A DNA stretch of 64,000 nucleotides from Streptomyces sp. WM6386 (GTDB lineage Bacteria; Actinomycetota; Actinomycetes; Streptomycetales; Streptomycetaceae). Where the stretch lies: NCBI RefSeq assembly GCF_000972385.1, contig NZ_JXTE01000070.1, positions 17,904-81,903 on the forward strand, given 5' to 3'. Numbering within the stretch: position 1 is the stretch's first letter; each line of letters opens with the position of its first letter. Positions 1 through 64,000 of this stretch are shown piece after piece. The notes below the pieces were generated by a model. That model did no database searches and was not told the origin of the DNA. It saw nothing but the letters and a program-made list of their open reading frames with translations. Both the position numbers and the translations under genes were made by a program.

Positions 1-499
1 CCTGTTCCAGGTGCGGGAACTCGTCCACGCCGGACGGGGAGAGGAACGCCTTGAAGCCGAAGACACCGGCCTCGTGCAGCGGGCGCAGGTCCTTGACGTT
101 GTCGGGCAGGGCACCGCCCCAGAAGCCGACGTCGATGTGGGCCTTGTCGACGGCGACGTCCCTCTTGGTACGGAGGTTGTCGACCGTCGTCGTCGGCGGC
201 AGGGAGTTGAGGGGCATGTCGACGAGGGTGGTGATGCCGCCGGCCGCCGCCGCGCGCGTGGCGGTCCAGAAGCCCTCCCACTCGGTGCGGCCCGGGTCAT
301 TGACGTGCACATGGGTGTCGACCAGGCCGGGCAGGACGACGTGGTCGTCGACGTCCTCCAGGCGGGCACCCTCCGGGACTGCGGCGTCGTACGGCAGGAC
401 GGCCGTGATCTTCCCGGCGGAGACGGCGACCGAAGCGGCACGCGTCCCTTCCGGAGTGATGACGCGCGTCGAGCGCAGCACCAGTTCTACGTCGGACAC
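1..499 (-). CDS. allB: allantoinase, N-terminal part (cut by window edge)
   Basis: Allantoinase hydrolyses the ring of allantoin to allantoate, using a dinuclear metal site, in cytosolic ureide catabolism. The visible 166 residues start at a GTG at 499 after a clear GAGAGGGG ribosome site. They show the amidohydrolase composite beta domain, then the metal-binding [14 protein letters not shown] motif (HxH, residues about 58-65) and [13 protein letters not shown], both characteristic of allantoinase/dihydropyrimidinase-type cyclic amidohydrolases. The C-terminal two thirds, with the carboxylated lysine region and later histidines, lie outside the window. The gene is divergent from the IclR-type regulator across a 273-bp region full of operator-like repeats, which fits local repression. 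The family assignment is firm; allantoin specificity is supported by the neighbouring uricase-pathway genes. Confidence 0.93.
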
Positions 500-527
500 C
501 CGGACCCCTCTCTATAGCCGTTGTTAC

Positions 528-579
528 TTCCGGGAAACGGGATTTACTCCCACGTAACGGAATTCAACGTTCTGTTGAA
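528..579 (-). promoter_or_regulatory. allB promoter/operator region (two AllR-like sites plus TCAAC palindrome)
   Basis: Read towards allB, a 15-bp palindrome TCAACAGAACGTTGA (578-564) is followed by a -35-like TTGAAT, then two TTCC/GGAA elements at 562-548 and 542-528, spaced 20 bp. The same order (TCAAC palindrome, then two TTCC elements) is seen before malate synthase. A good -10 is not obvious here. The role as a regulator-binding region is inferred from repetition at other promoters of the pathway. Confidence 0.6.
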
Positions 580-648
580 GGAGTCTTCACTCCCGCTTCC
601 CCGCCGTCAAGGGCACACTTCTCCACAGGGCTTCGACGCGCCACACTC

Positions 649-691
649 TGGACGTTTCCACAAAGCGGAATTAGAATTCCGACAGGCAGAA
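649..691 (+). promoter_or_regulatory. allR promoter with tandem operators
   Basis: TGGACG (649-654), 17 bp, then TAGAAT (672-677) forms a plausible principal-sigma promoter. TTCCACAAAGCGGAA (656-670) sits in the spacer and TTCCGACAGGCAGAA (677-691) overlaps the -10 end; the two are exactly 21 bp apart. The placement predicts autorepression of the regulator. The first site is nearly identical to the one before catalase. Confidence 0.65.
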
Positions 692-772
692 CGTAGCTAC
701 GCACCAGCGGGGAGTCAACCGACTGGCGGGTAGGCTTCTGCCCTTTCCCGCCCGCCCCGAAAGGAACGCGCC

Positions 773-1567
773 GTGCCGACGTCCAGCGCCAGCACCACCG
801 ACTCCCCCAAGTCCACCACTGGCGGGGTCCAGTCCCTCGAGCGCGCCTTCGATCTTCTGGAGCGGATGGCGGACGCGGGCGGCGAGGTCGGCCTCAGCGA
901 GCTCTCCGCGAGCAGCGGACTGCCGCTGCCCACCATCCACCGTCTCATGCGCACGCTCGTGGCCTGCGGATACGTCCGTCAGCAGCCCAACCGCCGCTAT
1001 GCGCTGGGCCCGCGTCTGATCCGCCTCGGCGAGTCCGCGTCCCGGCTGCTGGGCACCTGGGCCCGCCCCTATCTGGCCCGGCTGGTCCAGGAGACCGGCG
1101 AGACGGCGAACATGGCGCTGCTCGACGGCGACGAGATCGTGTACGTCGCCCAGGTGCCGTCGAAGCACTCGATGCGCATGTTCACCGAGGTCGGCCGGCG
1201 CGTCCTGCCGCACTCCACGGGCGTGGGCAAGGCCCTCCTGGCGAACGTCCCCGACGCCGAGGTGCGCGCCCTGCTCTCCCGCACCGGCATGCCGGCCGCG
1301 ACGGAGAAGACGATCACCACGCCGGACGGCTTCCTCGCGGCCCTGGCGGATGTACGCCAGCTCGGTTACGCGGTCGACGACAACGAGCAGGAGATCGGCG
1401 TCCGCTGCCTCGCGGTGTCGGTCCCGGACTCCCCCACCGCCGCCGCCATCTCGATCTCCGGTCCGGCGGGCCGGGTCACCGAGGCGGCCACGGACAAGAT
1501 CGTGCCGGTGCTCCAGCAGGTCGCCGGGGAACTGTCCGAGGCGCTGGCCACCCAGAGCCCCGCATGA
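773..1567 (+). CDS. allR: IclR-family regulator of allantoin/glyoxylate genes (AllR-like)
   Basis: A 264-residue transcription factor of the IclR family. Residues about 18-75 form the winged helix-turn-helix (SLERAFDLLERMADAG, LSELSASSGLPLPTIHRLM) and the rest is the IclR effector-binding domain with its typical GRRVLPHSTGVGKALLA and GVRCLAVSVPD motifs. It starts at GTG 773 after GAAAGGAAC. It is divergent from allantoinase and near malate synthase, and two tandem 15-bp elements overlap its own promoter, so autoregulation is likely. From established work, the IclR protein AllR of S. coelicolor represses allantoin and glyoxylate genes and is released by pathway intermediates. That this is the orthologue is inference from family and context, but a strong one. 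Confidence 0.9.
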   Translation: MPTSSASTTDSPKSTTGGVQSLERAFDLLERMADAGGEVGLSELSASSGLPLPTIHRLMRTLVACGYVRQQPNRRYALGPRLIRLGESASRLLGTWARPYLARLVQETGETANMALLDGDEIVYVAQVPSKHSMRMFTEVGRRVLPHSTGVGKALLANVPDAEVRALLSRTGMPAATEKTITTPDGFLAALADVRQLGYAVDDNEQEIGVRCLAVSVPDSPTAAAISISGPAGRVTEAATDKIVPVLQQVAGELSEALATQSPA

Positions 1568-2262
1568 CCGGCTTAACGCGCTGGCCGGGCCGGTACACCG
1601 ACCGGCACGGCACCGAGGAGATCGTCTTCGAGACGGATGGGCGGGAGCTGATCCGTACGACGATCAGGGGTGTCGCTTTCGAGGGCGACATGATGGACGA
1701 TCTCGGCGCCCTGGGCGGTGAACCGCCCGAGCTCCCCTTCTCCTTCTTCGACGGAGGCCTGTGCTCCTGCCTGCTGGAGTGGGAGGTGCCGCTGCCCGTC
1801 GACGTGGCGGGGGACGGCGTACGACCGGGTGTGCTGCACTGCGCCCTGCGGATGGGGGACCCGGCGGGTCCGGGGCGCGGCCCGGACGCGCAGACCCTGA
1901 GCGCCGCCCTGCGGCTGGACGGACACGAGTACCACGTCGTCGACGGCCCGGGCGACCTGGAGCACGCCCTGCACGCCCTTCAGCGGGAGTTGCCCAGAGC
2001 GGCCCGGCTCCGGGCCTGCGTCGCGTGCGCCTGGTCCGACTACCACCCGGCCGGCAGCCCGATGATGGCGGGACTGGCCTGCTTCCGTGACGCCAAGGAC
2101 CTCTACCGCCGGGTGGACGGCAAACACGGGCCGCACGGCATCTTCGCGGTCTGGCACGCACAGACCGAGCTCGTCCAGGAGACCTGGCTGTGCGAGGAGT
2201 TCGAGCACCGCACCTCGGACCACGGCTACCGAGGGCCGTTCCCGTACCGCGGGTCGCTCTGA
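1564..2262 (+). CDS. conserved streptomycete protein of unknown function (DUF6304-like)
   Basis: A soluble 232-residue protein with no signal peptide or membrane segment. Its ATG overlaps the regulator's stop in an ATGA arrangement, so the two are translationally coupled. The sequence is acidic, with a beta-rich look at the N-terminus (WPGRYTDRHGTEEIVFETDG) and a cysteine-containing stretch RACVACAWSDYHPAG near residue 150 followed by conserved-looking aromatic residues. I think it belongs to the actinobacterial DUF6304 group, but I place it by general resemblance only and cannot state an activity. Coupling to the IclR gene may only reflect shared transcription. A strong hairpin follows the stop codon. 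Confidence 0.75.
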   Translation: MTGLTRWPGRYTDRHGTEEIVFETDGRELIRTTIRGVAFEGDMMDDLGALGGEPPELPFSFFDGGLCSCLLEWEVPLPVDVAGDGVRPGVLHCALRMGDPAGPGRGPDAQTLSAALRLDGHEYHVVDGPGDLEHALHALQRELPRAARLRACVACAWSDYHPAGSPMMAGLACFRDAKDLYRRVDGKHGPHGIFAVWHAQTELVQETWLCEEFEHRTSDHGYRGPFPYRGSL

Positions 2263-2270
2263 ACCTGGGG

Positions 2271-2323
2271 CCCTTCTGACGGATCAGCGGACGCCGCGAC
2301 GCCGCGATGATCCGTCAGAAGGG
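2271..2323. terminator. bidirectional hairpin terminator
   Basis: Sixteen-base perfect inverted repeat CCCTTCTGACGGATCA (2271-2286) and its complement (2308-2323) with a 21-base GC-rich loop. It lies exactly between two convergent genes and would serve both. Confidence 0.8.
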
Positions 2324-2325
2324 TC

Positions 2326-2610
2326 CTAGCGCCGCGGCTCCCCGAACAGATCCACCGCGTTCCGTACGTCCGTCAGCCCCCGCGACAGCGCGCTCACCGA
2401 CCCGATCGCCCCCGCGATCAGCAGCAGCGACCGCCGCAGCCGGGGCACCTCCGGTGTCCCGTCGACCGTCATCGCGGCCAGCGCGGCGAGTTCGTCCTCG
2501 GCGATGCCACGGTCGGGGAACTCGGCCGGATGCGCGGCGAGTTCGCGGCGCAGCCGGGACACCGCGGTCCGCAGGCCCGCCACCCTGGGGTCCTCGTCGC
2601 TGCCGGTCAC
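2326..2610 (-). CDS. small helical protein, DUF5955-like
   Basis: A 94-residue protein, mostly alpha-helical by composition, with the stretch RLRRELAAHPAEFPDRGIAE followed by a second helix pair ending in DVRNAVDLFGEPRR. I chose GTG 2610 because AGAGGG lies about seven bases upstream; a longer reading to 2658 adds an unlikely N-terminus. The length and pattern resemble a streptomycete-only family (DUF5955) of unknown role. Sequences of this type are often found beside trypsin-like or protease-associated domains in conflict systems, but nothing of that kind is adjacent here, so I assign no function. Confidence 0.7.
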   Translation of the reverse strand: MTGSDEDPRVAGLRTAVSRLRRELAAHPAEFPDRGIAEDELAALAAMTVDGTPEVPRLRRSLLLIAGAIGSVSALSRGLTDVRNAVDLFGEPRR

Positions 2611-2827
2611 TGGCGCCCTCTGTCCCAAGCTCCGCAACACAGCTCTCCCCCCTCGCACGCCGTTGTGCGCCCTACGTCGTGATCCGCCCGAACCGCCCCA
2701 TGGCGTTGGTCAGGCGCCGGGGACGGGGGTCAGTAAACGCCAGCCGGTGGGGGCCGCGCCACTGCGCGGACCGAAATTCAGCCCCCGGAAACCGGCCAGT
2801 GCCCGGGTCGTCAGGTATGCAGGACGC

Positions 2828-3427
2828 ATGACGGACAACGCACACCAGGTCGCCGGGCTGCTTCTCGCCGCGGGCGGCGGCCGGCGGCTGGGCGGACGCC
2901 CCAAGGCGCTGCTCCAACATCGCGGCAGGCCATTGATCGAACACGCGGTGGACGTCCTGCGCGCGGCCGGCTGCGCGCGCGTGCACGTGGTGCTGGGCGC
3001 CGCCGCCGACGCCGTACGCGAGACCGCGCGGCTCGACGGCTGCGTGCTCGTGGACAACCCCGCGTGGGAGCAGGGCATGGGCTCCTCGCTTCGAGCCGGT
3101 CTCGACTCGTTCTCCGGCACGGACGTGCGGGCCGTGCTCGTGTCGCTGGTCGATCAGCCCGGTATCGGACCCGAGGCGTACGCGCGCGTGCTCGTCGCGT
3201 ACCGGTCCCCCGACTCCCTGGTCTCGGCCGCCTATGACGGCGTACGCGGGCACCCCGTGCTCTTCGGGTCCGCCCACTGGGCGGGGATCGCCGCGACTGC
3301 CGACGGGGACCGGGGGGCACGTGCCTATCTGAAGGAACACGCCGGGGAGATCGCCCTCGTCGAGTGCGGGGACATCGCCCGGCCGTACGACATCGACACC
3401 GTCGAAGATCTGCAGCACCTTGAGTGA
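2828..3427 (+). CDS. MobA/MocA-like nucleotidyltransferase
   Basis: A 199-residue NTP transferase of the MobA family. The N-terminus has the nucleotide-binding signature LLLAAGGGRRLGGRPKALL (residues about 10-29), then a metal/substrate region VDNPAWEQGMGSSLRAGL, LVDQPGI and GVRGHPVLFG, which are typical of MocA, the CTP:molybdopterin cytidylyltransferase type acting in molybdenum hydroxylase maturation. Xanthine dehydrogenase needs such a cofactor, which fits a purine-catabolism setting, although no xanthine dehydrogenase gene lies in the window. Start ATG 2828. The gene stands between the IclR regulator block and malate synthase. An alternative is a MobA-type guanylyltransferase; the motifs favour MocA. 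Confidence 0.85.
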   Translation: MTDNAHQVAGLLLAAGGGRRLGGRPKALLQHRGRPLIEHAVDVLRAAGCARVHVVLGAAADAVRETARLDGCVLVDNPAWEQGMGSSLRAGLDSFSGTDVRAVLVSLVDQPGIGPEAYARVLVAYRSPDSLVSAAYDGVRGHPVLFGSAHWAGIAATADGDRGARAYLKEHAGEIALVECGDIARPYDIDTVEDLQHLE

Positions 3428-3476
3428 GCGGGGTGGCACTCAGCGCCACGTTCCCTCGACTCGGAGAATCTCGATA

Positions 3477-3529
3477 TCAACAAACCATTGAACTTCCACG
3501 ATGAGGAAACTAGTATCCACTGATCAGAA
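3477..3529 (+). promoter_or_regulatory. aceB promoter with two operator types
   Basis: TTGAAC (3488-3493), 17 bp, TAGTAT (3511-3516) is a good principal-sigma promoter. The palindrome TCAACAAACCATTGA (3477-3491) overlaps the -35; TTCCACGATGAGGAA (3494-3508) fills the spacer; ATCCACTGATCAGAA (3515-3529) begins at the -10, 21 bp further on. The two elements match those before allR, hyi, katA and gcl. Confidence 0.7.
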
Positions 3530-3611
3530 GCGTCCTCCTGCTCCGAGGGCGTTCCTCGCCGTACCCGGTTCGAGTGGCACCCGGTGCCAACGCTGAAGGA
3601 AGTGACAGCTC

Positions 3612-5246
3612 ATGTCCGCACCAGCGCCGTCCCCGCTGGCCATCGTCGACGCCGAGCCCCTGCCCCGGCAGGAGGAGGTGCTCACCGACGCGGCCCTCGC
3701 CTTCGTGGCCGAGCTGCACCGCCGGTTCACGCCCCGTCGTGAAGAGCTCCTCGCCCGCCGTGCGGAGCGCCGCGCCGAGATCGCCCGCACCTCCACGCTC
3801 GACTTCCTCCCGGAGACCGCCGCGATCCGCGCGGACGACTCCTGGAAGGTGGCCCCCTCCCCCGCCGCCCTGAACGACCGCCGCGTCGAGATCACCGGCC
3901 CCACCGACCGCAAGATGACCATCAACGCCCTCAACTCGGGTGCGAGGATCTGGCTCGCGGACTTCGAGGACGCCTCGGCGCCGACCTGGGAGAACGTGGT
4001 CCTCGGTCAGGTCAACCTGGCCGACGCGTACACCCGCAGCATCGACTTCACCGACGAGAAGTCGGGCAAGTCGTACGCCCTGCGCCCGAACGAGGAGCTC
4101 GCCACCGTCGTGATGCGGCCGCGCGGCTGGCATCTCGACGAGCGCCACCTCGTCGCCGCCGACGGCTCCCAGGTCCCCGGCGCCTTCGTCGACTTCGGCC
4201 TCTACTTCTTCCACAACGCCCAGCGTCTGCTCGACCTCGGCAAGGGCCCGTACTTCTATCTCCCCAAGACCGAGTCGCACCTCGAAGCCCGCCTGTGGAA
4301 CGACGTGTTCGTCTTCGCGCAGGACTACGTCGGCATCCCGCAGGGCACCATCCGCGCCACCGTCCTGATCGAGACGATCACGGCGGCGTACGAGATGGAG
4401 GAGATCCTCTACGAACTCCGCGACCACGCCTCCGGGTTGAACGCGGGCCGCTGGGACTACCTGTTCTCCATCGTCAAGAACTTCCGTGACGGCGGCGCCA
4501 AGTTCGTCCTGCCGGACCGCAACCTGGTGACGATGACCGCCCCGTTCATGCGGGCGTACACCGAACTCCTCGTCCGCACCTGCCACAAGCGCGGCGCGCA
4601 CGCGATCGGCGGGATGGCGGCGTTCATCCCGTCCCGCCGGGACGCCGAGGTCAACAAGGTCGCCTTCGAGAAGGTCCGCGCCGACAAGGACCGCGAGGCC
4701 GGCGACGGCTTCGACGGCTCCTGGGTCGCCCACCCCGACCTGGTCCCGATCGCCCTGGAGTCCTTCGACAAGGTCCTCGGCGACCGGCCGAACCAGAAGG
4801 ACCGGCTGCGCGAGGACGTCCGCGTCGAGGCGGCCGACCTGATCGCGATCGACTCGCTGGACGCCAGGCCGACGCACGACGGTCTCGTCAACGCCGTCCA
4901 GGTCGGCATCCGTTACATCGAGGCCTGGCTGCGCGGTCTCGGCGCGGTCGCCATCTTCAACCTGATGGAGGACGCCGCCACCGCCGAGATCTCCCGCTCG
5001 CAGATCTGGCAGTGGATCAACGCGGGCGTCGAGTTCGAGCACGCGGGAGACACCGTGAAGGCCACGCCCGAACTGGCCCGCGAGATCGCCGCCCAGGAGC
5101 TCAGCACCATCCGCGCGGAGCTCGGCGAGGAGGCGTTCGCCGCCGGCCACTGGCAGCAGGCGCACGACCTGCTCCTGGAGGTCTCCCTCGACGCCGACTA
5201 CGCGGACTTCCTGACACTGCCCGCGTACGAGCAGCTCAAGGGCTGA
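3612..5246 (+). CDS. aceB: malate synthase A
   Basis: Condenses glyoxylate with acetyl-CoA to malate, a cytosolic anaplerotic step. The 544-residue length fits the A form. Signatures include [19 protein letters not shown] (about residue 109), the [18 protein letters not shown] block with substrate-contacting residues, [20 protein letters not shown] (about 247), and the late GVEFEHAG and C-terminal helical plug. Start ATG 3612 follows GAAGGAAGTG. It is monocistronic with its own operator-laden promoter. The setting (allantoinase, glyoxylate carboligase, shared operators) says it removes glyoxylate from purine breakdown rather than serving the isocitrate lyase shunt; no isocitrate lyase is in the window. 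Confidence 0.96.
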
Positions 5247-5529
5247 CGTCGTCCTGCGCAGCCTTGTCCGAGTGGCCCAGGGACTTTCCCGGGGCCACTC
5301 GGTCGCGTACGGCCTGCTTCACCGCGGTGGGCTCCGGGAAGCCCTGCTCCTTGCGGTCCCAGACGACCTCGTCGTCGACCCGGACGACGAAGACGCCACC
5401 GGTGCCGGGCTTGAGCGACAGCTCGCCCAGCTCCGTCTCGAAGGTCGTGAGCAGCTCCTGCGCCAGCCAGGCCGCGCGGGGCAGCCAGCGGCACTGGGTG
5501 CAGTACTCGATCTGTACGACGGGACTCAT
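5236..5529 (-). CDS. SelT/SelW/SelH (Rdx) family protein
   Basis: A 97-residue thioredoxin-like protein. The start is ATG 5529, overlapping the end of the upstream HipA-like gene by four bases (ATGA), so the two are coupled. The N-terminus reads [16 protein letters not shown], with the Rdx-family CxxC redox motif at residues about 9-12 in a beta-turn-alpha setting; the selenocysteine of animal relatives is cysteine here. Then follow the [18 protein letters not shown] beta hairpin and [14 protein letters not shown], typical of the family. The cellular role of bacterial members is unknown; thiol redox activity is likely. Its 3' end overlaps the 3' end of malate synthase by 11 bases, convergent. 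Confidence 0.88.
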
Positions 5530-6431
5530 CCGAGGTGTACCGACCAATCGTGTTCCGCCGCCGGTTTGCCGTGCAGGTCGGGGACCCGCTTCAGCCAGTT
5601 CGGACGGCCCTGCTGTGTCTTCGCCGCGCGGAGTGCTTCCTCCGCGGCGAGTTCCTCCCGGGCGGGGAAGTCGGTGGGCAGCCAGGCCTGGGAGGCCTGT
5701 ACGCGCGCGTGGAGGTACTCCACGTATGCCTCACGTGCCAGGGACGGCGCGTCGAAGTCCGTGAGCCAGGCGTCGGGGACCTCGGCGACCACAGCGCGCA
5801 GCAGCTCCTCGGTGACCTTCGGCGCCAGCTCCGCGTCGGCGGCGCGTACGTCGGGGGCGTAGTGGCCGAGGGCGTGGTGGCGGAAGTCGTAGCGCTTGGC
5901 GGGGTCCGAGCCGTCCCAGCGGTGGTGGAAGACGAGGGCCGCGCCGTGGTCGATCAGCCACAGGCGCGGGGGCGCGATGCCGAGCGTGGGCCAGACCATG
6001 AGGTTGGAGCTGTGGACCGTACGGTCCACGTTCACGGTCAGGGCGTCGAGCCAGACGATCCGGCCCGCCTCCAGGGGGTCGACCCGGAAGGTCCTGGCGA
6101 CCTCCGGGGTGAAGTCCGCGGCGCCCGACAGGTAGTCCATGCCGAGGTTGATGCCCGCGCTGGCGCCGTGGAGTTCGCGCACCTCCTGGTGGGGCTCGCT
6201 GTCGGCGATCGCCGGGTCGAAGTGCACGAGGACCAGTTCGGGGAAGCGCAGTCCGAGCGCGCGGGCCAGCTCGCCGACGATGACCTCGGCGACCAGCGCC
6301 TTGCGGCCCTGGGCGGAGCCGGTGAACTTCACGACGTACGTCCCCTGGTCGTCGGCCTCGACGACTCCGGGCACGGAGCCGCCGGACCGCAGCGGGGTCA
6401 CGTATCGAACAGCAGTCACATCGCGCAGCAC
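5526..6431 (-). CDS. HipA-like kinase domain protein
   Basis: A 301-residue protein resembling the HipA_2-type kinase domain. Seen are GTYVVKFTGSAQGRKAL (an ATP-binding beta strand with lysine, about residue 30), a catalytic-loop-like DALTVNVDRTVHSSNLMVW (about 145) and a metal-binding-like LWLIDHGAALVFHH (about 173). There is no adjacent HipB-type antitoxin; instead it is followed by the SelW-like gene with a 4-base overlap and preceded 20 bp away by a siderophore synthetase gene on the same strand. So it is probably not a classical toxin, and its substrate is unknown. Confidence is high for the fold, low for any role in persistence or iron metabolism. Confidence 0.85.
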   Translation of the reverse strand: MLRDVTAVRYVTPLRSGGSVPGVVEADDQGTYVVKFTGSAQGRKALVAEVIVGELARALGLRFPELVLVHFDPAIADSEPHQEVRELHGASAGINLGMDYLSGAADFTPEVARTFRVDPLEAGRIVWLDALTVNVDRTVHSSNLMVWPTLGIAPPRLWLIDHGAALVFHHRWDGSDPAKRYDFRHHALGHYAPDVRAADAELAPKVTEELLRAVVAEVPDAWLTDFDAPSLAREAYVEYLHARVQASQAWLPTDFPAREELAAEEALRAAKTQQGRPNWLKRVPDLHGKPAAEHDWSVHLG

Positions 6432-6451
6432 ACCGGCCAGGGTAATTCAGA

Positions 6452-7912
6452 TCAGGTGACGGCCAGCGGGTTCGGCAGGGGGAGGTACCGCGCGGCCGCG
6501 CCGTCGGCTCCGGTCCAGCGCAGCAGCAGGTTGGTCTTGCCGGGGAGGGTGGGCGAGGCGAGGAGGGCCCTGATCTCCGGGAGGTCGTGGCGGGCCAGTT
6601 CGCGGCGGGCGGCGGGCCAGGGGTCGAGTCCGGGGTGCCGCTCGGCGAGGACGGCCGCGACCTCGCACAGATGGTTCACGACCAGCGTGTACACCAGGCG
6701 CTCCCAGCCGGCCGCCCGGTCCACGTCCGACAGCAGCTTCACGCCCTCCGCGTCCCGGAACAGCGCCTGCACGGGTGTTGCGTCGGCGTCGACGGCGATC
6801 AGCGTGTTCTGCAGATGCGCTTCGAGTACGACGCCGTGGTCGGCGAAGGCCGCGAGGGCGGGCGGTACGACGACGCGCAGATACGCCTCCCACCAGGCCG
6901 CGCCTCCGCACGGGCTGCCCTCGAAGCCCTCCACGAGGCCCGCGGCCAGCAGCGGGGTGGCGCCGGTCCTGAGGTGGCCGTGGAAGCCGTCGCGGACCAG
7001 GACCGCCAGTTCCTCGAAGGCGAAGTCGGCGGTGCGGTAACCGCGGTCCGACAGCCAGGCCGCCGGCCCCCCGGCGAACGCACGGGCCGCCGCCGTGTCG
7101 GTCGTGCCAAGGCTCAGCAGGTCGTGGCGCCACAGGCGGCGGATGTCGTTCGTGATGCGTACGTCCAGGCTGAACTTCAGGAACAGGTCGCGCTCGGGGG
7201 CGTACAGGGTGCGGATCGCGGCCGTGGGCCAGGCGTCGAAGCCGGTGGTGCCGAGACGGATCAGACGGCCGTCGGCGAAGGCGTCCGAGAGGTCGACCAG
7301 GTCGAGCTGCCAGGGGTGGGCGGGCAGCAGCCGGTAGCCGGGCGGGGCCGCGCCGAGGGCGTCCAGGGCCGCGGTGTCGCCCTCGTCCACGACCGTGTCC
7401 TCGCGCAGGCCGAGCAGCGTCAGCGGGAAGCGGGCGTGCGCCTCGGGTGCGTACGGCAGCCAGCCGGCGGCCGGACCGCCGCCGCGCGCCTTGGGGGCGG
7501 GGTGGTGCGGGTGCCCGGTGAGGAGGGACTGCTCGGAGAGCAGGTACGGGTCCGTGGGCGGCGTGGCACGCGCGCGTGCGGCGAGGATCGCGGCCACCGC
7601 GTCCCGGCTGTCGATCATCTCGGCGGGCAGTTCGGGGTTGGACAGGCCGGTGTGGCGGGTCAGTTCCTCGACGACGAGCTTCACGAGTTCGGTGTGACCG
7701 ATGCGCCGCCAGTGACCGCCGGTATCCACCTCGGGGTCCGCGGGCCGCCGTTCGCCGCGCACCCGCAGCAGTCGGCCGCTCGGCAACCTGTGCCTGCGCA
7801 GTTCGCCGGAGCCCGGGAGCGGCTCGGCGACCTCGCGCAGCAGACAGTTGAGCAACGGCGCCGCGGCATGGGCGTCGGCGGCGGCCGGGGGGATGAGGTC
7901 CACGCGGTTCAC
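6452..7912 (-). CDS. IucA/IucC-family (NIS) siderophore synthetase, 486 aa
   Basis: NRPS-independent siderophore synthetases join a carboxylate (often citrate or succinyl groups) to an amine or alcohol through an acyl-adenylate. Motifs seen are LLPAHPWQLDLV (about residue 195), LFLKFSLDVRITNDIRR (about 245) with the basic ATP-contacting residues, and LEAHLQNTLIAVD (about 365), followed by the FhuF-like C-terminal part. GTG 7912 starts the gene. At 486 residues it is shorter than the usual 580-600. It diverges from a second synthetase 87 bp away. No decarboxylase, N-hydroxylase, transporter or iron box is seen beside them, so the product cannot be predicted. Confidence 0.92.
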   Translation of the reverse strand: MNRVDLIPPAAADAHAAAPLLNCLLREVAEPLPGSGELRRHRLPSGRLLRVRGERRPADPEVDTGGHWRRIGHTELVKLVVEELTRHTGLSNPELPAEMIDSRDAVAAILAARARATPPTDPYLLSEQSLLTGHPHHPAPKARGGGPAAGWLPYAPEAHARFPLTLLGLREDTVVDEGDTAALDALGAAPPGYRLLPAHPWQLDLVDLSDAFADGRLIRLGTTGFDAWPTAAIRTLYAPERDLFLKFSLDVRITNDIRRLWRHDLLSLGTTDTAAARAFAGGPAAWLSDRGYRTADFAFEELAVLVRDGFHGHLRTGATPLLAAGLVEGFEGSPCGGAAWWEAYLRVVVPPALAAFADHGVVLEAHLQNTLIAVDADATPVQALFRDAEGVKLLSDVDRAAGWERLVYTLVVNHLCEVAAVLAERHPGLDPWPAARRELARHDLPEIRALLASPTLPGKTNLLLRWTGADGAAARYLPLPNPLAVT

Positions 7913-7999
7913 TCGTTCTCTACGGGCGGGCGGAGACGATCAGTATCTATGTCGTCACCCCCCGCCGTGACGCCCTACTCGTACCCGAGGAGCCAGCCC

Positions 8000-9514
8000 G
8001 TGCACCGTTCCCCCACCGCCGAGGCCGAGGTCGCCGAGGAGCTGGCCGAAGTGCGTCCCGACCTCGTGTCGCGGTACACGGCCCACCTCCCCGGCGCCCG
8101 TGCGGCCGTACTGACCCGGCTGTGGCGGGCGTTGGCCCATGAGCCGCTTCCTTGGGTCACCCGTCGCGAACGCGGCCGGGACGCTCTCGTCCTGCGCCTT
8201 CGTGACGGACGCCGGCTCCAGGGGCCGCCCGCCGACCCGTACGCGACCACCGCGTACGTCACCGTCGTCCACCTCGACGACCTTGCGTACGACGATCCGG
8301 CACGGCTGACGACCGACCTCGGCGTACCGCACGGCCCGGATCTGGCCGCCGAGCTCGGTCACAGCGTCGCCTCGACGGCGCTGTCACGGGCCGGGCAGGT
8401 GAACACGTCGCACGAGTGGCCCGGGACCGACTGGGAGTGGGAGCAGCGGGTGGTCGACGGGCATCCGTACCACCCCAACTGCCGTTCCCGGCCGGGCTTC
8501 TCGGTGGCCGAGCAGCTGGCGTACGGGCCCGAGCACCGGCCGCTGGTCGCATTGCGTCTGATGCCGGTCAGGGCGGACGAGTGCCTGGTGACCGGCGGGT
8601 GGCCGGACGGGATGCGGGACGGGGAGCGGCTGTTGATCCCGGTGCATCCCTGGCAGGCGGGCCATGTGCTGAAGCGGGCGGGCGACGAGGGGCCGGCCGC
8701 GCATCCGCTGATGTCCCTGCGCACGCTGGCCCTGGCCGACGGCGGTCCGCATGTGAAGACGGCCCTGAGCGCCCGGTTGACGTCCTCGGTGCGGGACATC
8801 TCCGTCTACTCGATCGGCCTGTCGGCGACCCTGTCGGCGTTCGCGGAGACGCTCACCGCGCACACGGACGGTCTGCTGCACTTCACCCGCACCCTGGGCG
8901 CCGCGACGGCCGACTCCCCCGACCTGGCCGCCGTGTTGCGCGAATCGCCGCAGGTGTACGCCGGGAGCGGCGAGCACGTCGTCCCGGTGGCCGCGCTCGC
9001 CACCACCGCTCTGCCCGAATCCCCGGCCTGGCTGGCGGAGTTCGCGCGCCTCGCGCTCACCGTGGGGCTGCGGCTGCTGGAGCTCGGTGTGGCCCTGGAG
9101 GCGCACGGCCAGAACCTCCTGGTGGTGCTGTCCTCGACGGGCGCCCCCCTACGGCTGGTCTATCGCGACCTGGCCGACATCCGGGTCAGCCCGGCACGGC
9201 TGACGCGGCACGGGCTCCCGGTACCGGAGTTGACGGGCCGGATCGTCACGGACGACGAAACCGCCCTGCGGCGCAAGCTGTTCGGGGCGCTCGTCGGCGG
9301 GGCCCTGGCGGGAACGGCGGGTTCGGGTACGGCGTTGGGCGCGGCGCTGGAGACCGTCGTAGGAGATCTTCCCCGCACACCGGATCTGGTGGCGCTCCTG
9401 GAGAACCCGCTGCCCGCGAAGGCGTTGACGCTGATGAGGCTGTCACCGGGGACGCCCGGAGACCGGTGGGCACAGCTGCCGAACCCGGTCCGTTTTGGAG
9501 TGCGGCCCTCCTGA
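8000..9514 (+). CDS. IucA/IucC-family (NIS) siderophore synthetase, 504 aa
   Basis: The second member of the divergent synthetase pair. I chose GTG 8000 because GAGGAG lies seven bases upstream; an in-frame ATG at 7949 has a poorer site and adds 17 unremarkable residues. Key motifs are LIPVHPWQAGHVLKRA (about residue 214), PHVKTALSARLTSSVRDIS (about 250), LEAHGQNLLVVLSS (about 365) and LRLVYRDLADIRVSP, all typical ATP- and substrate-binding blocks of the NIS family. It has the same architecture as its partner but low identity to it, so they probably act in successive condensations on one scaffold. Its stop is followed after 16 bp by the start of a VWA gene on the same strand. Confidence 0.92.
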   Translation: MHRSPTAEAEVAEELAEVRPDLVSRYTAHLPGARAAVLTRLWRALAHEPLPWVTRRERGRDALVLRLRDGRRLQGPPADPYATTAYVTVVHLDDLAYDDPARLTTDLGVPHGPDLAAELGHSVASTALSRAGQVNTSHEWPGTDWEWEQRVVDGHPYHPNCRSRPGFSVAEQLAYGPEHRPLVALRLMPVRADECLVTGGWPDGMRDGERLLIPVHPWQAGHVLKRAGDEGPAAHPLMSLRTLALADGGPHVKTALSARLTSSVRDISVYSIGLSATLSAFAETLTAHTDGLLHFTRTLGAATADSPDLAAVLRESPQVYAGSGEHVVPVAALATTALPESPAWLAEFARLALTVGLRLLELGVALEAHGQNLLVVLSSTGAPLRLVYRDLADIRVSPARLTRHGLPVPELTGRIVTDDETALRRKLFGALVGGALAGTAGSGTALGAALETVVGDLPRTPDLVALLENPLPAKALTLMRLSPGTPGDRWAQLPNPVRFGVRPS

Positions 9515-9530
9515 TCAATAGGATCCGCCG

Positions 9531-10805
9531 ATGATCACACGTAAACGGCTGGCGGCAGGAGTGTGCGCCCTGCTCGCCGCCCTCACGGCCGGGATCGCCC
9601 TCCCGACCGGGGCGGCCGCCGGCGAACCCACGGGCCAGGTCGCGCCCCAGGTCGACCTCGTCCTCGACGTGAGCGGCTCCATGCGGACGGCGGACATCGA
9701 CGGCGGCACCCGGATGGCCGCGGCGAAGCAGGCCTTCAACGAGGTGCTGGACGCGACGCCCGAGGAGGTCCAGCTCGGCATCCGGACCCTCGGCGCCAAC
9801 TACCCCGGCGACAACCAGAAGACGGGCTGCAAGGACACCGCGCAGCTCTATCCGGTCAGCACGCTGGACCGTACCGAGGCCAAGACGGCGGTGGCGACCC
9901 TCTCCCCCACCGGCTGGACGCCGATCGGTCCCGCGCTGCTGAAGGCGGCCGACGACTTCACCGAGGGCGCCGGTTCCAAGCGGATCGTCCTGATCAGCGA
10001 CGGCGAGGACACCTGCGCCCCGCTCGACCCGTGCGAGGTGGCTCGCGAGATCGCCGCCAAGGGCATCGGTCTGACCATCGACACGCTCGGCCTGGTCCCG
10101 AACACCAAGATGCGGCAGCAGCTGAGCTGCATCGCGGAGGCGACGGGCGGTACGTACACCTCGGTGGAGCACACCGAGGAACTCACCGACAAGGTCAACC
10201 AGTTGGTGGACCGGGCGGCCGACCCGGTGGTGACCCCGGTGGCCACCGAGGGCGCCGCCGAGTGCGCGAAGGCGCCGACGCTGAAGTCCGGGCTCTACAC
10301 GGACCGCGAGGAGTTCGGGCAGGAGCGCTGGTACCGCGTGGACGTGCTGCCGGGCCAGGAGCTGCGCGCCTCGGTGAGTGTGGCGGCCGACCGGGCCGTG
10401 AACCCCGACTACGGGACACTGCTGCGGGCCGTCACCGTGCACGGCCGCGAGATCGTGCGCGGCGAGGCCGCCGGCAACGGGCGCACGGACGTCATCTCCA
10501 CCGGGCTGCGCTATCCGAAGCCCGAGCGGGACGACGACGACAGCGACAAGCCCGCCGCCGAAATCGTGTGCCTCCAGGTCACCAACTCGTTCTCGGCCGT
10601 CTCCGGCGTGAAGACCACGCCCGGCCTGCCGCTCGAACTGACCGTGGACGTGGTGGACGCGCCGTCCTCGTCGAGCGACGTGGCCTCCTTCGGCCTGGGA
10701 CGCGGCTGGTGGCTGCTCGGCGTACTGATCCTCACCGGCTTCCTCGCCGGTGTGCTCTGGGGCTGGCTGTCACGCTGGCGGCTCGCGGTCTGGAGGACCA
10801 ACTGA
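9531..10805 (+). CDS. secreted, membrane-anchored von Willebrand factor A domain protein
   Basis: A 424-residue exported protein. The N-terminus is a signal peptide (MITRKRLAAGVCALLAALTA, cleavage near GAAAG). Residues about 40-230 form a VWA domain with an intact metal-ion-dependent adhesion site: DVSGSM at about 44-49, the threonine in GWTPIGPAL, and LISDGEDTCAP. A beta-rich region follows, then a C-terminal membrane helix (WWLLGVLILTGFLAGVLWGW) with a short basic cytosolic tail. Its stop overlaps the ATG of the next gene by one base, so the two are a coupled pair. It probably presents an extracellular protein- or metal-binding domain at the cell surface; its ligand is unknown. Confidence 0.9.
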   Translation: MITRKRLAAGVCALLAALTAGIALPTGAAAGEPTGQVAPQVDLVLDVSGSMRTADIDGGTRMAAAKQAFNEVLDATPEEVQLGIRTLGANYPGDNQKTGCKDTAQLYPVSTLDRTEAKTAVATLSPTGWTPIGPALLKAADDFTEGAGSKRIVLISDGEDTCAPLDPCEVAREIAAKGIGLTIDTLGLVPNTKMRQQLSCIAEATGGTYTSVEHTEELTDKVNQLVDRAADPVVTPVATEGAAECAKAPTLKSGLYTDREEFGQERWYRVDVLPGQELRASVSVAADRAVNPDYGTLLRAVTVHGREIVRGEAAGNGRTDVISTGLRYPKPERDDDDSDKPAAEIVCLQVTNSFSAVSGVKTTPGLPLELTVDVVDAPSSSSDVASFGLGRGWWLLGVLILTGFLAGVLWGWLSRWRLAVWRTN

Positions 10806-11608
10806 TGAGGCTCACACGCGTGTTGGGCGCCGCGGCGCTCATGCTCGGGCTGGCCGTCGCCCCCGCGGCGGCCGACTCGTCGCCCTCCCCTTCGGCCTCC
10901 GGCGACGACACCGCACCCACCTCGGCCGGTACGTCGTTCCGTACGGCGACCGAGATCGAGCAGGGGCAGCAGGCCACGGCGAGCGGCTCCACCGGCGACT
11001 ACCAGTACTGGTCGTTCCCCGCGGACGCCGGGCAGCGCCCCACCGTGAAGGCGACGGTGAAGCTGCCGAAGACGCATGCCGCGCAGACCTGGCAGGTCGA
11101 TGTGTACGACGGACTGCGCCGCCGGCAGGCCTGCCAGTACGGCGCGCAGACCCGCACCGCCGCGGCCGACGCCGCCTCGGTGGAGCTGGCCTGCGTCATG
11201 CGCACGGTCCGCGCCTGGTCGGAGCCGTGGGCGAACGACCCACTGCCGGGCACTTACTACATCCGGCTGACGGTCGTCGGCCTCGGCGCGGCCGACCTCG
11301 GCCAGCCGGTCGACTCCTCGGTGGAGGTCGGCTCCAAGGACATCGGCGGCGCGGCGGCCGTGGACGGCTCGCTGGCCGAGCCGCTGGTGCCGGGCATCGC
11401 GGTCACGTCCGCGTCCGACGAGGAGACGTCGCAGTCCTCGGCCGTGCTGTCCGCCATCGAGCCCGAGGACGGCTGGTCCTCGGGCTGGTGGTCGGATCGC
11501 TGGGTGTGGACCGTGCTGGGCGGTGCGCTGGCCGCGCTCGCGGGGGTCGGCGGATACGCCCTGACGCGCGGGACGGGACGGCCGCGGCAGGTGCCGCCGG
11601 GCGCCTGA
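10805..11608 (+). CDS. exported single-pass membrane protein, partner of the VWA protein
   Basis: A 267-residue protein with a signal peptide (MRLTRVLGAAALMLGLAVAP, cleavage near AAA-DSS), a short Ser/Pro linker, a beta-sandwich-like central region with a likely disulfide pair (RRRQACQYG and VELACVM, residues about 105-125), and one C-terminal transmembrane helix (WVWTVLGGALAALAGVGGYA) with a basic tail. The ATG at 10805 shares a base with the upstream stop. The layout mirrors that of its neighbour, so both expose their bulk outside the membrane and may form a complex. No family with known function is recognised. Confidence 0.85.
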   Translation: MRLTRVLGAAALMLGLAVAPAAADSSPSPSASGDDTAPTSAGTSFRTATEIEQGQQATASGSTGDYQYWSFPADAGQRPTVKATVKLPKTHAAQTWQVDVYDGLRRRQACQYGAQTRTAAADAASVELACVMRTVRAWSEPWANDPLPGTYYIRLTVVGLGAADLGQPVDSSVEVGSKDIGGAAAVDGSLAEPLVPGIAVTSASDEETSQSSAVLSAIEPEDGWSSGWWSDRWVWTVLGGALAALAGVGGYALTRGTGRPRQVPPGA

Positions 11609-11616
11609 CCTCGCTC

Positions 11617-11652
11617 CTGAAGGCCCGCTGCCGCTCAGCAGCGGGCCTTCAG
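11617..11652. terminator. bidirectional terminator overlapping the HxlR gene end
   Basis: Perfect 15-bp stem CTGAAGGCCCGCTGC (11617-11631) with its complement (11638-11652) and a six-base loop, between convergent genes. The right arm encodes the last residues of the HxlR-family protein. Confidence 0.8.
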
Positions 11653-12264
11653 GGCTTTCGCCAGGGTCCCCTCACCGGTCACCTCGATGCGACCGTCCCG
11701 CAGCGCGACCTCCAGACTCAGCTCCCCGCGGCTGATCGCCGCGCAGGTCCCGGTGTCCAGGACGAGCCGCGCGTCGGGCTCCCCGGGCGCGGGCCCGTCG
11801 CCGTACACCGGCCCGTCCTCGGCACCGACGTGCAGATGGAAGTGCCCTTCCTCCAGCCGGACTTCGACGAGCCCCTCCCCCTCCAGCACGCGTAGTAGCG
11901 GCAGTGCGAACCAGTGCGCCCGTACGGCGTCGGTCGGCCGCAGCTCCCCGAGCTCGGCCTCGCCCCACCTGCCCAGCGCCTGCAGCACGGGCAGCAACTC
12001 CCGCCCGCGTCCGGTGAGTTCATAGACGTTCGCCGCACCGGGCGGCGGCAGCCTGCGCCGGGTCGCGAGCCCGTCCCGCTCCATGTCCTTCAGCCGCGAG
12101 GCGAGTACGTCCGTGCTGACGCCCGGCAGATCCGCGTGCAGGTCCGAGTAGCGGCGCGGCCCGGCGAGCAGCTCGCGGACGATCAGCAGGGTCCAGCGGT
12201 CGCCGACGGTGTCGAGCGCACGCGCGGCGGAGCAGTACTGGTCGTAGCTTCTGCGAGGTGACAT
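11635..12264 (-). CDS. HxlR-family regulator with C-terminal sterol-carrier-like domain
   Basis: A 209-residue regulator. Residues about 4-100 are an HxlR winged helix (YDQYCSAARALDTVGDRWT, LIVRELLAGPRRYSDL, VSTDVLASRLKDMERDGLA). The remaining 100 residues resemble the SCP2-like extension found in many streptomycete HxlR proteins and may sense a hydrophobic ligand. I start it at ATG 12264; a TTG at 12282 is possible but would put the start inside the promoter. A TTGGAA/TAGACT promoter (16-bp spacer) ends only seven bases before this ATG, so the mRNA is probably leaderless. Two palindromes in the divergent region are likely operators controlling it and the aminotransferase. Confidence 0.88.
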   Translation of the reverse strand: MSPRRSYDQYCSAARALDTVGDRWTLLIVRELLAGPRRYSDLHADLPGVSTDVLASRLKDMERDGLATRRRLPPPGAANVYELTGRGRELLPVLQALGRWGEAELGELRPTDAVRAHWFALPLLRVLEGEGLVEVRLEEGHFHLHVGAEDGPVYGDGPAPGEPDARLVLDTGTCAAISRGELSLEVALRDGRIEVTGEGTLAKALKARC

Positions 12265-12286
12265 GCGACGCAGTCTAGACAAGTCG

Positions 12287-12321
12287 TTGGACTTTCCAAG
12301 CCGCTACTTGGTAAAACCAAG
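12287..12321. promoter_or_regulatory. twin palindromes between HxlR gene and aminotransferase
   Basis: TTGGACTTTCCAA (12287-12299) and CTTGGTAAAACCAAG (12307-12321) are perfect inverted repeats with the same TTGG-N5-CCAA core, 21 bp centre to centre. The first overlaps the -35 of the HxlR promoter, the second lies just before the aminotransferase ribosome site. They are likely binding sites for the HxlR protein. Confidence 0.65.
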
Positions 12322-12351
12322 CAACACAAGAAACCGGAGAGGCAGCAGCGC

Positions 12352-13560
12352 ATGGAGTTCCGGCAGTCCAGCAAGCTCAGCGAGGTCTGTTACGAGATCC
12401 GCGGCCCGGTGATCGAGCACGCCAACGCGCTGGAGGAGGCAGGGCACAGCGTGCTGCGCCTCAACACCGGCAACCCGGCACTCTTCGGTTTCGAGGCGCC
12501 GGAGGAGATCGTCCAGGACATGATCCGGATGCTCCCGCAGGCGCACGGCTACACGGACTCCAAGGGCGTGCTCTCCGCCCGCCGGGCGGTCGCGCAGCGC
12601 TACCAGACGCTGGGCCTGGAGGTCGACGTCGACGACGTCTTCCTCGGCAACGGCGTCTCCGAGCTGATCTCGATGGCCATGCAGGCACTGATCGAGGACG
12701 GCGACGAAGTCCTCATCCCCGCACCGGACTTCCCGCTCTGGACGGCGGTCACCACCCTCGCCGGCGGCAAGGCGGTCCACTATCTGTGCGACGAACAGGC
12801 CGACTGGTACCCGGACCTGGCCGACATGGAGTCGAAGATCACGGACCGCACCCGGGCCGTCGTGATCATCAACCCCAACAACCCCACGGGCTCGGTCTAT
12901 CCGAAGGAGATCGTCGAGGGCATCCTCCACCTCGCCCGCCGGCACGGCCTGATGGTCTTCGCCGACGAGATCTACGACCAGATCCTCTACGACGACGCCG
13001 TGCACCACTCGGCCGCGGCCCTCGCCCCCGACCTGGTCGTGCTGACCTTCTGCGGTCTGTCGAAGACGTACCGCGTGGCCGGCTTCCGCTCGGGCTGGCT
13101 GGTGATCACGGGCCCCAAGCAGCACGCCAAGGACTATCTGGAGGGCCTGACCATGCTGGCCTCCATGCGGCTGTGCGCCAACGCCCCCGCCCAGTACGCC
13201 ATCCAGGCCGCGCTCGGCGGCCGCCAGTCCATCCGCGAGCTGACCGTGCCGGGCGGGCGACTGTACGAACAGCGCAACGTGGCCTGGGAGAAGCTCAACG
13301 AGATCCCCGGGGTGTCGTGCGTGAAGCCCAAGGGCTCGCTGTACGCGTTCCCGCGGCTCGACCCCAAGGTGTACAAGATCCACGACGACGAGAAGTTCGT
13401 CCTGGACCTGCTGCTGCGGGAGAAGATCCAGGTCGTCCAGGGCACCGGCTTCAACTGGCCCACCCCCGACCACTTCCGCATTCTGACGCTCCCTCACGCC
13501 ATCGACCTGGAGGCGGCGATCGGGCGGATCGGGCGGTTCCTGAGCGGGTACCGGCAGTAG
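12352..13560 (+). CDS. alaA: pyridoxal-phosphate aminotransferase, AlaA-like (alanine/glutamate type)
   Basis: A 402-residue fold-type I aminotransferase that probably interconverts pyruvate and glutamate with alanine and 2-oxoglutarate. Seen are NTGNPALFGFEAPEE (about residue 38), YTDSKGVLSARRAVAQRY (about 67), GNGVSELISMAMQALI (about 101), the NPNNPTGSVY cofactor loop (about 179) and the lysine that binds PLP in CGLSKTYRVAGFRSGW (about 233). Length and motifs match E. coli AlaA and its actinobacterial homologues. Start ATG 12352 follows GGAGAGGCAGC. It is divergent from an HxlR regulator, with tandem palindromes between, suggesting direct control. The substrate is inferred from family resemblance. 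Confidence 0.88.
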   Translation: MEFRQSSKLSEVCYEIRGPVIEHANALEEAGHSVLRLNTGNPALFGFEAPEEIVQDMIRMLPQAHGYTDSKGVLSARRAVAQRYQTLGLEVDVDDVFLGNGVSELISMAMQALIEDGDEVLIPAPDFPLWTAVTTLAGGKAVHYLCDEQADWYPDLADMESKITDRTRAVVIINPNNPTGSVYPKEIVEGILHLARRHGLMVFADEIYDQILYDDAVHHSAAALAPDLVVLTFCGLSKTYRVAGFRSGWLVITGPKQHAKDYLEGLTMLASMRLCANAPAQYAIQAALGGRQSIRELTVPGGRLYEQRNVAWEKLNEIPGVSCVKPKGSLYAFPRLDPKVYKIHDDEKFVLDLLLREKIQVVQGTGFNWPTPDHFRILTLPHAIDLEAAIGRIGRFLSGYRQ

Positions 13561-13625
13561 GGAATGCCGGGCATCCACTTCCTGTTGATCGATTCCATAC
13601 GGGATCGACGACTGGGGGAAGCGGG

Positions 13626-14222
13626 ATGTCGTACGACGTGCGGGGCACCGTGGCCGACGGGTTCGAGGGCGTGCGCGAGGAGTTCGCCGCCTTCGTCGCC
13701 GCGGAGGCGCACGACCCGGGCGCACAGCTGGCGGCGTACGTGGGCGGCCGGCAGGTGGTCGACCTGTGGGCGGGAAAGGACATCAGCGGCTCCTCGCTGA
13801 CCACCCACAGCCGTACCGTGCGCGTCCTCGGACCCGCCTCCTCGGGCGGGGTGGGCAACGCGCGCGGGGTGGCCCGGATGTACGCCGCCGCGATCGGCAC
13901 GGTGGACGGGAGACCGCCGCTGCTCACGCCGGCGACCGTGGCCGCCTTCGCAGGACCGCGGACGCCGGGGACGGACCTGGTCACCGGGCAGCCGGACCAC
14001 TTCGGGCTCGGCTTCGAGAGTCTGACCAGGCTGTACCCGTTCCTCGGGACGGACACGATCGGGCACAGCGGCGCGACGGGCTCGCTCGGCTTCGCCGACC
14101 CGGGGAGCGGGGTGGCGTACGCCTACACGCGGCGCCGTTTCGCGTTCCCGTCCGGCGAGGGCGCCTCCCCCGAGAACGGCCGTCTGGCCGAGTCCGTCGT
14201 GCGGGCCGCCCGCGCCGCATGA
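13626..14222 (+). pseudogene. internally deleted serine hydrolase of the beta-lactamase class C fold
   Basis: The 198-residue reading frame starts like an EstB/LACTB-type esterase (VRGTVADGFEGVREEFAAFV, GGRQVVDLWAG) and ends like one (GVGNARGVARMYAAAIG, FGLGFESLT, IGHSGATGSLGFADP, YTRRRF). The middle, where the catalytic SxxK and YxN motifs should stand, is gone: the text jumps from GKDISGSSLTTHSR to LGPASSGG. Full-length members have about 380 residues, so roughly 180 are missing, in frame. Without its nucleophile the product cannot be a working hydrolase. A ribosome site (GGGGGAAGCGGG) and ATG 13626 are intact, so a protein could still be made. Confidence 0.8.
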
Positions 14223-14254
14223 CACCGTGCTGACAGGCATGGCAGGAGGACGGC

Positions 14255-14854
14255 GTGGGTGACCTGTTTCTCGTCCGGCACGGTGAGACCGAGTGGTCGC
14301 GGTCCGGACGGCACACCGGATGGACGGATGTGCCGCTGACCGAGCACGGGCGGGCGGAAGCACGTGGCCTGGTGCCGCTGATCCGCTCGCACCGGATCGG
14401 CGCGGCCTTCGTCAGCCCCCTCCAGCGGGCCCGCGAGACGGCACAGCTCATCGGGGTGTCCGACGCCCGGGTCGACGTCGACCTGCGGGAGTGGGACTAC
14501 GGCGGCTACGAGGGGATCACCACCGTCGAGATCCAGCGCACCCGGCCGGACTGGTTCCTGTTCACGGACGGGGTCGCACCGGGGCCGCCGGACCGTCCCG
14601 GGGAGACACCGGAACAGGTCGGCGCCCGGGCCGACCGGGTCCTGGCCAAGGTGGACGCGGCCCTCGCCAACACGGAGGGCGTGGTGCTGCTGGTCGCCCA
14701 CGGGCACTTCCTGCGGGTGCTGACGGCGCGGCGGCTCGGGTTGCCGGCGTCGCAGGGGGCGCTGTTCCAGCTGGCGACGGGGACGGTGTGCCGACTGGGC
14801 ACGGAGCATGGGCGGCCGGTGGTGGCGGGGTGGAATGTCAGACCCCCGTCGTAG
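14255..14854 (+). CDS. histidine phosphatase family protein
   Basis: A 199-residue member of the phosphoglycerate-mutase-like superfamily. The catalytic RHGETEWS motif lies at residues 8-15, an arginine in SPLQRARETAQL at about 57, the acid-base glutamate in DLREWDYGGYEG at about 78, and the second histidine in LVAHGHFLRVL at about 150. GTG 14255 follows AGGAGGAC. The short form and the LVRHGETEWSRSGRHTGW start are typical of actinobacterial broad-specificity acid phosphatases or sugar-phosphate phosphatases. No neighbour hints at a substrate. It lies 32 bp after the decayed serine hydrolase gene on the same strand. Confidence 0.92.
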   Translation: MGDLFLVRHGETEWSRSGRHTGWTDVPLTEHGRAEARGLVPLIRSHRIGAAFVSPLQRARETAQLIGVSDARVDVDLREWDYGGYEGITTVEIQRTRPDWFLFTDGVAPGPPDRPGETPEQVGARADRVLAKVDAALANTEGVVLLVAHGHFLRVLTARRLGLPASQGALFQLATGTVCRLGTEHGRPVVAGWNVRPPS

Positions 14855-14924
14855 TCTTCGAGTGGGTTGATCGCCGCACGGTGATCGCCCGTCCCACCGG
14901 CCTGCCGACGGGGAGGAGCACGCC

Positions 14925-15557
14925 GTGACACGACCGCCGACCGCCGCACAGCGGCGTGTCATCGACGGCGCCGATCCCGTCACCGGACGGCTCAGGGGTA
15001 CGGAGACCCAGCTCGCGGCCCTGGTGAAGCACGGGCTCGCGTTCCGGCACCCCCGGCCGCCGCACGACCACTTCCTGACGCCGGCCGGGCACCGGATACG
15101 GGAAGCCGAACCGGCGGCGCCCGCACCGGAGCCCGAGGCACCCTCGGCCGCCGGGGTGTTCGCCGCACGCATCGGCGGCGAGGAGGATCCGCCGGCCGCC
15201 GGTGCGGCACGGGTGCGGGAGGTGCACAGCGCCTGGCAGGGGTTGTTGGAGCTGCGCCGGATGACAAACCCGGACGGGGCCACGGACCGGCCCTGCGGCT
15301 GGGAGCGCACGCATCTGGTGCAGGCCGCCGCGCTCGCCCTGGAGGCGGCCGGGCACCGTCCGGCGACCGGAGAGGACGCCGAGGGATACCGGGTGCGCGT
15401 GACCCCGCAGCCCGAGGCCGTCGCCGTGCGCGAGCCGGACGCCGCCGCGCTCAGGGCCTGCGCGGCCACCCTGGAGGGGGCGGGCTGGCAGGTCGGCGAG
15501 TACACCGAGCCGCGGACCAGAGCCCGGTACGTGCTGGCCTCCCCGCGACGGGTGTAG
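14925..15557 (+). CDS. conserved hypothetical protein
   Basis: A 210-residue soluble protein beginning at GTG 14925 after GGGGAGGAGC. The first 60 residues (TAAQRRVIDGADPVTGRL, LAALVKHGLAFRHPRPP, FLTPAGHRIRE) look like a winged-helix module in which a helix is followed by a beta wing. After a Pro/Ala/Glu linker (about 60-80) a second domain (VREVHSAWQGLLELRRMTNP, CGWERTHLVQAAALALEAAG) ends with a beta hairpin YVLASPRRV. I do not recognise the family. Codon usage is normal for the neighbourhood, so the gene is probably real. It runs after the phosphatase with a 70-bp gap. Confidence 0.7.
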   Translation: MTRPPTAAQRRVIDGADPVTGRLRGTETQLAALVKHGLAFRHPRPPHDHFLTPAGHRIREAEPAAPAPEPEAPSAAGVFAARIGGEEDPPAAGAARVREVHSAWQGLLELRRMTNPDGATDRPCGWERTHLVQAAALALEAAGHRPATGEDAEGYRVRVTPQPEAVAVREPDAAALRACAATLEGAGWQVGEYTEPRTRARYVLASPRRV

Positions 15558-15625
15558 GGCACTACCAGGAGCAGCGGCTGGACCCTCAGGGGCGCTTCGA
15601 GGCACTGGCCACACCGCAGGAACGC

Positions 15626-16027
15626 CTATGCGTCGACCAGCTCCGGCTGGTGCTCGGTGTCGTAGGCGGCCCTCGACTCGGCGATGTAGACCCTGTTGCG
15701 CTCGGCCCAGTCGGTCAGACGCTGCAAGGTCTCGTGCAACTCCCGGGCCGCCGTGGTGAGTTCGTACTCGACCTTGGGCGGGACCGTCGCGTGCACGGTA
15801 CGGGTCACCAGACCGTCGCGCTCCAGGTTGCGCAGCGTCAGGGTCAGCATGCGGCGGCTGATGCCCTCGATGCTGCGCTCCAACTCGGTGAAGCGGATGG
15901 GCCCGTGGGCGGCGGCCACCAGGATCTGGACGCTCCATTTGCCGCTGACCCTGTCAAGAACTTCGCGGACGGGGCAGGCGTGCGCGTTCACTGCCTGGAC
16001 GGTAACACCGGTGTTCCTCTGGGACAT
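15626..16027 (-). CDS. HxlR-family transcriptional regulator
   Basis: A 133-residue single-domain HxlR protein. It has the conserved cysteine in NAHACPVREVLDRVSGKW (residue about 18), then ILVAAAHGPIRFTELERSI and GISRRMLTLTLRNLERDGLV (recognition helix and wing) and VEYELTTAARELHETL. Start ATG 16027 follows AAGGAGG. The gene is divergent from an MFS drug-efflux-type transporter with 92 bp between the starts, so it probably represses that transporter in response to a toxic or redox-active compound; the N-terminal cysteine is used for sensing in several HxlR proteins. A broken repeat CACGA...TCGTG (16064-16089) in the gap may be an operator. Confidence 0.9.
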   Translation of the reverse strand: MSQRNTGVTVQAVNAHACPVREVLDRVSGKWSVQILVAAAHGPIRFTELERSIEGISRRMLTLTLRNLERDGLVTRTVHATVPPKVEYELTTAARELHETLQRLTDWAERNRVYIAESRAAYDTEHQPELVDA

Positions 16028-16119
16028 CGGACTGCCTCCTTACGGCCGGCCTCCATGGTCACCCACGATAAACCCCGTTACAAGTCGTGCACCAAGGGAA
16101 GACCGGAGGCAACGCCGCC

Positions 16120-17565
16120 ATGACGGCCATCATCGAGTCCCGTAGCCGGACACCGCACCGAACACAGCGAACGTACTCCCGCTGGGCCTCCCTTGTCGTC
16201 CTGTGCGCGGGGACGCTGATGACGGTCCTGGACGGCAACATCGTCACGGTCGCCATGCCGGCCATCCAGAGCGACCTCGGCTTCTCGGCCTCGGGCCTGG
16301 CGTGGGTCGTCAACGCCTATCTCATCGCCTTCGGCGGGCTGTTGCTGCTCGTCGGCCGGCTCGGTGATCTCGTGGGCCGCAAGCGGATGTTCACCGCGGG
16401 GCTCGCCGTGTTCACCGCGGCGTCCGTGCTGTGCGGGGTGGCGACCGAGCAGGGCGTGCTGATCGCGGCCCGTGCCCTGCAGGGCGTGGGCGGGGCGATG
16501 ACCTCGGCCGTGGTCCTCGGCATGCTGGTCGCCCTGTTCCCCGAGCCGCGCGAACAGGCCCGTGCCATCGCGGTGTTCAGCGCGGTCGGCGCCGGCGGCG
16601 CGTCCCTCGGCACGTTCCTGGGCGGGGCGCTGACCGAGGTCCTGAACTGGCACTGGATCTTCCTGATCAACCTCCCCATCGGCATCGTCGCCCTGCTGGC
16701 GGCGTCCCGTGTCCTGGCCCCGGACAGCGGGGAGGGGCTCGGGAAGGGTGCCGACTATCCCGGCGCGACGCTGGTCACGGGAGCCCTGATGCTCACGGTC
16801 TACGTCATCGTCGGAGCCGGTGACCGCGATCTGACCGCGACGTTCCTTCTGGCCGCCCTCGCCGTCACGCTCTTCGTGGCGTTCACCGTCCGTCAGGCGC
16901 GCACCGCCCGCCCGCTGCTGCGGCTGCGGCTGTTCCGCTCCCGGGTGCTGAGCGGTGCGAACGCCGTGCAGATCCTGATGATCGCCACCATGTACGGCTT
17001 CCAGTTCATCGCCGCGCTCTATCTCCAACGCGTCCTGGGCTATGGCGAGTTGGCCACCGGCACCGCGTTCCTGCCGGCGCCGATCGTGATCGGGGCGCTG
17101 ATGCTCGGCCTGTCGGCGCGGACCATCGGGCGGTTCGGCGCGTACCCGGTGCTGCTCAGCGGGCTCGTCCTCATCGTCGCCGGCATGGCCCTGCTGAGCC
17201 GGGCACCCGTCGACGGCGGTTACGTCACCGACGTACTCCCGTCGCTGCTCCTGCTCGGCGCCGGGTTCGCCGCGGCGATGCCCGCGCTGACCGGGCTGGC
17301 CATGTCGGGGGCGCGGGAGGAGGACGCGGGGCTGGCGTCCGGACTGTTCAACACCACGCAGGTGGTGGGTGGTTCGCTGGGGCTGGCGGTGCTGTCGGTA
17401 CTGGCGGCGAGCCGGACGGAGAGGCTGGTCGACGGCGGTGCGGGGCGCCTCGTGGCGACGGCCGAGGGGTATCAGCTGGCGTTCGGGGTCGGGACCGGGA
17501 TCGCGGTGGCGGCGCTGGTGCTGGCGGCGGGGGTGCTGCGACGCCACTCCGTTGGGCAACGGTGA
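16120..17565 (+). CDS. MFS transporter, DHA2 drug:H+ antiporter type (14 TM)
   Basis: A 481-residue integral membrane protein of the QacA/EmrB group. The start at ATG 16120 follows GGAGGC nine bases upstream. TM1 carries LMTVLDGNIVTVAMPAI (motif D1 region with the acidic residue), and LLVGRLGDLVGRKRMF is motif A. About fourteen hydrophobic segments run through the protein, with the GAGGASLGTFLGGALTE antiporter motif C-like stretch near residue 150 and a C-terminal GLASGLFNTTQVVGGSLGLA. It probably exports lipophilic compounds. The HxlR gene next to it is the likely regulator. A degenerate streptomycete repeat follows its stop. Confidence 0.93.
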   Translation: MTAIIESRSRTPHRTQRTYSRWASLVVLCAGTLMTVLDGNIVTVAMPAIQSDLGFSASGLAWVVNAYLIAFGGLLLLVGRLGDLVGRKRMFTAGLAVFTAASVLCGVATEQGVLIAARALQGVGGAMTSAVVLGMLVALFPEPREQARAIAVFSAVGAGGASLGTFLGGALTEVLNWHWIFLINLPIGIVALLAASRVLAPDSGEGLGKGADYPGATLVTGALMLTVYVIVGAGDRDLTATFLLAALAVTLFVAFTVRQARTARPLLRLRLFRSRVLSGANAVQILMIATMYGFQFIAALYLQRVLGYGELATGTAFLPAPIVIGALMLGLSARTIGRFGAYPVLLSGLVLIVAGMALLSRAPVDGGYVTDVLPSLLLLGAGFAAAMPALTGLAMSGAREEDAGLASGLFNTTQVVGGSLGLAVLSVLAASRTERLVDGGAGRLVATAEGYQLAFGVGTGIAVAALVLAAGVLRRHSVGQR

Positions 17566-17576
17566 CCAACCTGCGG

Positions 17577-17695
17577 GCCGGTGGGGGCTGATCGCGCCCA
17601 CGCGGCGGTAGCCGCAAATGAATACAGCCCCGCGCCCCTCAGGGGGCGCGGTTCCGCAGCCGGGGTCGGTGGCGGGCCCCCGCTATCCGCCACCG
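17577..17695 (-). repeat. interspersed streptomycete hairpin repeat, copy 1
   Basis: Read on the minus strand this contains CGCCCCCTGAGGGGCGCGGG, then GGCTGTATTC, a TTTGCGGCTACCGCCGCG hairpin and GGGCGCGATCAGCCCCCACC. The same order of elements recurs at 19628-19710 on the plus strand. I recognise the pattern as a common noncoding repeat of Streptomyces chromosomes. It lies between convergent genes and its hairpins could end transcription. Confidence 0.65.
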
Positions 17696-17705
17696 CGCCA
17701 TCCTG

Positions 17706-18560
17706 TCACCCCGCGGCGAACGCCTGCCGATGGTCCTCGGCCCACTCCCGGTACGTCCGGGCCGACCGGCCCAGCACCTCCGGCACAACCTCCGTGACGA
17801 CCGCGTTGCCTCCCCGGCGCACGAAGGCCGTACCCGCCAGGATGCCCGCCGCCTGCGCCTCGTCGAAGCCCCACGCGGTGAGCAGGTGGTCGCGGGTCTC
17901 GTCCGGCGAGAGATCACGCGTGGTGACCGGCCGGCCGAGGACCGAGGCCAGTACGGCGGCCTGCTCGGGGACGCTGATCGCCTCGGGGCCGGTCAGGGTG
18001 TACGTCCGCCCCGCGTGCCCGCCGTCGACGAGGATCCGGGCCGCGACCTCGGACACGTCTCGCGGATCGATCACCCCGGACAGTCCGTCACCGGTCATGT
18101 TCGGCACCGGCTCGCCCTGCCCGACGGCCTGCGCCCAGCTCAGTGTGTTCGAGGCGAAGGTCGAGGGCCGCAGGATCGTCCACTCGGCGCCGCTGTCGCG
18201 CACCGCCTGCTCACCGGGCACATGCCAGTCGCCGGACGGACCGACCCCGGGATCGCCCGTCCCGATCGCGGAGAGCTTCACCAGCCGGTGGACGCCCGCC
18301 GCGGCCGCGGCCTCCACCAGCGTCTGGTCGTGCCGTGAGCCGGGACCGGGTGCGCCCAGCAGGAACGCGGCCGTCACACCCGCCGTCGCGCCCTCCAGGG
18401 AGCCGGGGTCGAGGTAGTCCCCGCGTACCACCTCCACCCCCGGCGGCACCTGGGCCTTCGCCGGGTCGCGGGTCAGGGCGCGGACCTTCTCGCCGCGCGC
18501 CGCGAGCTGTCGCAGGAGTTCACTGCCGATGGTGCCCGTGGCACCGGTAACGAGGATCAT
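17706..18560 (-). CDS. NmrA-like NAD(P)-binding oxidoreductase/regulator
   Basis: A 284-residue atypical short-chain dehydrogenase. The Rossmann glycine motif MILVTGATGTIGSELLRQLA opens the protein, followed by VRALTRDPAKAQ, VVRGDYLDPGSLE and an NmrA-type core (HRLVKLSAIGTGD, EWTILRPSTFASN, GVIDPRDVSEVAA). The canonical SDR tyrosine-lysine pair is not in its usual place, typical of NmrA/QOR2-like proteins that sense redox state or reduce quinones. Start ATG 18560. It is divergent from an AraC-family regulator, a common pairing in Streptomyces, and is presumably controlled by it. Confidence 0.9.
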   Translation of the reverse strand: MILVTGATGTIGSELLRQLAARGEKVRALTRDPAKAQVPPGVEVVRGDYLDPGSLEGATAGVTAAFLLGAPGPGSRHDQTLVEAAAAAGVHRLVKLSAIGTGDPGVGPSGDWHVPGEQAVRDSGAEWTILRPSTFASNTLSWAQAVGQGEPVPNMTGDGLSGVIDPRDVSEVAARILVDGGHAGRTYTLTGPEAISVPEQAAVLASVLGRPVTTRDLSPDETRDHLLTAWGFDEAQAAGILAGTAFVRRGGNAVVTEVVPEVLGRSARTYREWAEDHRQAFAAG

Positions 18561-18654
18561 GTCCCCACCGTGCGCCGGACAGGGGCCCGGGCTCTTGGAA
18601 ATTCCGGCACGGTTCGCCCGCCCTTCGCGCCGTGCGCTCGTCTACGGTGAAGGG

Positions 18655-19446
18655 GTGACGAACTCCCGCGCCGAGCAGGCCCTTGCGCTGCCCGAGGCCC
18701 TGCGTCCCTGGATCACCGGGATCAGCACCGTGGCCGCCGTCGGCCCGCCCGAGGAGTCGTTCGTCCATCTCCCGGACGTCGGCACGAAGATCGTCGTACG
18801 CGTGGGAGTGAGCGGGCACCGCGACGTCATAGCCGTCGGTCCTCGGGTCCGGGCTTCCTACCACGAAGGCAAGGCCCTGGCCTCCTGCGTGGAGATGCGC
18901 CTCGCACCCGGAACGGCCCGTCCCCTGCTGGGTGTTCCGGCAGTCGAGCTGGTGGGGAGGGTCGTTCCGCTGGACGAACTGCCGGGCAGCATCGCACGCG
19001 AACTCGGCCGTGACCTGAGATGGCTGGCCCCCGAGCAGACGGCGGCCCATCTGGCGGACGTACTGCCGGACCGGCTCACCAGCACGTCCGACCGCACCGA
19101 GCTGGTGCGGGCCGGGGTCGACGCGATGTCGGTGCGGATCGGCCGCACCCCCGGGCAGGTCAGCCAGGTGGCCCGCGAACTGGCCGTCAGCGAGCGCCAG
19201 TTGCGCAACCTCTTCGCGGAAGGGGTGGGCCTTTCCCCCAAGCACTACGCCCGCATCAACCGCGTGCACGCGGTCCTCACCCACGCCACGACAGCTCCCT
19301 GGGCCGAACTCGCCACCGCCACGGGCTACTACGACCAGTCGCACATGACATCGGACTTCCGCGCCCTGATGGGCGTCCCGCCCCGCTCGTACTTCACCGG
19401 CCGACTCCCCGCCGCCACCCCCTGCCAGGCAAGCCCGCGCCCCTGA
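18655..19446 (+). CDS. AraC-family transcriptional regulator
   Basis: A 263-residue regulator. The N-terminal 150 residues are the beta-rich sensor common to short-form AraC proteins with DUF6597-like character (LRPWITGISTVAAVGPPEES, VELVGRVVPLDELPG). The last 100 residues have the two helix-turn-helix units: VSQVARELAVSERQLRNLF and LATATGYYDQSHMTSDFRAL, ending in GVPPRSYF. I start it at GTG 18655; a TACGGT -10 element seven bases upstream suggests a leaderless message. It is divergent from the NmrA-like gene, its probable target. Confidence 0.9.
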   Translation: MTNSRAEQALALPEALRPWITGISTVAAVGPPEESFVHLPDVGTKIVVRVGVSGHRDVIAVGPRVRASYHEGKALASCVEMRLAPGTARPLLGVPAVELVGRVVPLDELPGSIARELGRDLRWLAPEQTAAHLADVLPDRLTSTSDRTELVRAGVDAMSVRIGRTPGQVSQVARELAVSERQLRNLFAEGVGLSPKHYARINRVHAVLTHATTAPWAELATATGYYDQSHMTSDFRALMGVPPRSYFTGRLPAATPCQASPRP

Positions 19447-19463
19447 ACGCGGATGCGCACCTC

Positions 19464-19601
19464 ATGGCACGGGCCGGACAGCAACTCACGGTGACTTGCC
19501 GGGTCGAGACCGCCCAACAGGCCTTTCTCCAGAAGGGCAGTCTCGACCTGGACACACCGCTCAAGTGGAAGGTGTACGGGGACAGTTGCACGGTCGGCTA
19601 A
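19464..19601 (+). pseudogene. possible gene remnant, 45 codons
   Basis: A short frame just after the AraC gene reads MARAGQQLTVTCRVETAQQA, then FLQKGSLDLDTPLKWKVYGD and a final SCTVG. It looks like the last strand-rich piece of a secreted protein with two cysteines. It has no ribosome-binding site and no signal peptide, and the reading frame continues upstream into the AraC 3' end without a start. I judge it a fragment of a lost gene; a small real gene cannot be excluded. Confidence 0.3.
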
Positions 19602-19627
19602 GCGGGTCGGGTGAGGTCCTGTACGGT

Positions 19628-19735
19628 TCGGCAGCGCCCTGAAGGGGCGCGGGGCCGTATCACTATGCGGCTCCGCCGCGGGGCGCGACCAGCCACGACG
19701 GCGCCGCGGACGGCCGACGGCATCGCGGCACTTCC
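19628..19735 (+). repeat. interspersed streptomycete hairpin repeat, copy 2
   Basis: CGCCCTGAAGGGGCGCGGGG, GGCCGTATCA, GCGGCTCCGCCGCG and GGGCGCGACCAGCCACGACG follow in the same order as in the copy at 17577-17695, in opposite orientation. It sits between the ends of the AraC-side region and the convergent permease gene and can fold into GC-rich hairpins usable as terminators. Confidence 0.65.
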
Positions 19736-19745
19736 CGCGGAGCGC

Positions 19746-21113
19746 TCAGTGCGCCGGCGCGATCTCCTCGCCGGCTTCCATCGGGTGCGTGACGTCCTGG
19801 GCGTCGCGCTGTGTGCCGAGGTGGTTGAAGACCAGGTTGAGCACCACCGCGGCCACGCAGCCCGTCGAGATCCCCGAGTCGAGCACGATCTTCGCCGTTT
19901 CGGGGAACGCGTGGTAGAACTCCGGCGCCGTGATCGGGATGATCCCGACGGCCAGTGAGACGGCCACGATCAGGACGTTGTTGTCCTTGTCCAGACCGGC
20001 CCGGACCAGGGTCTGGATACCGCTCGCCGCGACCGATCCGAACAGGACCACGCCCGCGCCGCCGAGCACCGGACGCGGTACGACGGCGATGAGCGAGGCG
20101 GCCATCGGACACAGGCCCATCAGCACCAGGAAGGCGCCGCCGGTGGCGACGACGTACCGGCTGCGGATCTTCGTCATCGCGACCAGGCCGATGTTCTGGG
20201 CGAAGGCGCTGCACATGAAGCCGTTGAAGAGCGGGCTGATCGCCGAGCCGAGGGTGTCGGCGCGCAGGCCCGCCGCGATGGTCTTCTCGTCGGCCGGGCG
20301 GTCGACGATCTCACCCAACGCCAGCATGTCCGCGGTCGATTCGGTCATCGAGACCGCCATCACCACGATCATCGACACGATCGCGGCGACCTGGAACTGC
20401 GGGGCGCCGAAGTGGAACGGCGTCGGGAAGCCGACCACGTCCGCGTCCGCGACCGGGCCGAAGTCGGTGACACCGAACGGGATCGCGATGAGCGTGCCGA
20501 TGACCAGGCCGAGCAGGACGGCGATCTGCTTGACGAAGCCGCGGGTGAAGCGGCGCAGCAGGAGGACGATGACGAGCGTCGCGGCCGCCAGGCCGAGATA
20601 GGTGGTCGAACCGTAGTCCTTCGCCGCGGGGTTGGGCCCCTGCGCCCAGCCGAAGGCCACCGGCAGCAGTGAGATGCCGATGAGGGTGATGACCGTGCCG
20701 GTGACGACCGGCGGGAAGAAGCGGACCGCTTTGCTGAAGAAGGGGGCGGCTATGAATCCGAGCAGGCCCGCGACGATCACCGCGCCGAAGATGACCGGCA
20801 GTGCGTCGGACTTGTCGTCGGTGGACGCCACGATCGCGGTCATCGGGGCCACGCCGGCGAAGGTGACGCCGTTGACGAAGGGCAGCCGGGCACCGATCTT
20901 CCAGATGCCCAGGGTCTGCAGGAAGGTGGCGAGGCCCGCGGTGAAGAGACAGGCGCCGGTCAGGAAGGTGAGTTCGGTTCCGGAGAGGCCGATGGCCGCC
21001 CCGACTATCAGGGGCGGGGCGACGACTCCCGCGTACATGGCGGCCACGTGCTGGAGGCCTGTGGTGGCCATTTTGAGTGCGGGGAGCTTTTCGTCAACGG
21101 GATGGGCGGTCAC
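19746..21113 (-). CDS. NCS2-family nucleobase permease (xanthine/urate type)
   Basis: A 455-residue membrane protein of the NAT/NCS2 family with about 14 hydrophobic segments, importing purines with protons. Motifs are LQHVAAMYAGVVAPPLIVGA (TM1 histidine motif, residue about 21), QTLGIWKIGARLPFVNG, and the substrate-binding signatures VSMTESTADMLALGEI (about 255) and GSAISPLFNGFMCSAFAQNI (about 290), close to the xanthine/uric acid transporters rather than uracil UraA. GTG 21113 follows GGAGGAA. It is the first step of the neighbouring pathway, downstream of the 8-oxoguanine deaminase gene on the same strand with 272 bp between, including a palindrome at 21137-21154. Confidence 0.92.
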   Translation of the reverse strand: MTAHPVDEKLPALKMATTGLQHVAAMYAGVVAPPLIVGAAIGLSGTELTFLTGACLFTAGLATFLQTLGIWKIGARLPFVNGVTFAGVAPMTAIVASTDDKSDALPVIFGAVIVAGLLGFIAAPFFSKAVRFFPPVVTGTVITLIGISLLPVAFGWAQGPNPAAKDYGSTTYLGLAAATLVIVLLLRRFTRGFVKQIAVLLGLVIGTLIAIPFGVTDFGPVADADVVGFPTPFHFGAPQFQVAAIVSMIVVMAVSMTESTADMLALGEIVDRPADEKTIAAGLRADTLGSAISPLFNGFMCSAFAQNIGLVAMTKIRSRYVVATGGAFLVLMGLCPMAASLIAVVPRPVLGGAGVVLFGSVAASGIQTLVRAGLDKDNNVLIVAVSLAVGIIPITAPEFYHAFPETAKIVLDSGISTGCVAAVVLNLVFNHLGTQRDAQDVTHPMEAGEEIAPAH

Positions 21114-21136
21114 GGCTGTTCCTCCGGGTCAGCTAA

Positions 21137-21154
21137 CACGTCGGCTCTGACGTG
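21137..21154. promoter_or_regulatory. palindrome in the permease leader
   Basis: CACGTCGGCTCTGACGTG is a perfect 6+6 inverted repeat 23 bases before the permease start codon. It could be an operator or an mRNA hairpin. It is not of either operator type found at the other pathway promoters. Confidence 0.4.
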
Positions 21155-21180
21155 GGTTTCTTGGAGGTGGTGCGCGGGCA

Positions 21181-21222
21181 TGGGGCACCTCCCGCTCGAG
21201 CGAAGTCGAGAGTGGGGGAGGG
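21181..21222. repeat. streptomycete interspersed hairpin repeat (CTCGAGCGAAG type)
   Basis: GGGGCACCTCCCGCTCGAGC followed by GAAGTCGAGAGTGGGGGAG is a well-known dispersed sequence of Streptomyces genomes and folds as an imperfect hairpin (CTCGA/TCGAG inside CTCCC/GGGGGAG). It lies downstream of the 8-oxoguanine deaminase gene and may end its transcript. Confidence 0.6.
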
Positions 21223-21385
21223 ACCGGAGGACGGGGACGTACAAGAGGTGCGGAGACCGTTCCGGGGCGCGCGCGTGTGGCGCACGCCCCGGACACGGCC
21301 GCCATGAACCCCGCTCGGGTTCACGGCTGCCGGCCAGGAGCCGTCCCTCCCGGCCGGAGTCAAGTGCCGTACTTCAGTACGGTGT

Positions 21386-22763
21386 TCAGTGACCGGCGAT
21401 CTTCGCCAGGCGCTGCGCCTGCTCCCGCGTGGAGCGCGCGATCGCGTCCTCGTCGACGTGCAGCAGACGGTTGTTCTCGACGATCTGGCGGCCGTTGACG
21501 AAGGAGGCCGTGACCGGGGCGGCCGCACCGAAGACCAGCGCGGTGACCGGGTCGGCGATGGAGGCGTGGGCGAGGGTGTCCAGCTTCCACAGCACCAGGT
21601 CGGCGAGCTTGCCCGGCTCCAGCGAGCCGATCTGCGAGGCGCGGCCGAGGACCTGGGCGCCGCCGTACGTCCCGAGGCGCAGGGCCTGGCGGGCGTTCAG
21701 AGCCGCTTCCCGGTGCGCACCGAGGCGGTTGATGAGGAGCGCGTTGCGCAGTTCGGTGTGCAGTTCGCCCGACTCGTTGGAGGCGGTGCCGTCGACGCCG
21801 AGTCCGACCGGCACGCCGGCCTTCAGCATGTCCGGGACCCGTGCGATACCGGCGGCCAGACGGGCGTTCGACGAAGGACAGTGGGCCACACCCGTCTTCG
21901 TCCGGGCGAACGCGGCGATGTCGGAGTCGTTCATGTGGACGCAGTGCGCCATCCACACGTCCTCGCCGAGCCAGCCGGTGGACTCGAAGTAGTCGGTCGG
22001 GCCCATGCCGAACAGTTCCTTGCAGAACTGCTCCTCCTCGACGGTCTCCGAACCGTGGGTGTGCAGGCGCACGCCGAGTCGGCGGGCCAACTCGGCACCC
22101 TGCTTGAGCAGTTCGGTGGAGACGGAGAACGGCGAGCAGGGGGCGACGGCCACCTGGGTCATGGCGTCGAAGGAGGAGTCGTGGTGCTCCGTCACGGTCG
22201 CCTCGGTCGCGGCGAGGGCGCCGTCCAGGGTCTCGACGGCGAAGTCCGGGGGCAGGCCGCCGTCCTTCTCGCTGCGGTCCATGGAGCCGCGGGCGAGGGT
22301 GAAGCGGACGCCCATCTCGCGGGCGGCGCGGATGATCGAGCCGGACAGGTCGCCGGAGCCCTGCGGGAACACGTAGTGGTGGTCCATGGCGGTCGTGACA
22401 CCGCCGCGGGCCATCATGCCCAGCGAGCCCTGCGCGGCCGAGTACGTCATCTGCTCGTCGATGCGCGCCCACGTCGGGTACAGCGCGACGAGCCAGTCGA
22501 AGAGGTTGTGGTCCGTGGCCAGGCCCCGGGTGATCCACTGGTAGAAGTGGTGGTGCGTGTTGACCAGACCCGGGGTCACGAGATGACCGGAGGCGTCGAT
22601 ACGGCGTACGACGTTCTCCAGGCCCTCGGGGGCCCTGCCCGAGCCGAGCGCCTCGATGCGGTTGTCGGCGATGACGACGTAACCGTCGGCGTACTCGGTG
22701 TCGTTGTTGTCGACGGTCGCGATCGAACAGTTCTCGATGACGATGCGCTGGGCTGCTGCCATG
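21386..22763 (-). CDS. 8-oxoguanine deaminase (amidohydrolase)
   Basis: Deaminates 8-oxoguanine to urate, feeding the uricase next door. The 458-residue protein has the amidohydrolase beta domain (IVIENCSIATVDNNDTEYAD), the first metal motif GLVNTHHHFYQWITRGLA (HxH, about residue 67), later LHTHGSETVEEEQFC (about 225), MAHCVHMNDSD (about 262) and the final acid in LGVDGTASNESGE (about 320). The QWxTR and HTHxSE patterns are those of experimentally defined 8-oxoguanine deaminases, as opposed to cytosine or S-adenosylhomocysteine deaminases. I start it at ATG 22763, preceded by AAAGGGGCG. It lies 135 bp after uricase on the same strand. Confidence 0.87.
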
Positions 22764-22898
22764 GTTCGCCCCTTTGTCCTGAGGGTGTGCTGATGTGGAG
22801 AGGGCACGGCAGGACCCCGGGGATTTGAGTACCGCGGCCGGGGAGCCTCATGAGTGAGCCCGCCCCGCCGACCGCGGGTGCCGATATGGAGTTGCGGT

Positions 22899-23846
22899 CT
22901 ACAGGTTGGTGAGGTCCACCGGGATCTTCGGCTCGCAGCCGTCCCGCAGGATCGTCGCCTCGATCAGGCCGTAGGGCCGGTCGGCGGCGAAGTACACCTC
23001 GTTGTCGTTCTTGAGCCCGAACGGCTCCAGGTCCACGAGGAAGTGGTGCTTGTTCGGGAGCGAGAAGCGCACCTCGTCGATCTCGCTGCGGTTGTTGATG
23101 ATCCGCGAACCCATCTGGTAGAGGGTCTGCTGGAGCGAGAGGGAGTAGGTCTCGGCGAAGGCCTGGAGCATCTGCTTCCTGGTCTGCTCGTAGGACTTCT
23201 CCCAGTTCGGCATCCGCTGCTCGTCGTCGGTCCAGTTGAACCGCCAGCGCGCGGAGACCTGGGTGGCCAGGATGCGGTCGTAGGCCTCCTGGAGCGTCGT
23301 GTACTTGTCCTTGACGTAGCCCCAGAACTCGGAGTTGGTCGAGTTCATCACGACGAGGTCCTTGAGGCCGGAGACGACCTCCCACTTCTCACCGTCGTAG
23401 GTGATCTGCGTGACCCGGGTCTCCTGGCCCTTGCGGACGAAGGAGTGCTTGACCTCGTCCGCGCCGATGAACTGCGAGTTGGCGTCGGAGGCGGCGATGC
23501 GCTCCCAGGCGTACTCCTCGATACGGATCCGCGCGACCTTGATCGGCTCCTGCGAGGTCACGAAGTGGCGTGCGAGGTGGATGCCGAACTGCTCGGCCGA
23601 CTCGATGCCGTGTTCCTTGGCGAACGCGTACACCGTGTTCTTGGTGGTGTCGGTCGGCAGGACGTGGGCGTTGGAGCCGGAGTAGTGGACCTCGTCCATG
23701 TCGCCGGAGAGCGCGACCGAGACGTTGAGGTCCTTGATGTGATGGGTGGCGCCGTCCCGCGTGATCTTTACGACTCGGTTCTCGGCCTTGCCGTACTGGT
23801 TCTGTCCCAGGATCACAGGGTGGGCAGGGCGGGAATTGAGTGTCAT
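22899..23846 (-). CDS. pucL: urate oxidase (uricase)
   Basis: Cofactor-free oxidation of urate to 5-hydroxyisourate with release of hydrogen peroxide. The 315-residue protein contains two T-fold repeats. Catalytic residues are visible: the lysine in NQYGKAENRVV (about residue 19), the threonine in VLPTDTTKNTVYAFAK (about 67), and the histidine in SLPNKHHFLVDLEPFG (about 270). ATG 23846 follows GGAGCTAGCTAA, and the gene starts four bases after the HIU hydrolase stop, so the three genes uraD-uraH-uricase form a tight operon. Catalase two genes away would remove the peroxide. Confidence 0.96.
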   Translation of the reverse strand: MTLNSRPAHPVILGQNQYGKAENRVVKITRDGATHHIKDLNVSVALSGDMDEVHYSGSNAHVLPTDTTKNTVYAFAKEHGIESAEQFGIHLARHFVTSQEPIKVARIRIEEYAWERIAASDANSQFIGADEVKHSFVRKGQETRVTQITYDGEKWEVVSGLKDLVVMNSTNSEFWGYVKDKYTTLQEAYDRILATQVSARWRFNWTDDEQRMPNWEKSYEQTRKQMLQAFAETYSLSLQQTLYQMGSRIINNRSEIDEVRFSLPNKHHFLVDLEPFGLKNDNEVYFAADRPYGLIEATILRDGCEPKIPVDLTNL

Positions 23847-23850
23847 TTAG

Positions 23851-24243
23851 CTAGCTCCCTCGGTAAACGGAGTAGCCGAACGGGTTGAGCAGCAGCGGTA
23901 CGTGGTAGTGCTCCCCGGGCTGCACGGCGAAGGTGATCGCCACCTCGGGGAAGAACACGGCACCGCTGTCCCGACTCGCGGGGGCGTCCTGCTGCGCATC
24001 GGCTTGCTTCTTTTCGAAGTACGCCTCGACCGCGAAGTCGAGCCGTACGTGGGTGGTCCCCTCCGGCAGGGCCGGGAGGTCCTTGCACCGCCCGTCCGCG
24101 TCGGTCGCGGAGCCGCCGAGCGCCTGCCAGTCCGCATCCCGGCCGCTGCGGGCCGTGAGCTGGATGGCGACGTCCTGCGCGGGGCGGCCGATGCTGGTGT
24201 CCAGGATGTGCGTGGACACCGAGGCGGTGGTCGTGGTGCTCAT
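23851..24243 (-). CDS. uraH: 5-hydroxyisourate hydrolase
   Basis: Opens 5-hydroxyisourate to OHCU, the second step after uricase. The 130-residue protein belongs to the transthyretin-like family: N-terminal VSTHILDTSIGRPAQDV with the catalytic histidine (about residue 12), central EAYFEKK and the beta strands VFFPEVAITFAV, GEHYHVPLLLNPFGYSVY with a second histidine, and the diagnostic C-terminal tetrapeptide YRGS. About 15 residues (KQADAQQDAPASRD) form an extended loop compared with the compact Bacillus form, as often in actinomycetes. Start ATG 24243 follows GAGGACTGACG. It stands six bases after uraD and four before uricase. Confidence 0.95.
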   Translation of the reverse strand: MSTTTTASVSTHILDTSIGRPAQDVAIQLTARSGRDADWQALGGSATDADGRCKDLPALPEGTTHVRLDFAVEAYFEKKQADAQQDAPASRDSGAVFFPEVAITFAVQPGEHYHVPLLLNPFGYSVYRGS

Positions 24244-24249
24244 GCTGCG

Positions 24250-24759
24250 TCAGTCCTCTTCGACGAGTCGGGCGAGCCGGATACGGTTGATCTTGCCCAG
24301 CTCGGTGCGGACGATCTCCCGCTCCTGCTCCGGCGAGTTCCCGATCCGCTCCTTGACCGCGTCGCGCATCTGCTCGCCGGTCCGGCCGGTGGCGCAGATG
24401 AGGAAGACATGGCCGAACCTCTCCTGGTAGGCCAGGTTCAGTTCCAGCAACTCCGCCTTGAGCTCCTGGGAGGCGCCGGCCATGCCGCGCTGCTCCCGCG
24501 CCGAGGTCGGGTCGCCCTCCTTGGGGCGGCCGATGGGCGGGTGCCCGGCCATCGCCTCCTCCAGATCCGCCGTGGTCAGCTCGGCCATGGCGGCGTCACT
24601 GGCGGCGTAGAGGGTGTCGACGGTGGGATACGGGCGGGCGGCGAGCAGCCGCTGCGCCCATGCCGTGGAGGCACACGCCTCGTGGAGAGCGACGAAGGCC
24701 GCATGCTCCTCGAGGGCGTTGAACCGGGTAAGGCCCGGCGGCGTGGAAGTCGAAGTCAC
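24250..24759 (-). CDS. uraD: OHCU decarboxylase
   Basis: Decarboxylates 2-oxo-4-hydroxy-4-carboxy-5-ureidoimidazoline to S-allantoin, the product used by allantoinase. The 169-residue all-helical protein has the signature GHPPIGRP with the catalytic histidine (residue about 73), SAREQRGM, LLELNLAYQERFGHVFLICA and RTELGKINRIRL at the end. GTG 24759 follows GGAGG. It leads the uraD-uraH-uricase operon. Its promoter region carries the TCAACAAAGTGTTGA palindrome and partial TTCC elements, linking it to the allantoin/glyoxylate regulon. Confidence 0.95.
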   Translation of the reverse strand: MTSTSTPPGLTRFNALEEHAAFVALHEACASTAWAQRLLAARPYPTVDTLYAASDAAMAELTTADLEEAMAGHPPIGRPKEGDPTSAREQRGMAGASQELKAELLELNLAYQERFGHVFLICATGRTGEQMRDAVKERIGNSPEQEREIVRTELGKINRIRLARLVEED

Positions 24760-24801
24760 GGGAGCCTCCGTGGCCGCGAACGGCCTTCGTACTGAACGGG
24801 C

Positions 24802-24866
24802 TTCCGTTAGCTAACGCCCTTCGATACCCGACGTCAACACTTTGTTGAAAATTCCGGGTTACGAAG
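24802..24866 (-). promoter_or_regulatory. uraD promoter with TCAAC palindrome
   Basis: On the minus strand TTGACG (24837-24832), 17 bp, TTAGCT (24814-24809) is a good promoter. The perfect palindrome TCAACAAAGTGTTGA (24848-24834) overlaps the -35, and a TTCCG half element with the palindrome CGTTAGCTAACG (24805-24816) covers the -10. A further TTCCGGGTTACGAAG lies upstream (24852-24866). Twenty bases across the -35 are identical to the catalase promoter. Confidence 0.65.
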
Positions 24867-24882
24867 CCCGCGGAGGTGCAGG

Positions 24883-25251
24883 TCAGACATCTTTGTCGCG
24901 ATTGAGGTAGTTGTAGACCGTGAAGCGGCTCACCCCGAGCGCGCTCGCCACGGTCTCCACGCCATGCCGTACGGAGAAGGCGCCACGCGCCTCCAATATC
25001 CGTACGACCTCCTGCTTGGCCTTGCGGTCCAGGTCGGCCAGCGGCTTGCCCTGCTTGCGCTCCATGGCGGCGAGGATGTGATCGAGGGAGTCCGCGAGCT
25101 GCGGCAGGCGTACGGCGACCACGTCGGAGCCGCCCCAGCTGAGCACGACGTCGTCGGGGCCGGCCTCGTCGGGCGGGACCATCTCCCCGCCCATGGCGTC
25201 GACCAGCGGCTTCACGGCCGTGATGAAGGGCTCGTCCCCCGTGCCGGTCAC
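24883..25251 (-). CDS. small HTH protein (YheO/DauR-type C-terminal helix-turn-helix)
   Basis: A 122-residue protein. The last 50 residues (DLDRKAKQEVVRILEARGAF, SVRHGVETVASALGVSRFTV, YNYLNR) match the HTH_22 type found at the C-terminus of YheO/DauR regulators. The N-terminal part (VDAMGGEMVPPDEAGPDDVV, LSWGGSDVVAVRLP) is not the PAS-like domain of those regulators. It starts at GTG 25251, overlapping the preceding thiamine-binding-like gene in a GTGA arrangement, so the two products are made together and may act as one sensor-regulator. Its place between the urate and glyoxylate operons makes it a candidate for the protein that binds the TCAAC palindromes. Confidence 0.8.
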   Translation of the reverse strand: MTGTGDEPFITAVKPLVDAMGGEMVPPDEAGPDDVVLSWGGSDVVAVRLPQLADSLDHILAAMERKQGKPLADLDRKAKQEVVRILEARGAFSVRHGVETVASALGVSRFTVYNYLNRDKDV

Positions 25252-25505
25252 TGCTCGCCCTCCCCGATCACATTGACCTGGAGCGAGACCCGGGTGGCGC
25301 CGGCCGCCAGGGACTTGCGCAGCAGCGCGTCGACAGCGGTGAGCACGGCGTCGGCACCGCCTTCCACCGTGTTGCCGAACGGGCCGACGTCCACCGCGTC
25401 GAGTTCGGCACTCTCGACCACCTCGCGGGCCGCGACCGCGTGCGCGGGCGCCTCGTCCAGGTCGAACGGCTCGGTCGTGAACTCCACTCTCAATCGCACG
25501 CGCAC
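25248..25505 (-). CDS. thiamine-binding-like protein (DUF77/MTH1187 family)
   Basis: An 85-residue ferredoxin-like-fold protein. The order RVRLRVEFTTEPFDLDEAPA, VVESAELDAVDVGPFGNTVE, DAVLTAVDALLRKSLAAGAT, RVSLQVNVI matches the MTH1187/YkoF-like DUF77 family, whose members bind thiamine or related small ligands as dimers or tetramers. GTG 25505 is the likely start; GTG 25499 is an alternative, and a TTAGGT sequence just upstream suggests a leaderless message. It is coupled to the following HTH gene by a four-base overlap. Inferred role: small-ligand sensor partner of the HTH protein, perhaps for a purine-derived metabolite. Confidence 0.75.
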   Translation of the reverse strand: MRVRLRVEFTTEPFDLDEAPAHAVAAREVVESAELDAVDVGPFGNTVEGGADAVLTAVDALLRKSLAAGATRVSLQVNVIGEGEQ

Positions 25506-25541
25506 AACCTAACGCGCGGCACGGACTTCCGCCGACCCCTC

Positions 25542-25606
25542 TTGACAAGCGACGACACCCGACGGCAATCTTCCATTAGGCAGAAACAAACTTCCGCAAT
25601 ACGGAA
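25542..25606 (+). promoter_or_regulatory. hyi-glxR promoter with tandem operators
   Basis: TTGACA (25542-25547), 18 bp, CAATCT (25566-25571) is the likely promoter, with a weak -10. TTCCATTAGGCAGAA (25571-25585) and the perfect TTCCGCAATACGGAA (25592-25606) follow, 21 bp apart, covering the transcription start. The geometry is the same as at katA and gcl. Confidence 0.68.
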
Positions 25607-25637
25607 TCACTCGCCACGGAGGGGAGCGCAGGTCCAC

Positions 25638-26495
25638 ATGCCGGCTTTTGAATTGGGCACAGGCGCAGAGCAGCGCTTCAACGTCAACCTGTCGATCCTC
25701 TTCACGGAACTCCCGCTCCTGGAGCGCCCCGCGGCCGCCGCCGCGGCGGGCTTCACCGCGGTCGAGCTGTGGTGGCCCTGGATCGGCTCCCCCACCCCCG
25801 AGCAGTCCGAGCTCGACGCCCTGAGGAAGGCGATCGAGGACGCGGGCGTCCAGCTCACGGGGCTGAACTTCTACGCCGGCCGGCTGCCCGGCCCGGACCG
25901 CGGCGCCCTGTCGCTCCCGGGCGAGGAGTCGGAGCGGTTCCGCGCCAACATCGACGTGGCCGCCGACTTCGCGCAGTCGCTGGGCACCAAGGCGCTCAAC
26001 GCCCTGTACGGCAACCGCGTCGAGGGCGTGGACCCGGCCGAGCAGGACGCGCTCGCCCTGGAGAACCTGGTCCTCGCGGCGCGGGCGGCCCACCGGATCG
26101 GCGCGATCCTGCTGATCGAGGCGCTGAACAAGCCCGAGTCGCCGCTGTATCCGCTGGTGTCGGCGCCGGCCGCCGTCGGGATCGTCGACAAGGTCAACGA
26201 GGCGACGGGACTGGACAACGCGCGCTTCCTCATGGACCTCTACCACCTGTCCATGAACGGCGAGGACCTGCCGTCGGTGATCGAGGAGTTCGCCGCGAAG
26301 ACCGGCCACGTCCAGATCGCCGACAACCCGGGCCGCGGCGCGCCGGGCACGGGGACGCTGCCGCTGGAAGAGCTGCTCGACCAGCTGAGGAAGGCCGGTT
26401 ACGAGGGCATGGTCGGCCTGGAGTACAAGCCGGGCGACCGTCCGAGCTCCGAGGCCTTCGCATGGCTGCCGGCCGAGGCCCGCGCGGCCCGCTGA
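25638..26495 (+). CDS. hyi: hydroxypyruvate isomerase-like TIM-barrel protein
   Basis: A 285-residue xylose-isomerase-like TIM barrel. It probably interconverts hydroxypyruvate and tartronate semialdehyde beside glyoxylate carboligase and the reductase. Motifs are FNVNLSILFTELPLLERPAA (N-terminal strand), VELWWPWIGSPTP, GLNFYAGRLPGPDRG, the metal-binding glutamate in LLIEALNKPESPLYP (about residue 158), FLMDLYHLSMNGEDL and HVQIADNPGRGAPGTG, and the second glutamate in VGLEYKPG (about 262). All match Hyi. ATG 25638. It is followed after 48 bp by the reductase gene; both share the tandem-operator promoter. Confidence 0.92.
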   Translation: MPAFELGTGAEQRFNVNLSILFTELPLLERPAAAAAAGFTAVELWWPWIGSPTPEQSELDALRKAIEDAGVQLTGLNFYAGRLPGPDRGALSLPGEESERFRANIDVAADFAQSLGTKALNALYGNRVEGVDPAEQDALALENLVLAARAAHRIGAILLIEALNKPESPLYPLVSAPAAVGIVDKVNEATGLDNARFLMDLYHLSMNGEDLPSVIEEFAAKTGHVQIADNPGRGAPGTGTLPLEELLDQLRKAGYEGMVGLEYKPGDRPSSEAFAWLPAEARAAR

Positions 26496-26543
26496 GCGCC
26501 ACCCCGCAGACGTAGAGAAGTTTCCGAGAGAGGCACCCCCATC

Positions 26544-27434
26544 ATGAGCAACCTCCCCAAGATCGCGTGGATAGGCCTCGGCATCATGGGCTCCCCCATG
26601 TCCGAGAACCTGATCAAGGCGGGCTACGACGTCACCGGCTTCACGCTGGAGCAGGACAAGCTGGACCGCCTGGCCGCCGCCGGCGGGACGGTCGCCGGTT
26701 CGATCGCCGAGGCAGTCAAGGACGCCGACGTGGTCATCACGATGGTGCCGGCCTCCCCGCAGGTCGAGGCCATCGCCTACGGCCCCGAGGGCATCCTGGA
26801 GAACGCGAGGTCCGGCGCTCTGCTGATCGACATGTCCTCGATCACCCCGCAGACCTCGGTCGACCTGGCGAAGGCGGCGAAGGACAAGGGCGTCCGCGTC
26901 CTGGACGCCCCGGTGTCCGGCGGCGAGGCCGGCGCCATCGAGGCCGTGCTGTCCATCATGGTCGGCGGCGAGCAGGCCGACTTCGACACCGCCAAGCCGA
27001 TCCTCGACGCCCTCGGCAAGACCATCGTGCTGTGCGGTCCGCACGGCTCGGGCCAGACCGTGAAGGCCGCCAACCAGCTGATCGTCGCCGTGAACATCCA
27101 GGCGTGCGCCGAGGCCGTGGTCTTCCTGGAGAAGTCCGGCGTGGACCTCAAGGCCGCGCTGGACGTCCTGAACGGCGGACTCGCGGGCTCGACCGTGCTG
27201 ACCCGCAAGAAGGACAACTTCCTCGGCCGCGACTTCAAGCCGGGCTTCCGCATCGACCTGCACCACAAGGACATGGGCATCGTCACCGACGCCGCCCGCA
27301 ACGTCGGCGCGGCCCTGCCCGTCGGCGCGGTCGTCGCCCAGCTGGTCGCCTCGCTGCGTGCGCAGGGCGACGGCGGACTGGACCACTCCGCACTGCTTCG
27401 GGCCGTGGAGCGCCTCTCCGGCGCCCAGGTCTGA
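26544..27434 (+). CDS. glxR: 2-hydroxy-3-oxopropionate (tartronate semialdehyde) reductase
   Basis: Reduces tartronate semialdehyde to D-glycerate with NAD(P)H. The 296-residue beta-hydroxyacid dehydrogenase has the Rossmann motif IAWIGLGIMGSPMSENLIKA (residues about 7-26), the substrate-binding DAPVSGGEAGAIEAVLSIMV (about 120), the catalytic lysine in GSGQTVKAANQLIVA (about 172) and the C-terminal helical domain with KDMGIVTDAARNVGAALPVG. Start ATG 26544 after GAGAGAGGC. In operon with hyi, and functionally after glyoxylate carboligase. A 3-hydroxyisobutyrate dehydrogenase would look similar; the neighbours settle the case. Confidence 0.93.
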   Translation: MSNLPKIAWIGLGIMGSPMSENLIKAGYDVTGFTLEQDKLDRLAAAGGTVAGSIAEAVKDADVVITMVPASPQVEAIAYGPEGILENARSGALLIDMSSITPQTSVDLAKAAKDKGVRVLDAPVSGGEAGAIEAVLSIMVGGEQADFDTAKPILDALGKTIVLCGPHGSGQTVKAANQLIVAVNIQACAEAVVFLEKSGVDLKAALDVLNGGLAGSTVLTRKKDNFLGRDFKPGFRIDLHHKDMGIVTDAARNVGAALPVGAVVAQLVASLRAQGDGGLDHSALLRAVERLSGAQV

Positions 27435-27530
27435 CCGAAGACCCCGGGCGGCGCCGCCGCTGACAACTGTCCTGTCGCGCCCAAGCGGCGACGCCGCCCG
27501 GAATCAACCTCGACAAAAGACCGAGCATCT

Positions 27531-27605
27531 TCAACAAAGTGTTGACGTCCAGATCACCCCAAACCTAGGCTCCACAAAGCGGAAGTTCCTTTCCGAAGCC
27601 TCCGC
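27531..27605 (+). promoter_or_regulatory. katA promoter with TCAAC palindrome and tandem operators
   Basis: TTGACG (27542-27547), 18 bp, TAGGCT (27566-27571) is a strong promoter. The perfect palindrome TCAACAAAGTGTTGA (27531-27545) runs into the -35. CTCCACAAAGCGGAA (27570-27584) covers the start of transcription, and a TTCCG half element begins at 27591, 21 bp on. Confidence 0.7.
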
Positions 27606-27629
27606 TGACTCTCGTACGGAAGGTCCTTG

Positions 27630-29087
27630 ATGTCGCAGCGCGTGCTCACGACAGAGTCCGGCGCCCCGGTCGCCGACAACCAGAACTCCGCCTCCGCCGG
27701 CGCCGGCGGTCCGCTCCTCCTCCAGGACCAGCACCTGCTGGAGAAGCTCGCCCGCTTCAACCGTGAGCGCATCCCGGAGCGCGTGGTGCACGCCCGTGGC
27801 TCCGGCGCGTACGGCTACTTCGAGGTGACGGACGACGTCACCGGCTTCACGTACGCCGACTTCCTGAGCTCGGTGGGCAGGCGCACCGAGGTCTTCCTGC
27901 GCTTCTCGACCGTGGCCGACTCGCTCGGCGGCGCGGACGCGGTGCGCGACCCGCGCGGCTTCGCGCTCAAGTTCTATACCGAGGCGGGCAATTACGACCT
28001 CGTCGGCAACAACACCCCGGTGTTCTTCATCAAGGACCCCATCAAGTTCCCGGACTTCATCCACTCGCAGAAGCGCGACCCGTTCACCGGCAGGCAGGAG
28101 CCGGACAACGTCTGGGACTTCTGGGCGCACTCCCCCGAGGCCACGCACCAGATCACCTGGCTGATGGGCGACCGCGGCATCCCGGCGTCGTACCGCCACA
28201 TGAACGGTTACGGCTCGCACACCTACCAGTGGACGAACGCCGAGGGCGAGGCCTTCTTCGTCAAGTACCACTTCAAGACGAACCAGGGCGTCCGCTCCCT
28301 GTCCGCCGAGCAGGGTGCCGAGCTCGCGGGCAAGGACCCGGGCTCGCACCAGACGGACCTGCTGCAGGCCATCGAGCGGGGCGTGAACCCGTCCTGGACG
28401 CTGTACGTGCAGATCATGCCGGCGGCCGAGGCGGCGGACTACCGCTTCAACCCCTTCGACCTCACCAAGGTGTGGCCGCACCAGGACTACCCGCTGCAGC
28501 GCGTGGGCCGCCTCGTCCTCGACCGCAACCCGGACAACGTCTTCGCCGAGGTCGAGCAGGCCGCGTTCTCCCCCAACAACTTCGTGCCCGGCATCGGTCC
28601 TTCGCCGGACAAGATGCTCCAGGGCCGGCTGTTCGCCTACGCGGACGCCCACCGCTACCGTCTGGGCGTCAACCACACCCTGCTCGCGGTGAACGCCCCG
28701 AAGGCGACGACCGCGCACAACTACGGGCGTGACGGTCTCATGGCGTCCAACTCCCAGGGCCGCGCGGCGAAGAACTACGAGCCGAACTCCTACGACGGCC
28801 CGGTCGAGACAGGCCGCCCGCTGTCGGCGCCGCTGGCCCTGAACGGCTGGACGGGCACGCACGAGGCCCCGCAGCACACCAAGGACGACGACTTCTTCCA
28901 GGCCGGTGAGCTGTACCGCCTGATGTCCGAGGACGAGAAGTCCCGGCTGGTCGCGAACATCGCCGGTGGCCTCTCGCAGGTCTCCCGCGACGACGTGATC
29001 GAGAAGAACCTGGCCCACTTCCACGCCGCCGACCCGGAGTACGGCAAGCGCGTGGAGGAGGCGGTCCGCGCCCTGCGCGAGGACTGA
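27630..29087 (+). CDS. katA: monofunctional haem catalase
   Basis: Converts hydrogen peroxide to water and oxygen. The 485-residue clade 3-type small-subunit catalase has the distal histidine in [18 protein letters not shown] (about residue 55), the distal asparagine in [20 protein letters not shown] (about 128) and the proximal haem tyrosine in [14 protein letters not shown] (about 340). Start ATG 27630. It is placed between the glyoxylate genes and shares their operators, so its job is probably to remove the peroxide released by uricase rather than general stress defence. No OxyR/CatR-like gene is adjacent. Confidence 0.96.
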
Positions 29088-29287
29088 GCCTCCCTGGAAA
29101 GAGCTCCCTGCTCGCGCCCGAACGCCGAGAGACCCGGATGAGGGGTGGTCCTCGGTACGGGGCACGGGCAGGGTGCGGACCGCGGCGGCGTGCGAGCCAG
29201 TGCGGTGGTGAAGGACCGGACCCCCTTCTCGACCTGAGGGAAGGGCATCCCGGCTCCGTCGCTGCCGCCGCGGTCCCAGCAAAGACG

Positions 29288-29326
29288 AAGAGCGCCTGAC
29301 ACGGACGGTCCCGTGCGGGCGCTCTT
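29288..29326 (+). terminator. catalase terminator
   Basis: AAGAGCGCC (29288-29296) pairs with GGCGCTCTT (29318-29326), followed by a T-containing tail. The 200 bases between the catalase stop and this hairpin hold no gene I can support. Confidence 0.65.
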
Positions 29327-29374
29327 TGCCGTCTCCGGGGTGCGCGCCCGGCGTTCGCGCAGGACGCTGGAGGC

Positions 29375-29611
29375 ATGGCACATCCAGCGCACCATCCGCA
29401 CGTCGTGGTGCATTCGCCGGCCCTGGACGGTTCCCGGCGGGTCACCGCGGACGACCACAACCTCGGTGTCGCCTCCCACCTGGACGACGTCGTGGAGCTG
29501 CTGCGCCTCGCCGATCTCGACGTGGTCGAGGTCGAGGTGAGCGACATCGTCGAATGGCAGGGCGGCGGCCCGGACGACTGGCCGGGCCTGTCCGAGCACC
29601 ACGAGCACTGA
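29375..29611 (+). CDS. small conserved streptomycete protein
   Basis: A 78-residue acidic protein, MAHPAHHPHVVVHSPALDGS, then a segment DDHNLGVASHLDDVVELLRL and an acidic, tryptophan-containing tail IVEWQGGGPDDWPG. The ATG at 29375 has GGACGCTGGAGGC just before it. The layout (His-rich start, one amphipathic helix, WxGGGPxxW end) is like small proteins seen in many Streptomyces, so I judge it real. No function is known; the catalase terminator before it and a hairpin behind it make it a separate unit. Confidence 0.7.
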   Translation: MAHPAHHPHVVVHSPALDGSRRVTADDHNLGVASHLDDVVELLRLADLDVVEVEVSDIVEWQGGGPDDWPGLSEHHEH

Positions 29612-29691
29612 GCACCGTACGCACTCGGCCCGCCTACGCCACCGGGCGTACGCGGGCTACGGAACCCTCAAATCAACCTCTGAACCCGCCT

Positions 29692-29714
29692 CCGGGGGCT
29701 TCAACAGCCCCCGG
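29692..29714. terminator. hairpin after the small protein gene
   Basis: CCGGGGGCT (29692-29700) and AGCCCCCGG (29706-29714) form a nine-base stem with a five-base loop, 80 bases behind the stop of the small protein gene. Confidence 0.6.
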
Positions 29715-29800
29715 GTGCGGGCACATTCTCGTCTGCACGGGGCCCGCCGGCACGGGGGCGGCGGGCCCCGGCGGGGGGATCCACACCGGGGGGACGTGCC

Positions 29801-29838
29801 GAGGGGGCGGCCCAACCCCCCGGTCGGGCCGCCCCCTC
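29801..29838. terminator. gcl terminator
   Basis: Thirteen-base stem GAGGGGGCGGCCC (29801-29813) and its complement (29826-29838), 28 bases behind the gcl stop. Confidence 0.75.
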
Positions 29839-29865
29839 GGGAGAGCGGTGGAGCTGTGCGGCCGG

Positions 29866-31653
<1,788 letters not shown>

Positions 31654-31711
31654 TGAGTACTCCTGCTTCGGCTGTCGGACGTGTACTCCCGTCGCGCCCC
31701 GCCGTGAGTAC

Positions 31712-31778
31712 TTCCGTAATGCGGAAAGTAATTTCTACTATCTGGAAGCAATGTAGGTGGGGAGGCGTAGGTCGTCAA
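31712..31778 (-). promoter_or_regulatory. gcl promoter with tandem operators
   Basis: Reading towards gcl, TTGACG (31778-31773), 17 bp, TACATT (31755-31750) is followed after two bases by TTCCAGATAGTAGAA (31747-31733) and the perfect palindrome TTCCGCATTACGGAA (31726-31712), 21 bp apart. Same geometry as hyi and katA. Confidence 0.72.
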
Positions 31779-31819
31779 GAGACGGACAAGCGGGGGCTTC
31801 CTGGAGGACGATGGGCTCC

Positions 31820-32491
31820 ATGTCCGAGAGCGTGGCGGTGCGCTGCCCGGTCTGCCGGCGCGAGCACCTCTTCACGGCGCCGGAGTATCCGTGCACGTGT
31901 GGCACACCCGTGGTGCCGCCGCTGGATCCGCGTGCCCGGGCGACGGCGATCTCGCACCGCTCCTGGGAGGACGACTGGGTCACCGTGCTGTGCGCCTCCT
32001 GCGGCCGCCGGGGCGAGTGGCCGCATCCGGAACTGGGCTGCCCGTGCGGGACGGTGCTGCGGATCCCGGTCACGGCGGGCGCCGCCGTCGAGCGGGTCGA
32101 GCCGACCCCGCGGCGGGCCTTCCAGCCGGTGACGATCCGCACGGCACGCGACGCGGTGACGGCCGCCGCGCTCTACCTCCGCTGGCTCGGCTACCGCGAC
32201 ATCCGCCGCGCCGACCAACGCCCCCCGAACGGCATCGGCATCGCCGCCCGCGGCCTCCTCGCCCAGGTCGACCCGACCGTCCGCCCGGCCTCCCTGCGCG
32301 ACGTGGAGTGCCTGTGGCTGACGGCCATGACGGAATCCGCGACCTGCGTCTACTTCTCCCTGGCCGGCTACGCCACGGAGGCCCGCCCAGTGGCCGACGC
32401 CCTGGGGGTCCCCCTGTTCGTCCTGGACCTGACGGGAACCCCACAGCCGGTGAACAGCCTGGCGGACGACCTGGACTCGACGGGGACGTAG
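31820..32491 (+). CDS. double zinc-ribbon protein with Mrr-like nuclease-fold domain
   Basis: A 223-residue soluble protein. Two treble-clef/zinc-ribbon units come first: VRCPVCRREHLF...YPCTCG (residues about 5-28) and VLCASCGRRGEW...LGCPCG (about 52-70). The C-terminal 110 residues (AALYLRWLGYRDIRRADQRP, GIAARGLLAQVDPTVRPASL, VYFSLAGYATEARPVADALG, VPLFVLDLTGTP) resemble Mrr-like restriction-endonuclease folds, in which the LxAQVD strand carries the acidic catalytic site. So it may bind or cut nucleic acid, but I cannot confirm a full PD-(D/E)xK set. ATG 31820 is chosen over 31811 for its spacing to GGAGG. It is divergent from gcl. Confidence 0.7.
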   Translation: MSESVAVRCPVCRREHLFTAPEYPCTCGTPVVPPLDPRARATAISHRSWEDDWVTVLCASCGRRGEWPHPELGCPCGTVLRIPVTAGAAVERVEPTPRRAFQPVTIRTARDAVTAAALYLRWLGYRDIRRADQRPPNGIGIAARGLLAQVDPTVRPASLRDVECLWLTAMTESATCVYFSLAGYATEARPVADALGVPLFVLDLTGTPQPVNSLADDLDSTGT

Positions 32492-32502
32492 GCCGGGGCC
32501 GG

Positions 32503-32632
32503 ACGGGCGGGGCGGGCAGGGCCGGGCACGAGGGAATGGCAGATTCGTCCCAGGGTCGGAGGTCGTCACCTGCGGGTTTGCGGGCGAGGCTGGGACAGAT
32601 CTGCCAATCGCCGCCCGCCCCGCCCACGGGGG
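32503..32632. repeat. long imperfect inverted repeat
   Basis: TGGCAGATTCGTCCCAG (32537-32553) is matched by CTGGGACAGATCTGCCA (32590-32606) with two mismatches, flanked outside by GACGGGCGGGGCGGGCA and GCCCGCCCCGCCCAC (near 32503 and 32615). It fills the gap between the zinc-ribbon gene and the GNAT gene. It may be a terminator, a MITE-like remnant or a structured RNA. Confidence 0.55.
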
Positions 32633-32698
32633 CGGGCGCGCGATGCGGGCCACCTAATCCCCACTGCGCCCGGACGCCCGCTCCGGCATACTCGCCGG

Positions 32699-33202
32699 AT
32701 GCGTATCCGCCCCGTCACGGCCGCCGAAATCCCCGCTCTCCAGGGCATCGAGCGCGCCGCCGGCGCCCCCTTCCGCGGCCTCGGCATGGCGACGATCGCC
32801 GACGACGAGCCGCCTTCCCTGGACGTGCTGGAGCAGTACCGCCGGGCCGGCCGGGCCTGGGTCGCCGTCGACGCAGAGGACCGGCTCGCCGCCTACCTCA
32901 TTGCCGAGCCCGTCGACGGCGCCCTGCACATCGAGCAGATTTCGGTCCACCCCGACTTCGCGCACCGCCGCATCGGCCGGACCCTCCTCTCGTACGCCGA
33001 CGAGCGCGCCCATGAGGAGGGCCTGGCCGCTCTCACCCTCACCACCTTCGCCGAGGTCCCGTGGAACGCCCCGTACTACGAGCGCCTCGGCTTCCGCGTC
33101 CTGGAGGAGGCCGAGCTCACCCCGGGGCTGCGGAAGATCCGCGCCCATGAGGCCGGGCTCGGCCTCGACCGGTGGCCCAGGGTCTGCATGCGCCGGGACT
33201 AG
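32699..33202 (+). CDS. GNAT-family acetyltransferase
   Basis: A 167-residue single-domain N-acetyltransferase. The fold order is IRPVTAAEIPALQGIERAAG, a central strand AYLIAEPVDGALHIEQISVH, the acetyl-CoA pyrophosphate loop PDFAHRRIGRTLLSYADE (Q/RxxGxG/A variant, about residue 85) and LTLTTFAEVPWNAPYYERLGF, close to amine or aminoglycoside-type acetyltransferases. The substrate is unknown. Its stop overlaps the stop of a convergent acyl-CoA synthetase by four bases; since that enzyme has a PxxxxGK lysine motif, protein acetylation is one possible role. ATG 32699 with no strong ribosome site. Confidence 0.88.
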   Translation: MRIRPVTAAEIPALQGIERAAGAPFRGLGMATIADDEPPSLDVLEQYRRAGRAWVAVDAEDRLAAYLIAEPVDGALHIEQISVHPDFAHRRIGRTLLSYADERAHEEGLAALTLTTFAEVPWNAPYYERLGFRVLEEAELTPGLRKIRAHEAGLGLDRWPRVCMRRD

Positions 33203-34785
33203 TCCGCCGCGTACGTCTCCCGCAGCTCGATCTTGCGCACCTTTCCGGACACCGTCATCGGGAAGGACTCCAGCACCTGCAGCCGGCTCGGCACCTTGTA
33301 GTGGGCCAGCCGCCCCTCGCAGAAGGCCCGCACATCCTCCAGCGTCGGCGGATCCGCCGGGTCGCGCGCGATGACACAGGCCAGCACCTCCTCGCCGTAG
33401 CGCTCGTGCGGTACGCCGACCACCTGGACGTCGGCGATCTTGGGATGGGCGTAGAGGAACTCCTCGATCTCGCGCGGGTAGATGTTCTCGCCACCCCGGA
33501 TGATCATGTCCTTGATCCGGCCGACGATCTCGACGTACCCGTCCTCCCGCATCACCGCGAGGTCCCCCGTGTGCATCCAGCGCCCGGCGTCGACGGCGTC
33601 GGCGGTCTTCTCGGGCTCGTTCCAGTAGCCGAGCATCACGCTGTAGCCGCGGGTGCACAACTCTCCTGCCGTGCCCCGGGGTTGGGTCACACCGGCCGGG
33701 TCGACGACCTTCACCTCGACGTGCGGCAGGACGCGGCCGACCGTACCCGTGCGGTGTTCCAGGTCGTCGTCGCGCCGGGTCTGCGTGGAGACCGGCGAGG
33801 TCTCCGTCATGCCGTAACAGATCGACACCTCGGCCATGTTCATCTCGCCGACCACCCTCTTCATCACCTCCACCGGGCAGGGCGAGCCCGCCATGATCCC
33901 GGTGCGGAGCGAGGACAGGTCGTACGACGCGAAGTCGGGGAGGTTCAACTCCGCGATGAACATGGTCGGTACGCCGTACAGCGAGGTGCAGCGCTCCTGC
34001 TGGACCGCCTCCAGGGTGGCCTTCGGGTCGAAGGACGGGGCCGGGATCACCATGCAGGCACCGTGGGACGTGGCCGCCAGGTTGCCCATGACCATGCCGA
34101 AGCAGTGGTAGAAGGGCACGGGGATGCAGATCCGGTCCTGCTCGGTGTAGGCGATCATCTCGCCCACGAAGTAGCCGTTGTTGAGGATGTTGTGGTGGGA
34201 GAGGGTCGCCCCCTTGGGGAAGCCCGTCGTGCCCGAGGTGTACTGGATGTTGATCGGGTCGTCGCAGGACAGTTCCTCGTACGGCACCGGCGTCCCCCGC
34301 GCGATCAGCGCGTCCCAGCCCGGGTCCCCGATGAACACGGTCTCCCTCAACTGCGGGCACCTGCCCCGCACTTCCTCCACCATCGCGCGGTAGTCGCTGC
34401 TCTTGTGACCGAGGGAGGCGAAGAGCAGGCGGACCCCGGCCTGGTTGAGGACGTACTCGACCTCATGGGTGCGGTACGCCGGGTTGATGTTCACCATGAT
34501 CGCGCCGATGCGGGCGGTGGCGTACTGGACCAGCACCCACTCGGGACAGTTGATCGCCCAGATGCCCACCCGGTCACCCTTGGCGACACCGCTCGCGAGC
34601 AGCGCGTACGCCAACTCGTCGACGTCGGCCCCGAATTGGGCGTACGTCCAGCGCCGCCCTGACGGCACGTCGACGAGCGCCTCCCGGTCCGGCCAATTCG
34701 CCACCGCCCGGTCCAGGTTGGCGCCGATCGTGTCGCCGAGCAGCGAAGTCCCGCTCGTTCCGTGGCTGTACGACAGGGCTGTCAT
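33199..34785 (-). CDS. AMP-binding acyl-CoA synthetase (FadD-like), 528 aa
   Basis: Activates a fatty or related carboxylic acid with ATP and CoA. The adenylation motifs are INIQYTSGTTGFPKGATLSH (about residue 182), VSICYGMTETSPVSTQ (about 322), RWMHTGDLAVMREDGYVEIV (about 410), GRIKDMIIRGGENIYPREIE (about 430) and the catalytic lysine in PMTVSGKVRKIEL near the end, which also fits the PxxxxGK acetylation motif. Length and motifs suit a medium/long-chain acyl-CoA ligase of the FadD35/AcsA2 type. ATG 34785 overlaps the stop of the upstream synthetase gene by four bases, so the two are coupled. Confidence 0.93.
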   Translation of the reverse strand: MTALSYSHGTSGTSLLGDTIGANLDRAVANWPDREALVDVPSGRRWTYAQFGADVDELAYALLASGVAKGDRVGIWAINCPEWVLVQYATARIGAIMVNINPAYRTHEVEYVLNQAGVRLLFASLGHKSSDYRAMVEEVRGRCPQLRETVFIGDPGWDALIARGTPVPYEELSCDDPINIQYTSGTTGFPKGATLSHHNILNNGYFVGEMIAYTEQDRICIPVPFYHCFGMVMGNLAATSHGACMVIPAPSFDPKATLEAVQQERCTSLYGVPTMFIAELNLPDFASYDLSSLRTGIMAGSPCPVEVMKRVVGEMNMAEVSICYGMTETSPVSTQTRRDDDLEHRTGTVGRVLPHVEVKVVDPAGVTQPRGTAGELCTRGYSVMLGYWNEPEKTADAVDAGRWMHTGDLAVMREDGYVEIVGRIKDMIIRGGENIYPREIEEFLYAHPKIADVQVVGVPHERYGEEVLACVIARDPADPPTLEDVRAFCEGRLAHYKVPSRLQVLESFPMTVSGKVRKIELRETYAAD

Positions 34786-36446
34786 CGGAAGTCCTCCTCG
34801 CGGTACTCGGCGTCCGAGCCGGCGGCCGTGGCCTCGCGCAGCTCGATCCGGCGGATCTTGCCGGAGACGGTCTTGGGCAGCGGCGCGAACTCCAGACGGC
34901 GGATGCGCTTGTAGGGGGCGAGGACGTCACGGGAGTGCTCGAAGAGCACCTTCGCGGTGTCGGGCCCGGGCTCCCAGCCCTCGGCGAGGACGACGTAGGC
35001 CTTGGGCACGGCGAGGCGCAGCTCGTCCGGTGCGGGCACGACGGCCGCCTCGGCCACCGCCTCGTGCTCCAGCAGGGCGCTCTCCAGCTCGAAGGGGCTG
35101 ATCTTGTAGTCGGAGGCCTTGAAGACGTCGTCGCTGCGGCCGATGTACGTCAGATAGCCGTCCTCGTCCCGCGCGGCGACGTCCCCGGTGCGGTAGTAGC
35201 CGCCGGCCATCGCCTCCGCCGTACGGTCGGCGTCGCCGTGGTAGCCGGTCATCAGCCCGACGGGCCGCGCCGAGAGGTCCAGCGCGATCTCGCCCTCGGT
35301 GGCTCCGGGCGCGCCGCTCACCGGGTCCAGCAACTCCACCCGGTAGCCGGGGCTCGGCCGCCCCATGGAGCCCGTCTTCAGCGGCTGGCCGGGGCTGTTG
35401 GAGACCTGGACGGCCGTCTCGGTCTGCCCGAAGCCGTCCCGGACGGTGACGCCCCACCCCCGGCGCACCTGCTCGATGACCTCGGGGTTGAGCGGCTCCC
35501 CCGCGGCCACCACCTCGCGCGGCGGTGTCCGCAGCTGGGTCAGATCGGCCTGGATGAGCATGCGCCAGACGGTCGGCGGGGCACAGAAGGTCGTGACGCC
35601 CGCGCGGTCCATCTCCGCCATCAGGCGGGCCGCGTCGAAGCGTGTGTAGTTGTGGATGAAGACGGTCGCCTCCGCGTTCCACGGCGCGAAGAGGTTCGAC
35701 CAGGCGTGCTTGGCCCAGCCGGGCGAGGAGATGTTCAGATGCACGTCACCGGGCCGGAGACCGATCCAGTACATGGTGGCCAGGTGCCCGATCGGGTACG
35801 AGGTGTGGGTGTGCTCGACCAGCTTGGGTCGGGCGGTGGTGCCCGAGGTGAAGTAGAGCATCAGCGGGTCGTCCGCCCGGGTCTCGCCGTCGGACGTGAA
35901 CCGCGGGGAGGCTTCGTAGGCGTCCTCGTAGCGCCGCCAGCCCCGGGGAGCGCCGCCGACCGCGATCCGGGTGTAGTCGCCGGGCACGTCGTCGAACTTG
36001 CCGGTGTCCTCGGCGCGTACGAGCACATGGCGGACCCCGCCGCGCTCGACCCGGTCACGCAGGTCGGCGGGGCCCAGCAGCGGCGTGGCCGGGATGACGA
36101 CGGCGCGGAGCTTCATCGCCGCCAGGGCCGTCTCCCACAGCTCGGCCTGGTTGCCGAGCATGACGAGGACGCGGTCCTCGGCGTCCACACCCTGCGCGCG
36201 CAGCCAGTTGGCGACGCGGTCCGAGCGCTCGGACATCTGAGCGAAGGAGAGCCGGACCTCGCTGCCGTCCTCCTCGACGATGTGCAGGGCGGTCCTGTCG
36301 TTCCCTTCGGCGATGACGTCGAACCAGTCGAGCGCCCAGTTGAAGCGGTCGGGGCGGGGCCAGCCGAAGCCGTCGTAGGCCGTCGCGTAGTCCTCGCGAT
36401 GCTGCAGCAGGAAGTCCCGCGCGCTGCGGAAGGCGGCCGTCGTCAT
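34782..36446 (-). CDS. AMP-binding acyl-CoA synthetase (acetyl/medium-chain ACS-like), 554 aa
   Basis: A second adenylate-forming ligase closer to the acetyl-CoA/medium-chain synthetase (ACSM) branch: RFNWALDWFDVIAEGNDRTA at the N-terminus, LMLYFTSGTTARPKLVEHTH (about residue 190), WAKHAWSNLFAPWNAEATVF, VRDGFGQTETAVQV (about 347), YYRTGDVAARDEDGYLTYIG and SDDVFKASDYKISPFELESA, with the catalytic lysine in PKTVSGKIRRIEL. ATG 36446; the longer in-frame start at 36491 lies within the divergent promoter. It is first in a two-gene operon and divergent from a GAF-LuxR regulator, which probably controls it. Substrate unknown; benzoate-like or medium-chain acids are possible. Confidence 0.92.
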   Translation of the reverse strand: MTTAAFRSARDFLLQHREDYATAYDGFGWPRPDRFNWALDWFDVIAEGNDRTALHIVEEDGSEVRLSFAQMSERSDRVANWLRAQGVDAEDRVLVMLGNQAELWETALAAMKLRAVVIPATPLLGPADLRDRVERGGVRHVLVRAEDTGKFDDVPGDYTRIAVGGAPRGWRRYEDAYEASPRFTSDGETRADDPLMLYFTSGTTARPKLVEHTHTSYPIGHLATMYWIGLRPGDVHLNISSPGWAKHAWSNLFAPWNAEATVFIHNYTRFDAARLMAEMDRAGVTTFCAPPTVWRMLIQADLTQLRTPPREVVAAGEPLNPEVIEQVRRGWGVTVRDGFGQTETAVQVSNSPGQPLKTGSMGRPSPGYRVELLDPVSGAPGATEGEIALDLSARPVGLMTGYHGDADRTAEAMAGGYYRTGDVAARDEDGYLTYIGRSDDVFKASDYKISPFELESALLEHEAVAEAAVVPAPDELRLAVPKAYVVLAEGWEPGPDTAKVLFEHSRDVLAPYKRIRRLEFAPLPKTVSGKIRRIELREATAAGSDAEYREEDFR

Positions 36447-36560
36447 GTCTTCTCCTCTGTGCCGGACCATTGCCGGGCGGCTCTCTGCCATCGTGTAATC
36501 CGTGATGCAGGTCTCACTACCCCCGAACGGGGGTGTGCGCTGCGGCGAAGGGACGAATGC

Positions 36561-37385
36561 GTGGCGGTGGACACGGCCGGGACGGTGGAGATTCGCGGTG
36601 CGCTGGCGCGGCTGCGGCGGACGACGGGGCTGCCCGTCGCCTTCGGCGGGCTGGTGGAGCCGGGGCGACCGCAGATGCGCATCAGTGAACTGAGCGGCAC
36701 GGCCACGGCCGCGCTCCGCTCGCTCGCGGTGATCTCCGGCAGCGGCCTGGGCGGCAAGGCGGTCGCCCTGGCCCGTCCCTGCGCGGTGACGGACTACTCC
36801 TCCTCACGGCAGATCAGCCACGAGTACGACCTGCCGGTCGCCGCCGAGGGACTGCGGGCGATCGTGGCGGTGCCCGTGGTCGTACGGCGTCGGGTGCGGG
36901 GCGTGCTCTACGGGGCGCTGCGCGCCGCCCAGCCGCTGGGCGACCGCACGCTGAGCGCGGCGGTGGCCGCGGCGCGGGACGTGGAGCAGGCGCTGGTGGT
37001 GCGGGACGAGGCGCGGGGGCTGGTGGAGGCTTCGCAGGCGGCCCGTACGGTCGACCCCGTGGGCCGGGAACAGGTGCGGGAAGCGCATGCGGCCCTGCGG
37101 GCCCTGGCGTCGCGGATCACCGACCCGGTGCTGCGGGCCGAACTGCTGCACGCCTGCGGACTCCTGGCCCCCCGGGCACCGGCCGAGGACATCGCTCTCG
37201 CCCCCCGTGAGCTGGACGTCCTGGCCTGTGTGGCCGCGGGGGCGACGAACGCGGTGGCCGCCGAACGACTGGGGCTGCGGCCCGAGACGGTCAAGGGCTA
37301 TCTGCGCTCGGCGATGCGGAGGCTGGGGGCGCACACCCGTGGGGAGGCGGTGGTGGCGGCGCGCCGGGCGGGGGTGCTGCCGTAA
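36561..37385 (+). CDS. GAF-domain LuxR-type transcriptional regulator
   Basis: A 274-residue regulator. Residues about 5-150 resemble a GAF sensor (VAFGGLVEPGRPQMRISELS, GLGGKAVALARPCAVTDYSS, GLRAIVAVPVVVRRRVRGVL). The C-terminus has a LuxR helix-turn-helix (LAPRELDVLACVAAGATNAV, AAERLGLRPETVKGYLRSAM, RRLGAH). I start it at GTG 36561 because AAGGGA lies seven bases before it; GTG 36567 is possible. It is divergent from the two acyl-CoA synthetases, 114 bp apart. In actinomycetes such GAF-LuxR proteins often activate adjacent acyl-CoA ligase/dehydrogenase genes, and that is the likely role here. Confidence 0.9.
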   Translation: MAVDTAGTVEIRGALARLRRTTGLPVAFGGLVEPGRPQMRISELSGTATAALRSLAVISGSGLGGKAVALARPCAVTDYSSSRQISHEYDLPVAAEGLRAIVAVPVVVRRRVRGVLYGALRAAQPLGDRTLSAAVAAARDVEQALVVRDEARGLVEASQAARTVDPVGREQVREAHAALRALASRITDPVLRAELLHACGLLAPRAPAEDIALAPRELDVLACVAAGATNAVAAERLGLRPETVKGYLRSAMRRLGAHTRGEAVVAARRAGVLP

Positions 37386-37535
37386 CACAGCGTTGACAAT
37401 TCATTCATGGAGCGGCACTTTGAATTTCTCCATGCTGCAAGGTTGTTATTTCCCTCACCGCGTCGTCGGTCCGAATTTCTAAGAGACCTTGCCTAGAATT
37501 TGGCCCGGACACGACACACGAGGGGAGCGGTGACC

Positions 37536-40343
37536 GTGCGACGGGACTTCAAGGAGCCTGCCAGATGCCGCCCCGACCTGGTCATCGGCCGGGACGAGGT
37601 GTTCGGCCAGGCCCGTGAGCAGCTCGCCCGGGGCGGCAGCGTGCTCCTGCACGGCCCGGCCGGAATAGGAAAGTCGACCGTCCTGCGGGCATTGGCCGCG
37701 GAAAACGGCGGCGCGGCCCGCACCGTGCTGCGCTGCTCGGCCACCGAGTCCGAATCCCACCTCCCCTTCCTCGCCCTCGCCGACCTGCTCGGTCTGGTCC
37801 TCGACGAGGTGTCCGGCAAGCTGCCCGCGGCCCAGCTCACCGCCCTGGAGTCGGCGCTCACCGGCCGCGGCGAGTCCACCCTGCAGCGCGACGGACTCGC
37901 CCTGCGCCTCGCGGTGCTCTCCGCGCTGCGCGCGCTCGCCGCCGAGGGACCCGTACTGATCGTCGCCGACGACGTGCAATGGCTGGACTCGGCCAGCGCC
38001 GAGCTCCTCGGCTTCGCCGCCCGCCGGCTCGGTGAGACACCTGTGCGCATGCTGAGCGCGGTGCGTACCGAGGGCCAGGAGTACGACCGTCATCTACGCG
38101 CGTCCCCGCCGGACACCCTCGCCCTGCGCGTCAACCCGCTCACCCGCACCCAGGTCTCCGAGCTGCTCGGCCACCGCGGCTACACCGGCCTGCCCCGCTC
38201 CACGGTCCGCGACATCCACCGCACCAGCGGCGGCAACCCGCTCTTCGCCCTGGAACTCGGCCGCGCCCTCAGCGAGAACCCCACCTCGCCCCGCCCGGGC
38301 GAGCCGCTGCCGGTGCCCACCTCGCTGCGCGCCCTCGTCCTGAACCGCCTGGAGATGCTCTCCGACGAGGCCCGTCGCACCCTCCTCGTCGCCAGCGCCG
38401 GCGCCCGCCCCACCCCCGCCCTGCTGCGCGCGGCCGGCCGCGAGAACGCGGAGGCCGAGACCGCCCAGGCGGCGGCGCTCGGGCTGCTGGCCACCGAACC
38501 CGAGGGGCCCGCCGTACGGTTCGCGCATCCGCTGATCTCGGCCGCGCTGTACGCGGAGGCGCCCGCACACGAACGGCGGGCCGCGCACGCCGCGCTGTCC
38601 GAGGCGGCCTCCGACCCGATCGAACGGGCCCGGCACCTCGCCCTGGCCACCACCGGCACCGACCCCAGGACCGCCAACAGCCTCGCCGAGGCCGCCGCCC
38701 TCGCCCGGGACCGCGGGGCCCCTTCGGTCGCCGCCTCCCTCGGACTGCTCGCCGCCCGGCACACCCCGCCCGACGGCACCCCGGACCCCGACGCGCGCCG
38801 GCTCCAGGCCGCCGAGGACGCGATCACCGCGGGCGAGCTGGACCTCGCCCGGGACATCGCCCGCGACGTGCTCACCCGGGCGACCGTGCCCGCGGACCGG
38901 GTGCGGGCCTGGATCATCGTGATCGACACGGCGGGCCACGCCATGACGGAGGTCGACTCGGTCTTCCCGCAGGCCCTCGCCGACGCCGGCGAGGACCCCA
39001 AGCTGCTCGCCCTGATCCACTACCAGCTGACCTGGCGGGCCCTGCTCGTGGACGGCGACTTCGACCAGGCCCGCGAGGAGGCCGCGCACTCGGCGGCGCT
39101 GGCCGCGCAGGCCGCCGACCGCTACAACGAGCTGATGGCGCTCGCCTTCCAGGCCCAGATCGAGACCCTGATGGGCCACCCGGACGCCCCCGCGACCATC
39201 AAACGCGCCCTGAAGGAACCCCAGGACCCCAGGGTGGCGTGCCATCACAACGGGGCCGGCTACTCGCGGTTCCGCTGGCTGATCATGAGCGACCAGCTGT
39301 CCGAGGCGCGCACGACGGTCACCGCGCTGCTGCGCGAGGTGCAGCGCCGCGGGTCCGTCGAGAGCGAGGTGCACTTCCTGCGCGGGGTCGCCGAGACCGA
39401 GCTGCGCTCCGGGCACTGCGGACGCGCCCTCGACCTCGCCCGGGAGAGCCTGATGCTGGCCCGGGACACCGGCATCGGCGAGGTGGCCTCCGCCGTGCTC
39501 ACCTCGCTCTGCGAGGCCTCCGGCGGCGATGTCGAGCGGGCGCTGGAGCTGGCCCGGGAGGCGGTCGAGCACGCCGAGCGGGACGGCGACCAGATGTACG
39601 TCTCGCGCGGCCTGGCCGCCCTCGGGTACGCCCAGCTGGTGGCCGGGGACGCGGAGGGAACGGTGCGTTCGCTGCGCCGGGTGCGGGAGCTGGAGCACGG
39701 TCTCGGCATCACCGACCCGGCGCGCGGCCGCTGGCAGGGCGACCTGGCCGAGGCTCTCGTCCGGATCGGCGAGCTGCGCGAGGCGCAGGACGTCGTCGAC
39801 GTGACCCGCGAGCAGGCGCTGCGGCTCGGCCGCGAGAGCGTGCTCGCCGTGCTGGACCGCGCGGAGTCGCTGGTGCGGGCCGCGCGCGGCGAACACGAGG
39901 CCGCGCTCGCCCGGTTGACGTCGGTGCAGGACCGGCTGGCCAAGCTGGGCTACGGCCTGGAGGAGGCCCGTACCGCCTTCGCGGTGGTCCAGCTGCGCAC
40001 CGGGCTGCCGAGACCGGCGTCGTACGACGAGGCGGCACGGCTGTTCCGCCGCTGCCGGGCGCTGCCGTGGCTGCGTCAGGTGGACGCGGCGACCGCCCAG
40101 CCGGTCGTCGCGCCGGAGCAGTCCGCCCCCGTACCGACGGCGGACGCGCTGGATGGTCTCGCCTCGATGGAGCGTCAGGTCGCCGCGCTCGTCATGGAGG
40201 GCGCGACCAACCGGGAGATAGCCGCCCGGCTGTTCATCAGCGTCAAGACGGTCGAGGCGACCCTGACCCGGGTCTACCGCAAGCTGGGGATCCGATCACG
40301 GGTGGACATCGTGCGACTGGCGGCGGGGCGCCGCACCAAGTGA
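37536..40343 (+). CDS. LAL-type LuxR regulator with AAA ATPase domain
   Basis: A 935-residue large ATP-binding regulator. The Walker A motif LLHGPAGIGKSTVLRALAAE (about residue 45), Walker B VLIVADDVQWLDSASAELLG (about 145) and a winged-helix AAA lid are followed by about 500 residues of TPR-like alpha repeats (LARDIARDVLTRATVPADRV, REEAAHSAALAAQAADRYNE) and a C-terminal LuxR helix-turn-helix (ERQVAALVMEGATNREIAAR, LFISVKTVEATLTRVYRKLG). GTG 37536 has AGGGGAG eight bases upstream. Such proteins act as pathway-specific activators, often for antibiotic or enzyme genes. The next gene, a secreted trypsin, is a possible target but is separated by a strong terminator. Confidence 0.93.
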   Translation: MRRDFKEPARCRPDLVIGRDEVFGQAREQLARGGSVLLHGPAGIGKSTVLRALAAENGGAARTVLRCSATESESHLPFLALADLLGLVLDEVSGKLPAAQLTALESALTGRGESTLQRDGLALRLAVLSALRALAAEGPVLIVADDVQWLDSASAELLGFAARRLGETPVRMLSAVRTEGQEYDRHLRASPPDTLALRVNPLTRTQVSELLGHRGYTGLPRSTVRDIHRTSGGNPLFALELGRALSENPTSPRPGEPLPVPTSLRALVLNRLEMLSDEARRTLLVASAGARPTPALLRAAGRENAEAETAQAAALGLLATEPEGPAVRFAHPLISAALYAEAPAHERRAAHAALSEAASDPIERARHLALATTGTDPRTANSLAEAAALARDRGAPSVAASLGLLAARHTPPDGTPDPDARRLQAAEDAITAGELDLARDIARDVLTRATVPADRVRAWIIVIDTAGHAMTEVDSVFPQALADAGEDPKLLALIHYQLTWRALLVDGDFDQAREEAAHSAALAAQAADRYNELMALAFQAQIETLMGHPDAPATIKRALKEPQDPRVACHHNGAGYSRFRWLIMSDQLSEARTTVTALLREVQRRGSVESEVHFLRGVAETELRSGHCGRALDLARESLMLARDTGIGEVASAVLTSLCEASGGDVERALELAREAVEHAERDGDQMYVSRGLAALGYAQLVAGDAEGTVRSLRRVRELEHGLGITDPARGRWQGDLAEALVRIGELREAQDVVDVTREQALRLGRESVLAVLDRAESLVRAARGEHEAALARLTSVQDRLAKLGYGLEEARTAFAVVQLRTGLPRPASYDEAARLFRRCRALPWLRQVDAATAQPVVAPEQSAPVPTADALDGLASMERQVAALVMEGATNREIAARLFISVKTVEATLTRVYRKLGIRSRVDIVRLAAGRRTK

Positions 40344-40347
40344 GGAT

Positions 40348-40371
40348 CCGCGGGGTCTCCTGACCCCGCGG
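40348..40371 (+). terminator. terminator of the LAL regulator gene
   Basis: Perfect ten-base stem CCGCGGGGTC (40348-40357) and GACCCCGCGG (40362-40371) with a four-base loop, directly behind the stop codon. Confidence 0.8.
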
Positions 40372-40567
40372 TGGTGTGCCGTGCTCCCATCGAGGGTTTT
40401 CCCTGTCCAACTCCCCTAGGGGGTTCCCTCATTGGGAAGGGGAACTTCCGAGTTCTAGGTTATGAACGTGCCGCTCGCCCGGGCATACGGGGGTCGGTCC
40501 CGCGGCCCCCGTACACCACCCCCCACACCCGCGCGACCCCCACCGGCAACCCCCACTGAGGAGACTC

Positions 40568-41359
40568 ATGTTCGGGCTCAACCGCGCAAAGAAGACCGCC
40601 GCGCTCCTCGCGGCGACCGCTGCCGCCGCCGCGACAGCACTGATCGGCGCCCCCAACGCCGTCGCCGCTCCCCAGCCCATCGTCGGCGGTACGACCACCA
40701 CGACGACCTCGTACCCCTTCATGATGCAGATCACGGACGCCTCGCAGAACCAGTTCTGCGGCGGCACCCTGGTCTCCTCCACCAAGGTCGTGACCGCGGC
40801 CCACTGTATGGTCGGCGAGACCACCAGCAGCGTGAGAGTCGTCGGCGGCCGCACCTACCTCAACGGCACGAACGGCACGGTCAGCCGGGTCAGCAAGATC
40901 TGGATCAACCCGTCCTACACGGACGCCACCAACGGTGACGACGTGGCCGTCCTCACCCTCTCGACGGCGATGTCGTACACCCCGGCGTCGTACGTCTCCT
41001 CGTCCCAGACCAGCGTGTACGCGGCCGGCACCACGGCCCGCATCCTCGGCTGGGGCACCACGTCGTCGAACGGCAGCTCCTCCAACCAGCTGCGCACCGC
41101 GACGGTGCCGATCGTCTCCGACTCCAGCTGCGCGAGCAGCTACGGCTCGGACTTCATCTCGTCCGACATGGTTTGCGCCGGATACACCTCCGGCGGCACA
41201 GACACCTGCCAGGGCGACAGCGGCGGTCCCCTGCTCATCGGGGGCGTCCTGGCAGGGATCACTTCATGGGGAGAGGGCTGCGCTCAGGCCGGTTACCCGG
41301 GTGTGTACACCCGGCTGACCACCTTCTCGAGCCTGGTGACCACGCAGGTCAACTCATAA
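40568..41359 (+). CDS. secreted trypsin-like serine protease (S1, S. griseus trypsin type)
   Basis: A 263-residue preproprotease. The first 34 residues form a signal peptide (AALLAATAAAAATALIGAP, cleavage near AVAA), followed by a tiny propeptide ending PQP and the mature N-terminus IVGG at residue 38. The catalytic triad is histidine in VVTAAHCM, aspartate in GDDVAVLTL and serine in TCQGDSGGPLL; the preceding DTCQGDS aspartate sets trypsin specificity for Lys/Arg. Six cysteines fit three disulfides as in S. griseus trypsin. ATG 40568 follows GAGGAG. The 200-bp leader holds a terminator of the gene before it and no other clear element. Acts in extracellular protein use. Confidence 0.95.
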   Translation: MFGLNRAKKTAALLAATAAAAATALIGAPNAVAAPQPIVGGTTTTTTSYPFMMQITDASQNQFCGGTLVSSTKVVTAAHCMVGETTSSVRVVGGRTYLNGTNGTVSRVSKIWINPSYTDATNGDDVAVLTLSTAMSYTPASYVSSSQTSVYAAGTTARILGWGTTSSNGSSSNQLRTATVPIVSDSSCASSYGSDFISSDMVCAGYTSGGTDTCQGDSGGPLLIGGVLAGITSWGEGCAQAGYPGVYTRLTTFSSLVTTQVNS

Positions 41360-41397
41360 CCCGGAAGTTCTCCTGAGCACCCCTCAGGTGAAAAACC

Positions 41398-41440
41398 AGG
41401 GGGCGTTGCGGGCCTCCACGAGCGGCCCGCAGCGCCCTCT
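41398..41440. terminator. bidirectional terminator behind the trypsin gene
   Basis: AGGGGGCGTTGCGGGCC (41398-41414) pairs with GGCCCGCAGCGCCCTCT (41424-41440) with only one G-T/mismatch, between two convergent genes. Confidence 0.75.
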
Positions 41441-41450
41441 ATCCATGTCC

Positions 41451-42554
41451 TCAGGACTCCCGTACGACGGTCCCGAAGCGGATGTCGTACGAGGACCCGG
41501 GGTGCATGACGGCCAGCATCCGCACTCCTTCTGCGGTGACCTCGTCCCGCTGTGCCTCGGTGAGCGTGCCGAAGGGCTCGACGACCAGCGCGTCCTCCTC
41601 CAGCTTCCAGACCCCGGCGAGGAAACCGTCGACGAGGAGGGTGCTGTACGCCATGTTCCCGACCCAGCTGCGCCCCCAGTACTCGGGCGGGATCACGCGG
41701 GTGCGGTCGGCGTGGGAGAGCAGGAGGTTGTCGAACTCGGGGAGGAAGCGGGGCGGGGCCGGGGTGTCGGCGGCGGGGCGGGGCGCGTCGGGGAGGTCGA
41801 AGAGCTCGACGCCGTTCTCGTCACGGAAGGTGACCAGCTGCGGGCGCAGACGCTCGAAGGCGTCGCGCAGACGGGTCAGTCCGGCCCAGGTCTGCATGTC
41901 CTTGACGGAGGCGGGGCCGAACGCGGCGAGGTAGCGCAGCACGGTCGCGTCCGGTGCCGGGGCCGGTTCGGCGGGGCGGCCCAGCCAGTGCTCGGCGGTG
42001 GTGAGGGCGACCTGTCCGCTCTTTCCCCACAGTCCGCGCGGGGTGACCTGGACGAGCGGGAGACGGCAGCGGGCGGCGATCCCGAGGGCCTGCGGGTCGG
42101 CGTCCGGCCACTCGGCGAGGAGTTCCTCGCGCAGCTGCTTCATGGTGCGGGGCTCGGCCTCGACGAGGTCGCGGGCGAGGACGGCGAGGCGGTCGAGGTC
42201 GACGCCCTGGAGCCCCTTGCGGAACTGCGTGAGTTCGCGGTCACGGGCGGCCTGCACCAGCGGGCGCAGGGTGAGGGTGTCGTCGGCGGTGTGGGTGTGG
42301 ATGGTGGAGCGCATGGTGACGATGCGGACGACCTCGCGGTCGGCCATCAGGGCGGACAGCTCCTCGGGGGCGAAGCCGTCGAGACGGGCCGCGAGCGCGT
42401 AGTAGGGGGGTTTGACGTTCTGGGCCTGGAGGCCGAGCAGATGCTCGACGGCCGCCTTGGCGGGCAGATCCGCGCGGCGCAGCAGCAGCTGCCGGTCGAG
42501 GGTCGCGCGGTTGAGGGCGCGGGTGTCGAGCACGGGGGCCGTCGTCTTCGTCAT
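41451..42554 (-). CDS. AlkZ-like winged-helix DNA glycosylase family protein
   Basis: A 367-residue member of the HTH_42 (DUF1162) family, several of whose members (AlkZ, AlkX/YcaQ) unhook DNA crosslinks or alkylated bases. The catalytic-type QxQ motif is in EHLLGLQAQNVKPPYYALAA (residues about 44-46). Further conserved blocks are REVVRIVTMRSTIHTHTADD (about 75), AAFGPASVKDMQTWAGL, the RFLPEFDNLLLSHADR loop (about 270) and WVGNMAYSTLLVDGFLAGVW. I start it at ATG 42554. Family subgroups exist outside DNA repair, so activity is inferred; in Streptomyces AlkZ often lies in biosynthetic clusters as self-protection, but none is evident here. Confidence 0.87.
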   Translation of the reverse strand: MTKTTAPVLDTRALNRATLDRQLLLRRADLPAKAAVEHLLGLQAQNVKPPYYALAARLDGFAPEELSALMADREVVRIVTMRSTIHTHTADDTLTLRPLVQAARDRELTQFRKGLQGVDLDRLAVLARDLVEAEPRTMKQLREELLAEWPDADPQALGIAARCRLPLVQVTPRGLWGKSGQVALTTAEHWLGRPAEPAPAPDATVLRYLAAFGPASVKDMQTWAGLTRLRDAFERLRPQLVTFRDENGVELFDLPDAPRPAADTPAPPRFLPEFDNLLLSHADRTRVIPPEYWGRSWVGNMAYSTLLVDGFLAGVWKLEEDALVVEPFGTLTEAQRDEVTAEGVRMLAVMHPGSSYDIRFGTVVRES

Positions 42555-42699
42555 GGGGAACACGCTACTGAGGCTTGCGGACACCTTCTGTCCGCAAGCC
42601 TCACCGTTTCCCGCCCCGCAGGGACACGCCGATGCCGTATGCCCCGTATATCCTGCCCGTGATCACACAGCCGTCGGCTCGATCCGGGAGGCAGCCGCG

Positions 42700-43854
42700 A
42701 TGCCCGAGCGACGCAGCAGTCCGACGTCGAAGAGCCGGGGGAGGTCCGCCTGGCGCCGTGCCCTGACCTCGCCACCCCCGCCGGAGCAGCCGCCCGCGCG
42801 GCGGGCCGAGGCGACAAAGACGGAACCCGAGCAGGCGAGCATCGTCCAGGCGGCCCTGTACCGGGACGGTGTCCGGGTCTCCTCCCCCGCGACCCTCGCC
42901 GACACCTTCCGTGAGCTGCGCGAGCAGCCCTCGGGCATGGCGTGGATCGGTCTGGCCCGCCCCACCGAGACCGAACTCCTCTCCCTGGCCGCCGAGTTCG
43001 ACCTTCACCCGCTGTCGGTCGAGGACGCGCTGGAGGCCCATCAGCGACCCAAGCTGGAGCGCTACGGCGACACACTCTTCGTCGTCCTGCGAGCGGCCCG
43101 CTATCTGGACGCCTCGGAGGAGGTCGACTTCGGCGAGCTGCATGTCTTCCTCGGTCCCGACTTCGTCATCACGGTCCGGCACGGCGCGGCACCCGACCTG
43201 TCGGCGGTGCGCCGCCGTATGGAGGAGACACCGGAACTGCTGAGGCTGGGCCCGGAGGCGGTCCTGTACGCCATCCTCGACGCGGTGGTGGACGGCTATC
43301 TACCGGTCGTGTCGGGGGTCCAGAACGACGTCGACGAGATCGAGACGGAGGTCTTCCGCGGGGACCCGGAAGTCTCCCGCCGTATCTACGAACTCTCCCG
43401 CGAAATGGTCGAGTTCCAGCGCGCCACCCGCCCCCTGGTCGGCATGCTGCACGGTCTGATGGCCGGCTTCTCCAAGTACGGCACCGACGACGAGCTCCAG
43501 CGCTACCTCCGCGACGTCGCCGACCACGTCACCCACACCAGCGAACGCGTCGACGGCTTCCGCCTGGCCCTCACCGAGATCCTCACCGTGAACGCGACGC
43601 TGGTCACCCAGCAGCAGAACGCGGAGATGCGGGCGCTGGCGGAGGCGGGGTTCGAGCAGAACGAGGAGATCAAGAAGATCTCGTCGTGGGCGGCGATTCT
43701 CTTTGCTCCAACACTGGTCGGAACTATTTACGGCATGAACTTCGAGGACATGCCCGAGTTGGGCTGGAGCTTCGGATACCCCTTGGCGATCGGCCTGATG
43801 GGGGTGGTCTGCGTCAGTTTGTACTTGATTTTCAAGCGACGGGACTGGCTCTGA
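42700..43854 (+). CDS. corA: CorA-family Mg2+/Co2+ transporter
   Basis: A 384-residue divalent-cation channel. A basic, proline-rich cytosolic extension of about 50 residues precedes the alpha/beta domain (AALYRDGVRVSSPATLADTF, LHPLSVEDALEAHQRPKLER, VDFGELHVFLGPDFVITVRH) and the long stalk helix. Two C-terminal membrane helices follow, with the pore signature TLVGTIYGMNFEDMPELGW (GMN at residues about 345-347) and a short basic tail FKRRDWL. I start it at ATG 42700 with GGGAG upstream. It probably forms a pentamer in the cell membrane. Nothing in its surroundings indicates special regulation. Confidence 0.94.
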   Translation: MPERRSSPTSKSRGRSAWRRALTSPPPPEQPPARRAEATKTEPEQASIVQAALYRDGVRVSSPATLADTFRELREQPSGMAWIGLARPTETELLSLAAEFDLHPLSVEDALEAHQRPKLERYGDTLFVVLRAARYLDASEEVDFGELHVFLGPDFVITVRHGAAPDLSAVRRRMEETPELLRLGPEAVLYAILDAVVDGYLPVVSGVQNDVDEIETEVFRGDPEVSRRIYELSREMVEFQRATRPLVGMLHGLMAGFSKYGTDDELQRYLRDVADHVTHTSERVDGFRLALTEILTVNATLVTQQQNAEMRALAEAGFEQNEEIKKISSWAAILFAPTLVGTIYGMNFEDMPELGWSFGYPLAIGLMGVVCVSLYLIFKRRDWL

Positions 43855-43952
43855 GTCCCTCTTGCCGAGCTCAGTTCTTGTGCGGCCTTTGCTCTTGAGA
43901 CCGGTCACGGGCCGGGCCGGAATCGGCTCTGGGGAGTCCCTGGGAAGAAGTG

Positions 43953-44932
43953 ATGCGGGTGCTCCCCGCCAAGCCTGTCATCGGGCGCCGCTGATCCTGC
44001 TGCACGCGCTGGGCGATAACGCCACGCACTGGACCGAGGTGGCCGAAGCCTTCGCCGGGCACTGGCGGGTCTACGCCCTGGACCTGCGTGGCCACGGTGG
44101 CAGCGACCGTCCTGGTGCCTACTCGTTCGCCGCCATGAGAGACGATGTGCTGGGGTTCATGGATGCGATGGGCCTTGGGCGGGTGAGCCTCGTCGGTCAC
44201 TCGATGGGTGGGACCGTTGCCTACCTGATCGCCGAGGAGATTCCCGGGAGGATCGAGCGGCTGGTCCTGGAAGACGTACCGCCGCCCTTCCCGCGGAAAC
44301 CGTCCTTCTCCCCTGTCGCCCCCGACGCTCCCACCGACTTCGACTGGGCGGCTGTCTCGCCCATCCGGGCCGAGGTGGACAGCCCTGACCCCAGATGGCT
44401 GGCGCGCCTCGGCGACATCACGGCGCCAACCCTGATCGTCGGCGGGGGTCCGGGCAGCCACGTCCCCCAGGAACTGCTCGCCACGATGGGGAGCCTCATC
44501 CCGGACTGCCAGAACGTCACCATCCCGGCGGGCCACTATGTGCACGCTTCCAGCCCCGCCGAGTTCACGGACGTGGTCGTGCGGTTTCTGCGTGCCGCGG
44601 ACGCCACCGGACCGACCGGCGCCGACGACAACTGCACGCCGACCCCCGGCACACGGCAGCACGCACGGGGTCGGCGTGGAGGCAGCCGCCTCGGCGACCA
44701 TCCTGCCGATCCGGCATGTTCTGCTCCGGCCCGCGCAGCGGATCAGGCAGTCGCCAGCTTCTGGATGCGCGGGTGGCGCTCCAGAGCCCACCGCACGGTC
44801 TTCGCCGGGCGTCCGAGCAGGGTTTCCAGCTCGTCGGTCTTGCCGCCGTATCCTCCGCGGCCGATGATCCGGTTCAGGGTCTTCAGGTGCTCCGCGATGT
44901 GCGGGTACGCGGACATGTGGGTGTCCACGTAG
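43953..44932 (+). pseudogene. alpha/beta hydrolase, probably frameshifted at the N-terminus
   Basis: The hydrolase core is well preserved: LILLHALGDNATHWTEVAEA (oxyanion region), VYALDLRGHGGSDRPGAYSF, the nucleophile elbow SLVGHSMGGTVAY, TAPTLIVGGGPGSHVPQ and the catalytic histidine in IPAGHYVHASS. But the only good start (ATG 43953 after GGGAAGAAG) is in another frame and stops after about 13 codons, just where the core begins; a one-base slip near 43990 would join them. At the far end the frame lacks a stop near the normal C-terminus (about 44610) and runs 190 bases over the convergent NmrA-like gene. I read it as a decaying gene; translation from an upstream TTG (43862) in the core frame cannot be excluded. 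Confidence 0.55.
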
Positions 44933-45717
44933 GTCTCGTTCCAGGTTTCGATGTCTTCGGGAACATACGTGACCGGGCTTCCCAGCACGGCCGCGAAGTC
45001 CTCCGCGAACCCGTGCCCGTCCTTCATTTCCGGACCGGTGAGCGCGTAGGACTTCGAGATGTGCGGCGCCGGATCGGCCAGGATCTTCGCGCACAGTTCC
45101 GCGACGTCGTAACCGGCGATGGGTGCGAACCGGTGGTCGCCGAAGGGCAGGCGCAGCTCACCGTCGGCCAGTGAGCCGAGGGCCAGCCAGGTCATGATGG
45201 GGTTCTCGACGAAGAAGGCCGCCTGGATGTTGACGGTCGGGACGCCGGACCACTCCAGCACCTGCTCGGCGACCCAGTGGGCCCGCTGCTGCGGCGACCA
45301 GTTGGCGACGAGTCCGCCGAGCTTCGCGAGCCGCTCCTCCTCCGGCGCGGTCATGTCGTCGAAGGTCATGAACGACTGCTCGTACTCGGAGATGTTGACG
45401 AACACCTCGATGTCGCCCTGGGCCCGCGCCGCGGCGGCCATCAGGCTGACGGCGTCGGTGTAGTACGGCGACAGGCCCATGCTGAAGTAGATGCGCCGGA
45501 CGCCCTTCAGCGCGGCGGTCACGTCGGCGATGGTGAGCAGGTCGCCGACGAAGACCTCCGCCCCGGCCTGGCGGAGCGACTGGGCGCGTTCGTCATCCTG
45601 CCGTACGAACGCACGCGCGGGGTGCCCTTGTTCGATCAGCATGTCGACCATCGTCCGGCTCACACCACCGATCTCGCCTGCGGCACCGGTGATCAGGATG
45701 GGGTTGCGCTCTGTCAT
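44743..45717 (-). CDS. NmrA-like NAD(P)-binding oxidoreductase, 324 aa
   Basis: An atypical SDR with N-terminal PILITGAAGEIGGVSRTMVD (Rossmann glycines), AFVRQDDERAQSLRQAGAEV, VFVGDLLTIADVTAALKGVR and an NmrA core (FVNISEYEQSF, WSGVPTVNIQAAFFVENPIM, VAELCAKILADPAPHISKSY). No SDR catalytic tyrosine is evident, so it may be a quinone or azo reductase or a redox sensor. I start it at ATG 45717 rather than the TTG at 45720. It follows the SDR gene by 64 bp on the same strand and so lies behind the paired TetR-type operators at 46617-46658. Paralogous in type to the gene at 60937-62034, which has the same operators. Confidence 0.88.
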   Translation of the reverse strand: MTERNPILITGAAGEIGGVSRTMVDMLIEQGHPARAFVRQDDERAQSLRQAGAEVFVGDLLTIADVTAALKGVRRIYFSMGLSPYYTDAVSLMAAAARAQGDIEVFVNISEYEQSFMTFDDMTAPEEERLAKLGGLVANWSPQQRAHWVAEQVLEWSGVPTVNIQAAFFVENPIMTWLALGSLADGELRLPFGDHRFAPIAGYDVAELCAKILADPAPHISKSYALTGPEMKDGHGFAEDFAAVLGSPVTYVPEDIETWNETYVDTHMSAYPHIAEHLKTLNRIIGRGGYGGKTDELETLLGRPAKTVRWALERHPRIQKLATA

Positions 45718-45781
45718 CAAGGTTCCCTCTGTCTGGTGGGGGTGGGGCGGCTGTCCAGAAAGCCCAGGCAGCGCCTGGACG

Positions 45782-46597
45782 TCAGCCGGCGAGCTGGTTC
45801 ATCTTGCGGATCTGCTTGTCGAAGACCCCGGCGGGGGCGAGGCGGCGCAGTACGCGTGCGCGTCCGGCCAGGGGGCCGGCGGTGTAGCGCGGCTTCGGCT
45901 TCGTGTCGGTCGCTGCCGCGAGGATCGCCTTGGCGACGACGGCGGGGGCGTCGCCGCCTCTGACCGCGTCCGCCATCACGCGGTCGACGGTCTGCCGCTG
46001 CTTCGCGTAGGCGTGCAGGGGGGTGTCGGGCTTCGCGCTGTTGGTCTCGAACCCGGTCCTGGTGTAGGCGGGTTGGACGATGAGCGCCCGGACGCCGTGG
46101 TCACGGACCTCGTGGTCCAGGGACTCGGTGTAGCCCTCGATCGCGTGCTTGGAGGCGGCGTAGGCGGCCATGTAGGGCTGGGGCATGAATCCGAGGACGG
46201 ACGAGATGTTGATGATGCGTCCGCGTCGCTGCGCGCGCATGTGCGGCAGGACCTCGTTCACCATGCGCATGACCCCGAAGACGTTGGTGTCGAAGACGGC
46301 CTGGGCCTGCTCGAGGGAGGTTTCCTCCGCCGCGCCCAATGAGCCCACGCCGGCGTTGTTGACCAGGACGTCGATCCGCCCGAACCGCTCGCTCACCTCC
46401 TGGACCGCTGCCGTGACCGAGGCGTCGTCGGCCACGTCGAGGTCGACGAACGTCACACCGTCGAGCGGGGTCACGCGTGAGGTGTCCCGGCTTGTGCCGA
46501 CCACCTCGAAACCCGCCGCGACCAGCGCGAGCGCGGTTTCCTTTCCGATACCGGATGACGCACCCGTCACGAGTGCTACCGGACGATCTGTCGTCAT
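45782..46597 (-). CDS. short-chain dehydrogenase/reductase, 271 aa
   Basis: A classical SDR. The NADP-binding motif is VALVTGASSGIGKETALALV (residues about 8-27), then DLDVADDASVTAAVQEVS, VLVNNAGVGSLG (NNAG motif about 84), the catalytic serine in IINISSVLGFM, and YxxxK in YAASKHAIEGYTES (about 153-157). The basic residue in VVGTSRDTSR suggests NADPH. ATG 46597 has AGGAG six bases before it. The two 18-bp operators at 46617-46658 stand immediately upstream, which puts it and the following NmrA-like gene under the local TetR protein. The substrate is unknown; the sequence is like ketoreductases of the FabG-like 'oxidoreductase' group. Confidence 0.92.
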   Translation of the reverse strand: MTTDRPVALVTGASSGIGKETALALVAAGFEVVGTSRDTSRVTPLDGVTFVDLDVADDASVTAAVQEVSERFGRIDVLVNNAGVGSLGAAEETSLEQAQAVFDTNVFGVMRMVNEVLPHMRAQRRGRIINISSVLGFMPQPYMAAYAASKHAIEGYTESLDHEVRDHGVRALIVQPAYTRTGFETNSAKPDTPLHAYAKQRQTVDRVMADAVRGGDAPAVVAKAILAAATDTKPKPRYTAGPLAGRARVLRRLAPAGVFDKQIRKMNQLAG

Positions 46598-46616
46598 CAT
46601 GACTCCTGCACTCCCT

Positions 46617-46658
46617 GGAAACCGTTCGGTTTCCATCACTGTAAACCGATCGGTTTCC
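46617..46658 (-). promoter_or_regulatory. paired TetR-type operators before the SDR-NmrA operon
   Basis: GGAAACCGTTCGGTTTCC (46617-46634) and GTAAACCGATCGGTTTCC (46641-46658) are 18-bp palindromes 24 bp apart. The first lies 20 bases from the SDR start codon, so a bound repressor would block transcription. Confidence 0.8.
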
Positions 46659-46990
46659 ACATGCAAGCCAGAGCAGGGAGCTGGACCAAATGGGCAGCAT
46701 CAGTGCGCAGGAGAGGCGCGAGGTGTCGTTCGCGCGGCGATCGCCAGACAGGTCGGCATCACGCAAGGCTTTCGAGAGCGCGGACGACGGGGCGGAAGGC
46801 GGCGACCCGATCGGCGAGGTCGTCCGGGCCGACGGGATGCGGATCCGGGAGACCGTGCACGTGCCACTGGGCATTTACGCCGACCTGACCGCAGGCTTAC
46901 TCGCCTGCGGTCTGCCCGGCAACACCCTTGCGGCCATGGGACTCCCCGCGAACGCCGTACGGCAATAGAGCGTCCCGGAGGGGCGATGCG
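46659..46990. other. 332-bp interval without a supported gene
   Basis: An open frame of 92 codons (46690-46968, plus strand) begins MGSISAQERREVSF and ends LPGNTLAAMGLPANAVRQ. It has no ribosome site, no recognisable family and a composition unlike its neighbours, so I treat it as noncoding or as remnant sequence. Confidence 0.4.
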
Positions 46991-47560
46991 TCAGCGCACG
47001 CCCGCCGCGTCGAGCAGGGTGATCACCGTGGGCCCGATGAGACCCGTCAGCTTGTCCGCTCCGATGCCCGCGCGGGCGCTGCCCCCGTCGAAGACCAGGC
47101 TGAGCTGCCGGGCCAGCAGACCGGGATCACTCGCCCCGCCCCGCTCGGACTCGGCACGGAAGAAGGCGGTCAGGTTCTCCTTGACCGCACGGGCGACCCG
47201 GCTCGCGGGATGGCTCCGGTCCTTGAGCTCGATCTGCGCGGCCAGGAAGGGGCAGCCGAAGAACTCGGGCGCGCTCGCCTGCGATTCGACCTGCTCGAAG
47301 ACATGCAGGAGCCGCTCCCGGGGTGAGCGGTCGTCGTCCGCCGCGGGCAGGAGTGTCGACACGTAGGCGGAAGTGCGCCGCTCCAGACTCGCCGCGAGCA
47401 GTTCGTCCTTGCTCTCGAACAGCTGGTACATGGAGCGCTTGGACACTCCCGCCGCCTTGCACAGCGCCTCGACGCCGATACCGACGCCGTCGCGGTAGGT
47501 GAGTGTGGCCGCCGCCTCCAGCAGCCGCTCCCTGGGGCTTTGTTTCACTTCGGTGGTCAT
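46991..47560 (-). CDS. TetR-family repressor, likely master of the local regulon
   Basis: A 189-residue TetR protein. The helix-turn-helix is in the first 50 residues (ERLLEAAATLTYRDGVGIGV, EALCKAAGVSKRSMYQLFES). The ligand domain has a cysteine in EFFGCPFLAAQIELKDRSHP, a layout seen in the LmrA/YxaF-like group whose known operators are of the ACCG-N2-CGGT kind. Start ATG 47560. One operator copy (47591-47608) lies in its own leader, so autoregulation is likely. Five other transcription units within 15 kb carry the same operator. Its inducer is unknown; the regulated enzymes suggest a reactive carbonyl, quinone or halogenated compound. Confidence 0.9.
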   Translation of the reverse strand: MTTEVKQSPRERLLEAAATLTYRDGVGIGVEALCKAAGVSKRSMYQLFESKDELLAASLERRTSAYVSTLLPAADDDRSPRERLLHVFEQVESQASAPEFFGCPFLAAQIELKDRSHPASRVARAVKENLTAFFRAESERGGASDPGLLARQLSLVFDGGSARAGIGADKLTGLIGPTVITLLDAAGVR

Positions 47561-47590
47561 ACCGCGAGGTTAACTCAAGGGGAAGCAAAA

Positions 47591-47608
47591 GAAAACCGAT
47601 CGGTTTCT
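47591..47608 (-). promoter_or_regulatory. single TetR-type operator before the tetR gene
   Basis: GAAAACCGATCGGTTTCT, with the perfect core AAACCGATCGGTTT, 30 bases upstream of the repressor start codon. Unlike the target promoters it is single. Confidence 0.75.
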
Positions 47609-47709
47609 GAAGTGGCGTCCGCGTGGCGGCTCGGCGACAGTCCGGGGAAAGACCGTCGCCGAGCCCTGATGGTGTGCGCGCCTGTCGTCCCCGGCAGGGC
47701 GACACACAC

Positions 47710-47735
47710 CGGGGCCACTCCGAGTAATGGCCCCG
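47710..47735. terminator. hairpin behind the DUF3533-type gene
   Basis: CGGGGCCA (47710-47717) pairs with TGGCCCCG (47728-47735), 28 bases behind the stop of the membrane protein gene. Confidence 0.6.
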
Positions 47736-47762
47736 TCCTGGGTGATGTGGGGACGCCCTCCG

Positions 47763-49049
47763 CTATGCCGGGGCCGCCGTCTTCTCGGGCGTCGTCTCCG
47801 CCGGGAGGCGGTGCAGCCCCTTGCGGTCGTACCACCCCAGGACGCCGAAGCCGAACAGTGCCGCGGCCACGAGGCCGGCCGCCATCATGAGCCAGCCCCG
47901 GGTCAGTCCCGCGTCACCCTGGGCGTCGTAGTAGAGGATCGAGCGGATGCCACCGGTGATCTGCCGCAGCGGCTCGAACTCCGCGAGGAAGCGGTAGAAG
48001 CCGGGCAGCGCCTCGATGGGGGTGGTGGCCCCGGACGTCGGCACCGCCATCCCGATGAAGACCAGCGTCACCACCAGCATGCCGGGTGTGCCGAAGACCG
48101 CGAGGAGGCTGAGCGCGCCGATCCCGGCGACCGCGATGGCACACACCGAGTACAGCCACAGCAGTGGCAGATGCGAGGCGTCCATGCCCATGATGCCCAC
48201 CGCGCCGGCCATGACCAGGGTGCCCATCAGCAGGGACAGTCCGGCCATGAGGGTGCTGCTGATGGCGAGGGTCTGCACCCGGGTCGCCCGGATCAGGGGG
48301 CGGTGCAGGCGCAGGGGGCCCATGTCGTTGTGGGTGTAGCCGAGGGCGTGGTCGACCTGGCCGCTCATGACGTTGGCGGAGAGCATGCCGACGACCACGA
48401 GGGTGAGGGCGTAGTAGAACGCCGTCAGGCCCAGGCCGCTGTGCGAGTCGAGCGGATGGCCGTCCTCGACGGTGACGGCGGCCGGGTCGGCGAGCAGGAC
48501 ACGTGCCGCGACGGGCAGCTTCTCCTGCTGGGCGCCGGCCTGCGCGGTCAGCTCCTTGCCCACCTGGAGCGAGGCGCTCTCGGCCGCCTGCGTCGTCGCC
48601 GTCCGGGCCAGACCGGAGCCCAGACTGCCGGCGGACTGATTGGTGAGCACCGTCAGCGTCGGACGGGCCGGGGTCCCGGTGGTCGCGGCGCCGGTCAGCG
48701 CGGTGGCGGAGGAGGTGAAGTCGGCGGGGACGACGAGCGCGCCGTACAGCTTGCCCTTACCCAGTTCCTCCTTCATCTCCTTCTCGTCCATCACCTTCCA
48801 GTCGATCTTGTCCCCGCCCGCGGTGGACTTCTTGATCGACTCGGTGATCCGCGCCCCCAGGTTGACCTGGCCCACTCCTTCGTCCGCGTTGACCAGGCCG
48901 ACGGGCAGCTTGGTGGCATGTCCGGCCGGATCGATGTTGGCGCCGACGTAGAACACGGCGAACAGCAGCGCGAGTACGCCCGTGATGACGCCGTTGGCTA
49001 TCCACAGAGGTCTGGCGCGCAGGACACGGAAGGGGTGAATGCCACTCAT
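47763..49049 (-). CDS. YhgE/Pip-like (DUF3533/ABC-2 permease-type) membrane protein
   Basis: A 428-residue membrane protein. TM1 (WIANGVITGVLALLFAVFYV) is followed by an extracellular domain of about 190 residues (LPVGLVNADEGVGQVNLGAR, KMKEELGKGKLYGALVVPAD) and five to six C-terminal membrane helices (FYYALTLVVVGMLSANVMSG, LSLLMGTLVMAGAVGIMGMD, LLVTLVFIGMAVPTSG). This is the layout of the YhgE/Pip/SNG1 group of the ABC-2 permease superfamily, some of which influence drug or lipid export. No ATPase gene is adjacent. ATG 49049 overlaps the stop of the Fe-S protein gene by four bases, so the two are translated together under the 50224-50264 operators. Confidence 0.87.
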   Translation of the reverse strand: MSGIHPFRVLRARPLWIANGVITGVLALLFAVFYVGANIDPAGHATKLPVGLVNADEGVGQVNLGARITESIKKSTAGGDKIDWKVMDEKEMKEELGKGKLYGALVVPADFTSSATALTGAATTGTPARPTLTVLTNQSAGSLGSGLARTATTQAAESASLQVGKELTAQAGAQQEKLPVAARVLLADPAAVTVEDGHPLDSHSGLGLTAFYYALTLVVVGMLSANVMSGQVDHALGYTHNDMGPLRLHRPLIRATRVQTLAISSTLMAGLSLLMGTLVMAGAVGIMGMDASHLPLLWLYSVCAIAVAGIGALSLLAVFGTPGMLVVTLVFIGMAVPTSGATTPIEALPGFYRFLAEFEPLRQITGGIRSILYYDAQGDAGLTRGWLMMAAGLVAAALFGFGVLGWYDRKGLHRLPAETTPEKTAAPA

Positions 49050-50176
49050 GACGTACGTCGCTCTCGCTCGGTGGATGCTGAACGCTTCGCCGGTGGCTTC
49101 CAGCCGCCGGTGACTTCCTTGACGGGCTTGTGGGGGAACCGGCGCCGGGCGTACTCCTGCGCGTGCGAGCCCGGCAGGACGTAGAGGGTTTCCTGCTTGT
49201 CCTGGAGCGGGCGCAGCACGGTGTCCATGAACGACTTGCGGTCGTCCAGGTACGGGCCGAGGACGTCCTCGCCGGCGGGGCAGACGGCAAGGCAGTAGCC
49301 GGACTTGTAGCCGGGCGGCGAGGACAGGCTCTGCCACATGGAGGCGCTCTCGGAGTCGGTGACCCGCGAGCGGTAGTCGGCGGCGTCCTCGCTGTCGGCC
49401 ACGGTCTGCGCCCAGTCGGTGAACCCGCTCATGAACTCGCGGTAGTTGTGCGTGGTGCAGGCCAGCCCGTCGAAGTCGCCGTCCTTGGTGATGGCGCCGA
49501 CCGGGCAGGCGGCGACGCACAACTTGCAGTCGATGCAGGGGTTGTAGTCCAGCGGCTGCCCGTACTCGCTCACCTCCGCGTCCACCAGCACGGTGACCAG
49601 CAGGACGAAGCTGCCGAACTTCGGGTGGATGACGTTGCGGTGCAGACCCATCACGCCGAGCCCGGCGGCCACCGCGACCGTCTTGTGCGCCACCACCCAG
49701 ATCCGCTCGCGGGGGAACCGGTCCATCTCCTGGGGGAAGCCGACGGACGGATTGAGCGCGCGGTACCCGGCGTCCTGAAGCGCCTGGGTGACGCTGCGCG
49801 CGGCGTGGTTGGCCTGCTCGTCGGTCTGGTGGAACTCCTGGTTGGCCACGCTGCGGGCCGGGGAGCGGCAGTTGTCGCGGTTCATCCGGACCGCCATCGC
49901 GATCAGGCTGCGGGTGCCGGGCAGCGCCGACTGCGCGTACTCGCGCTCGCCGGCCAGGTCTGGGTGGTCCAGACTCACCGCGGCGACGTCGTCCGCGCCG
50001 GCCGCCAGGCACAGCTCGCGCAGCCAGGCCGCGTCGATCACCGCCGGTGGGCGGGCCACCTCACCGGCTTCGCGCCGGGCGAGTACGGCCCGCACCGACG
50101 GGTGGGCGGCCAGCTTCGCCGGAAGCCTGGGAGCCGGGGCCGTCGGTTGCCCCTCGGCGTCGCGCGCGGCAGTCAT
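49046..50176 (-). CDS. Fe-S protein of the QueG/reductive-dehalogenase-like group
   Basis: A 376-residue cytosolic protein related to epoxyqueuosine reductase and reductive dehalogenases. The N-terminal two thirds (LRELCLAAGADDVAAVSLDH, LIAMAVRMNRDNCRSPARSV, GLGVMGLHRNVIHPKFGSFV) look like the corrinoid-binding nitroreductase-like fold. The ferredoxin motif is NPCIDCKLCVAACPVGAI (C-x2-C-x2-C-x3-C, about residue 215), and a shorter second motif YCLAVCPAGEDVLG (about 300) has fewer cysteines than QueG. No twin-arginine signal is present. GTG/ATG start 50176; it is coupled to the membrane protein downstream. Being under the TetR operators rather than with tRNA genes argues against a housekeeping QueG role. 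Its substrate is unknown. Confidence 0.82.
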   Translation of the reverse strand: MTAARDAEGQPTAPAPRLPAKLAAHPSVRAVLARREAGEVARPPAVIDAAWLRELCLAAGADDVAAVSLDHPDLAGEREYAQSALPGTRSLIAMAVRMNRDNCRSPARSVANQEFHQTDEQANHAARSVTQALQDAGYRALNPSVGFPQEMDRFPRERIWVVAHKTVAVAAGLGVMGLHRNVIHPKFGSFVLLVTVLVDAEVSEYGQPLDYNPCIDCKLCVAACPVGAITKDGDFDGLACTTHNYREFMSGFTDWAQTVADSEDAADYRSRVTDSESASMWQSLSSPPGYKSGYCLAVCPAGEDVLGPYLDDRKSFMDTVLRPLQDKQETLYVLPGSHAQEYARRRFPHKPVKEVTGGWKPPAKRSASTERERRTS

Positions 50177-50223
50177 CCGTGCTCCTCGTGGCTCGGGTCC
50201 GGAACTCGCCTACCTGCACCGCG

Positions 50224-50264
50224 AGAAACCGTTCAGTTTCGCCACCGTAAACTGATCGGTTTCC
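50224..50264 (-). promoter_or_regulatory. paired TetR-type operators before the Fe-S/DUF3533 operon
   Basis: AGAAACCGTTCAGTTTCG (50224-50241) and GTAAACTGATCGGTTTCC (50247-50264), 23 bp apart. The flank CACATGCAAG(C/T)C is the same as behind the pair at 46641-46658, so the two promoter regions share ancestry. Confidence 0.75.
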
Positions 50265-50343
50265 ACATGCAAGTCCGCACCGCGGGCCCGAGTTGCAGGC
50301 CCGAGTGGCGAACCGACCCGCCCCACCCCTTCGAAGACCGCCC

Positions 50344-50970
50344 CTAGGACGCCGCAAGCCCCGCAACCGGCTCCTCACTGTCCCGCCATCCCGTCACCAG
50401 CGCCCGCAGCGCCCGCTCGTAGCAGTCGGCGCCCGCGAGCTGCGGCGGCTCGTTCCCGGACAGCACCAGGGAGACCAGGCCGTGGGCCATACCCCAGACC
50501 GACAGCGCGACGACCTCGGGGTCGGACGCGGAACCGAACTGCCCCGCCCGCTGTCCGCGGCGCACGGCGTCGACGAGGGGCCGGTACGGCTCGACGACCT
50601 CGAGCGGCCTGTCCCCGCCGGACGGGCATTGAGTGTCGCGGTCGGAGAAGAGGATCGCGTAGAGGTGCGGGTTGGCCACGGCGTACTCGCGATAGGCCAG
50701 CCCGATACGGATCACGTCGCCGGCCGGGTCGTCCGTCGGACGGACGGCGGCCAGGCGTTCGACGAAGAGGCGCACGGCCTCCTGGTACAGGCTGCCGAGC
50801 AGACCGGCCTTGCTGCCGAACAGCGAGTAGACCGCCGTGGTCGAGGTCTTCGCGTCCGCCGCGAGCTGCCGAAGGCTCAGCGCGGCCGTGCCGCGATCGA
50901 AAACCGTGGCGGCCGCGCGGTGCAGGAGCCGGAGCCGCAGCGATTCGTCATGCGTCTTGGGTCTGGCCAT
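50344..50970 (-). CDS. TetR-family regulator, second
   Basis: A 208-residue TetR protein with the TetR_C (WHG-like) ligand domain. The DNA-binding part is LLHRAAATVFDRGTAALSLR, QLAADAKTSTTAVYSLFGSK, AGLLGSLYQ; the C-terminal domain includes YREYAVANPHLYAILFSDRD and SVWGMAHGLVSLVLSGNEPP, like regulators containing the WHG motif. I start it at ATG 50970; a TACGCT sequence ten bases upstream suggests a short or absent leader. No copy of the GGAAACCG operator lies in its promoter, so it seems to belong to a different circuit. It is divergent from the decayed dehalogenase, which it might once have controlled. Confidence 0.9.
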   Translation of the reverse strand: MARPKTHDESLRLRLLHRAAATVFDRGTAALSLRQLAADAKTSTTAVYSLFGSKAGLLGSLYQEAVRLFVERLAAVRPTDDPAGDVIRIGLAYREYAVANPHLYAILFSDRDTQCPSGGDRPLEVVEPYRPLVDAVRRGQRAGQFGSASDPEVVALSVWGMAHGLVSLVLSGNEPPQLAGADCYERALRALVTGWRDSEEPVAGLAAS

Positions 50971-51060
50971 GGTGCCAGCGTATGACAACACCGTTACGAA
51001 TCCGCTGTGGCAGCGGCAGATAGGTCAGTGTCCAGGCAAGGAGTCAGAACCAGGGTATAG

Positions 51061-51078
51061 GTAAACCGGTCGGTGTTG
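51061..51078 (+). promoter_or_regulatory. degenerate TetR-type operator before the dehalogenase remnant
   Basis: GTAAACCGGTCGGTGTTG keeps the left half and core of the 18-bp operator but has lost most of its right arm. No second copy stands 24 bp away. The decay matches that of the gene behind it. Confidence 0.55.
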
Positions 51079-51108
51079 AGCAATAAAAACACTGTTATGG
51101 TTTCTCTC

Positions 51109-51555
51109 ATGGACATCGGACGCACACCTGATGAGCGCTTCGACGACCTGCGCATGCACGACGTCGACGAAGGGCAGCCCGACGGACTCGTTCCCGAACT
51201 GATGGGATTCGGCCGCTCCGACAAGCCGGTCGACCGGGCCGCGTACACCTACGAGTCGCACGTGGCCTGCACCGGTGAATGGCTGGACCAGCTCGGTCTC
51301 GCGGACATCACCCTGTTCGCTGACCCGCCCGCCTCGATGCTGAGCCGTGCCTGGGCGGGGCTGTCAGCCTTCGAAAAGCCCTTCCTCACCACCTTCGCCG
51401 CGCACGAGGACATCACGCGCGCCTTCGAGCAGGTCGTCCAGGAGCACATCCCGGGCGCGAGGGACCGAAGCCGTCCGACGGTCCCCGACGCCGGTCACTT
51501 CTTGCAGCAACAACAGCCGGACCTGCTGGTCGAGGCGATCCTCAGCCTCGCCTGA
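51109..51555 (+). pseudogene. haloalkane dehalogenase-like remnant
   Basis: The start MDIGRTPDERFDDL and the segments LMGFGRSDKPVDRAAYTYES, HVACTGEWLDQLGLADITLF and the end VPDAGHFLQQQQPDLLVEAI are those of haloalkane dehalogenases (alpha/beta hydrolases of about 300 residues that hydrolyse carbon-halogen bonds). Between DEG and QPDGLVPEL the oxyanion HGxP region is missing, and after ITLF the nucleophile motif GQDWGG and some 100 residues of cap domain are gone, replaced by ADPPASMLSRAW. Only 148 residues remain, so it must be inactive, though the catalytic-histidine end DAGHFLQ survives. At least two internal deletions, both in frame, are needed to explain it. Confidence 0.8.
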
Positions 51556-51835
51556 CAGCCGTTCTCCACGACGGCCCACCCCACCGGCGAGAGCGACGTC
51601 GCCCGGCTCGGCCGGCTTCGGCTCCCCACCCGCCGCTTCCAGAAACGGTGTCGCCCGGCAGACCGGCGACGACCCCACACCGCATGCCGGGACCCCCGCG
51701 GTCCCCCTCCGCCTCGTCCACCGGGCCGTGGGGCGGACCGCGGTCGGCGAACACCAACTGCCGCCACCAGTCGCCACCGGGGCCGGCCGGTCATCCGGTT
51801 CCGTCCCGGCGCGCTTCAACGATCCAGGAGAATCC

Positions 51836-54019
51836 ATGTTCGAGAAATTCGGGCGTCTGCTGCACCGCAGGCGAAAGCCCCTGCTGATACTGACCGTGCT
51901 GTTCGCCGTCCTGTCCGGGGCCTACGGAGCCGGCGTCTTCGGTTCCCTGACACCGCTCGGCTTCCAGGACCCCGGCTCCGGCAGCGAGCGCGCGGCCCGG
52001 ATCGCCGAGAAGGCGTTCCCGCAGCGGACGCCCGACGCGGTGATCGTCTACCGCGACGAGGACCGCACCGTCGACGACCCGTCCTTCCAGGAGGCGGTCG
52101 TCAAGCAGGTGGAGTCCCTGCCGACGGCGGACGTCACCAGCTACATGCACTACTGGCAGACCAAGATGCCGGCGCAGGTCAGCCACGACCGGCACGCCAC
52201 CTACGTCGGGCTGAACTTCCACGGCAGCAGCGAGAAGGCCAAGGAGGACGCGTACAAGGCGGTCATGGACCAGATTCCGGCACCCGGCCTTCAGACCCTG
52301 CAGGGCGGAACGGTGCCCACCGGCCATCAGGCCGGCGAGAAGATCGAACACGATCTGAGAATCGCGGAGATCATCTCGGCACCCGTGCTGTTCCTGCTCC
52401 TGCTGGTCGTGTTCGGCGGTATGGCCGCGGCCTTCCTCCCGCTGATCGTCGGCGTGCTCTCCATCATCGGGTCGATGGCCGTCCTGCGGACCATCGCGAA
52501 CATCACCGACGTGTCCGTCTTCTCCATGAGCCTGGTCACGATCCTGGGTCTCGCGGTCGCCATCGACTACGGCCTGCTGATCGTGAGCCGCTACCGCGAG
52601 GAACTGGACCGCGGCTACACCGGCGAAGCGGCGATCGGGCGCACGGTCGCCACGGCAGGGCGCACGGTGATGATCTCCGGCACCACGGTCGCGGTGGCGC
52701 TGGCCGGCCTGTCCCTCTTCCCGTCGACGTTCCTGAAGTCGATGTCGTACGGCGGTGTGGCCGCGGTCGTGCTGGCGGTGCTCTTCTCGCTGGTCGCGCT
52801 GCCCGCGGTGCTCGCCGTGATGGGCCCGAAGGTCAACGCCTTCTCACTGCGCCGCAAGAAGGCCGTACGGCCGACGGCGCCGGGCGAGGGTTCCTGGTAC
52901 CGGTTCGGGCACGGCCTGATGCGGCGCCGGTGGGTCGTGGTGGTGGGCGCGGTCGGCCTGCTGGTGACGCTCGCCCTGCCCTTCTCCAAGATCGATTTCG
53001 GCTCCATCAACGCGCAGCAGCTGCCGAGCAGTTCCGAGGGCCGCCAGGTCTTCAACGCCATGGAGCACGACTTCGACGGTGACGCGGTGAAGTCCATCGA
53101 CTCGCTGCTCGTGCTGAAGTCCGACGGGACCGCGAAGGAGCAGGGCGCGGCGCTCCAGGCGTACGCCGAGCGGCTCGGCGCCACCGAGGGCGCCACGGGC
53201 GCCCGGATCAGCGGCATCGAGGGCACCACGGCCCGGGTCTCCGTCACCTACGACGGCAATCCCATCTCGAACCACGCACGCGACCTGGTGAACCGGATCA
53301 AGGAGGTACCGGCACCGCCGGGCGCCCAGGCCTACATCGGCGGCGAGTCGGCGATCTACGACGACACCCTGGACGCACTCGGCGAGACCCTGCCGTGGAT
53401 GCTGCTCTACATCGCGGTGATGACGTACATCCTGCTGTTCCTCGCGTTCGGCTCGGTGCTGCTGCCGCTGAAGGCCATCGCGATGAACATGCTGTCGCTG
53501 ACCGCGACCTTCGGGGTCCTGGTCTGGATCTTCCAGGACGGGCATCTGAACGGCCTGCTCGGTTTCGATCCCACGGGCAACATCGAACCCAACATGCCGA
53601 TCATGCTGTTCGCGCTGATCTTCGGGCTCTCCATGGACTACGAGGTGTTCCTGGTGTCCCGGATGCGGGAGCAGTACGACAAGCAGGGCGACAGCACGGA
53701 GGCCGTGGCGACCGGGCTCAACTCCATCGGCCGGCTGGTCGTGAGCGCCGCGGTGCTGATGTGCGTGCCGCTCGCGGCGATCGGGATGAGCGATGTGCTG
53801 ACCATCAAGCTGTTCGGCGTCGGCATGGTGTTCGCGGTCCTGACGGACGTGCTGGTCGTGCGCATCCTGCTGGGAACGGCCGTCATGAGACTGCTGGGCA
53901 GGGCGGCCTGGTGGGCGCCGGCGCCACTGGCGCGCTTCTACGACCGGTTCGGCATCAAGGAGACCGACGAGCCGGACGACGACACCGCCGACAAGCCGGT
54001 CCCCGTCACCGTGGGCTGA
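51836..54019 (+). CDS. MMPL-family (RND-type) transporter
   Basis: A 727-residue membrane protein with 12 predicted helices in two repeats, each with a large extracytoplasmic domain after the first helix. Motifs are LVTILGLAVAIDYGLLIVSR (TM4, the proton-relay aspartate-tyrosine pair, about residue 240), GRTVMISGTTVAVALAGLSL and, in the second half, FALIFGLSMDYEVFLVSRMR (about 595) and GRLVVSAAVLMCVPLAAIGM. ATG 51836 follows CCAGGAG. Such proteins export lipids or antibiotics. The 280 bases before it hold no supported gene or palindromic operator. A hairpin (54029-54057) separates it from a convergent MerR gene. Confidence 0.93.
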   Translation: MFEKFGRLLHRRRKPLLILTVLFAVLSGAYGAGVFGSLTPLGFQDPGSGSERAARIAEKAFPQRTPDAVIVYRDEDRTVDDPSFQEAVVKQVESLPTADVTSYMHYWQTKMPAQVSHDRHATYVGLNFHGSSEKAKEDAYKAVMDQIPAPGLQTLQGGTVPTGHQAGEKIEHDLRIAEIISAPVLFLLLLVVFGGMAAAFLPLIVGVLSIIGSMAVLRTIANITDVSVFSMSLVTILGLAVAIDYGLLIVSRYREELDRGYTGEAAIGRTVATAGRTVMISGTTVAVALAGLSLFPSTFLKSMSYGGVAAVVLAVLFSLVALPAVLAVMGPKVNAFSLRRKKAVRPTAPGEGSWYRFGHGLMRRRWVVVVGAVGLLVTLALPFSKIDFGSINAQQLPSSSEGRQVFNAMEHDFDGDAVKSIDSLLVLKSDGTAKEQGAALQAYAERLGATEGATGARISGIEGTTARVSVTYDGNPISNHARDLVNRIKEVPAPPGAQAYIGGESAIYDDTLDALGETLPWMLLYIAVMTYILLFLAFGSVLLPLKAIAMNMLSLTATFGVLVWIFQDGHLNGLLGFDPTGNIEPNMPIMLFALIFGLSMDYEVFLVSRMREQYDKQGDSTEAVATGLNSIGRLVVSAAVLMCVPLAAIGMSDVLTIKLFGVGMVFAVLTDVLVVRILLGTAVMRLLGRAAWWAPAPLARFYDRFGIKETDEPDDDTADKPVPVTVG

Positions 54020-54028
54020 CCCCTGCGA

Positions 54029-54057
54029 GCGGGGTGCCGGTGACCACGGCACCCCGC
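54029..54057. terminator. bidirectional terminator between MMPL and MerR genes
   Basis: GCGGGGTGCCG (54029-54039) pairs perfectly with CGGCACCCCGC (54047-54057), with a seven-base loop. Confidence 0.75.
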
Positions 54058-54090
54058 CGGGGGCTCACTCCGCCGGCTGCTCCGGGGGAA

Positions 54091-54783
54091 TCACTGCGCC
54101 GACCCCTCCCCCGGCCCGCACGCACGGCGATCATGGCGACGATGGTTCGCGTCCTCCTGGGCCAGCCGCCGCAGAAGCCTGACGACCGGCTCGAACAGCA
54201 CGGTGAGGACCACCGCCCGCTCGGCGAGGGCGATGCGGTCCTCGATGCCGTCGAGCTGCGCGAAGTCCAGGTCCGCGGTGGCGGTGGCGAGCCGTGCGTA
54301 GGGGACGAGGTCGTCCGCCGTGAACTCGGAACCGAGGCGGCTCAGCGCCGCGAGACTCTCGGCAAGTGCCGGGCGGTGCGGTGAGACGTCGGAGATCCGC
54401 CAGCCCATGTTCCCGATGAGAGCCTCGACCCTCGCGGCGGCCCCGAAAGGGGCCGCTTCGTCGTTGGCACCCTCCAGTCGCTCGTCCTTCTTGTCCTTCG
54501 TCTCCGCGGAAGGAACGGGCAGGGCGTGGTGGACGACGCCCAGGGTCTCGAACGCGTCCAGCGGACGGTCGACGGCTTCCAGCACCTCACGGGTGCGGGC
54601 GACGGACAGCCCGCCGAGCTGGATGAGGGAACGGATCAGACGGAGCCGCTCGATGTGCTCCTCGTCGTACTCGACCGTGGTCGGGTTCAGCGCACGTCCC
54701 TCGGGGAGCAGCCCCTCCCGTCGGTAGTACTTGATGGTCGCCACCGGCACCCCGGACCGTCGGCTGAGCTCTGAAATCCTCAT
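54091..54783 (-). CDS. MerR-family transcriptional regulator
   Basis: A 230-residue MerR protein. The winged helix-turn-helix is MRISELSRRSGVPVATIKYY, then RREGLLPEGRALNPTTVEYD and IERLRLIRSLIQLGGLSVAR, followed by the dimerisation helix. The C-terminal 130 residues are all helical (GAAARVEALIGNMGWRISDV, EFTADDLVPYARLATATADL) as in the streptomycete group of larger MerR proteins that sense drugs or small organics; there is no cysteine metal-binding pattern. ATG 54783 is the start. It is divergent from the DUF6230 operon, with nested palindromes between them, but those palindromes are not in the spacer of a recognisable MerR promoter. Confidence 0.9.
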   Translation of the reverse strand: MRISELSRRSGVPVATIKYYRREGLLPEGRALNPTTVEYDEEHIERLRLIRSLIQLGGLSVARTREVLEAVDRPLDAFETLGVVHHALPVPSAETKDKKDERLEGANDEAAPFGAAARVEALIGNMGWRISDVSPHRPALAESLAALSRLGSEFTADDLVPYARLATATADLDFAQLDGIEDRIALAERAVVLTVLFEPVVRLLRRLAQEDANHRRHDRRACGPGEGSAQ

Positions 54784-54839
54784 GCGCTCCCTCACGCTCA
54801 ACTGTCCCTCCAGTATCGCGTTACCGGGGGTTGCCCACC

Positions 54840-54889
54840 GAGCTCGATAGTGCCACTATCAGGCACTCGATAGTGGCACTATCGAGCTC
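54840..54889. promoter_or_regulatory. nested palindromic operator array before the DUF6230 operon
   Basis: GATAGTGCCACTATC (54846-54860) and CTCGATAGTGGCACTATCGAG (54866-54886) are perfect palindromes with the same ATAGTG-N-CACTAT core, 23 bp apart. The outer arms GAGCTCGATAGTG (54840-54852) and CACTATCGAGCTC (54877-54889) also pair with each other, so the whole region can form one large hairpin. TetR-type binding sites are likely; the regulator is not identified. Confidence 0.75.
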
Positions 54890-54956
54890 TCGCCGGTGTG
54901 CCCTCTTCGCGCACCCGGCCCCTCACCCTCGTACGCCCTGACAACGGAGGACACCT

Positions 54957-55571
54957 ATGTCCCAGCGAATCGGCAAGACCCACTGGAAGCGTTTCGCCAT
55001 GGGTGCGGTGCCGACCGTGGCCGCGACGGCGGTCGTCGCCGTCTCGATGGCCCAGGGTGCGCTGGCCGCTTCGTTCAGCATCTCCGGTTCCGCCTTCAAG
55101 GTCTCGGCCGGCTCCCTGAGCGGCACCGGGTTCGCCAACTACGCCACGGTGGACGTCGCCAAGAACGGCAAGCACATACCCGTCTCCGTCTCAGCCCTCG
55201 ACGACGCGACGATCACCGACATGTGCCAGTCCGTGCCGGTGGACATTCCCGTGCTCGGGACCTACACGATGACGCTCAAGGCCGGCGGGTCGGGGACACC
55301 GGTCAAGGCCAAGAACCTGTTCATCGACATGACCGACCTCCAGGCCAAGAAGGGCACCTTCAACAACGTCGACATCGGCGTCGCCACCGGCTCCATCACC
55401 AAGGGGCACGTGAACCCCAAGGACCGTGTCGATCCCGACAACTACGCCCAGCAGGCGGACTCGATCGAGATCCTCGAGGCCCACCAGAGGGTCTGGGCCA
55501 CCTCCGCCGGGACGTTCGAACTGTCGGGCCTGCACATGAACATCGCGGCCGGCCGCCACGACTGCTTCTGA
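54957..55571 (+). CDS. exported DUF6230-family protein
   Basis: A 204-residue protein, first of a three-gene operon. A twin-positive N-terminus and hydrophobic segment (FAMGAVPTVAATAVVAVSMA) end at QGALAA-SFS, probably a signal peptide. The mature part is beta-rich (FSISGSAFKVSAGSLSGTGF, VPVDIPVLGTYTMTLKAGGS, FIDMTDLQAKKGTFNNVDIG) with two cysteines (DMCQSV and the C-terminal RHDCF) able to form a disulfide. I recognise it as the actinobacterial DUF6230 family, sometimes labelled 'cholesterol esterase' in old annotation without any lipase motif; no GxSxG is present here. Start ATG 54957 after CGGAGGACACCT. Function unknown. Confidence 0.88.
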   Translation: MSQRIGKTHWKRFAMGAVPTVAATAVVAVSMAQGALAASFSISGSAFKVSAGSLSGTGFANYATVDVAKNGKHIPVSVSALDDATITDMCQSVPVDIPVLGTYTMTLKAGGSGTPVKAKNLFIDMTDLQAKKGTFNNVDIGVATGSITKGHVNPKDRVDPDNYAQQADSIEILEAHQRVWATSAGTFELSGLHMNIAAGRHDCF

Positions 55572-55620
55572 CCCTCGCTCCCCTTCCTCCCCCACCCGTT
55601 CACGATCCGGGAGCTTCCCC

Positions 55621-56088
55621 ATGACGAGTGCCGGCGCATCCGCGCACCCCCACAGTGACAGCGGCTTCGCCAGCGCTCGCCAGGCTTTCCGGGCCTGGCG
55701 GCGCACCCGCCCCTTCTGGGCGGGTCTGCTGGTGCTCCTCGCTGCCGCGCCGATCATCTACTTCCCCTACTTCAATGTCCCCCTGGGCGCCCTGTCCGTG
55801 GCGATGTCCACCACCGCGGGGGCGGGCTCGCTGATCATCGGCCTGACACTGATCGTCCTCGGCGGACTCCTCTGGTTCCAGCCGATCATCAGGTTCTTCG
55901 CCGGATGCGTCGCCGTCTTCCTCGGCGTGCTGTCGCTTCCCCTCTCGAACTTCGGCGGATTCTTCGCCGGCACCCTGCTGGCGGCCACGGGTGGACTCCT
56001 GGCTCTGGCGTGGGGCCCGGTGGACGCGGACCTGCCCGACGGCACGGTCGGGTCGGTCGGCTCGGAGGGAGAGCCGGGGAATGGCTGA
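55621..56088 (+). CDS. DUF6114-family membrane protein
   Basis: A 155-residue protein with four hydrophobic helices: FWAGLLVLLAAAPIIYFPYF, LSVAMSTTAGAGSLIIGLTL, IVLGGLLWFQPIIRFFAGCV and FFAGTLLAATGGLLALAWGP, an Arg-rich cytosolic N-terminus and an acidic tail. This is DUF6114, which in Streptomyces regularly follows a DUF6230 gene. ATG 55621 has GGGAGCTTCCCC before it. Its stop overlaps the ATG of the third gene by eight bases, so they are co-translated. The neighbourhood suggests it anchors or exports its two secreted partners; this is inference. Confidence 0.87.
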   Translation: MTSAGASAHPHSDSGFASARQAFRAWRRTRPFWAGLLVLLAAAPIIYFPYFNVPLGALSVAMSTTAGAGSLIIGLTLIVLGGLLWFQPIIRFFAGCVAVFLGVLSLPLSNFGGFFAGTLLAATGGLLALAWGPVDADLPDGTVGSVGSEGEPGNG

Positions 56089-57331
56089 TCAGTCGTCCGA
56101 CATCGGTGGCGAGGCCGCAGAAGCCCGCGTCGCACGGCCGTCGAGGGGCCGACACGCCGTTCCTCGTACGTCCGCACTGACCCGCCTTCGCCTGCCGCTC
56201 GGGAAGGCGCTCGCACTGACCGCGTTGCCGACCGCTCTCGTCCTCGGGAGTCAGCGTCCGCCCGCCGTCGACACGAGCGCCACCACAGCGCTGTCCGCTC
56301 CCGAAGAGGCGGCGGACCGCGGGGTCGACTGCGGCCGTTCCGACGCCCCTTCGGCATCCGCCGCGGCGCCGACGCCGTCCGCTGTTCCCAGCACGTCCAG
56401 TGCTCCCGGCACGCGCGGAACGCCCAGTGGGCCCACGAGCGATGAGTCCGTCACACCGTCGGAGCACACGGCCGACGAGGAAACGAGCCTCACCCCGGCT
56501 CCGACCGCATCGCCGAGCGCACCCTCCGCCACTGCGAGCGCCCCCACCGGCCTCGCGGAGCTCCTCGACCCCCTCCTCGAACCCCTCTTCGGCGGCGACA
56601 CCGAGCAGCAGCAGAGTCCGGCACCCGAAGCGCCCCCCTCGGCCACCTCGGCCACTGCGACGCCGACAGCCACGAACCCCCCGGATCTGCCGCCGGCCAC
56701 TCCCCACGCATCCCCCTCCCCCGGCCGACGGACCACCGACCCGTCACCTCGACCGCAGTCCACGCGGCCCACTCAGTCCGCACAGCCCACGCAGTCACCC
56801 CAGGGAACCGACCGCACCTGCGACATCAGCGATCTCGCGGCCCCCGAGGACAGGAGCGCCGGTCGATTCGCCGCCGAGTCCTGGAACATGAAGGGGAGCC
56901 ATCTCGAACTGCGCGATGTCGTCTTCGGCGGTGTGGTGACCGTGGACACGGCCGCCGGGCCCAAGCGAGTCCTCAAGTTCACCTCGGCCGGCGTCACGAT
57001 CCGCGACCTGAAGATGGCCGTACCCGTCGCCCCGCAGATCCAGCACATCGACGGAGCGCCCGGCTCGACGTCCACGCTGCAAGGCGACCGCATCACCATG
57101 TACGTCGAGAGCCTGACCGGCACCCTCTCCGGCGCCGAAGGGATTCCCCTGCCTCCGGTCCTCCGCCTCCATCTCACCCCCGACACCGTTCCGGAGTGGC
57201 TCTACGACACGGCCGGGAAGCTCGGCCTCAAACTCCAGCTCAGCCTGGACGACGCCGACATCGACCAGGCCGGACAGACCGGCGGAAAGCTCGTCATTCC
57301 GGGGATCCACGGCTACGGAACGACCCCCTGA
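56081..57331 (+). CDS. exported Pro/Ser/Thr-rich protein, third gene of the DUF6230 operon
   Basis: A 416-residue protein starting at ATG 56081 after GGAGGGAGAGCC. After about 35 basic residues comes one hydrophobic segment (LGKALALTALPTALVLGS), then about 190 residues of low-complexity Pro/Ser/Thr/Ala (wall-spanning type), interrupted by a short helix LAELLDPLLEPLFGG (about 160). The C-terminal 165 residues form a compact domain beginning CDISDLAAPEDRSAGRFAAE, with strands LELRDVVFGGVVTVDTAAGP and LKLQLSLDDADIDQAGQTGG. The C-terminal domain has a look similar to DUF6230, so the pair may interact outside the cell. No enzyme motif is seen. Confidence 0.83.
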   Translation: MADQSSDIGGEAAEARVARPSRGRHAVPRTSALTRLRLPLGKALALTALPTALVLGSQRPPAVDTSATTALSAPEEAADRGVDCGRSDAPSASAAAPTPSAVPSTSSAPGTRGTPSGPTSDESVTPSEHTADEETSLTPAPTASPSAPSATASAPTGLAELLDPLLEPLFGGDTEQQQSPAPEAPPSATSATATPTATNPPDLPPATPHASPSPGRRTTDPSPRPQSTRPTQSAQPTQSPQGTDRTCDISDLAAPEDRSAGRFAAESWNMKGSHLELRDVVFGGVVTVDTAAGPKRVLKFTSAGVTIRDLKMAVPVAPQIQHIDGAPGSTSTLQGDRITMYVESLTGTLSGAEGIPLPPVLRLHLTPDTVPEWLYDTAGKLGLKLQLSLDDADIDQAGQTGGKLVIPGIHGYGTTP

Positions 57332-57373
57332 AACCGCGGCCCGCGCGGCCGCTTCCCCCATGAGCTTGCGCTT

Positions 57374-57415
57374 GGAAACCGATCGGTTTACTGTGATGGA
57401 AACCGATCGGTTCCC
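57374..57415 (+). promoter_or_regulatory. paired TetR-type operators before the SDR-hydrolase operon
   Basis: GGAAACCGATCGGTTTAC (57374-57391) and GGAAACCGATCGGTTCCC (57398-57415), 24 bp apart and ending 25 bases before the SDR start codon. These are the best-preserved copies of the operator. Confidence 0.82.
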
Positions 57416-57439
57416 GAGCGATTTCTTATGGAGGCAATC

Positions 57440-58141
57440 ATGACCGCTCTCAAGGACGCAAACGTCTTCGTCACCGGCGGCAGCCGGGGCATCGGCAAGG
57501 CGCTGGTGGAAGAGCTGTACGGGCGCGGTGCCGCCAAGGTCTACGCCACGGCCCGCGACCCGCGCACCGTGACGCACCCCGACGCGGTCCCGGTGGCGCT
57601 GGAGGTCACCGACCCGGCCTCTGTGGCGGCGGCCGCCGCACAGGCACAGGATGTCACCGTGCTGATCAACAACGCCGGTGCGTCGGTCGGCGCCTCCTTC
57701 CTCGACTCCCCGGTCGACGACGTACGCCGGGAGTTCGAGACCAACTTCTACGGCCCGCTGCTCCTCACCCGTGCCTTCGTGCCGGTCATCGAGGGCAACG
57801 GCGGCGGCCACATCCTCAACGTGCACTCCGTGCTCTCCTGGCTGGCCCTCGGCGGCTCCTACAGCGCTTCCAAGGCCGCCCTGTGGTCGCAGTCCAACTC
57901 CCTGCGCCTGGAGCTTCAGCCGCGCGGTATCTCCGTCACCGGACTGCACGTCGCATACGTCGACACCGACCTGGCGGCGGGCGTCGACGCACCCAAGTCC
58001 GACCCCCGTGAGGTCGCCGCACTCGCCCTCGACGGCGTCGAGACGGGCGCGTACGAGGTGCTCGCCGACGACATCACCCGCCAGGTCAAGGCCGGCCTGG
58101 CCGGCGACCTGGCCGGGCTGTACGCCCAGTTGGCCAAGTAA
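57440..58141 (+). CDS. short-chain dehydrogenase/reductase, 233 aa
   Basis: A classical SDR and first gene of a three-gene operon. Motifs are VFVTGGSRGIGKALVEELYG (residues about 9-28), ATARDPRTVTHPDAVPVALE (an arginine suggesting NADP), VLINNAGASVGASF (about 76), the serine in ILNVHSVLSWLALG and YxxxK in GSYSASKAALWSQSNSLRLE (about 140-144). Start ATG 57440 with GGAGG eight bases before; the ATG at 57428 lacks a site. It is close in type to the SDR at 45782 though shorter. Under the paired operators at 57374-57415. Probably reduces a carbonyl made or used by the hydrolases that follow. Confidence 0.92.
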   Translation: MTALKDANVFVTGGSRGIGKALVEELYGRGAAKVYATARDPRTVTHPDAVPVALEVTDPASVAAAAAQAQDVTVLINNAGASVGASFLDSPVDDVRREFETNFYGPLLLTRAFVPVIEGNGGGHILNVHSVLSWLALGGSYSASKAALWSQSNSLRLELQPRGISVTGLHVAYVDTDLAAGVDAPKSDPREVAALALDGVETGAYEVLADDITRQVKAGLAGDLAGLYAQLAK

Positions 58142-58172
58142 GACAGAGACGACAGGACAGGGAGACGGCAAG

Positions 58173-59051
58173 ATGCCCAGCCAGGAATCACGTCCCACCA
58201 TTCACGTTCCGGGGACCACCACGCACACCATCGCCCCGCGCGCAGGACGTGCCGGCCGCGAGGGAACGCTGCGCTACCTCAAGGCGGGCAGCGGTGCGCC
58301 GCTGATTCTGCTGCACACCGTGCGCACCCAGGCCGAGCACTTCCGTCTCCTCATCCCGCTGATCGCGGAGCGGTACACCGTGTACGCCCTCGATCTGCCG
58401 GGGATGGGCTACTCCGAGATCGTGCCCGGTGCGTCGTACGACGAGCCGGCCATGCGGGCGGGCGTCGAGCGGCTCCTGACCGAACTCGACCTGTACGACG
58501 TGACGTTGGTCGGGGAGTCCATGGGTGCGGTGCTCGCCCTGACCACCGCGGCCGATCTCCCCGAGCGCGTCCGCCGCGTCGTCGCGGTGAACACGTACGA
58601 CTTCCGCGGTGGGATCGCCCGCTCGAGCCTTCTCGCCCGTGTGGTGGTCGGCGGTGTCCTCCTGCCCGGGGTGGGCCCGGTGATCGCCGGTGTGGAGCCC
58701 AAGCCTGTGCTCAGCAAGATCCTTCAGGGCGGCCTGGGCGACAAGAGCGCGCTGCGCGAGGACTACGTGGACGAGCTGCTCCAGGTGGGCGGCCGCCCCG
58801 GCTATTCGACCGTCGCCCGCAGCGTGTACCAGGCCCTGCCCAGCCTCATCGCGGCCCGCTCGCGCTACCGCGAGGTCAAGGCCCCCATCCACCTCGTCTA
58901 CGGCGAGAAGGACTGGTCCCGCCCCTCGGACCGGGAGGCCAACAAGCGGCTGCTGCCGGCCGCCGACTTCACCCAGGTGGCCAACGCCGGCCACTTCATC
59001 GCCCTTGAACGACCTGACGTGCTGGCCGACCTGTTGAACGCGGTGGCCTGA
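58173..59051 (+). CDS. alpha/beta-fold hydrolase, 292 aa
   Basis: An epoxide hydrolase/dehalogenase-like serine hydrolase. GAPLILLHTVRTQAEHFRLL (oxyanion region), VYALDLPGMGYSEIVPG, the nucleophile elbow VTLVGESMGAVLALT (serine, about residue 117), the acid in IHLVYGEKDWSRPSDR (about 248) and the histidine in ANAGHFIALERPD (about 273) give a complete triad. The nucleophile is serine, so it is an esterase-type enzyme, not a haloalkane dehalogenase, which would have aspartate. ATG 58173 after AGGGAGACGGC. It lies 31 bp behind the SDR and 31 bp before the CocE/NonD gene, one operon. Confidence 0.93.
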   Translation: MPSQESRPTIHVPGTTTHTIAPRAGRAGREGTLRYLKAGSGAPLILLHTVRTQAEHFRLLIPLIAERYTVYALDLPGMGYSEIVPGASYDEPAMRAGVERLLTELDLYDVTLVGESMGAVLALTTAADLPERVRRVVAVNTYDFRGGIARSSLLARVVVGGVLLPGVGPVIAGVEPKPVLSKILQGGLGDKSALREDYVDELLQVGGRPGYSTVARSVYQALPSLIAARSRYREVKAPIHLVYGEKDWSRPSDREANKRLLPAADFTQVANAGHFIALERPDVLADLLNAVA

Positions 59052-59082
59052 CCACCAGGACCACTGGCCCAAGGAGCAGTGC

Positions 59083-60774
59083 ATGGCAGGGATACAGATC
59101 GAGTTCGATGTTCCGGCTGAGATGCGTGACGGCACGGTGCTGCGCGCGGACGTCTACCGGCCCGACGGCGACGGACCGTGGCCGGTCCTGCTGAGCCGGC
59201 TGCCGTACGGCAAGCAGACGCCCATGATGACCAGCATGCTCGATCCGACGGCGGCCGCCCGCCGCGGTTTCATGGTCGTCCTCCAGGACACCCGCGGCCG
59301 GTTCGCCTCCGACGGCGAGTGGGATCCGTTCACGTACGAGGAGAGCGACGGCTGCGACACCGTGCGGTGGGCCGCCGCCCTTCCCGGCGCGAACGGCTCC
59401 GTCGGCATGATCGGCGGCAGCTATTTCGGCAACACGCAGTGGATGGCGGCGCTGTCCAAGCCGCCGGAGCTGAAGGCGATCGCGCCGATGGTCACGTGGT
59501 CCGATCCGGACGACGGGCTGTGGTCGCGCGGCGGCGCGATCGAGCTCGGCCTCTCCGTCCCCTGGTCCCTCCTCCAGGGCGCCGACACCCTGATGCGCCG
59601 GTACAGCACCGACCTCGACGGGCTCGTGAACGGCATCACCGGGCTCATAGGCGATTTCGACAGCCTGGCGGACGGCGGTTACGGCGAACTCCCCGCCGGC
59701 CGGTTCCCCGCGTTCGCCCGGCACGACCTGCCCGAACTCGGCTACGAACGCTCCCGCCGCGAGCCCGAGTGGGCGCGCTCGTCCCGTGTCGCGGGCCGCC
59801 ACGACGAGGTCGACCTGCCCACCTTCCAGGTCGGCGGCTGGTACGACGTCTTCAGCCAGGGCACGCTCGACAACTTCACCGCCATGCGCCGGGCCGGCCG
59901 GTCCGCGACGCTGATCATGGGCCCGTGGGCCCACACCAACCTGCGGCACGTGGTCGGGGACGTCAACTTCGGCTTCGGCGCGCACTCCGACTACATGGCC
60001 ATGCGCGGGCGCCTGTCGGACATGCAGCTCGACTGGTTCCAGCGCACGATCGGCGACGGCGAGGCGCTGGAGCCGGACACGGGCAAGGTGCTGCTGTTCG
60101 TCATGGGCGTCAACCAGTGGCGCGAGGAGACGCAATGGCCCCTGTCCCGGGCCGTCGACACGGACTTCCACCTGCGCGCGGACGGACGCCTCACCCCTGA
60201 GCCGCCGTCCACCGCCGAGCAGGCCGAGGAGTTCACCTACGACCCGATGGATGCGGTCCCCACCACCGGCGGCGCGCTCCTCGTGGGCAGCGGGCTCCTG
60301 ATGGCCGACGAGTCCCGGCCCGGCCCGCTCGACCAGACGGTCGTGGAGGCGCGCGAGGACGTCCTGGTCTTCACCACCGAGCCGCTCACCGAGGACGTCG
60401 AGGTGACCGGTCGCGTGCGGGCGGTGCTCTTCGCCGCCACGGACGGGCCCTCGACCGACTGGGTGGCCCGTCTGTGCGACGTCGACGAGCACGGTGTCTC
60501 CCGCAACGTGACCGACGGCATCGTGCGGGTACGGGAAGCGACGCCGGGCGAGGCCGCCGAGCACGTCGTGGACCTGTGGTCGACCAGCATCGTCTTCCGG
60601 GCGGGGCACCGGATACGGGTCCAGATCACCTCCAGCAACTTCCCGCGCTGGGACCGCAATCTCAACACGGGCGAACCCGCGGAGAGCGCGACCACGGCCC
60701 GGGTGGCCCGGCAGCAGATCTTCCACGACCCCGCCCTGCCCTCCCGCATCGTCCTGCCGGTGGTTCCGCTCTGA
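59083..60774 (+). CDS. CocE/NonD-family hydrolase
   Basis: A 563-residue X-Pro dipeptidyl-peptidase/cocaine esterase-type serine hydrolase. The N-terminal alpha/beta domain has MRDGTVLRADVYRPDGDGPW, PVLLSRLPYGKQTPMM with the oxyanion tyrosine, VVLQDTRGRFASDGEWDPF, and the nucleophile in VGMIGGSYFGNTQWMAALS (serine, about residue 112). The acid lies in QVGGWYDVFSQGTLDNF (about 255) and the histidine in MGPWAHTNLRH (about 286). A jelly-roll C-terminal domain follows (VTGRVRAVLFAATDGPSTDW, ITSSNFPRWDRNLNTG). ATG 59083 after AAGGAGCAGTGC. Ester or amide hydrolysis is expected, cytosolic. It ends the operon before a strong hairpin. Confidence 0.94.
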   Translation: MAGIQIEFDVPAEMRDGTVLRADVYRPDGDGPWPVLLSRLPYGKQTPMMTSMLDPTAAARRGFMVVLQDTRGRFASDGEWDPFTYEESDGCDTVRWAAALPGANGSVGMIGGSYFGNTQWMAALSKPPELKAIAPMVTWSDPDDGLWSRGGAIELGLSVPWSLLQGADTLMRRYSTDLDGLVNGITGLIGDFDSLADGGYGELPAGRFPAFARHDLPELGYERSRREPEWARSSRVAGRHDEVDLPTFQVGGWYDVFSQGTLDNFTAMRRAGRSATLIMGPWAHTNLRHVVGDVNFGFGAHSDYMAMRGRLSDMQLDWFQRTIGDGEALEPDTGKVLLFVMGVNQWREETQWPLSRAVDTDFHLRADGRLTPEPPSTAEQAEEFTYDPMDAVPTTGGALLVGSGLLMADESRPGPLDQTVVEAREDVLVFTTEPLTEDVEVTGRVRAVLFAATDGPSTDWVARLCDVDEHGVSRNVTDGIVRVREATPGEAAEHVVDLWSTSIVFRAGHRIRVQITSSNFPRWDRNLNTGEPAESATTARVARQQIFHDPALPSRIVLPVVPL

Positions 60775-60863
60775 CAGGAAGCCGCGGGCGTGCCTGCCGG
60801 TCGGCCGCGCCGGTGAGAAGGCGGGGCGCGCACCACGAGAGCGCCCCGGCAGGACCATGACGT

Positions 60864-60895
60864 CGGCAGGCGCCGCTTCGAGGCGGCGCCTGCCG
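60864..60895. terminator. bidirectional terminator
   Basis: CGGCAGGCGCCGC (60864-60876) pairs perfectly with GCGGCGCCTGCCG (60883-60895) around a six-base loop, followed by a short T run, between convergent genes. Confidence 0.85.
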
Positions 60896-60936
60896 TTCTT
60901 CGACGTGGTAGATCCAGTTTCCTCACATGCGGTCGT

Positions 60937-62034
60937 TCACAACTTTCCCGTCCTGAAGTCCGCGCTGCTCTTGAGGACCGCGGATTCCATGGTCCAGTTC
61001 TCCGACTGGACCCTTTCCCAGAGGCTTCCCTTGCCGGATTCCCTGCCCAACCGGTCCTCCCGACGGAACCACTCCTCGGCGCTCCTGATCCTGTCGGGGT
61101 GGATTTCGTCGAGCAGCGCGTAGTCCCTGGTGATGATCCCGTGCTTCCACACATTCCAGAAGCCGGTGAAATTGTCGCGGAAGCTCATGGTGCTCTTGTC
61201 GTCGGGGTCGGCGTTGTATCCGGCTGGGTGATCGGCGATCCCCGTCAGGTCCGGATGGCTCCAATACGCATCCGGATCGGTGTCGATGTACTGCGCCGGG
61301 TGCCCGGTGACCTTCTCGAATGCCGCGGCCATGTCGGCGTAGGTCATGTGCTCGATGGCGACTTCGAGGTCCATGCCGTTGGCCCGTTCCGGGTGGTCGA
61401 AGAGCCAGCGGACATAGAATCCGCAGTCTTCCAGAGACACGTGCGGGACGGCCCCTTCGCCGAGAGGGACTCGCCACGTGACGACACCGTCCTCGATGGA
61501 GGGCGTCATGGGCGTGAGCGGTGAGATCACCATCTCGATGTAGGGACCCGAGGTGAAGACCGCCGCCCCCATCCGGTCGCTGTTCTTCTCGTTCTGGAAC
61601 AGCACCCACTCGGCCATGCGGCCCTTGCCGTCATAGTGACCGGTGCGGAACCTGGAGTCGTAGCCCGACTTCTTGAGGGCGTAGTCGAGGTTTCCGTAGA
61701 CGAAGAACTTGATTCCTTCTTCGATCGCGATCTCATAAGTACGGATGGCCCAGTAGGTCTCCGTCTTCTCGCCGGTGTTGAACCCGTCGATGTTGATGAA
61801 CGCCCCGTCGCAGCCGCGAAATCCTTCGCGGAGTACGTCCTCATCGGCGAACGTCCCTTCGAGGATGGAGACGTTGCCGAGCGCGACGAGTTCCTGAGCC
61901 CGGGGGGAACTGGCGTCCCGGGTGAGGACCTTGACGGAGTACTTCTTGTCGGCGACAAGAGCGCGGACCACGGGTATCCCCTGGGCTCCCGTGCCGCCGA
62001 TGACAAAGATGGAGGAGGTGGCATGAGCAGACAT
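60937..62034 (-). CDS. NmrA/HSCARG-like NADP-binding protein, 365 aa
   Basis: The N-terminal Rossmann part is IFVIGGTGAQGIPVVRALVA, then VKVLTRDASSPRAQELVALG, VSILEGTFADEDVLREGFRG. The core resembles HSCARG/NmrA redox sensors (DGAFINIDGFNTGEKTETYW, FFVYGNLDYALKKSGYD, YIEMVISPLTPM, VSLEDCGFYVRWLFDHPERA). The extension of about 70 residues at the C-terminus (DNFTGFWNVWKHGIITRDYA) is typical of the fungal/actinobacterial longer type. ATG 62034 has GGAG six bases upstream. Paired operators at 62050-62091 place it in the TetR regulon. GC content is lower than in neighbouring genes (more AT-ending codons), hinting at separate acquisition. Enzymatic activity is not evident. Confidence 0.9.
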   Translation of the reverse strand: MSAHATSSIFVIGGTGAQGIPVVRALVADKKYSVKVLTRDASSPRAQELVALGNVSILEGTFADEDVLREGFRGCDGAFINIDGFNTGEKTETYWAIRTYEIAIEEGIKFFVYGNLDYALKKSGYDSRFRTGHYDGKGRMAEWVLFQNEKNSDRMGAAVFTSGPYIEMVISPLTPMTPSIEDGVVTWRVPLGEGAVPHVSLEDCGFYVRWLFDHPERANGMDLEVAIEHMTYADMAAAFEKVTGHPAQYIDTDPDAYWSHPDLTGIADHPAGYNADPDDKSTMSFRDNFTGFWNVWKHGIITRDYALLDEIHPDRIRSAEEWFRREDRLGRESGKGSLWERVQSENWTMESAVLKSSADFRTGKL

Positions 62035-62049
62035 GACTGACTCCAAGTC

Positions 62050-62091
62050 GGAAACCGATCGGTTTTCATCATGTTACACCGATCGGTTTCC
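62050..62091 (-). promoter_or_regulatory. paired TetR-type operators before the NmrA/HSCARG-like gene
   Basis: GGAAACCGATCGGTTTTC (62050-62067) and TTACACCGATCGGTTTCC (62074-62091), 24 bp apart, the first 16 bases from the start codon. Confidence 0.8.
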
Positions 62092-62229
62092 GGGCGGCGG
62101 ACTTCCGGGCATCCTCACCGGCGGAAGTGGTCGCCGAGGAGCTCGTGGGCGGCGTCACAGTCACCGCGAGGGAAAGGTCACAGGCGTTCCGCTGCTCCGG
62201 CTGGAGGCTGCTGGCCTAGCATCCGACGC

Positions 62230-64000
62230 ATGACGGTCCTGCCTGACGACGGGCTTGAGCTGGCCGGTGAGTTCCCTGACGTTCCCCACGAGCAGTGGCA
62301 GCGCCTCGTGGCGGGTGTCCTGCGCAAGTCGGGCAAGGACGTCGAGGACTCCGCGGCCGAGGAAGCCCTGTCCACCGCGCTGGAGGACGGGTTGCGCACC
62401 CGGCCTCTGTACTCCGCGCTCGATGCCGCGCCCGAGCCCGGCCTTCCCGGTTTCGCCCCCTTCGTACGCGCGGGCCGCGCCGAAGGGAACACGGTCGGCG
62501 GCTGGGACGTACGGCAGCGGCACACGGCGGCCGACGGCCCCGCGGTCCTGGCCGACCTGGAGAACGGCGTCGGCTCGCTGTGGCTGGGCGTCGGTGAGGG
62601 CACCATCCCGGTGGCGTCGCTGGGCCGCGTCCTCGACGGCGTCTACCTCGACCTGGCGCCGGTCGTCCTCGACGCCGGCACCGAAGTCGAGCCCGCCGCA
62701 CGGGAGTTGCTGCGCCTGTACGAGGAGCGTGGCGTCGCCGGGGACGCGGCGCGCGGCAACCTGGGCGCCGACCCGCTCGGCCACGAGGCCCGTACCGGGC
62801 AGCGTCAGGACTTCGCGCCGGTGGCCGCTCTCGCCCGGCAGTGTGCCGAGGAGTACCCGGGGCTGCGGGCGCTGACCGTGGACGCGCTGCCGTATCACGG
62901 GGCCGGCGGTTCGGCCGCGCAGGAGCTGGGCTCCTCACTGGCGACCGGTGTCGCGTATCTGCGGCACCTCACCGAGGCCGGGCTGAGTGTCGAACAGGCC
63001 TGTGGGCAGCTGGAGTTCCGGTACGCGGCGACCGCCGACCAGTTCCTGACGATCGCCAAGCTGCGGGCCGCGCGCCGGCTGTGGGCCCGGGTCGCCGAGG
63101 CCTGCGGGGCGCCGGGCGCGGGGGCTCAGCTCCAGCACGCGGTGACCTCGCCGGTGATGATGACGCGCCGCGACCCGTGGGTGAACATGCTGCGCGCCAC
63201 CATCGCCACGTTGGCCGCGGGTGCGGGCGGGGCCGAGTCGGTCACCGTGCTGCCCTTCGATGACGCGCTCGGCCTGCCGGACGCATTCGCGCGGCGCATC
63301 GCCCGCAACACCTCGACGATCCTCATCGAGGAGTCGCACCTGGCCCGGGTCATCGACCCGGCGGGCGGCTCCTGGTACGTGGAGCGGCTCACCGACGAAC
63401 TCGCCCACGCGGGCTGGGAGTTCTTCCAGGAGATCGAACGACGGGGAGGCCAGTCGGCCGTGCTGCGTTCGGGACGCCTCGCCCACGTCCTCGCCGACAC
63501 CTGGGAGGCACGCAGCGCCAAGCTCGCCAAGCGGCGTGAGCCCATCACCGGCGTCAGCGAGTTCCCGCACCTGGGCGAGAAGCCCGTGGTGCGCGAGCCC
63601 GCGCCCGAGCCGCCCTCCGGCGGCCTGCCCCGGGTCCGGCGCGACGAGGCGTACGAGGCGCTGCGCGCCCGCTCCGACGCCCATCTGGCCGCGACCGGCA
63701 CCCGGCCCAGGATCTTCCTGGCGGCCCTGGGTCCGGCCGCCGCCCACACCGCCCGGCTCACCTTCGCGGCCAACCTCTTCCAGGCGGGCGGCATCGAGCC
63801 CGTCACCGGGGGCACGTTCGAGGACAGCGGGGCGAGCGAGGCGTGCCTCTGCTCCAGCGACGCCCTGTACGAGGAGCAGGCGCAGACCGTGGCGGCCGAG
63901 CTGACCGCCGCCGGTGCCTCGCATGTGTCCCTCGCGGGGCGGCCCGGGCAGTACGCCGGTGTCGACTCGTACGTCTTCGCGGGCTGTGACGCGGTCGCCG
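62230..64000 (+). CDS. mutA: methylmalonyl-CoA mutase small subunit (cut by window edge)
   Basis: The 590 visible residues are the N-terminal TIM-barrel region of the small (non-catalytic) subunit of heterodimeric methylmalonyl-CoA mutase, which interconverts succinyl-CoA and methylmalonyl-CoA. Seen are LRTRPLYSALDAAPEPGLPG, RAGRAEGNTVGGWDVRQRHT, TVDALPYHGAGGSAAQELGS, FRYAATADQFLTIAKLRAAR, VMMTRRDPWVNMLRATIATL, LPFDDALGLPDAFARRIARN and PAGGSWYVERLTDELA. The last 80 residues (PRIFLAALGPAAAHTARLTF, NLFQAGGIEPVTGG) begin the degenerate B12 domain. ATG 62230 comes eight bases after a TAGCAT -10-like element, so the message is probably leaderless. The large subunit gene is expected just beyond the window. 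Confidence 0.94.
   Translation, partial: MTVLPDDGLELAGEFPDVPHEQWQRLVAGVLRKSGKDVEDSAAEEALSTALEDGLRTRPLYSALDAAPEPGLPGFAPFVRAGRAEGNTVGGWDVRQRHTAADGPAVLADLENGVGSLWLGVGEGTIPVASLGRVLDGVYLDLAPVVLDAGTEVEPAARELLRLYEERGVAGDAARGNLGADPLGHEARTGQRQDFAPVAALARQCAEEYPGLRALTVDALPYHGAGGSAAQELGSSLATGVAYLRHLTEAGLSVEQACGQLEFRYAATADQFLTIAKLRAARRLWARVAEACGAPGAGAQLQHAVTSPVMMTRRDPWVNMLRATIATLAAGAGGAESVTVLPFDDALGLPDAFARRIARNTSTILIEESHLARVIDPAGGSWYVERLTDELAHAGWEFFQEIERRGGQSAVLRSGRLAHVLADTWEARSAKLAKRREPITGVSEFPHLGEKPVVREPAPEPPSGGLPRVRRDEAYEALRARSDAHLAATGTRPRIFLAALGPAAAHTARLTFAANLFQAGGIEPVTGGTFEDSGASEACLCSSDALYEEQAQTVAAELTAAGASHVSLAGRPGQYAGVDSYVFAGCDAVA

Follow-up and report, generated by a model that had tools for sequence, protein, structure and literature searches.

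The nearest described analogue of the locus analysed here, a gene cluster around a putative TetR-family repressor in a 64,000-nt stretch of Streptomyces sp. WM6386 (the window), is SAV151 of Streptomyces avermitilis. In the account that PMC10933834 gives of the work of He et al. 2014, SAV151 is a TetR repressor of its adjoining cluster, which has a dehydrogenase (sav152) and a hydrolase (sav154), and it lowers avermectin output. The sites listed in Table 2 of PMC10933834 (GAACTGACA... and TCTGACA...) are unlike our operator, and on this comparison of sites we reject SAV151 as the identical system. The SAV151 case favours a reading in which our TetR regulates endogenous secondary metabolism, with enzymes that feed or tailor a product. 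However, the listed SAV151 sites differ, and no biosynthetic cluster was recognised among the window genes called or scanned (a minority was scanned), so that we regard this reading as improbable.

Other described regulators share parts of the arrangement. The SoxR regulon of Streptomyces coelicolor, an antibiotic producer, is likewise small and comprises transporters, oxidoreductases and an epimerase/dehydratase, but as presented in PMC4146615 SoxR is an activator from another regulator family, whereas our prediction is of repression by a TetR through tandem operators. Two TetR repressors of their own and of stress genes, E. coli NemR and Pantoea AltR, have a conserved cysteine that may correspond in place to one in our TetR; the target genes given for them are other than those found here (PMC7464077, PMC13178969), and the AltR operator, CAATCTAC-N6-GTAGATTG, differs from ours (PMC13178969). 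TTHB023 of Thermus thermophilus is a TetR that we liken to ours by its operator. Its consensus CTGACCGATCGGTCAG has the centre ACCGATCGGT in common with our operator and two promoters carry two sites each, but the flanks and the targets described, in fatty-acid metabolism, are different (PMC7022988). In the PDB, the putative TetR-family regulator 3jsj matches our TetR over its full length (E 5.9e-92). Literature searches found no paper naming 3jsj and none with our operator; PMC4258057, considered as an operator report, was rejected, its CGGTTTCC matches being primers. As far as the literature searched reaches, there is no described system with this gene set, as the earlier note had said, and the gene-control system is apparently undescribed.

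We propose, with a probability of roughly 0.8, that a single TetR-family repressor, which also controls its own gene, governs a local cluster of genes in the window, and that this regulon likely handles a toxic metabolite (Table 1). The operator sites are real, clustered and far above chance. Eight window sites match the consensus GGAAACCGATCGGTTTCC with at most three mismatches (Table 1), where 0.01 are expected and 0 of 100 shuffles reached 8. In the 9.2-Mb genome there are 11 such places and none in a reversed control; expectation, shuffles and control together rule out chance or low complexity as the source. Target promoters carry pairs (spaced, in window order, by 24, 23, 24 and 24 bp) and tetR a single site, just as the earlier note described. 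Its phrase “identical operators” is loose, because no window site equals the consensus exactly. The palindromes it placed at 50224 and 51061 are weaker, with four and five mismatches, and 2787, 9916, 49713, 51948 and 59090 in the window score alike, at four to five. Because these five places do so, the case for 51061 rests on loci L018, L019 and L028, in which a single, better counterpart (one core mismatch) occupies the matching place.

Table 1. Genes and operator sites of the predicted regulon (window positions; mismatches are to the operator consensus).
Feature	Position	Strand	Remarks
NmrA45	44743..45717	-	NmrA-like; close behind SDR46; predicted shared transcript
SDR46	45782..46600	-	short-chain dehydrogenase, PRK06179 type; 403.6 bits, cut-off 310
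Operator 2, SDR46 promoter	46617..46634		1 mismatch
Operator 1, SDR46 promoter	46641..46658		within TTGCAT-17-TACAGT, minus strand; 1 mismatch
tetR	46991..47560	-	putative repressor, 189 aa; TetR_N above cut-off
Single tetR operator	47591..47608		-48 to -31 from ATG; 2 mismatches
DUF3533/ABC-2-like membrane protein	47763..49049	-	start overlaps FeS end; predicted shared transcript
FeS	49046..50176	-	[4Fe-4S] protein; distant QueG/RdhA relative, below both cut-offs
Operator 2, FeS promoter	50224..50241		4 mismatches
Operator 1, FeS promoter	50247..50264		within TTGCAT-17-TACGGT, minus strand; 2 mismatches
Degenerate site	51061..51078		before dehalogenase-like remnant; 5 mismatches; low confidence
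Dehalogenase-like frame	51109..51555	+	149 residues; no Pfam match; probable shortened remnant
MMPL family membrane protein	51836..54019	+	behind remnant; regulon membership uncertain
Operator 1, SDR57 promoter	57374..57391		within TTGCGC-17-TACTGT, plus strand; 1 mismatch
Operator 2, SDR57 promoter	57398..57415		1 mismatch
SDR57	57440..58141	+	short-chain dehydrogenase, PRK08264 type; 365.8 bits, cut-off 249
ABH58, alpha/beta hydrolase	58173..59051	+	close behind SDR57
CocE/NonD family hydrolase	59083..60774	+	close behind ABH58; 424.5 bits, cut-off 66.3
NmrA62	60937..62034	-	NmrA-like protein
Operator 2, NmrA62 promoter	62050..62067		1 mismatch
Operator 1, NmrA62 promoter	62074..62091		3 mismatches; -10 = TAACAT, poor -35

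The 14-bp core AAACCGNNCGGTTT occurs exactly seven times in the genome, five times in the window and twice on contig C57; the hundreds of equal matches elsewhere that, according to the earlier note, would count against a regulon are absent. C57:85148, which stands alone 62 bp ahead of a ProA-like frame (promoter read by eye as TTGCCA-18-TACAGT), and C57:101012, which precedes a frame-broken tetR paralogue, look like genuine sites. The site at C334:64137 lies between genes read as convergent, and one-mismatch cores on C101, C168 and C301 fall within called genes. With up to two core mismatches there are 130 genome places versus 46 in the control, and weaker real sites may be missed, because the listing covered the first part of these 130 places. 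A genome-wide regulon was not seen among the genome matches; the sites are clustered locally.

At most targets, operator 1 occupies the space between the two elements of TTGC-17-TAnnnT, and operator 2 follows about 24 bp further on. In 100 of the 134 pair-gene assignments TAnnnT keeps one exact distance to operator 1 (next offset, 11), the -10 is missing in 34 of the 134 (including 13/13 for MFS and 12/12 for TetR174), and two SDRs, an alpha/beta hydrolase and an Fe-S protein are present in most loci; these offset and target-family counts, like those given below for assigned tetR operators and for other TetR types, rely on a crude gene finder, which failed to call DUF3533 and ABH58 in the window. 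SDR46, FeS and SDR57 each have further same-strand genes closely downstream. The SDR57 start was set at 57440 by choice, 57428 also being open.

The target families are broad and do not name the substrate. A catabolic regulon, in which SDRs, NmrA-like proteins, hydrolases and the Fe-S enzyme degrade one nutrient compound and are induced by that substrate or an intermediate, would explain the oxidoreductases and hydrolases that a degradation route needs. The CocE/NonD protein, above its cut-off, fits such a route, as does TTHB023, whose ACCGATCGGT centre is the same and which PMC7022988 links to fatty-acid genes. We nevertheless think it unlikely: the loci repeatedly contain membrane proteins (MFS, DUF3533 and MMPL), the regulon units differ between species, unlike a fixed pathway, and the window targets showed no enzyme for ring cleavage or CoA activation.

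Some entries in the gene list of the earlier note needed revision. Its membrane gene is the DUF3533/ABC-2-like gene, and its dehalogenase-like gene is a short frame followed by an MMPL gene. This frame, here called dehalogenase-like, is probably what is left of an alpha/beta-hydrolase-fold gene found in L018 and L019. The proposed pathway for a halogenated compound is unsupported, because the dehalogenase-like gene looks like a remnant, with the weakest promoter site, and the Fe-S protein falls far below the RdhA cut-off (TIGR02486, 33.9 bits versus 160.35). The broader suggestion of detoxification is plausible as an inference. FeS is also below the cut-off for the epoxyqueuosine reductase QueG (TIGR00276, 52 bits versus 200). 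The aspartate of the QueG VDTG motif is catalytic; FeS has Arg158 at its position in a single-sequence alignment, within a weakly aligned stretch. Structure prediction for FeS from 39 sequences was too poor for a fold search (mean pLDDT 59), and a PDB profile search of the family matched QueG and complex I ferredoxin-like proteins only. The Fe-S family is large (of 7999 candidates scored, at least 7219 have E <= 1e-10), and none of the names shown for its members gives a tested function.

The tetR product has a TetR_N domain (36.2 bits versus a cut-off of 24), and the palindromic operator is present at its own and at target promoters, as judged by sequence and co-occurrence. Operators are assigned at 87 of 90 tetR copies, at the fixed distance of -48 to -31, and at L035, L064 and L086 none is assigned. 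Because the -10 lies at -12 (TAACCT in 81/90 copies), the tetR mRNA appears to be leaderless. Cys34 and Cys103 are invariant in 90/90 aligned copies, and Cys103 aligns with the GC of NemR, which requires its conserved cysteine, as does AltR (PMC7464077, PMC13178969). In NemR the sensing cysteine is Cys106. A thiol- or electrophile-stress regulon like theirs, in which modification of Cys103 by a reactive compound would free the DNA of TetR, is possible but doubtful. PDB chains 3g7r and 3dpj carry the same GC in that alignment, and the motif may therefore be a structural one; Cys34 is just as invariant; and the NemR partner enzymes NemA and GloA are absent among the targets seen. The PDB match of TetR to NemR is confined to residues 5-119 (E 1.9e-7), and the list of 15 NCBIfam families with E <= 0.1 contains no NemR model.

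Co-occurrence across genomes ties the operator to this TetR. Exact tandem core pairs are present in 36/42 TetR-positive and 0/108 TetR-negative genomes of a 150-genome genus set, and in 13/17 and 0/279, respectively, of a 296-genome class set, nine members of which are also in the genus set. The Fisher value of 8.7e-29 overstates independence, because the genomes are related. The exact pair is missing in TetR-positive genus genomes G009, G011, G085, G111, G140 and G148 (G111, G140 and G011 have a pair with mismatches) and in class-set genomes G348, G349, G364 and G402. The sites might instead belong to another regulator, either the second TetR (50344-50970) or TetR174, with tetR merely adjacent. 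The second TetR does lie inside the cluster, divergent from the 51109 frame, but its type occurs in 4/83 stretches and TetR174 in 15/83, and we rejected both as binders for being too rare. The operator is present in 80/80 tetR loci (the best 80 of 178), and with pairs lacking from every TetR-negative genome of the two sets this explanation is very improbable. Five plasmid records have a TetR relative, the best 60.3% identical. In four genomes of another genus, tetR is divergent from SDR57 with an operator pair between them; the ancestral unit was probably tetR beside SDR57, with the remaining units added later. The sequence comparisons support conservation across genera of a single TetR with many promoter operators, paired at targets and single at tetR.

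Operator spacing follows the TetR subfamily in part. Near distant TetRs (52-65% identity) the distance to operator 2 is 30-34 bp, except at two loci, and some of these loci (L131-L139) were located by an operator pattern allowing 22-38 bp. An absolute rule of 24 bp for close TetRs (>=70%) and 33 bp for distant ones is broken by L116 and L118 (genomes G033 and G111), which have only a distant TetR and 24 bp spacing. A single site or none is found at 4/40 close-TetR loci. A tree of 115 TetR sequences splits 97/18, fitting the identity classes without error, but with support of 0.405.

The operators, their fixed promoter position and their strict co-occurrence with TetR are direct observations. 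A real gene-control system is likely because the sites are precisely placed in promoters and recur with the repressor in relatives; it is probably a regulon for stress from small molecules. Bound to operator 1, a TetR dimer would cover the -35/-10 spacer and keep RNA polymerase off, and repression would be strengthened by another dimer lying over the transcription start, on operator 2. The tetR gene itself, with one dimer covering its -35 region, would be under negative feedback and give a leaderless mRNA. Release of TetR by a small molecule would induce two SDRs, two NmrA-like proteins and two hydrolases, together with the QueG/RdhA-like Fe-S protein and the DUF3533 membrane protein. The likeliest role of this set would be to act on a toxic metabolite by modification, reduction or hydrolysis, and perhaps to export it. 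A more specific version is less likely: in this undescribed actinobacterial stress regulon, the signal to which TetR responds, possibly via Cys103, would be a reactive metabolite, either electrophilic or quinone-like. The response would then bring in a QueG/RdhA-like Fe-S reductase of a new class, alongside SDRs, hydrolases and exporters. The tandem operators would have been rebuilt in evolution, with operator 1 locked between -35 and -10 and operator 2 shifted by about 9 bp between the two TetR subfamilies.

What is the significance of this arrangement? The two operator spacings would be a natural experiment on the contribution of the second repressor dimer. Scattered actinobacterial annotations (“TetR”, “SDR”, “4Fe-4S binding protein” and “DUF3533”) are brought together as a single predicted regulon whose operator is precise, so that its targets would be findable by sequence and its inducer could be searched for with one reporter.

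All palindromes listed in the earlier note were recovered at their positions, and eight sites in the window have three or fewer mismatches to the 18-bp consensus, with 0.01 expected. The sites at 50224 and 51061 have four and five mismatches, respectively, and at four to five mismatches equal scores are reached at five other, unrelated positions of the window. The whole genome (9.2 Mb in 856 contigs; the right end of the window is the end of its contig) contains 11 places with up to three mismatches, versus none for a reversed control. The exact core AAACCGNNCGGTTT occurs seven times genome-wide, five times in the window and twice on another contig, C57.

A search with tetR identified 178 relatives, and the loci of the best 80 were analyzed. 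These are mostly from Streptomyces, with others from Nonomuraea, Frankia, Pseudonocardia, Glycomyces, Actinomadura and Streptacidiphilus. By the criteria of our analysis, at least one predicted site is present in 80/80 of these best loci, and a pair spaced 22–34 bp in 70/80. An operator was assigned to 87 of 90 tetR copies, the exceptions being in L035, L064 and L086. Within the genus, this TetR is encoded at E <= 1e-40 in 42 of 150 genomes. Exact pairs (two exact cores with a gap of 8–24) occur in 36 genomes, all among those 42, and in none of the 108 genomes without this TetR (Fisher 8.7e-29, a value that assumes independent genomes, which these are not). No exact pair was found in TetR-positive genomes G009, G011, G085, G111, G140 and G148; G111, G140 and G011 have a pair with mismatches. 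In a class-wide set of 296 genomes, nine of them shared with the genus set, all 13 genomes with a pair are among the 17 that are TetR-positive; the exact pair was not found in TetR-positive genomes G348, G349, G364 and G402.

At SDR46, FeS and SDR57 of the window, TTGCAT or TTGCGC is separated from TACNGT by 17 bases, and the upstream operator occupies this spacer; the second operator begins 23–24 bp further on, covering the expected transcription start. In the NmrA62 promoter a -10 is present and the -35 is poor. Across 83 stretches, TAnnnT lies at exactly the offset of the window promoters in 100 of 134 pair-gene assignments (next offset: 11), a signal that is partly the operator's own edge. 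The 34 remaining assignments include 13/13 for MFS and 12/12 for TetR174, another TetR type, divergent from SDR46 with a pair common to both. MFS pairs often have variant half-sites, CTGTTT or AAACAG, and lack the usual -10. The contribution of the operator edge to the TAnnnT signal notwithstanding, the promoter-side operator flank is TTTAC, whereas other flanks are mostly TTTCC. In the pattern shared upstream of the 90 tetR copies, the operator spans -48 to -31 and, in 81 of them, TAACCT spans -12 to -7, which suggests that transcription starts at or beside the ATG.

Where a close TetR (>=70% identity) is in the locus, the SDR57 pair is spaced 23–26 bp in 36/40 cases and exactly 24 in 30; with only a distant TetR (53–65%), spacing is 30–34 bp in 12/12. 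A fixed 24-bp pattern with up to two mismatches matches 17 genus genomes: 15/18 with a close TetR versus 2/24 with a distant TetR only. The TAnnnT offset from operator 1 is kept in 15/15 promoters (12 distant-TetR and three without TetR in the locus). Among these three loci without TetR, spacing is 33 bp in L138, and 24 bp in L116 and L118, whose genomes have a distant TetR only. In four genomes of another genus (L131–L134), the distant tetR and SDR57 flank the pair and point away from each other, and we infer that the original unit was tetR plus SDR57. On C57, a second tetR copy has a broken frame with a site in front; by eye, the frame upstream resembles the end of an MFS exporter. In L080, L042 and L093, an MFS gene and a second tetR, both intact, stand in the same order. 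The window retains a trace matching TetR174 residues 118–174 (61%), where a full-length TetR174 gene was not called.

Targets that seldom have their own operator mostly stand behind another target in the loci inspected. The counts tabulated below are low estimates because the gene finder missed the DUF3533 and hydrolase genes of the window itself; this DUF3533 gene overlaps the FeS end. On C57, one unpaired, well-formed site, complete with -35 and -10, lies 62 bp before a ProA-like frame (232.7 bits, below the ProA cut-off of 289), a possible extra target.

Locations of features (window positions unless a stretch or contig is named), and target genes by number of the 83 stretches in which they were called (in brackets, genes with an assigned operator)
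Feature	Location	Stretches
SDR57		41 (38)
SDR46		38 (36)
Alpha/beta hydrolase		34 (11)
FeS		30 (21)
NmrA45		18 (0)
MFS		16 (13)
MFS pair, example	L093 5834-5875	
TetR174		15 (13)
TetR174 trace	46690-46968	
DUF3533		15 (2)
CocE		8 (1)
NmrA62		6 (5)
Second tetR copy, C57	L013 5128-6762	
Site before that copy	L013 6012-6029	
Site before ProA-like frame	C57:85148 (L012 9149-9166)	
Second TetR	50344-50970	
AACACCGTT and AACACTGTT	50987-50995 and 51088-51096	
MerR-type regulator	54091-54801	
CTCGATAGTGCCACTATCAAGCA repeat	54843-54892	
DUF6230 gene	54957	
Purine breakdown genes	19746-31653	

Other features of the window were also recorded. AACACCGTT precedes a second TetR gene and AACACTGTT a frame that we take to be dehalogenase-like, the 51061 site lying between the two sequences. 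AACACTGTT is also present in L018, L019 and L028, and the two sequences are a possible operator of the second TetR. Relatives of the dehalogenase-like frame in L018 and L019 are longer, and no Pfam match was found for the frame. A 23-base tandem repeat, CTCGATAGTGCCACTATCAAGCA, with an ATAGTG-N-CACTAT-like palindrome, lies between a MerR-type regulator and a DUF6230 gene and is possibly a MerR operator. An ordinary purine breakdown group (by Pfam, uricase, HIUase, OHCU decarboxylase and a xanthine/uracil-type permease) has neighbouring genes for an amidohydrolase, a catalase and a TPP enzyme.

Neither the palindrome nor any of three shorter forms was found in the literature searched, which mostly excludes subscription journals, so a description there is possible; structure 3JSJ is not named in it. 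Of the papers with ACCGATCGGT and TetR, one is on a regulator, TTHB023 (PMC7022988). In PMC4258057, one of the papers with CGGTTTCC or GGAAACCG alongside TetR and Streptomyces, the occurrences are primers. Operators shown in the available part of PMC3511530, retrieved by gene content, differ from this one.

What is the function of the regulon? The target families are broad: a PRK06179-type SDR, a PRK08264-type SDR and a CocE/NonD hydrolase each score above cut-off, and the others are NmrA-like proteins and an Fe-S protein that falls far short of the cut-offs for QueG and RdhA. In the alignment, TetR Cys103 is placed at the GC of NemR, a motif not special to NemR, and the aligned cysteine is taken to be NemR Cys106. 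The gene set is alike in kind to the SoxR regulon of S. coelicolor, as described in the available text of PMC4146615, and by this likeness a role in stress or self-protection would be the likeliest.
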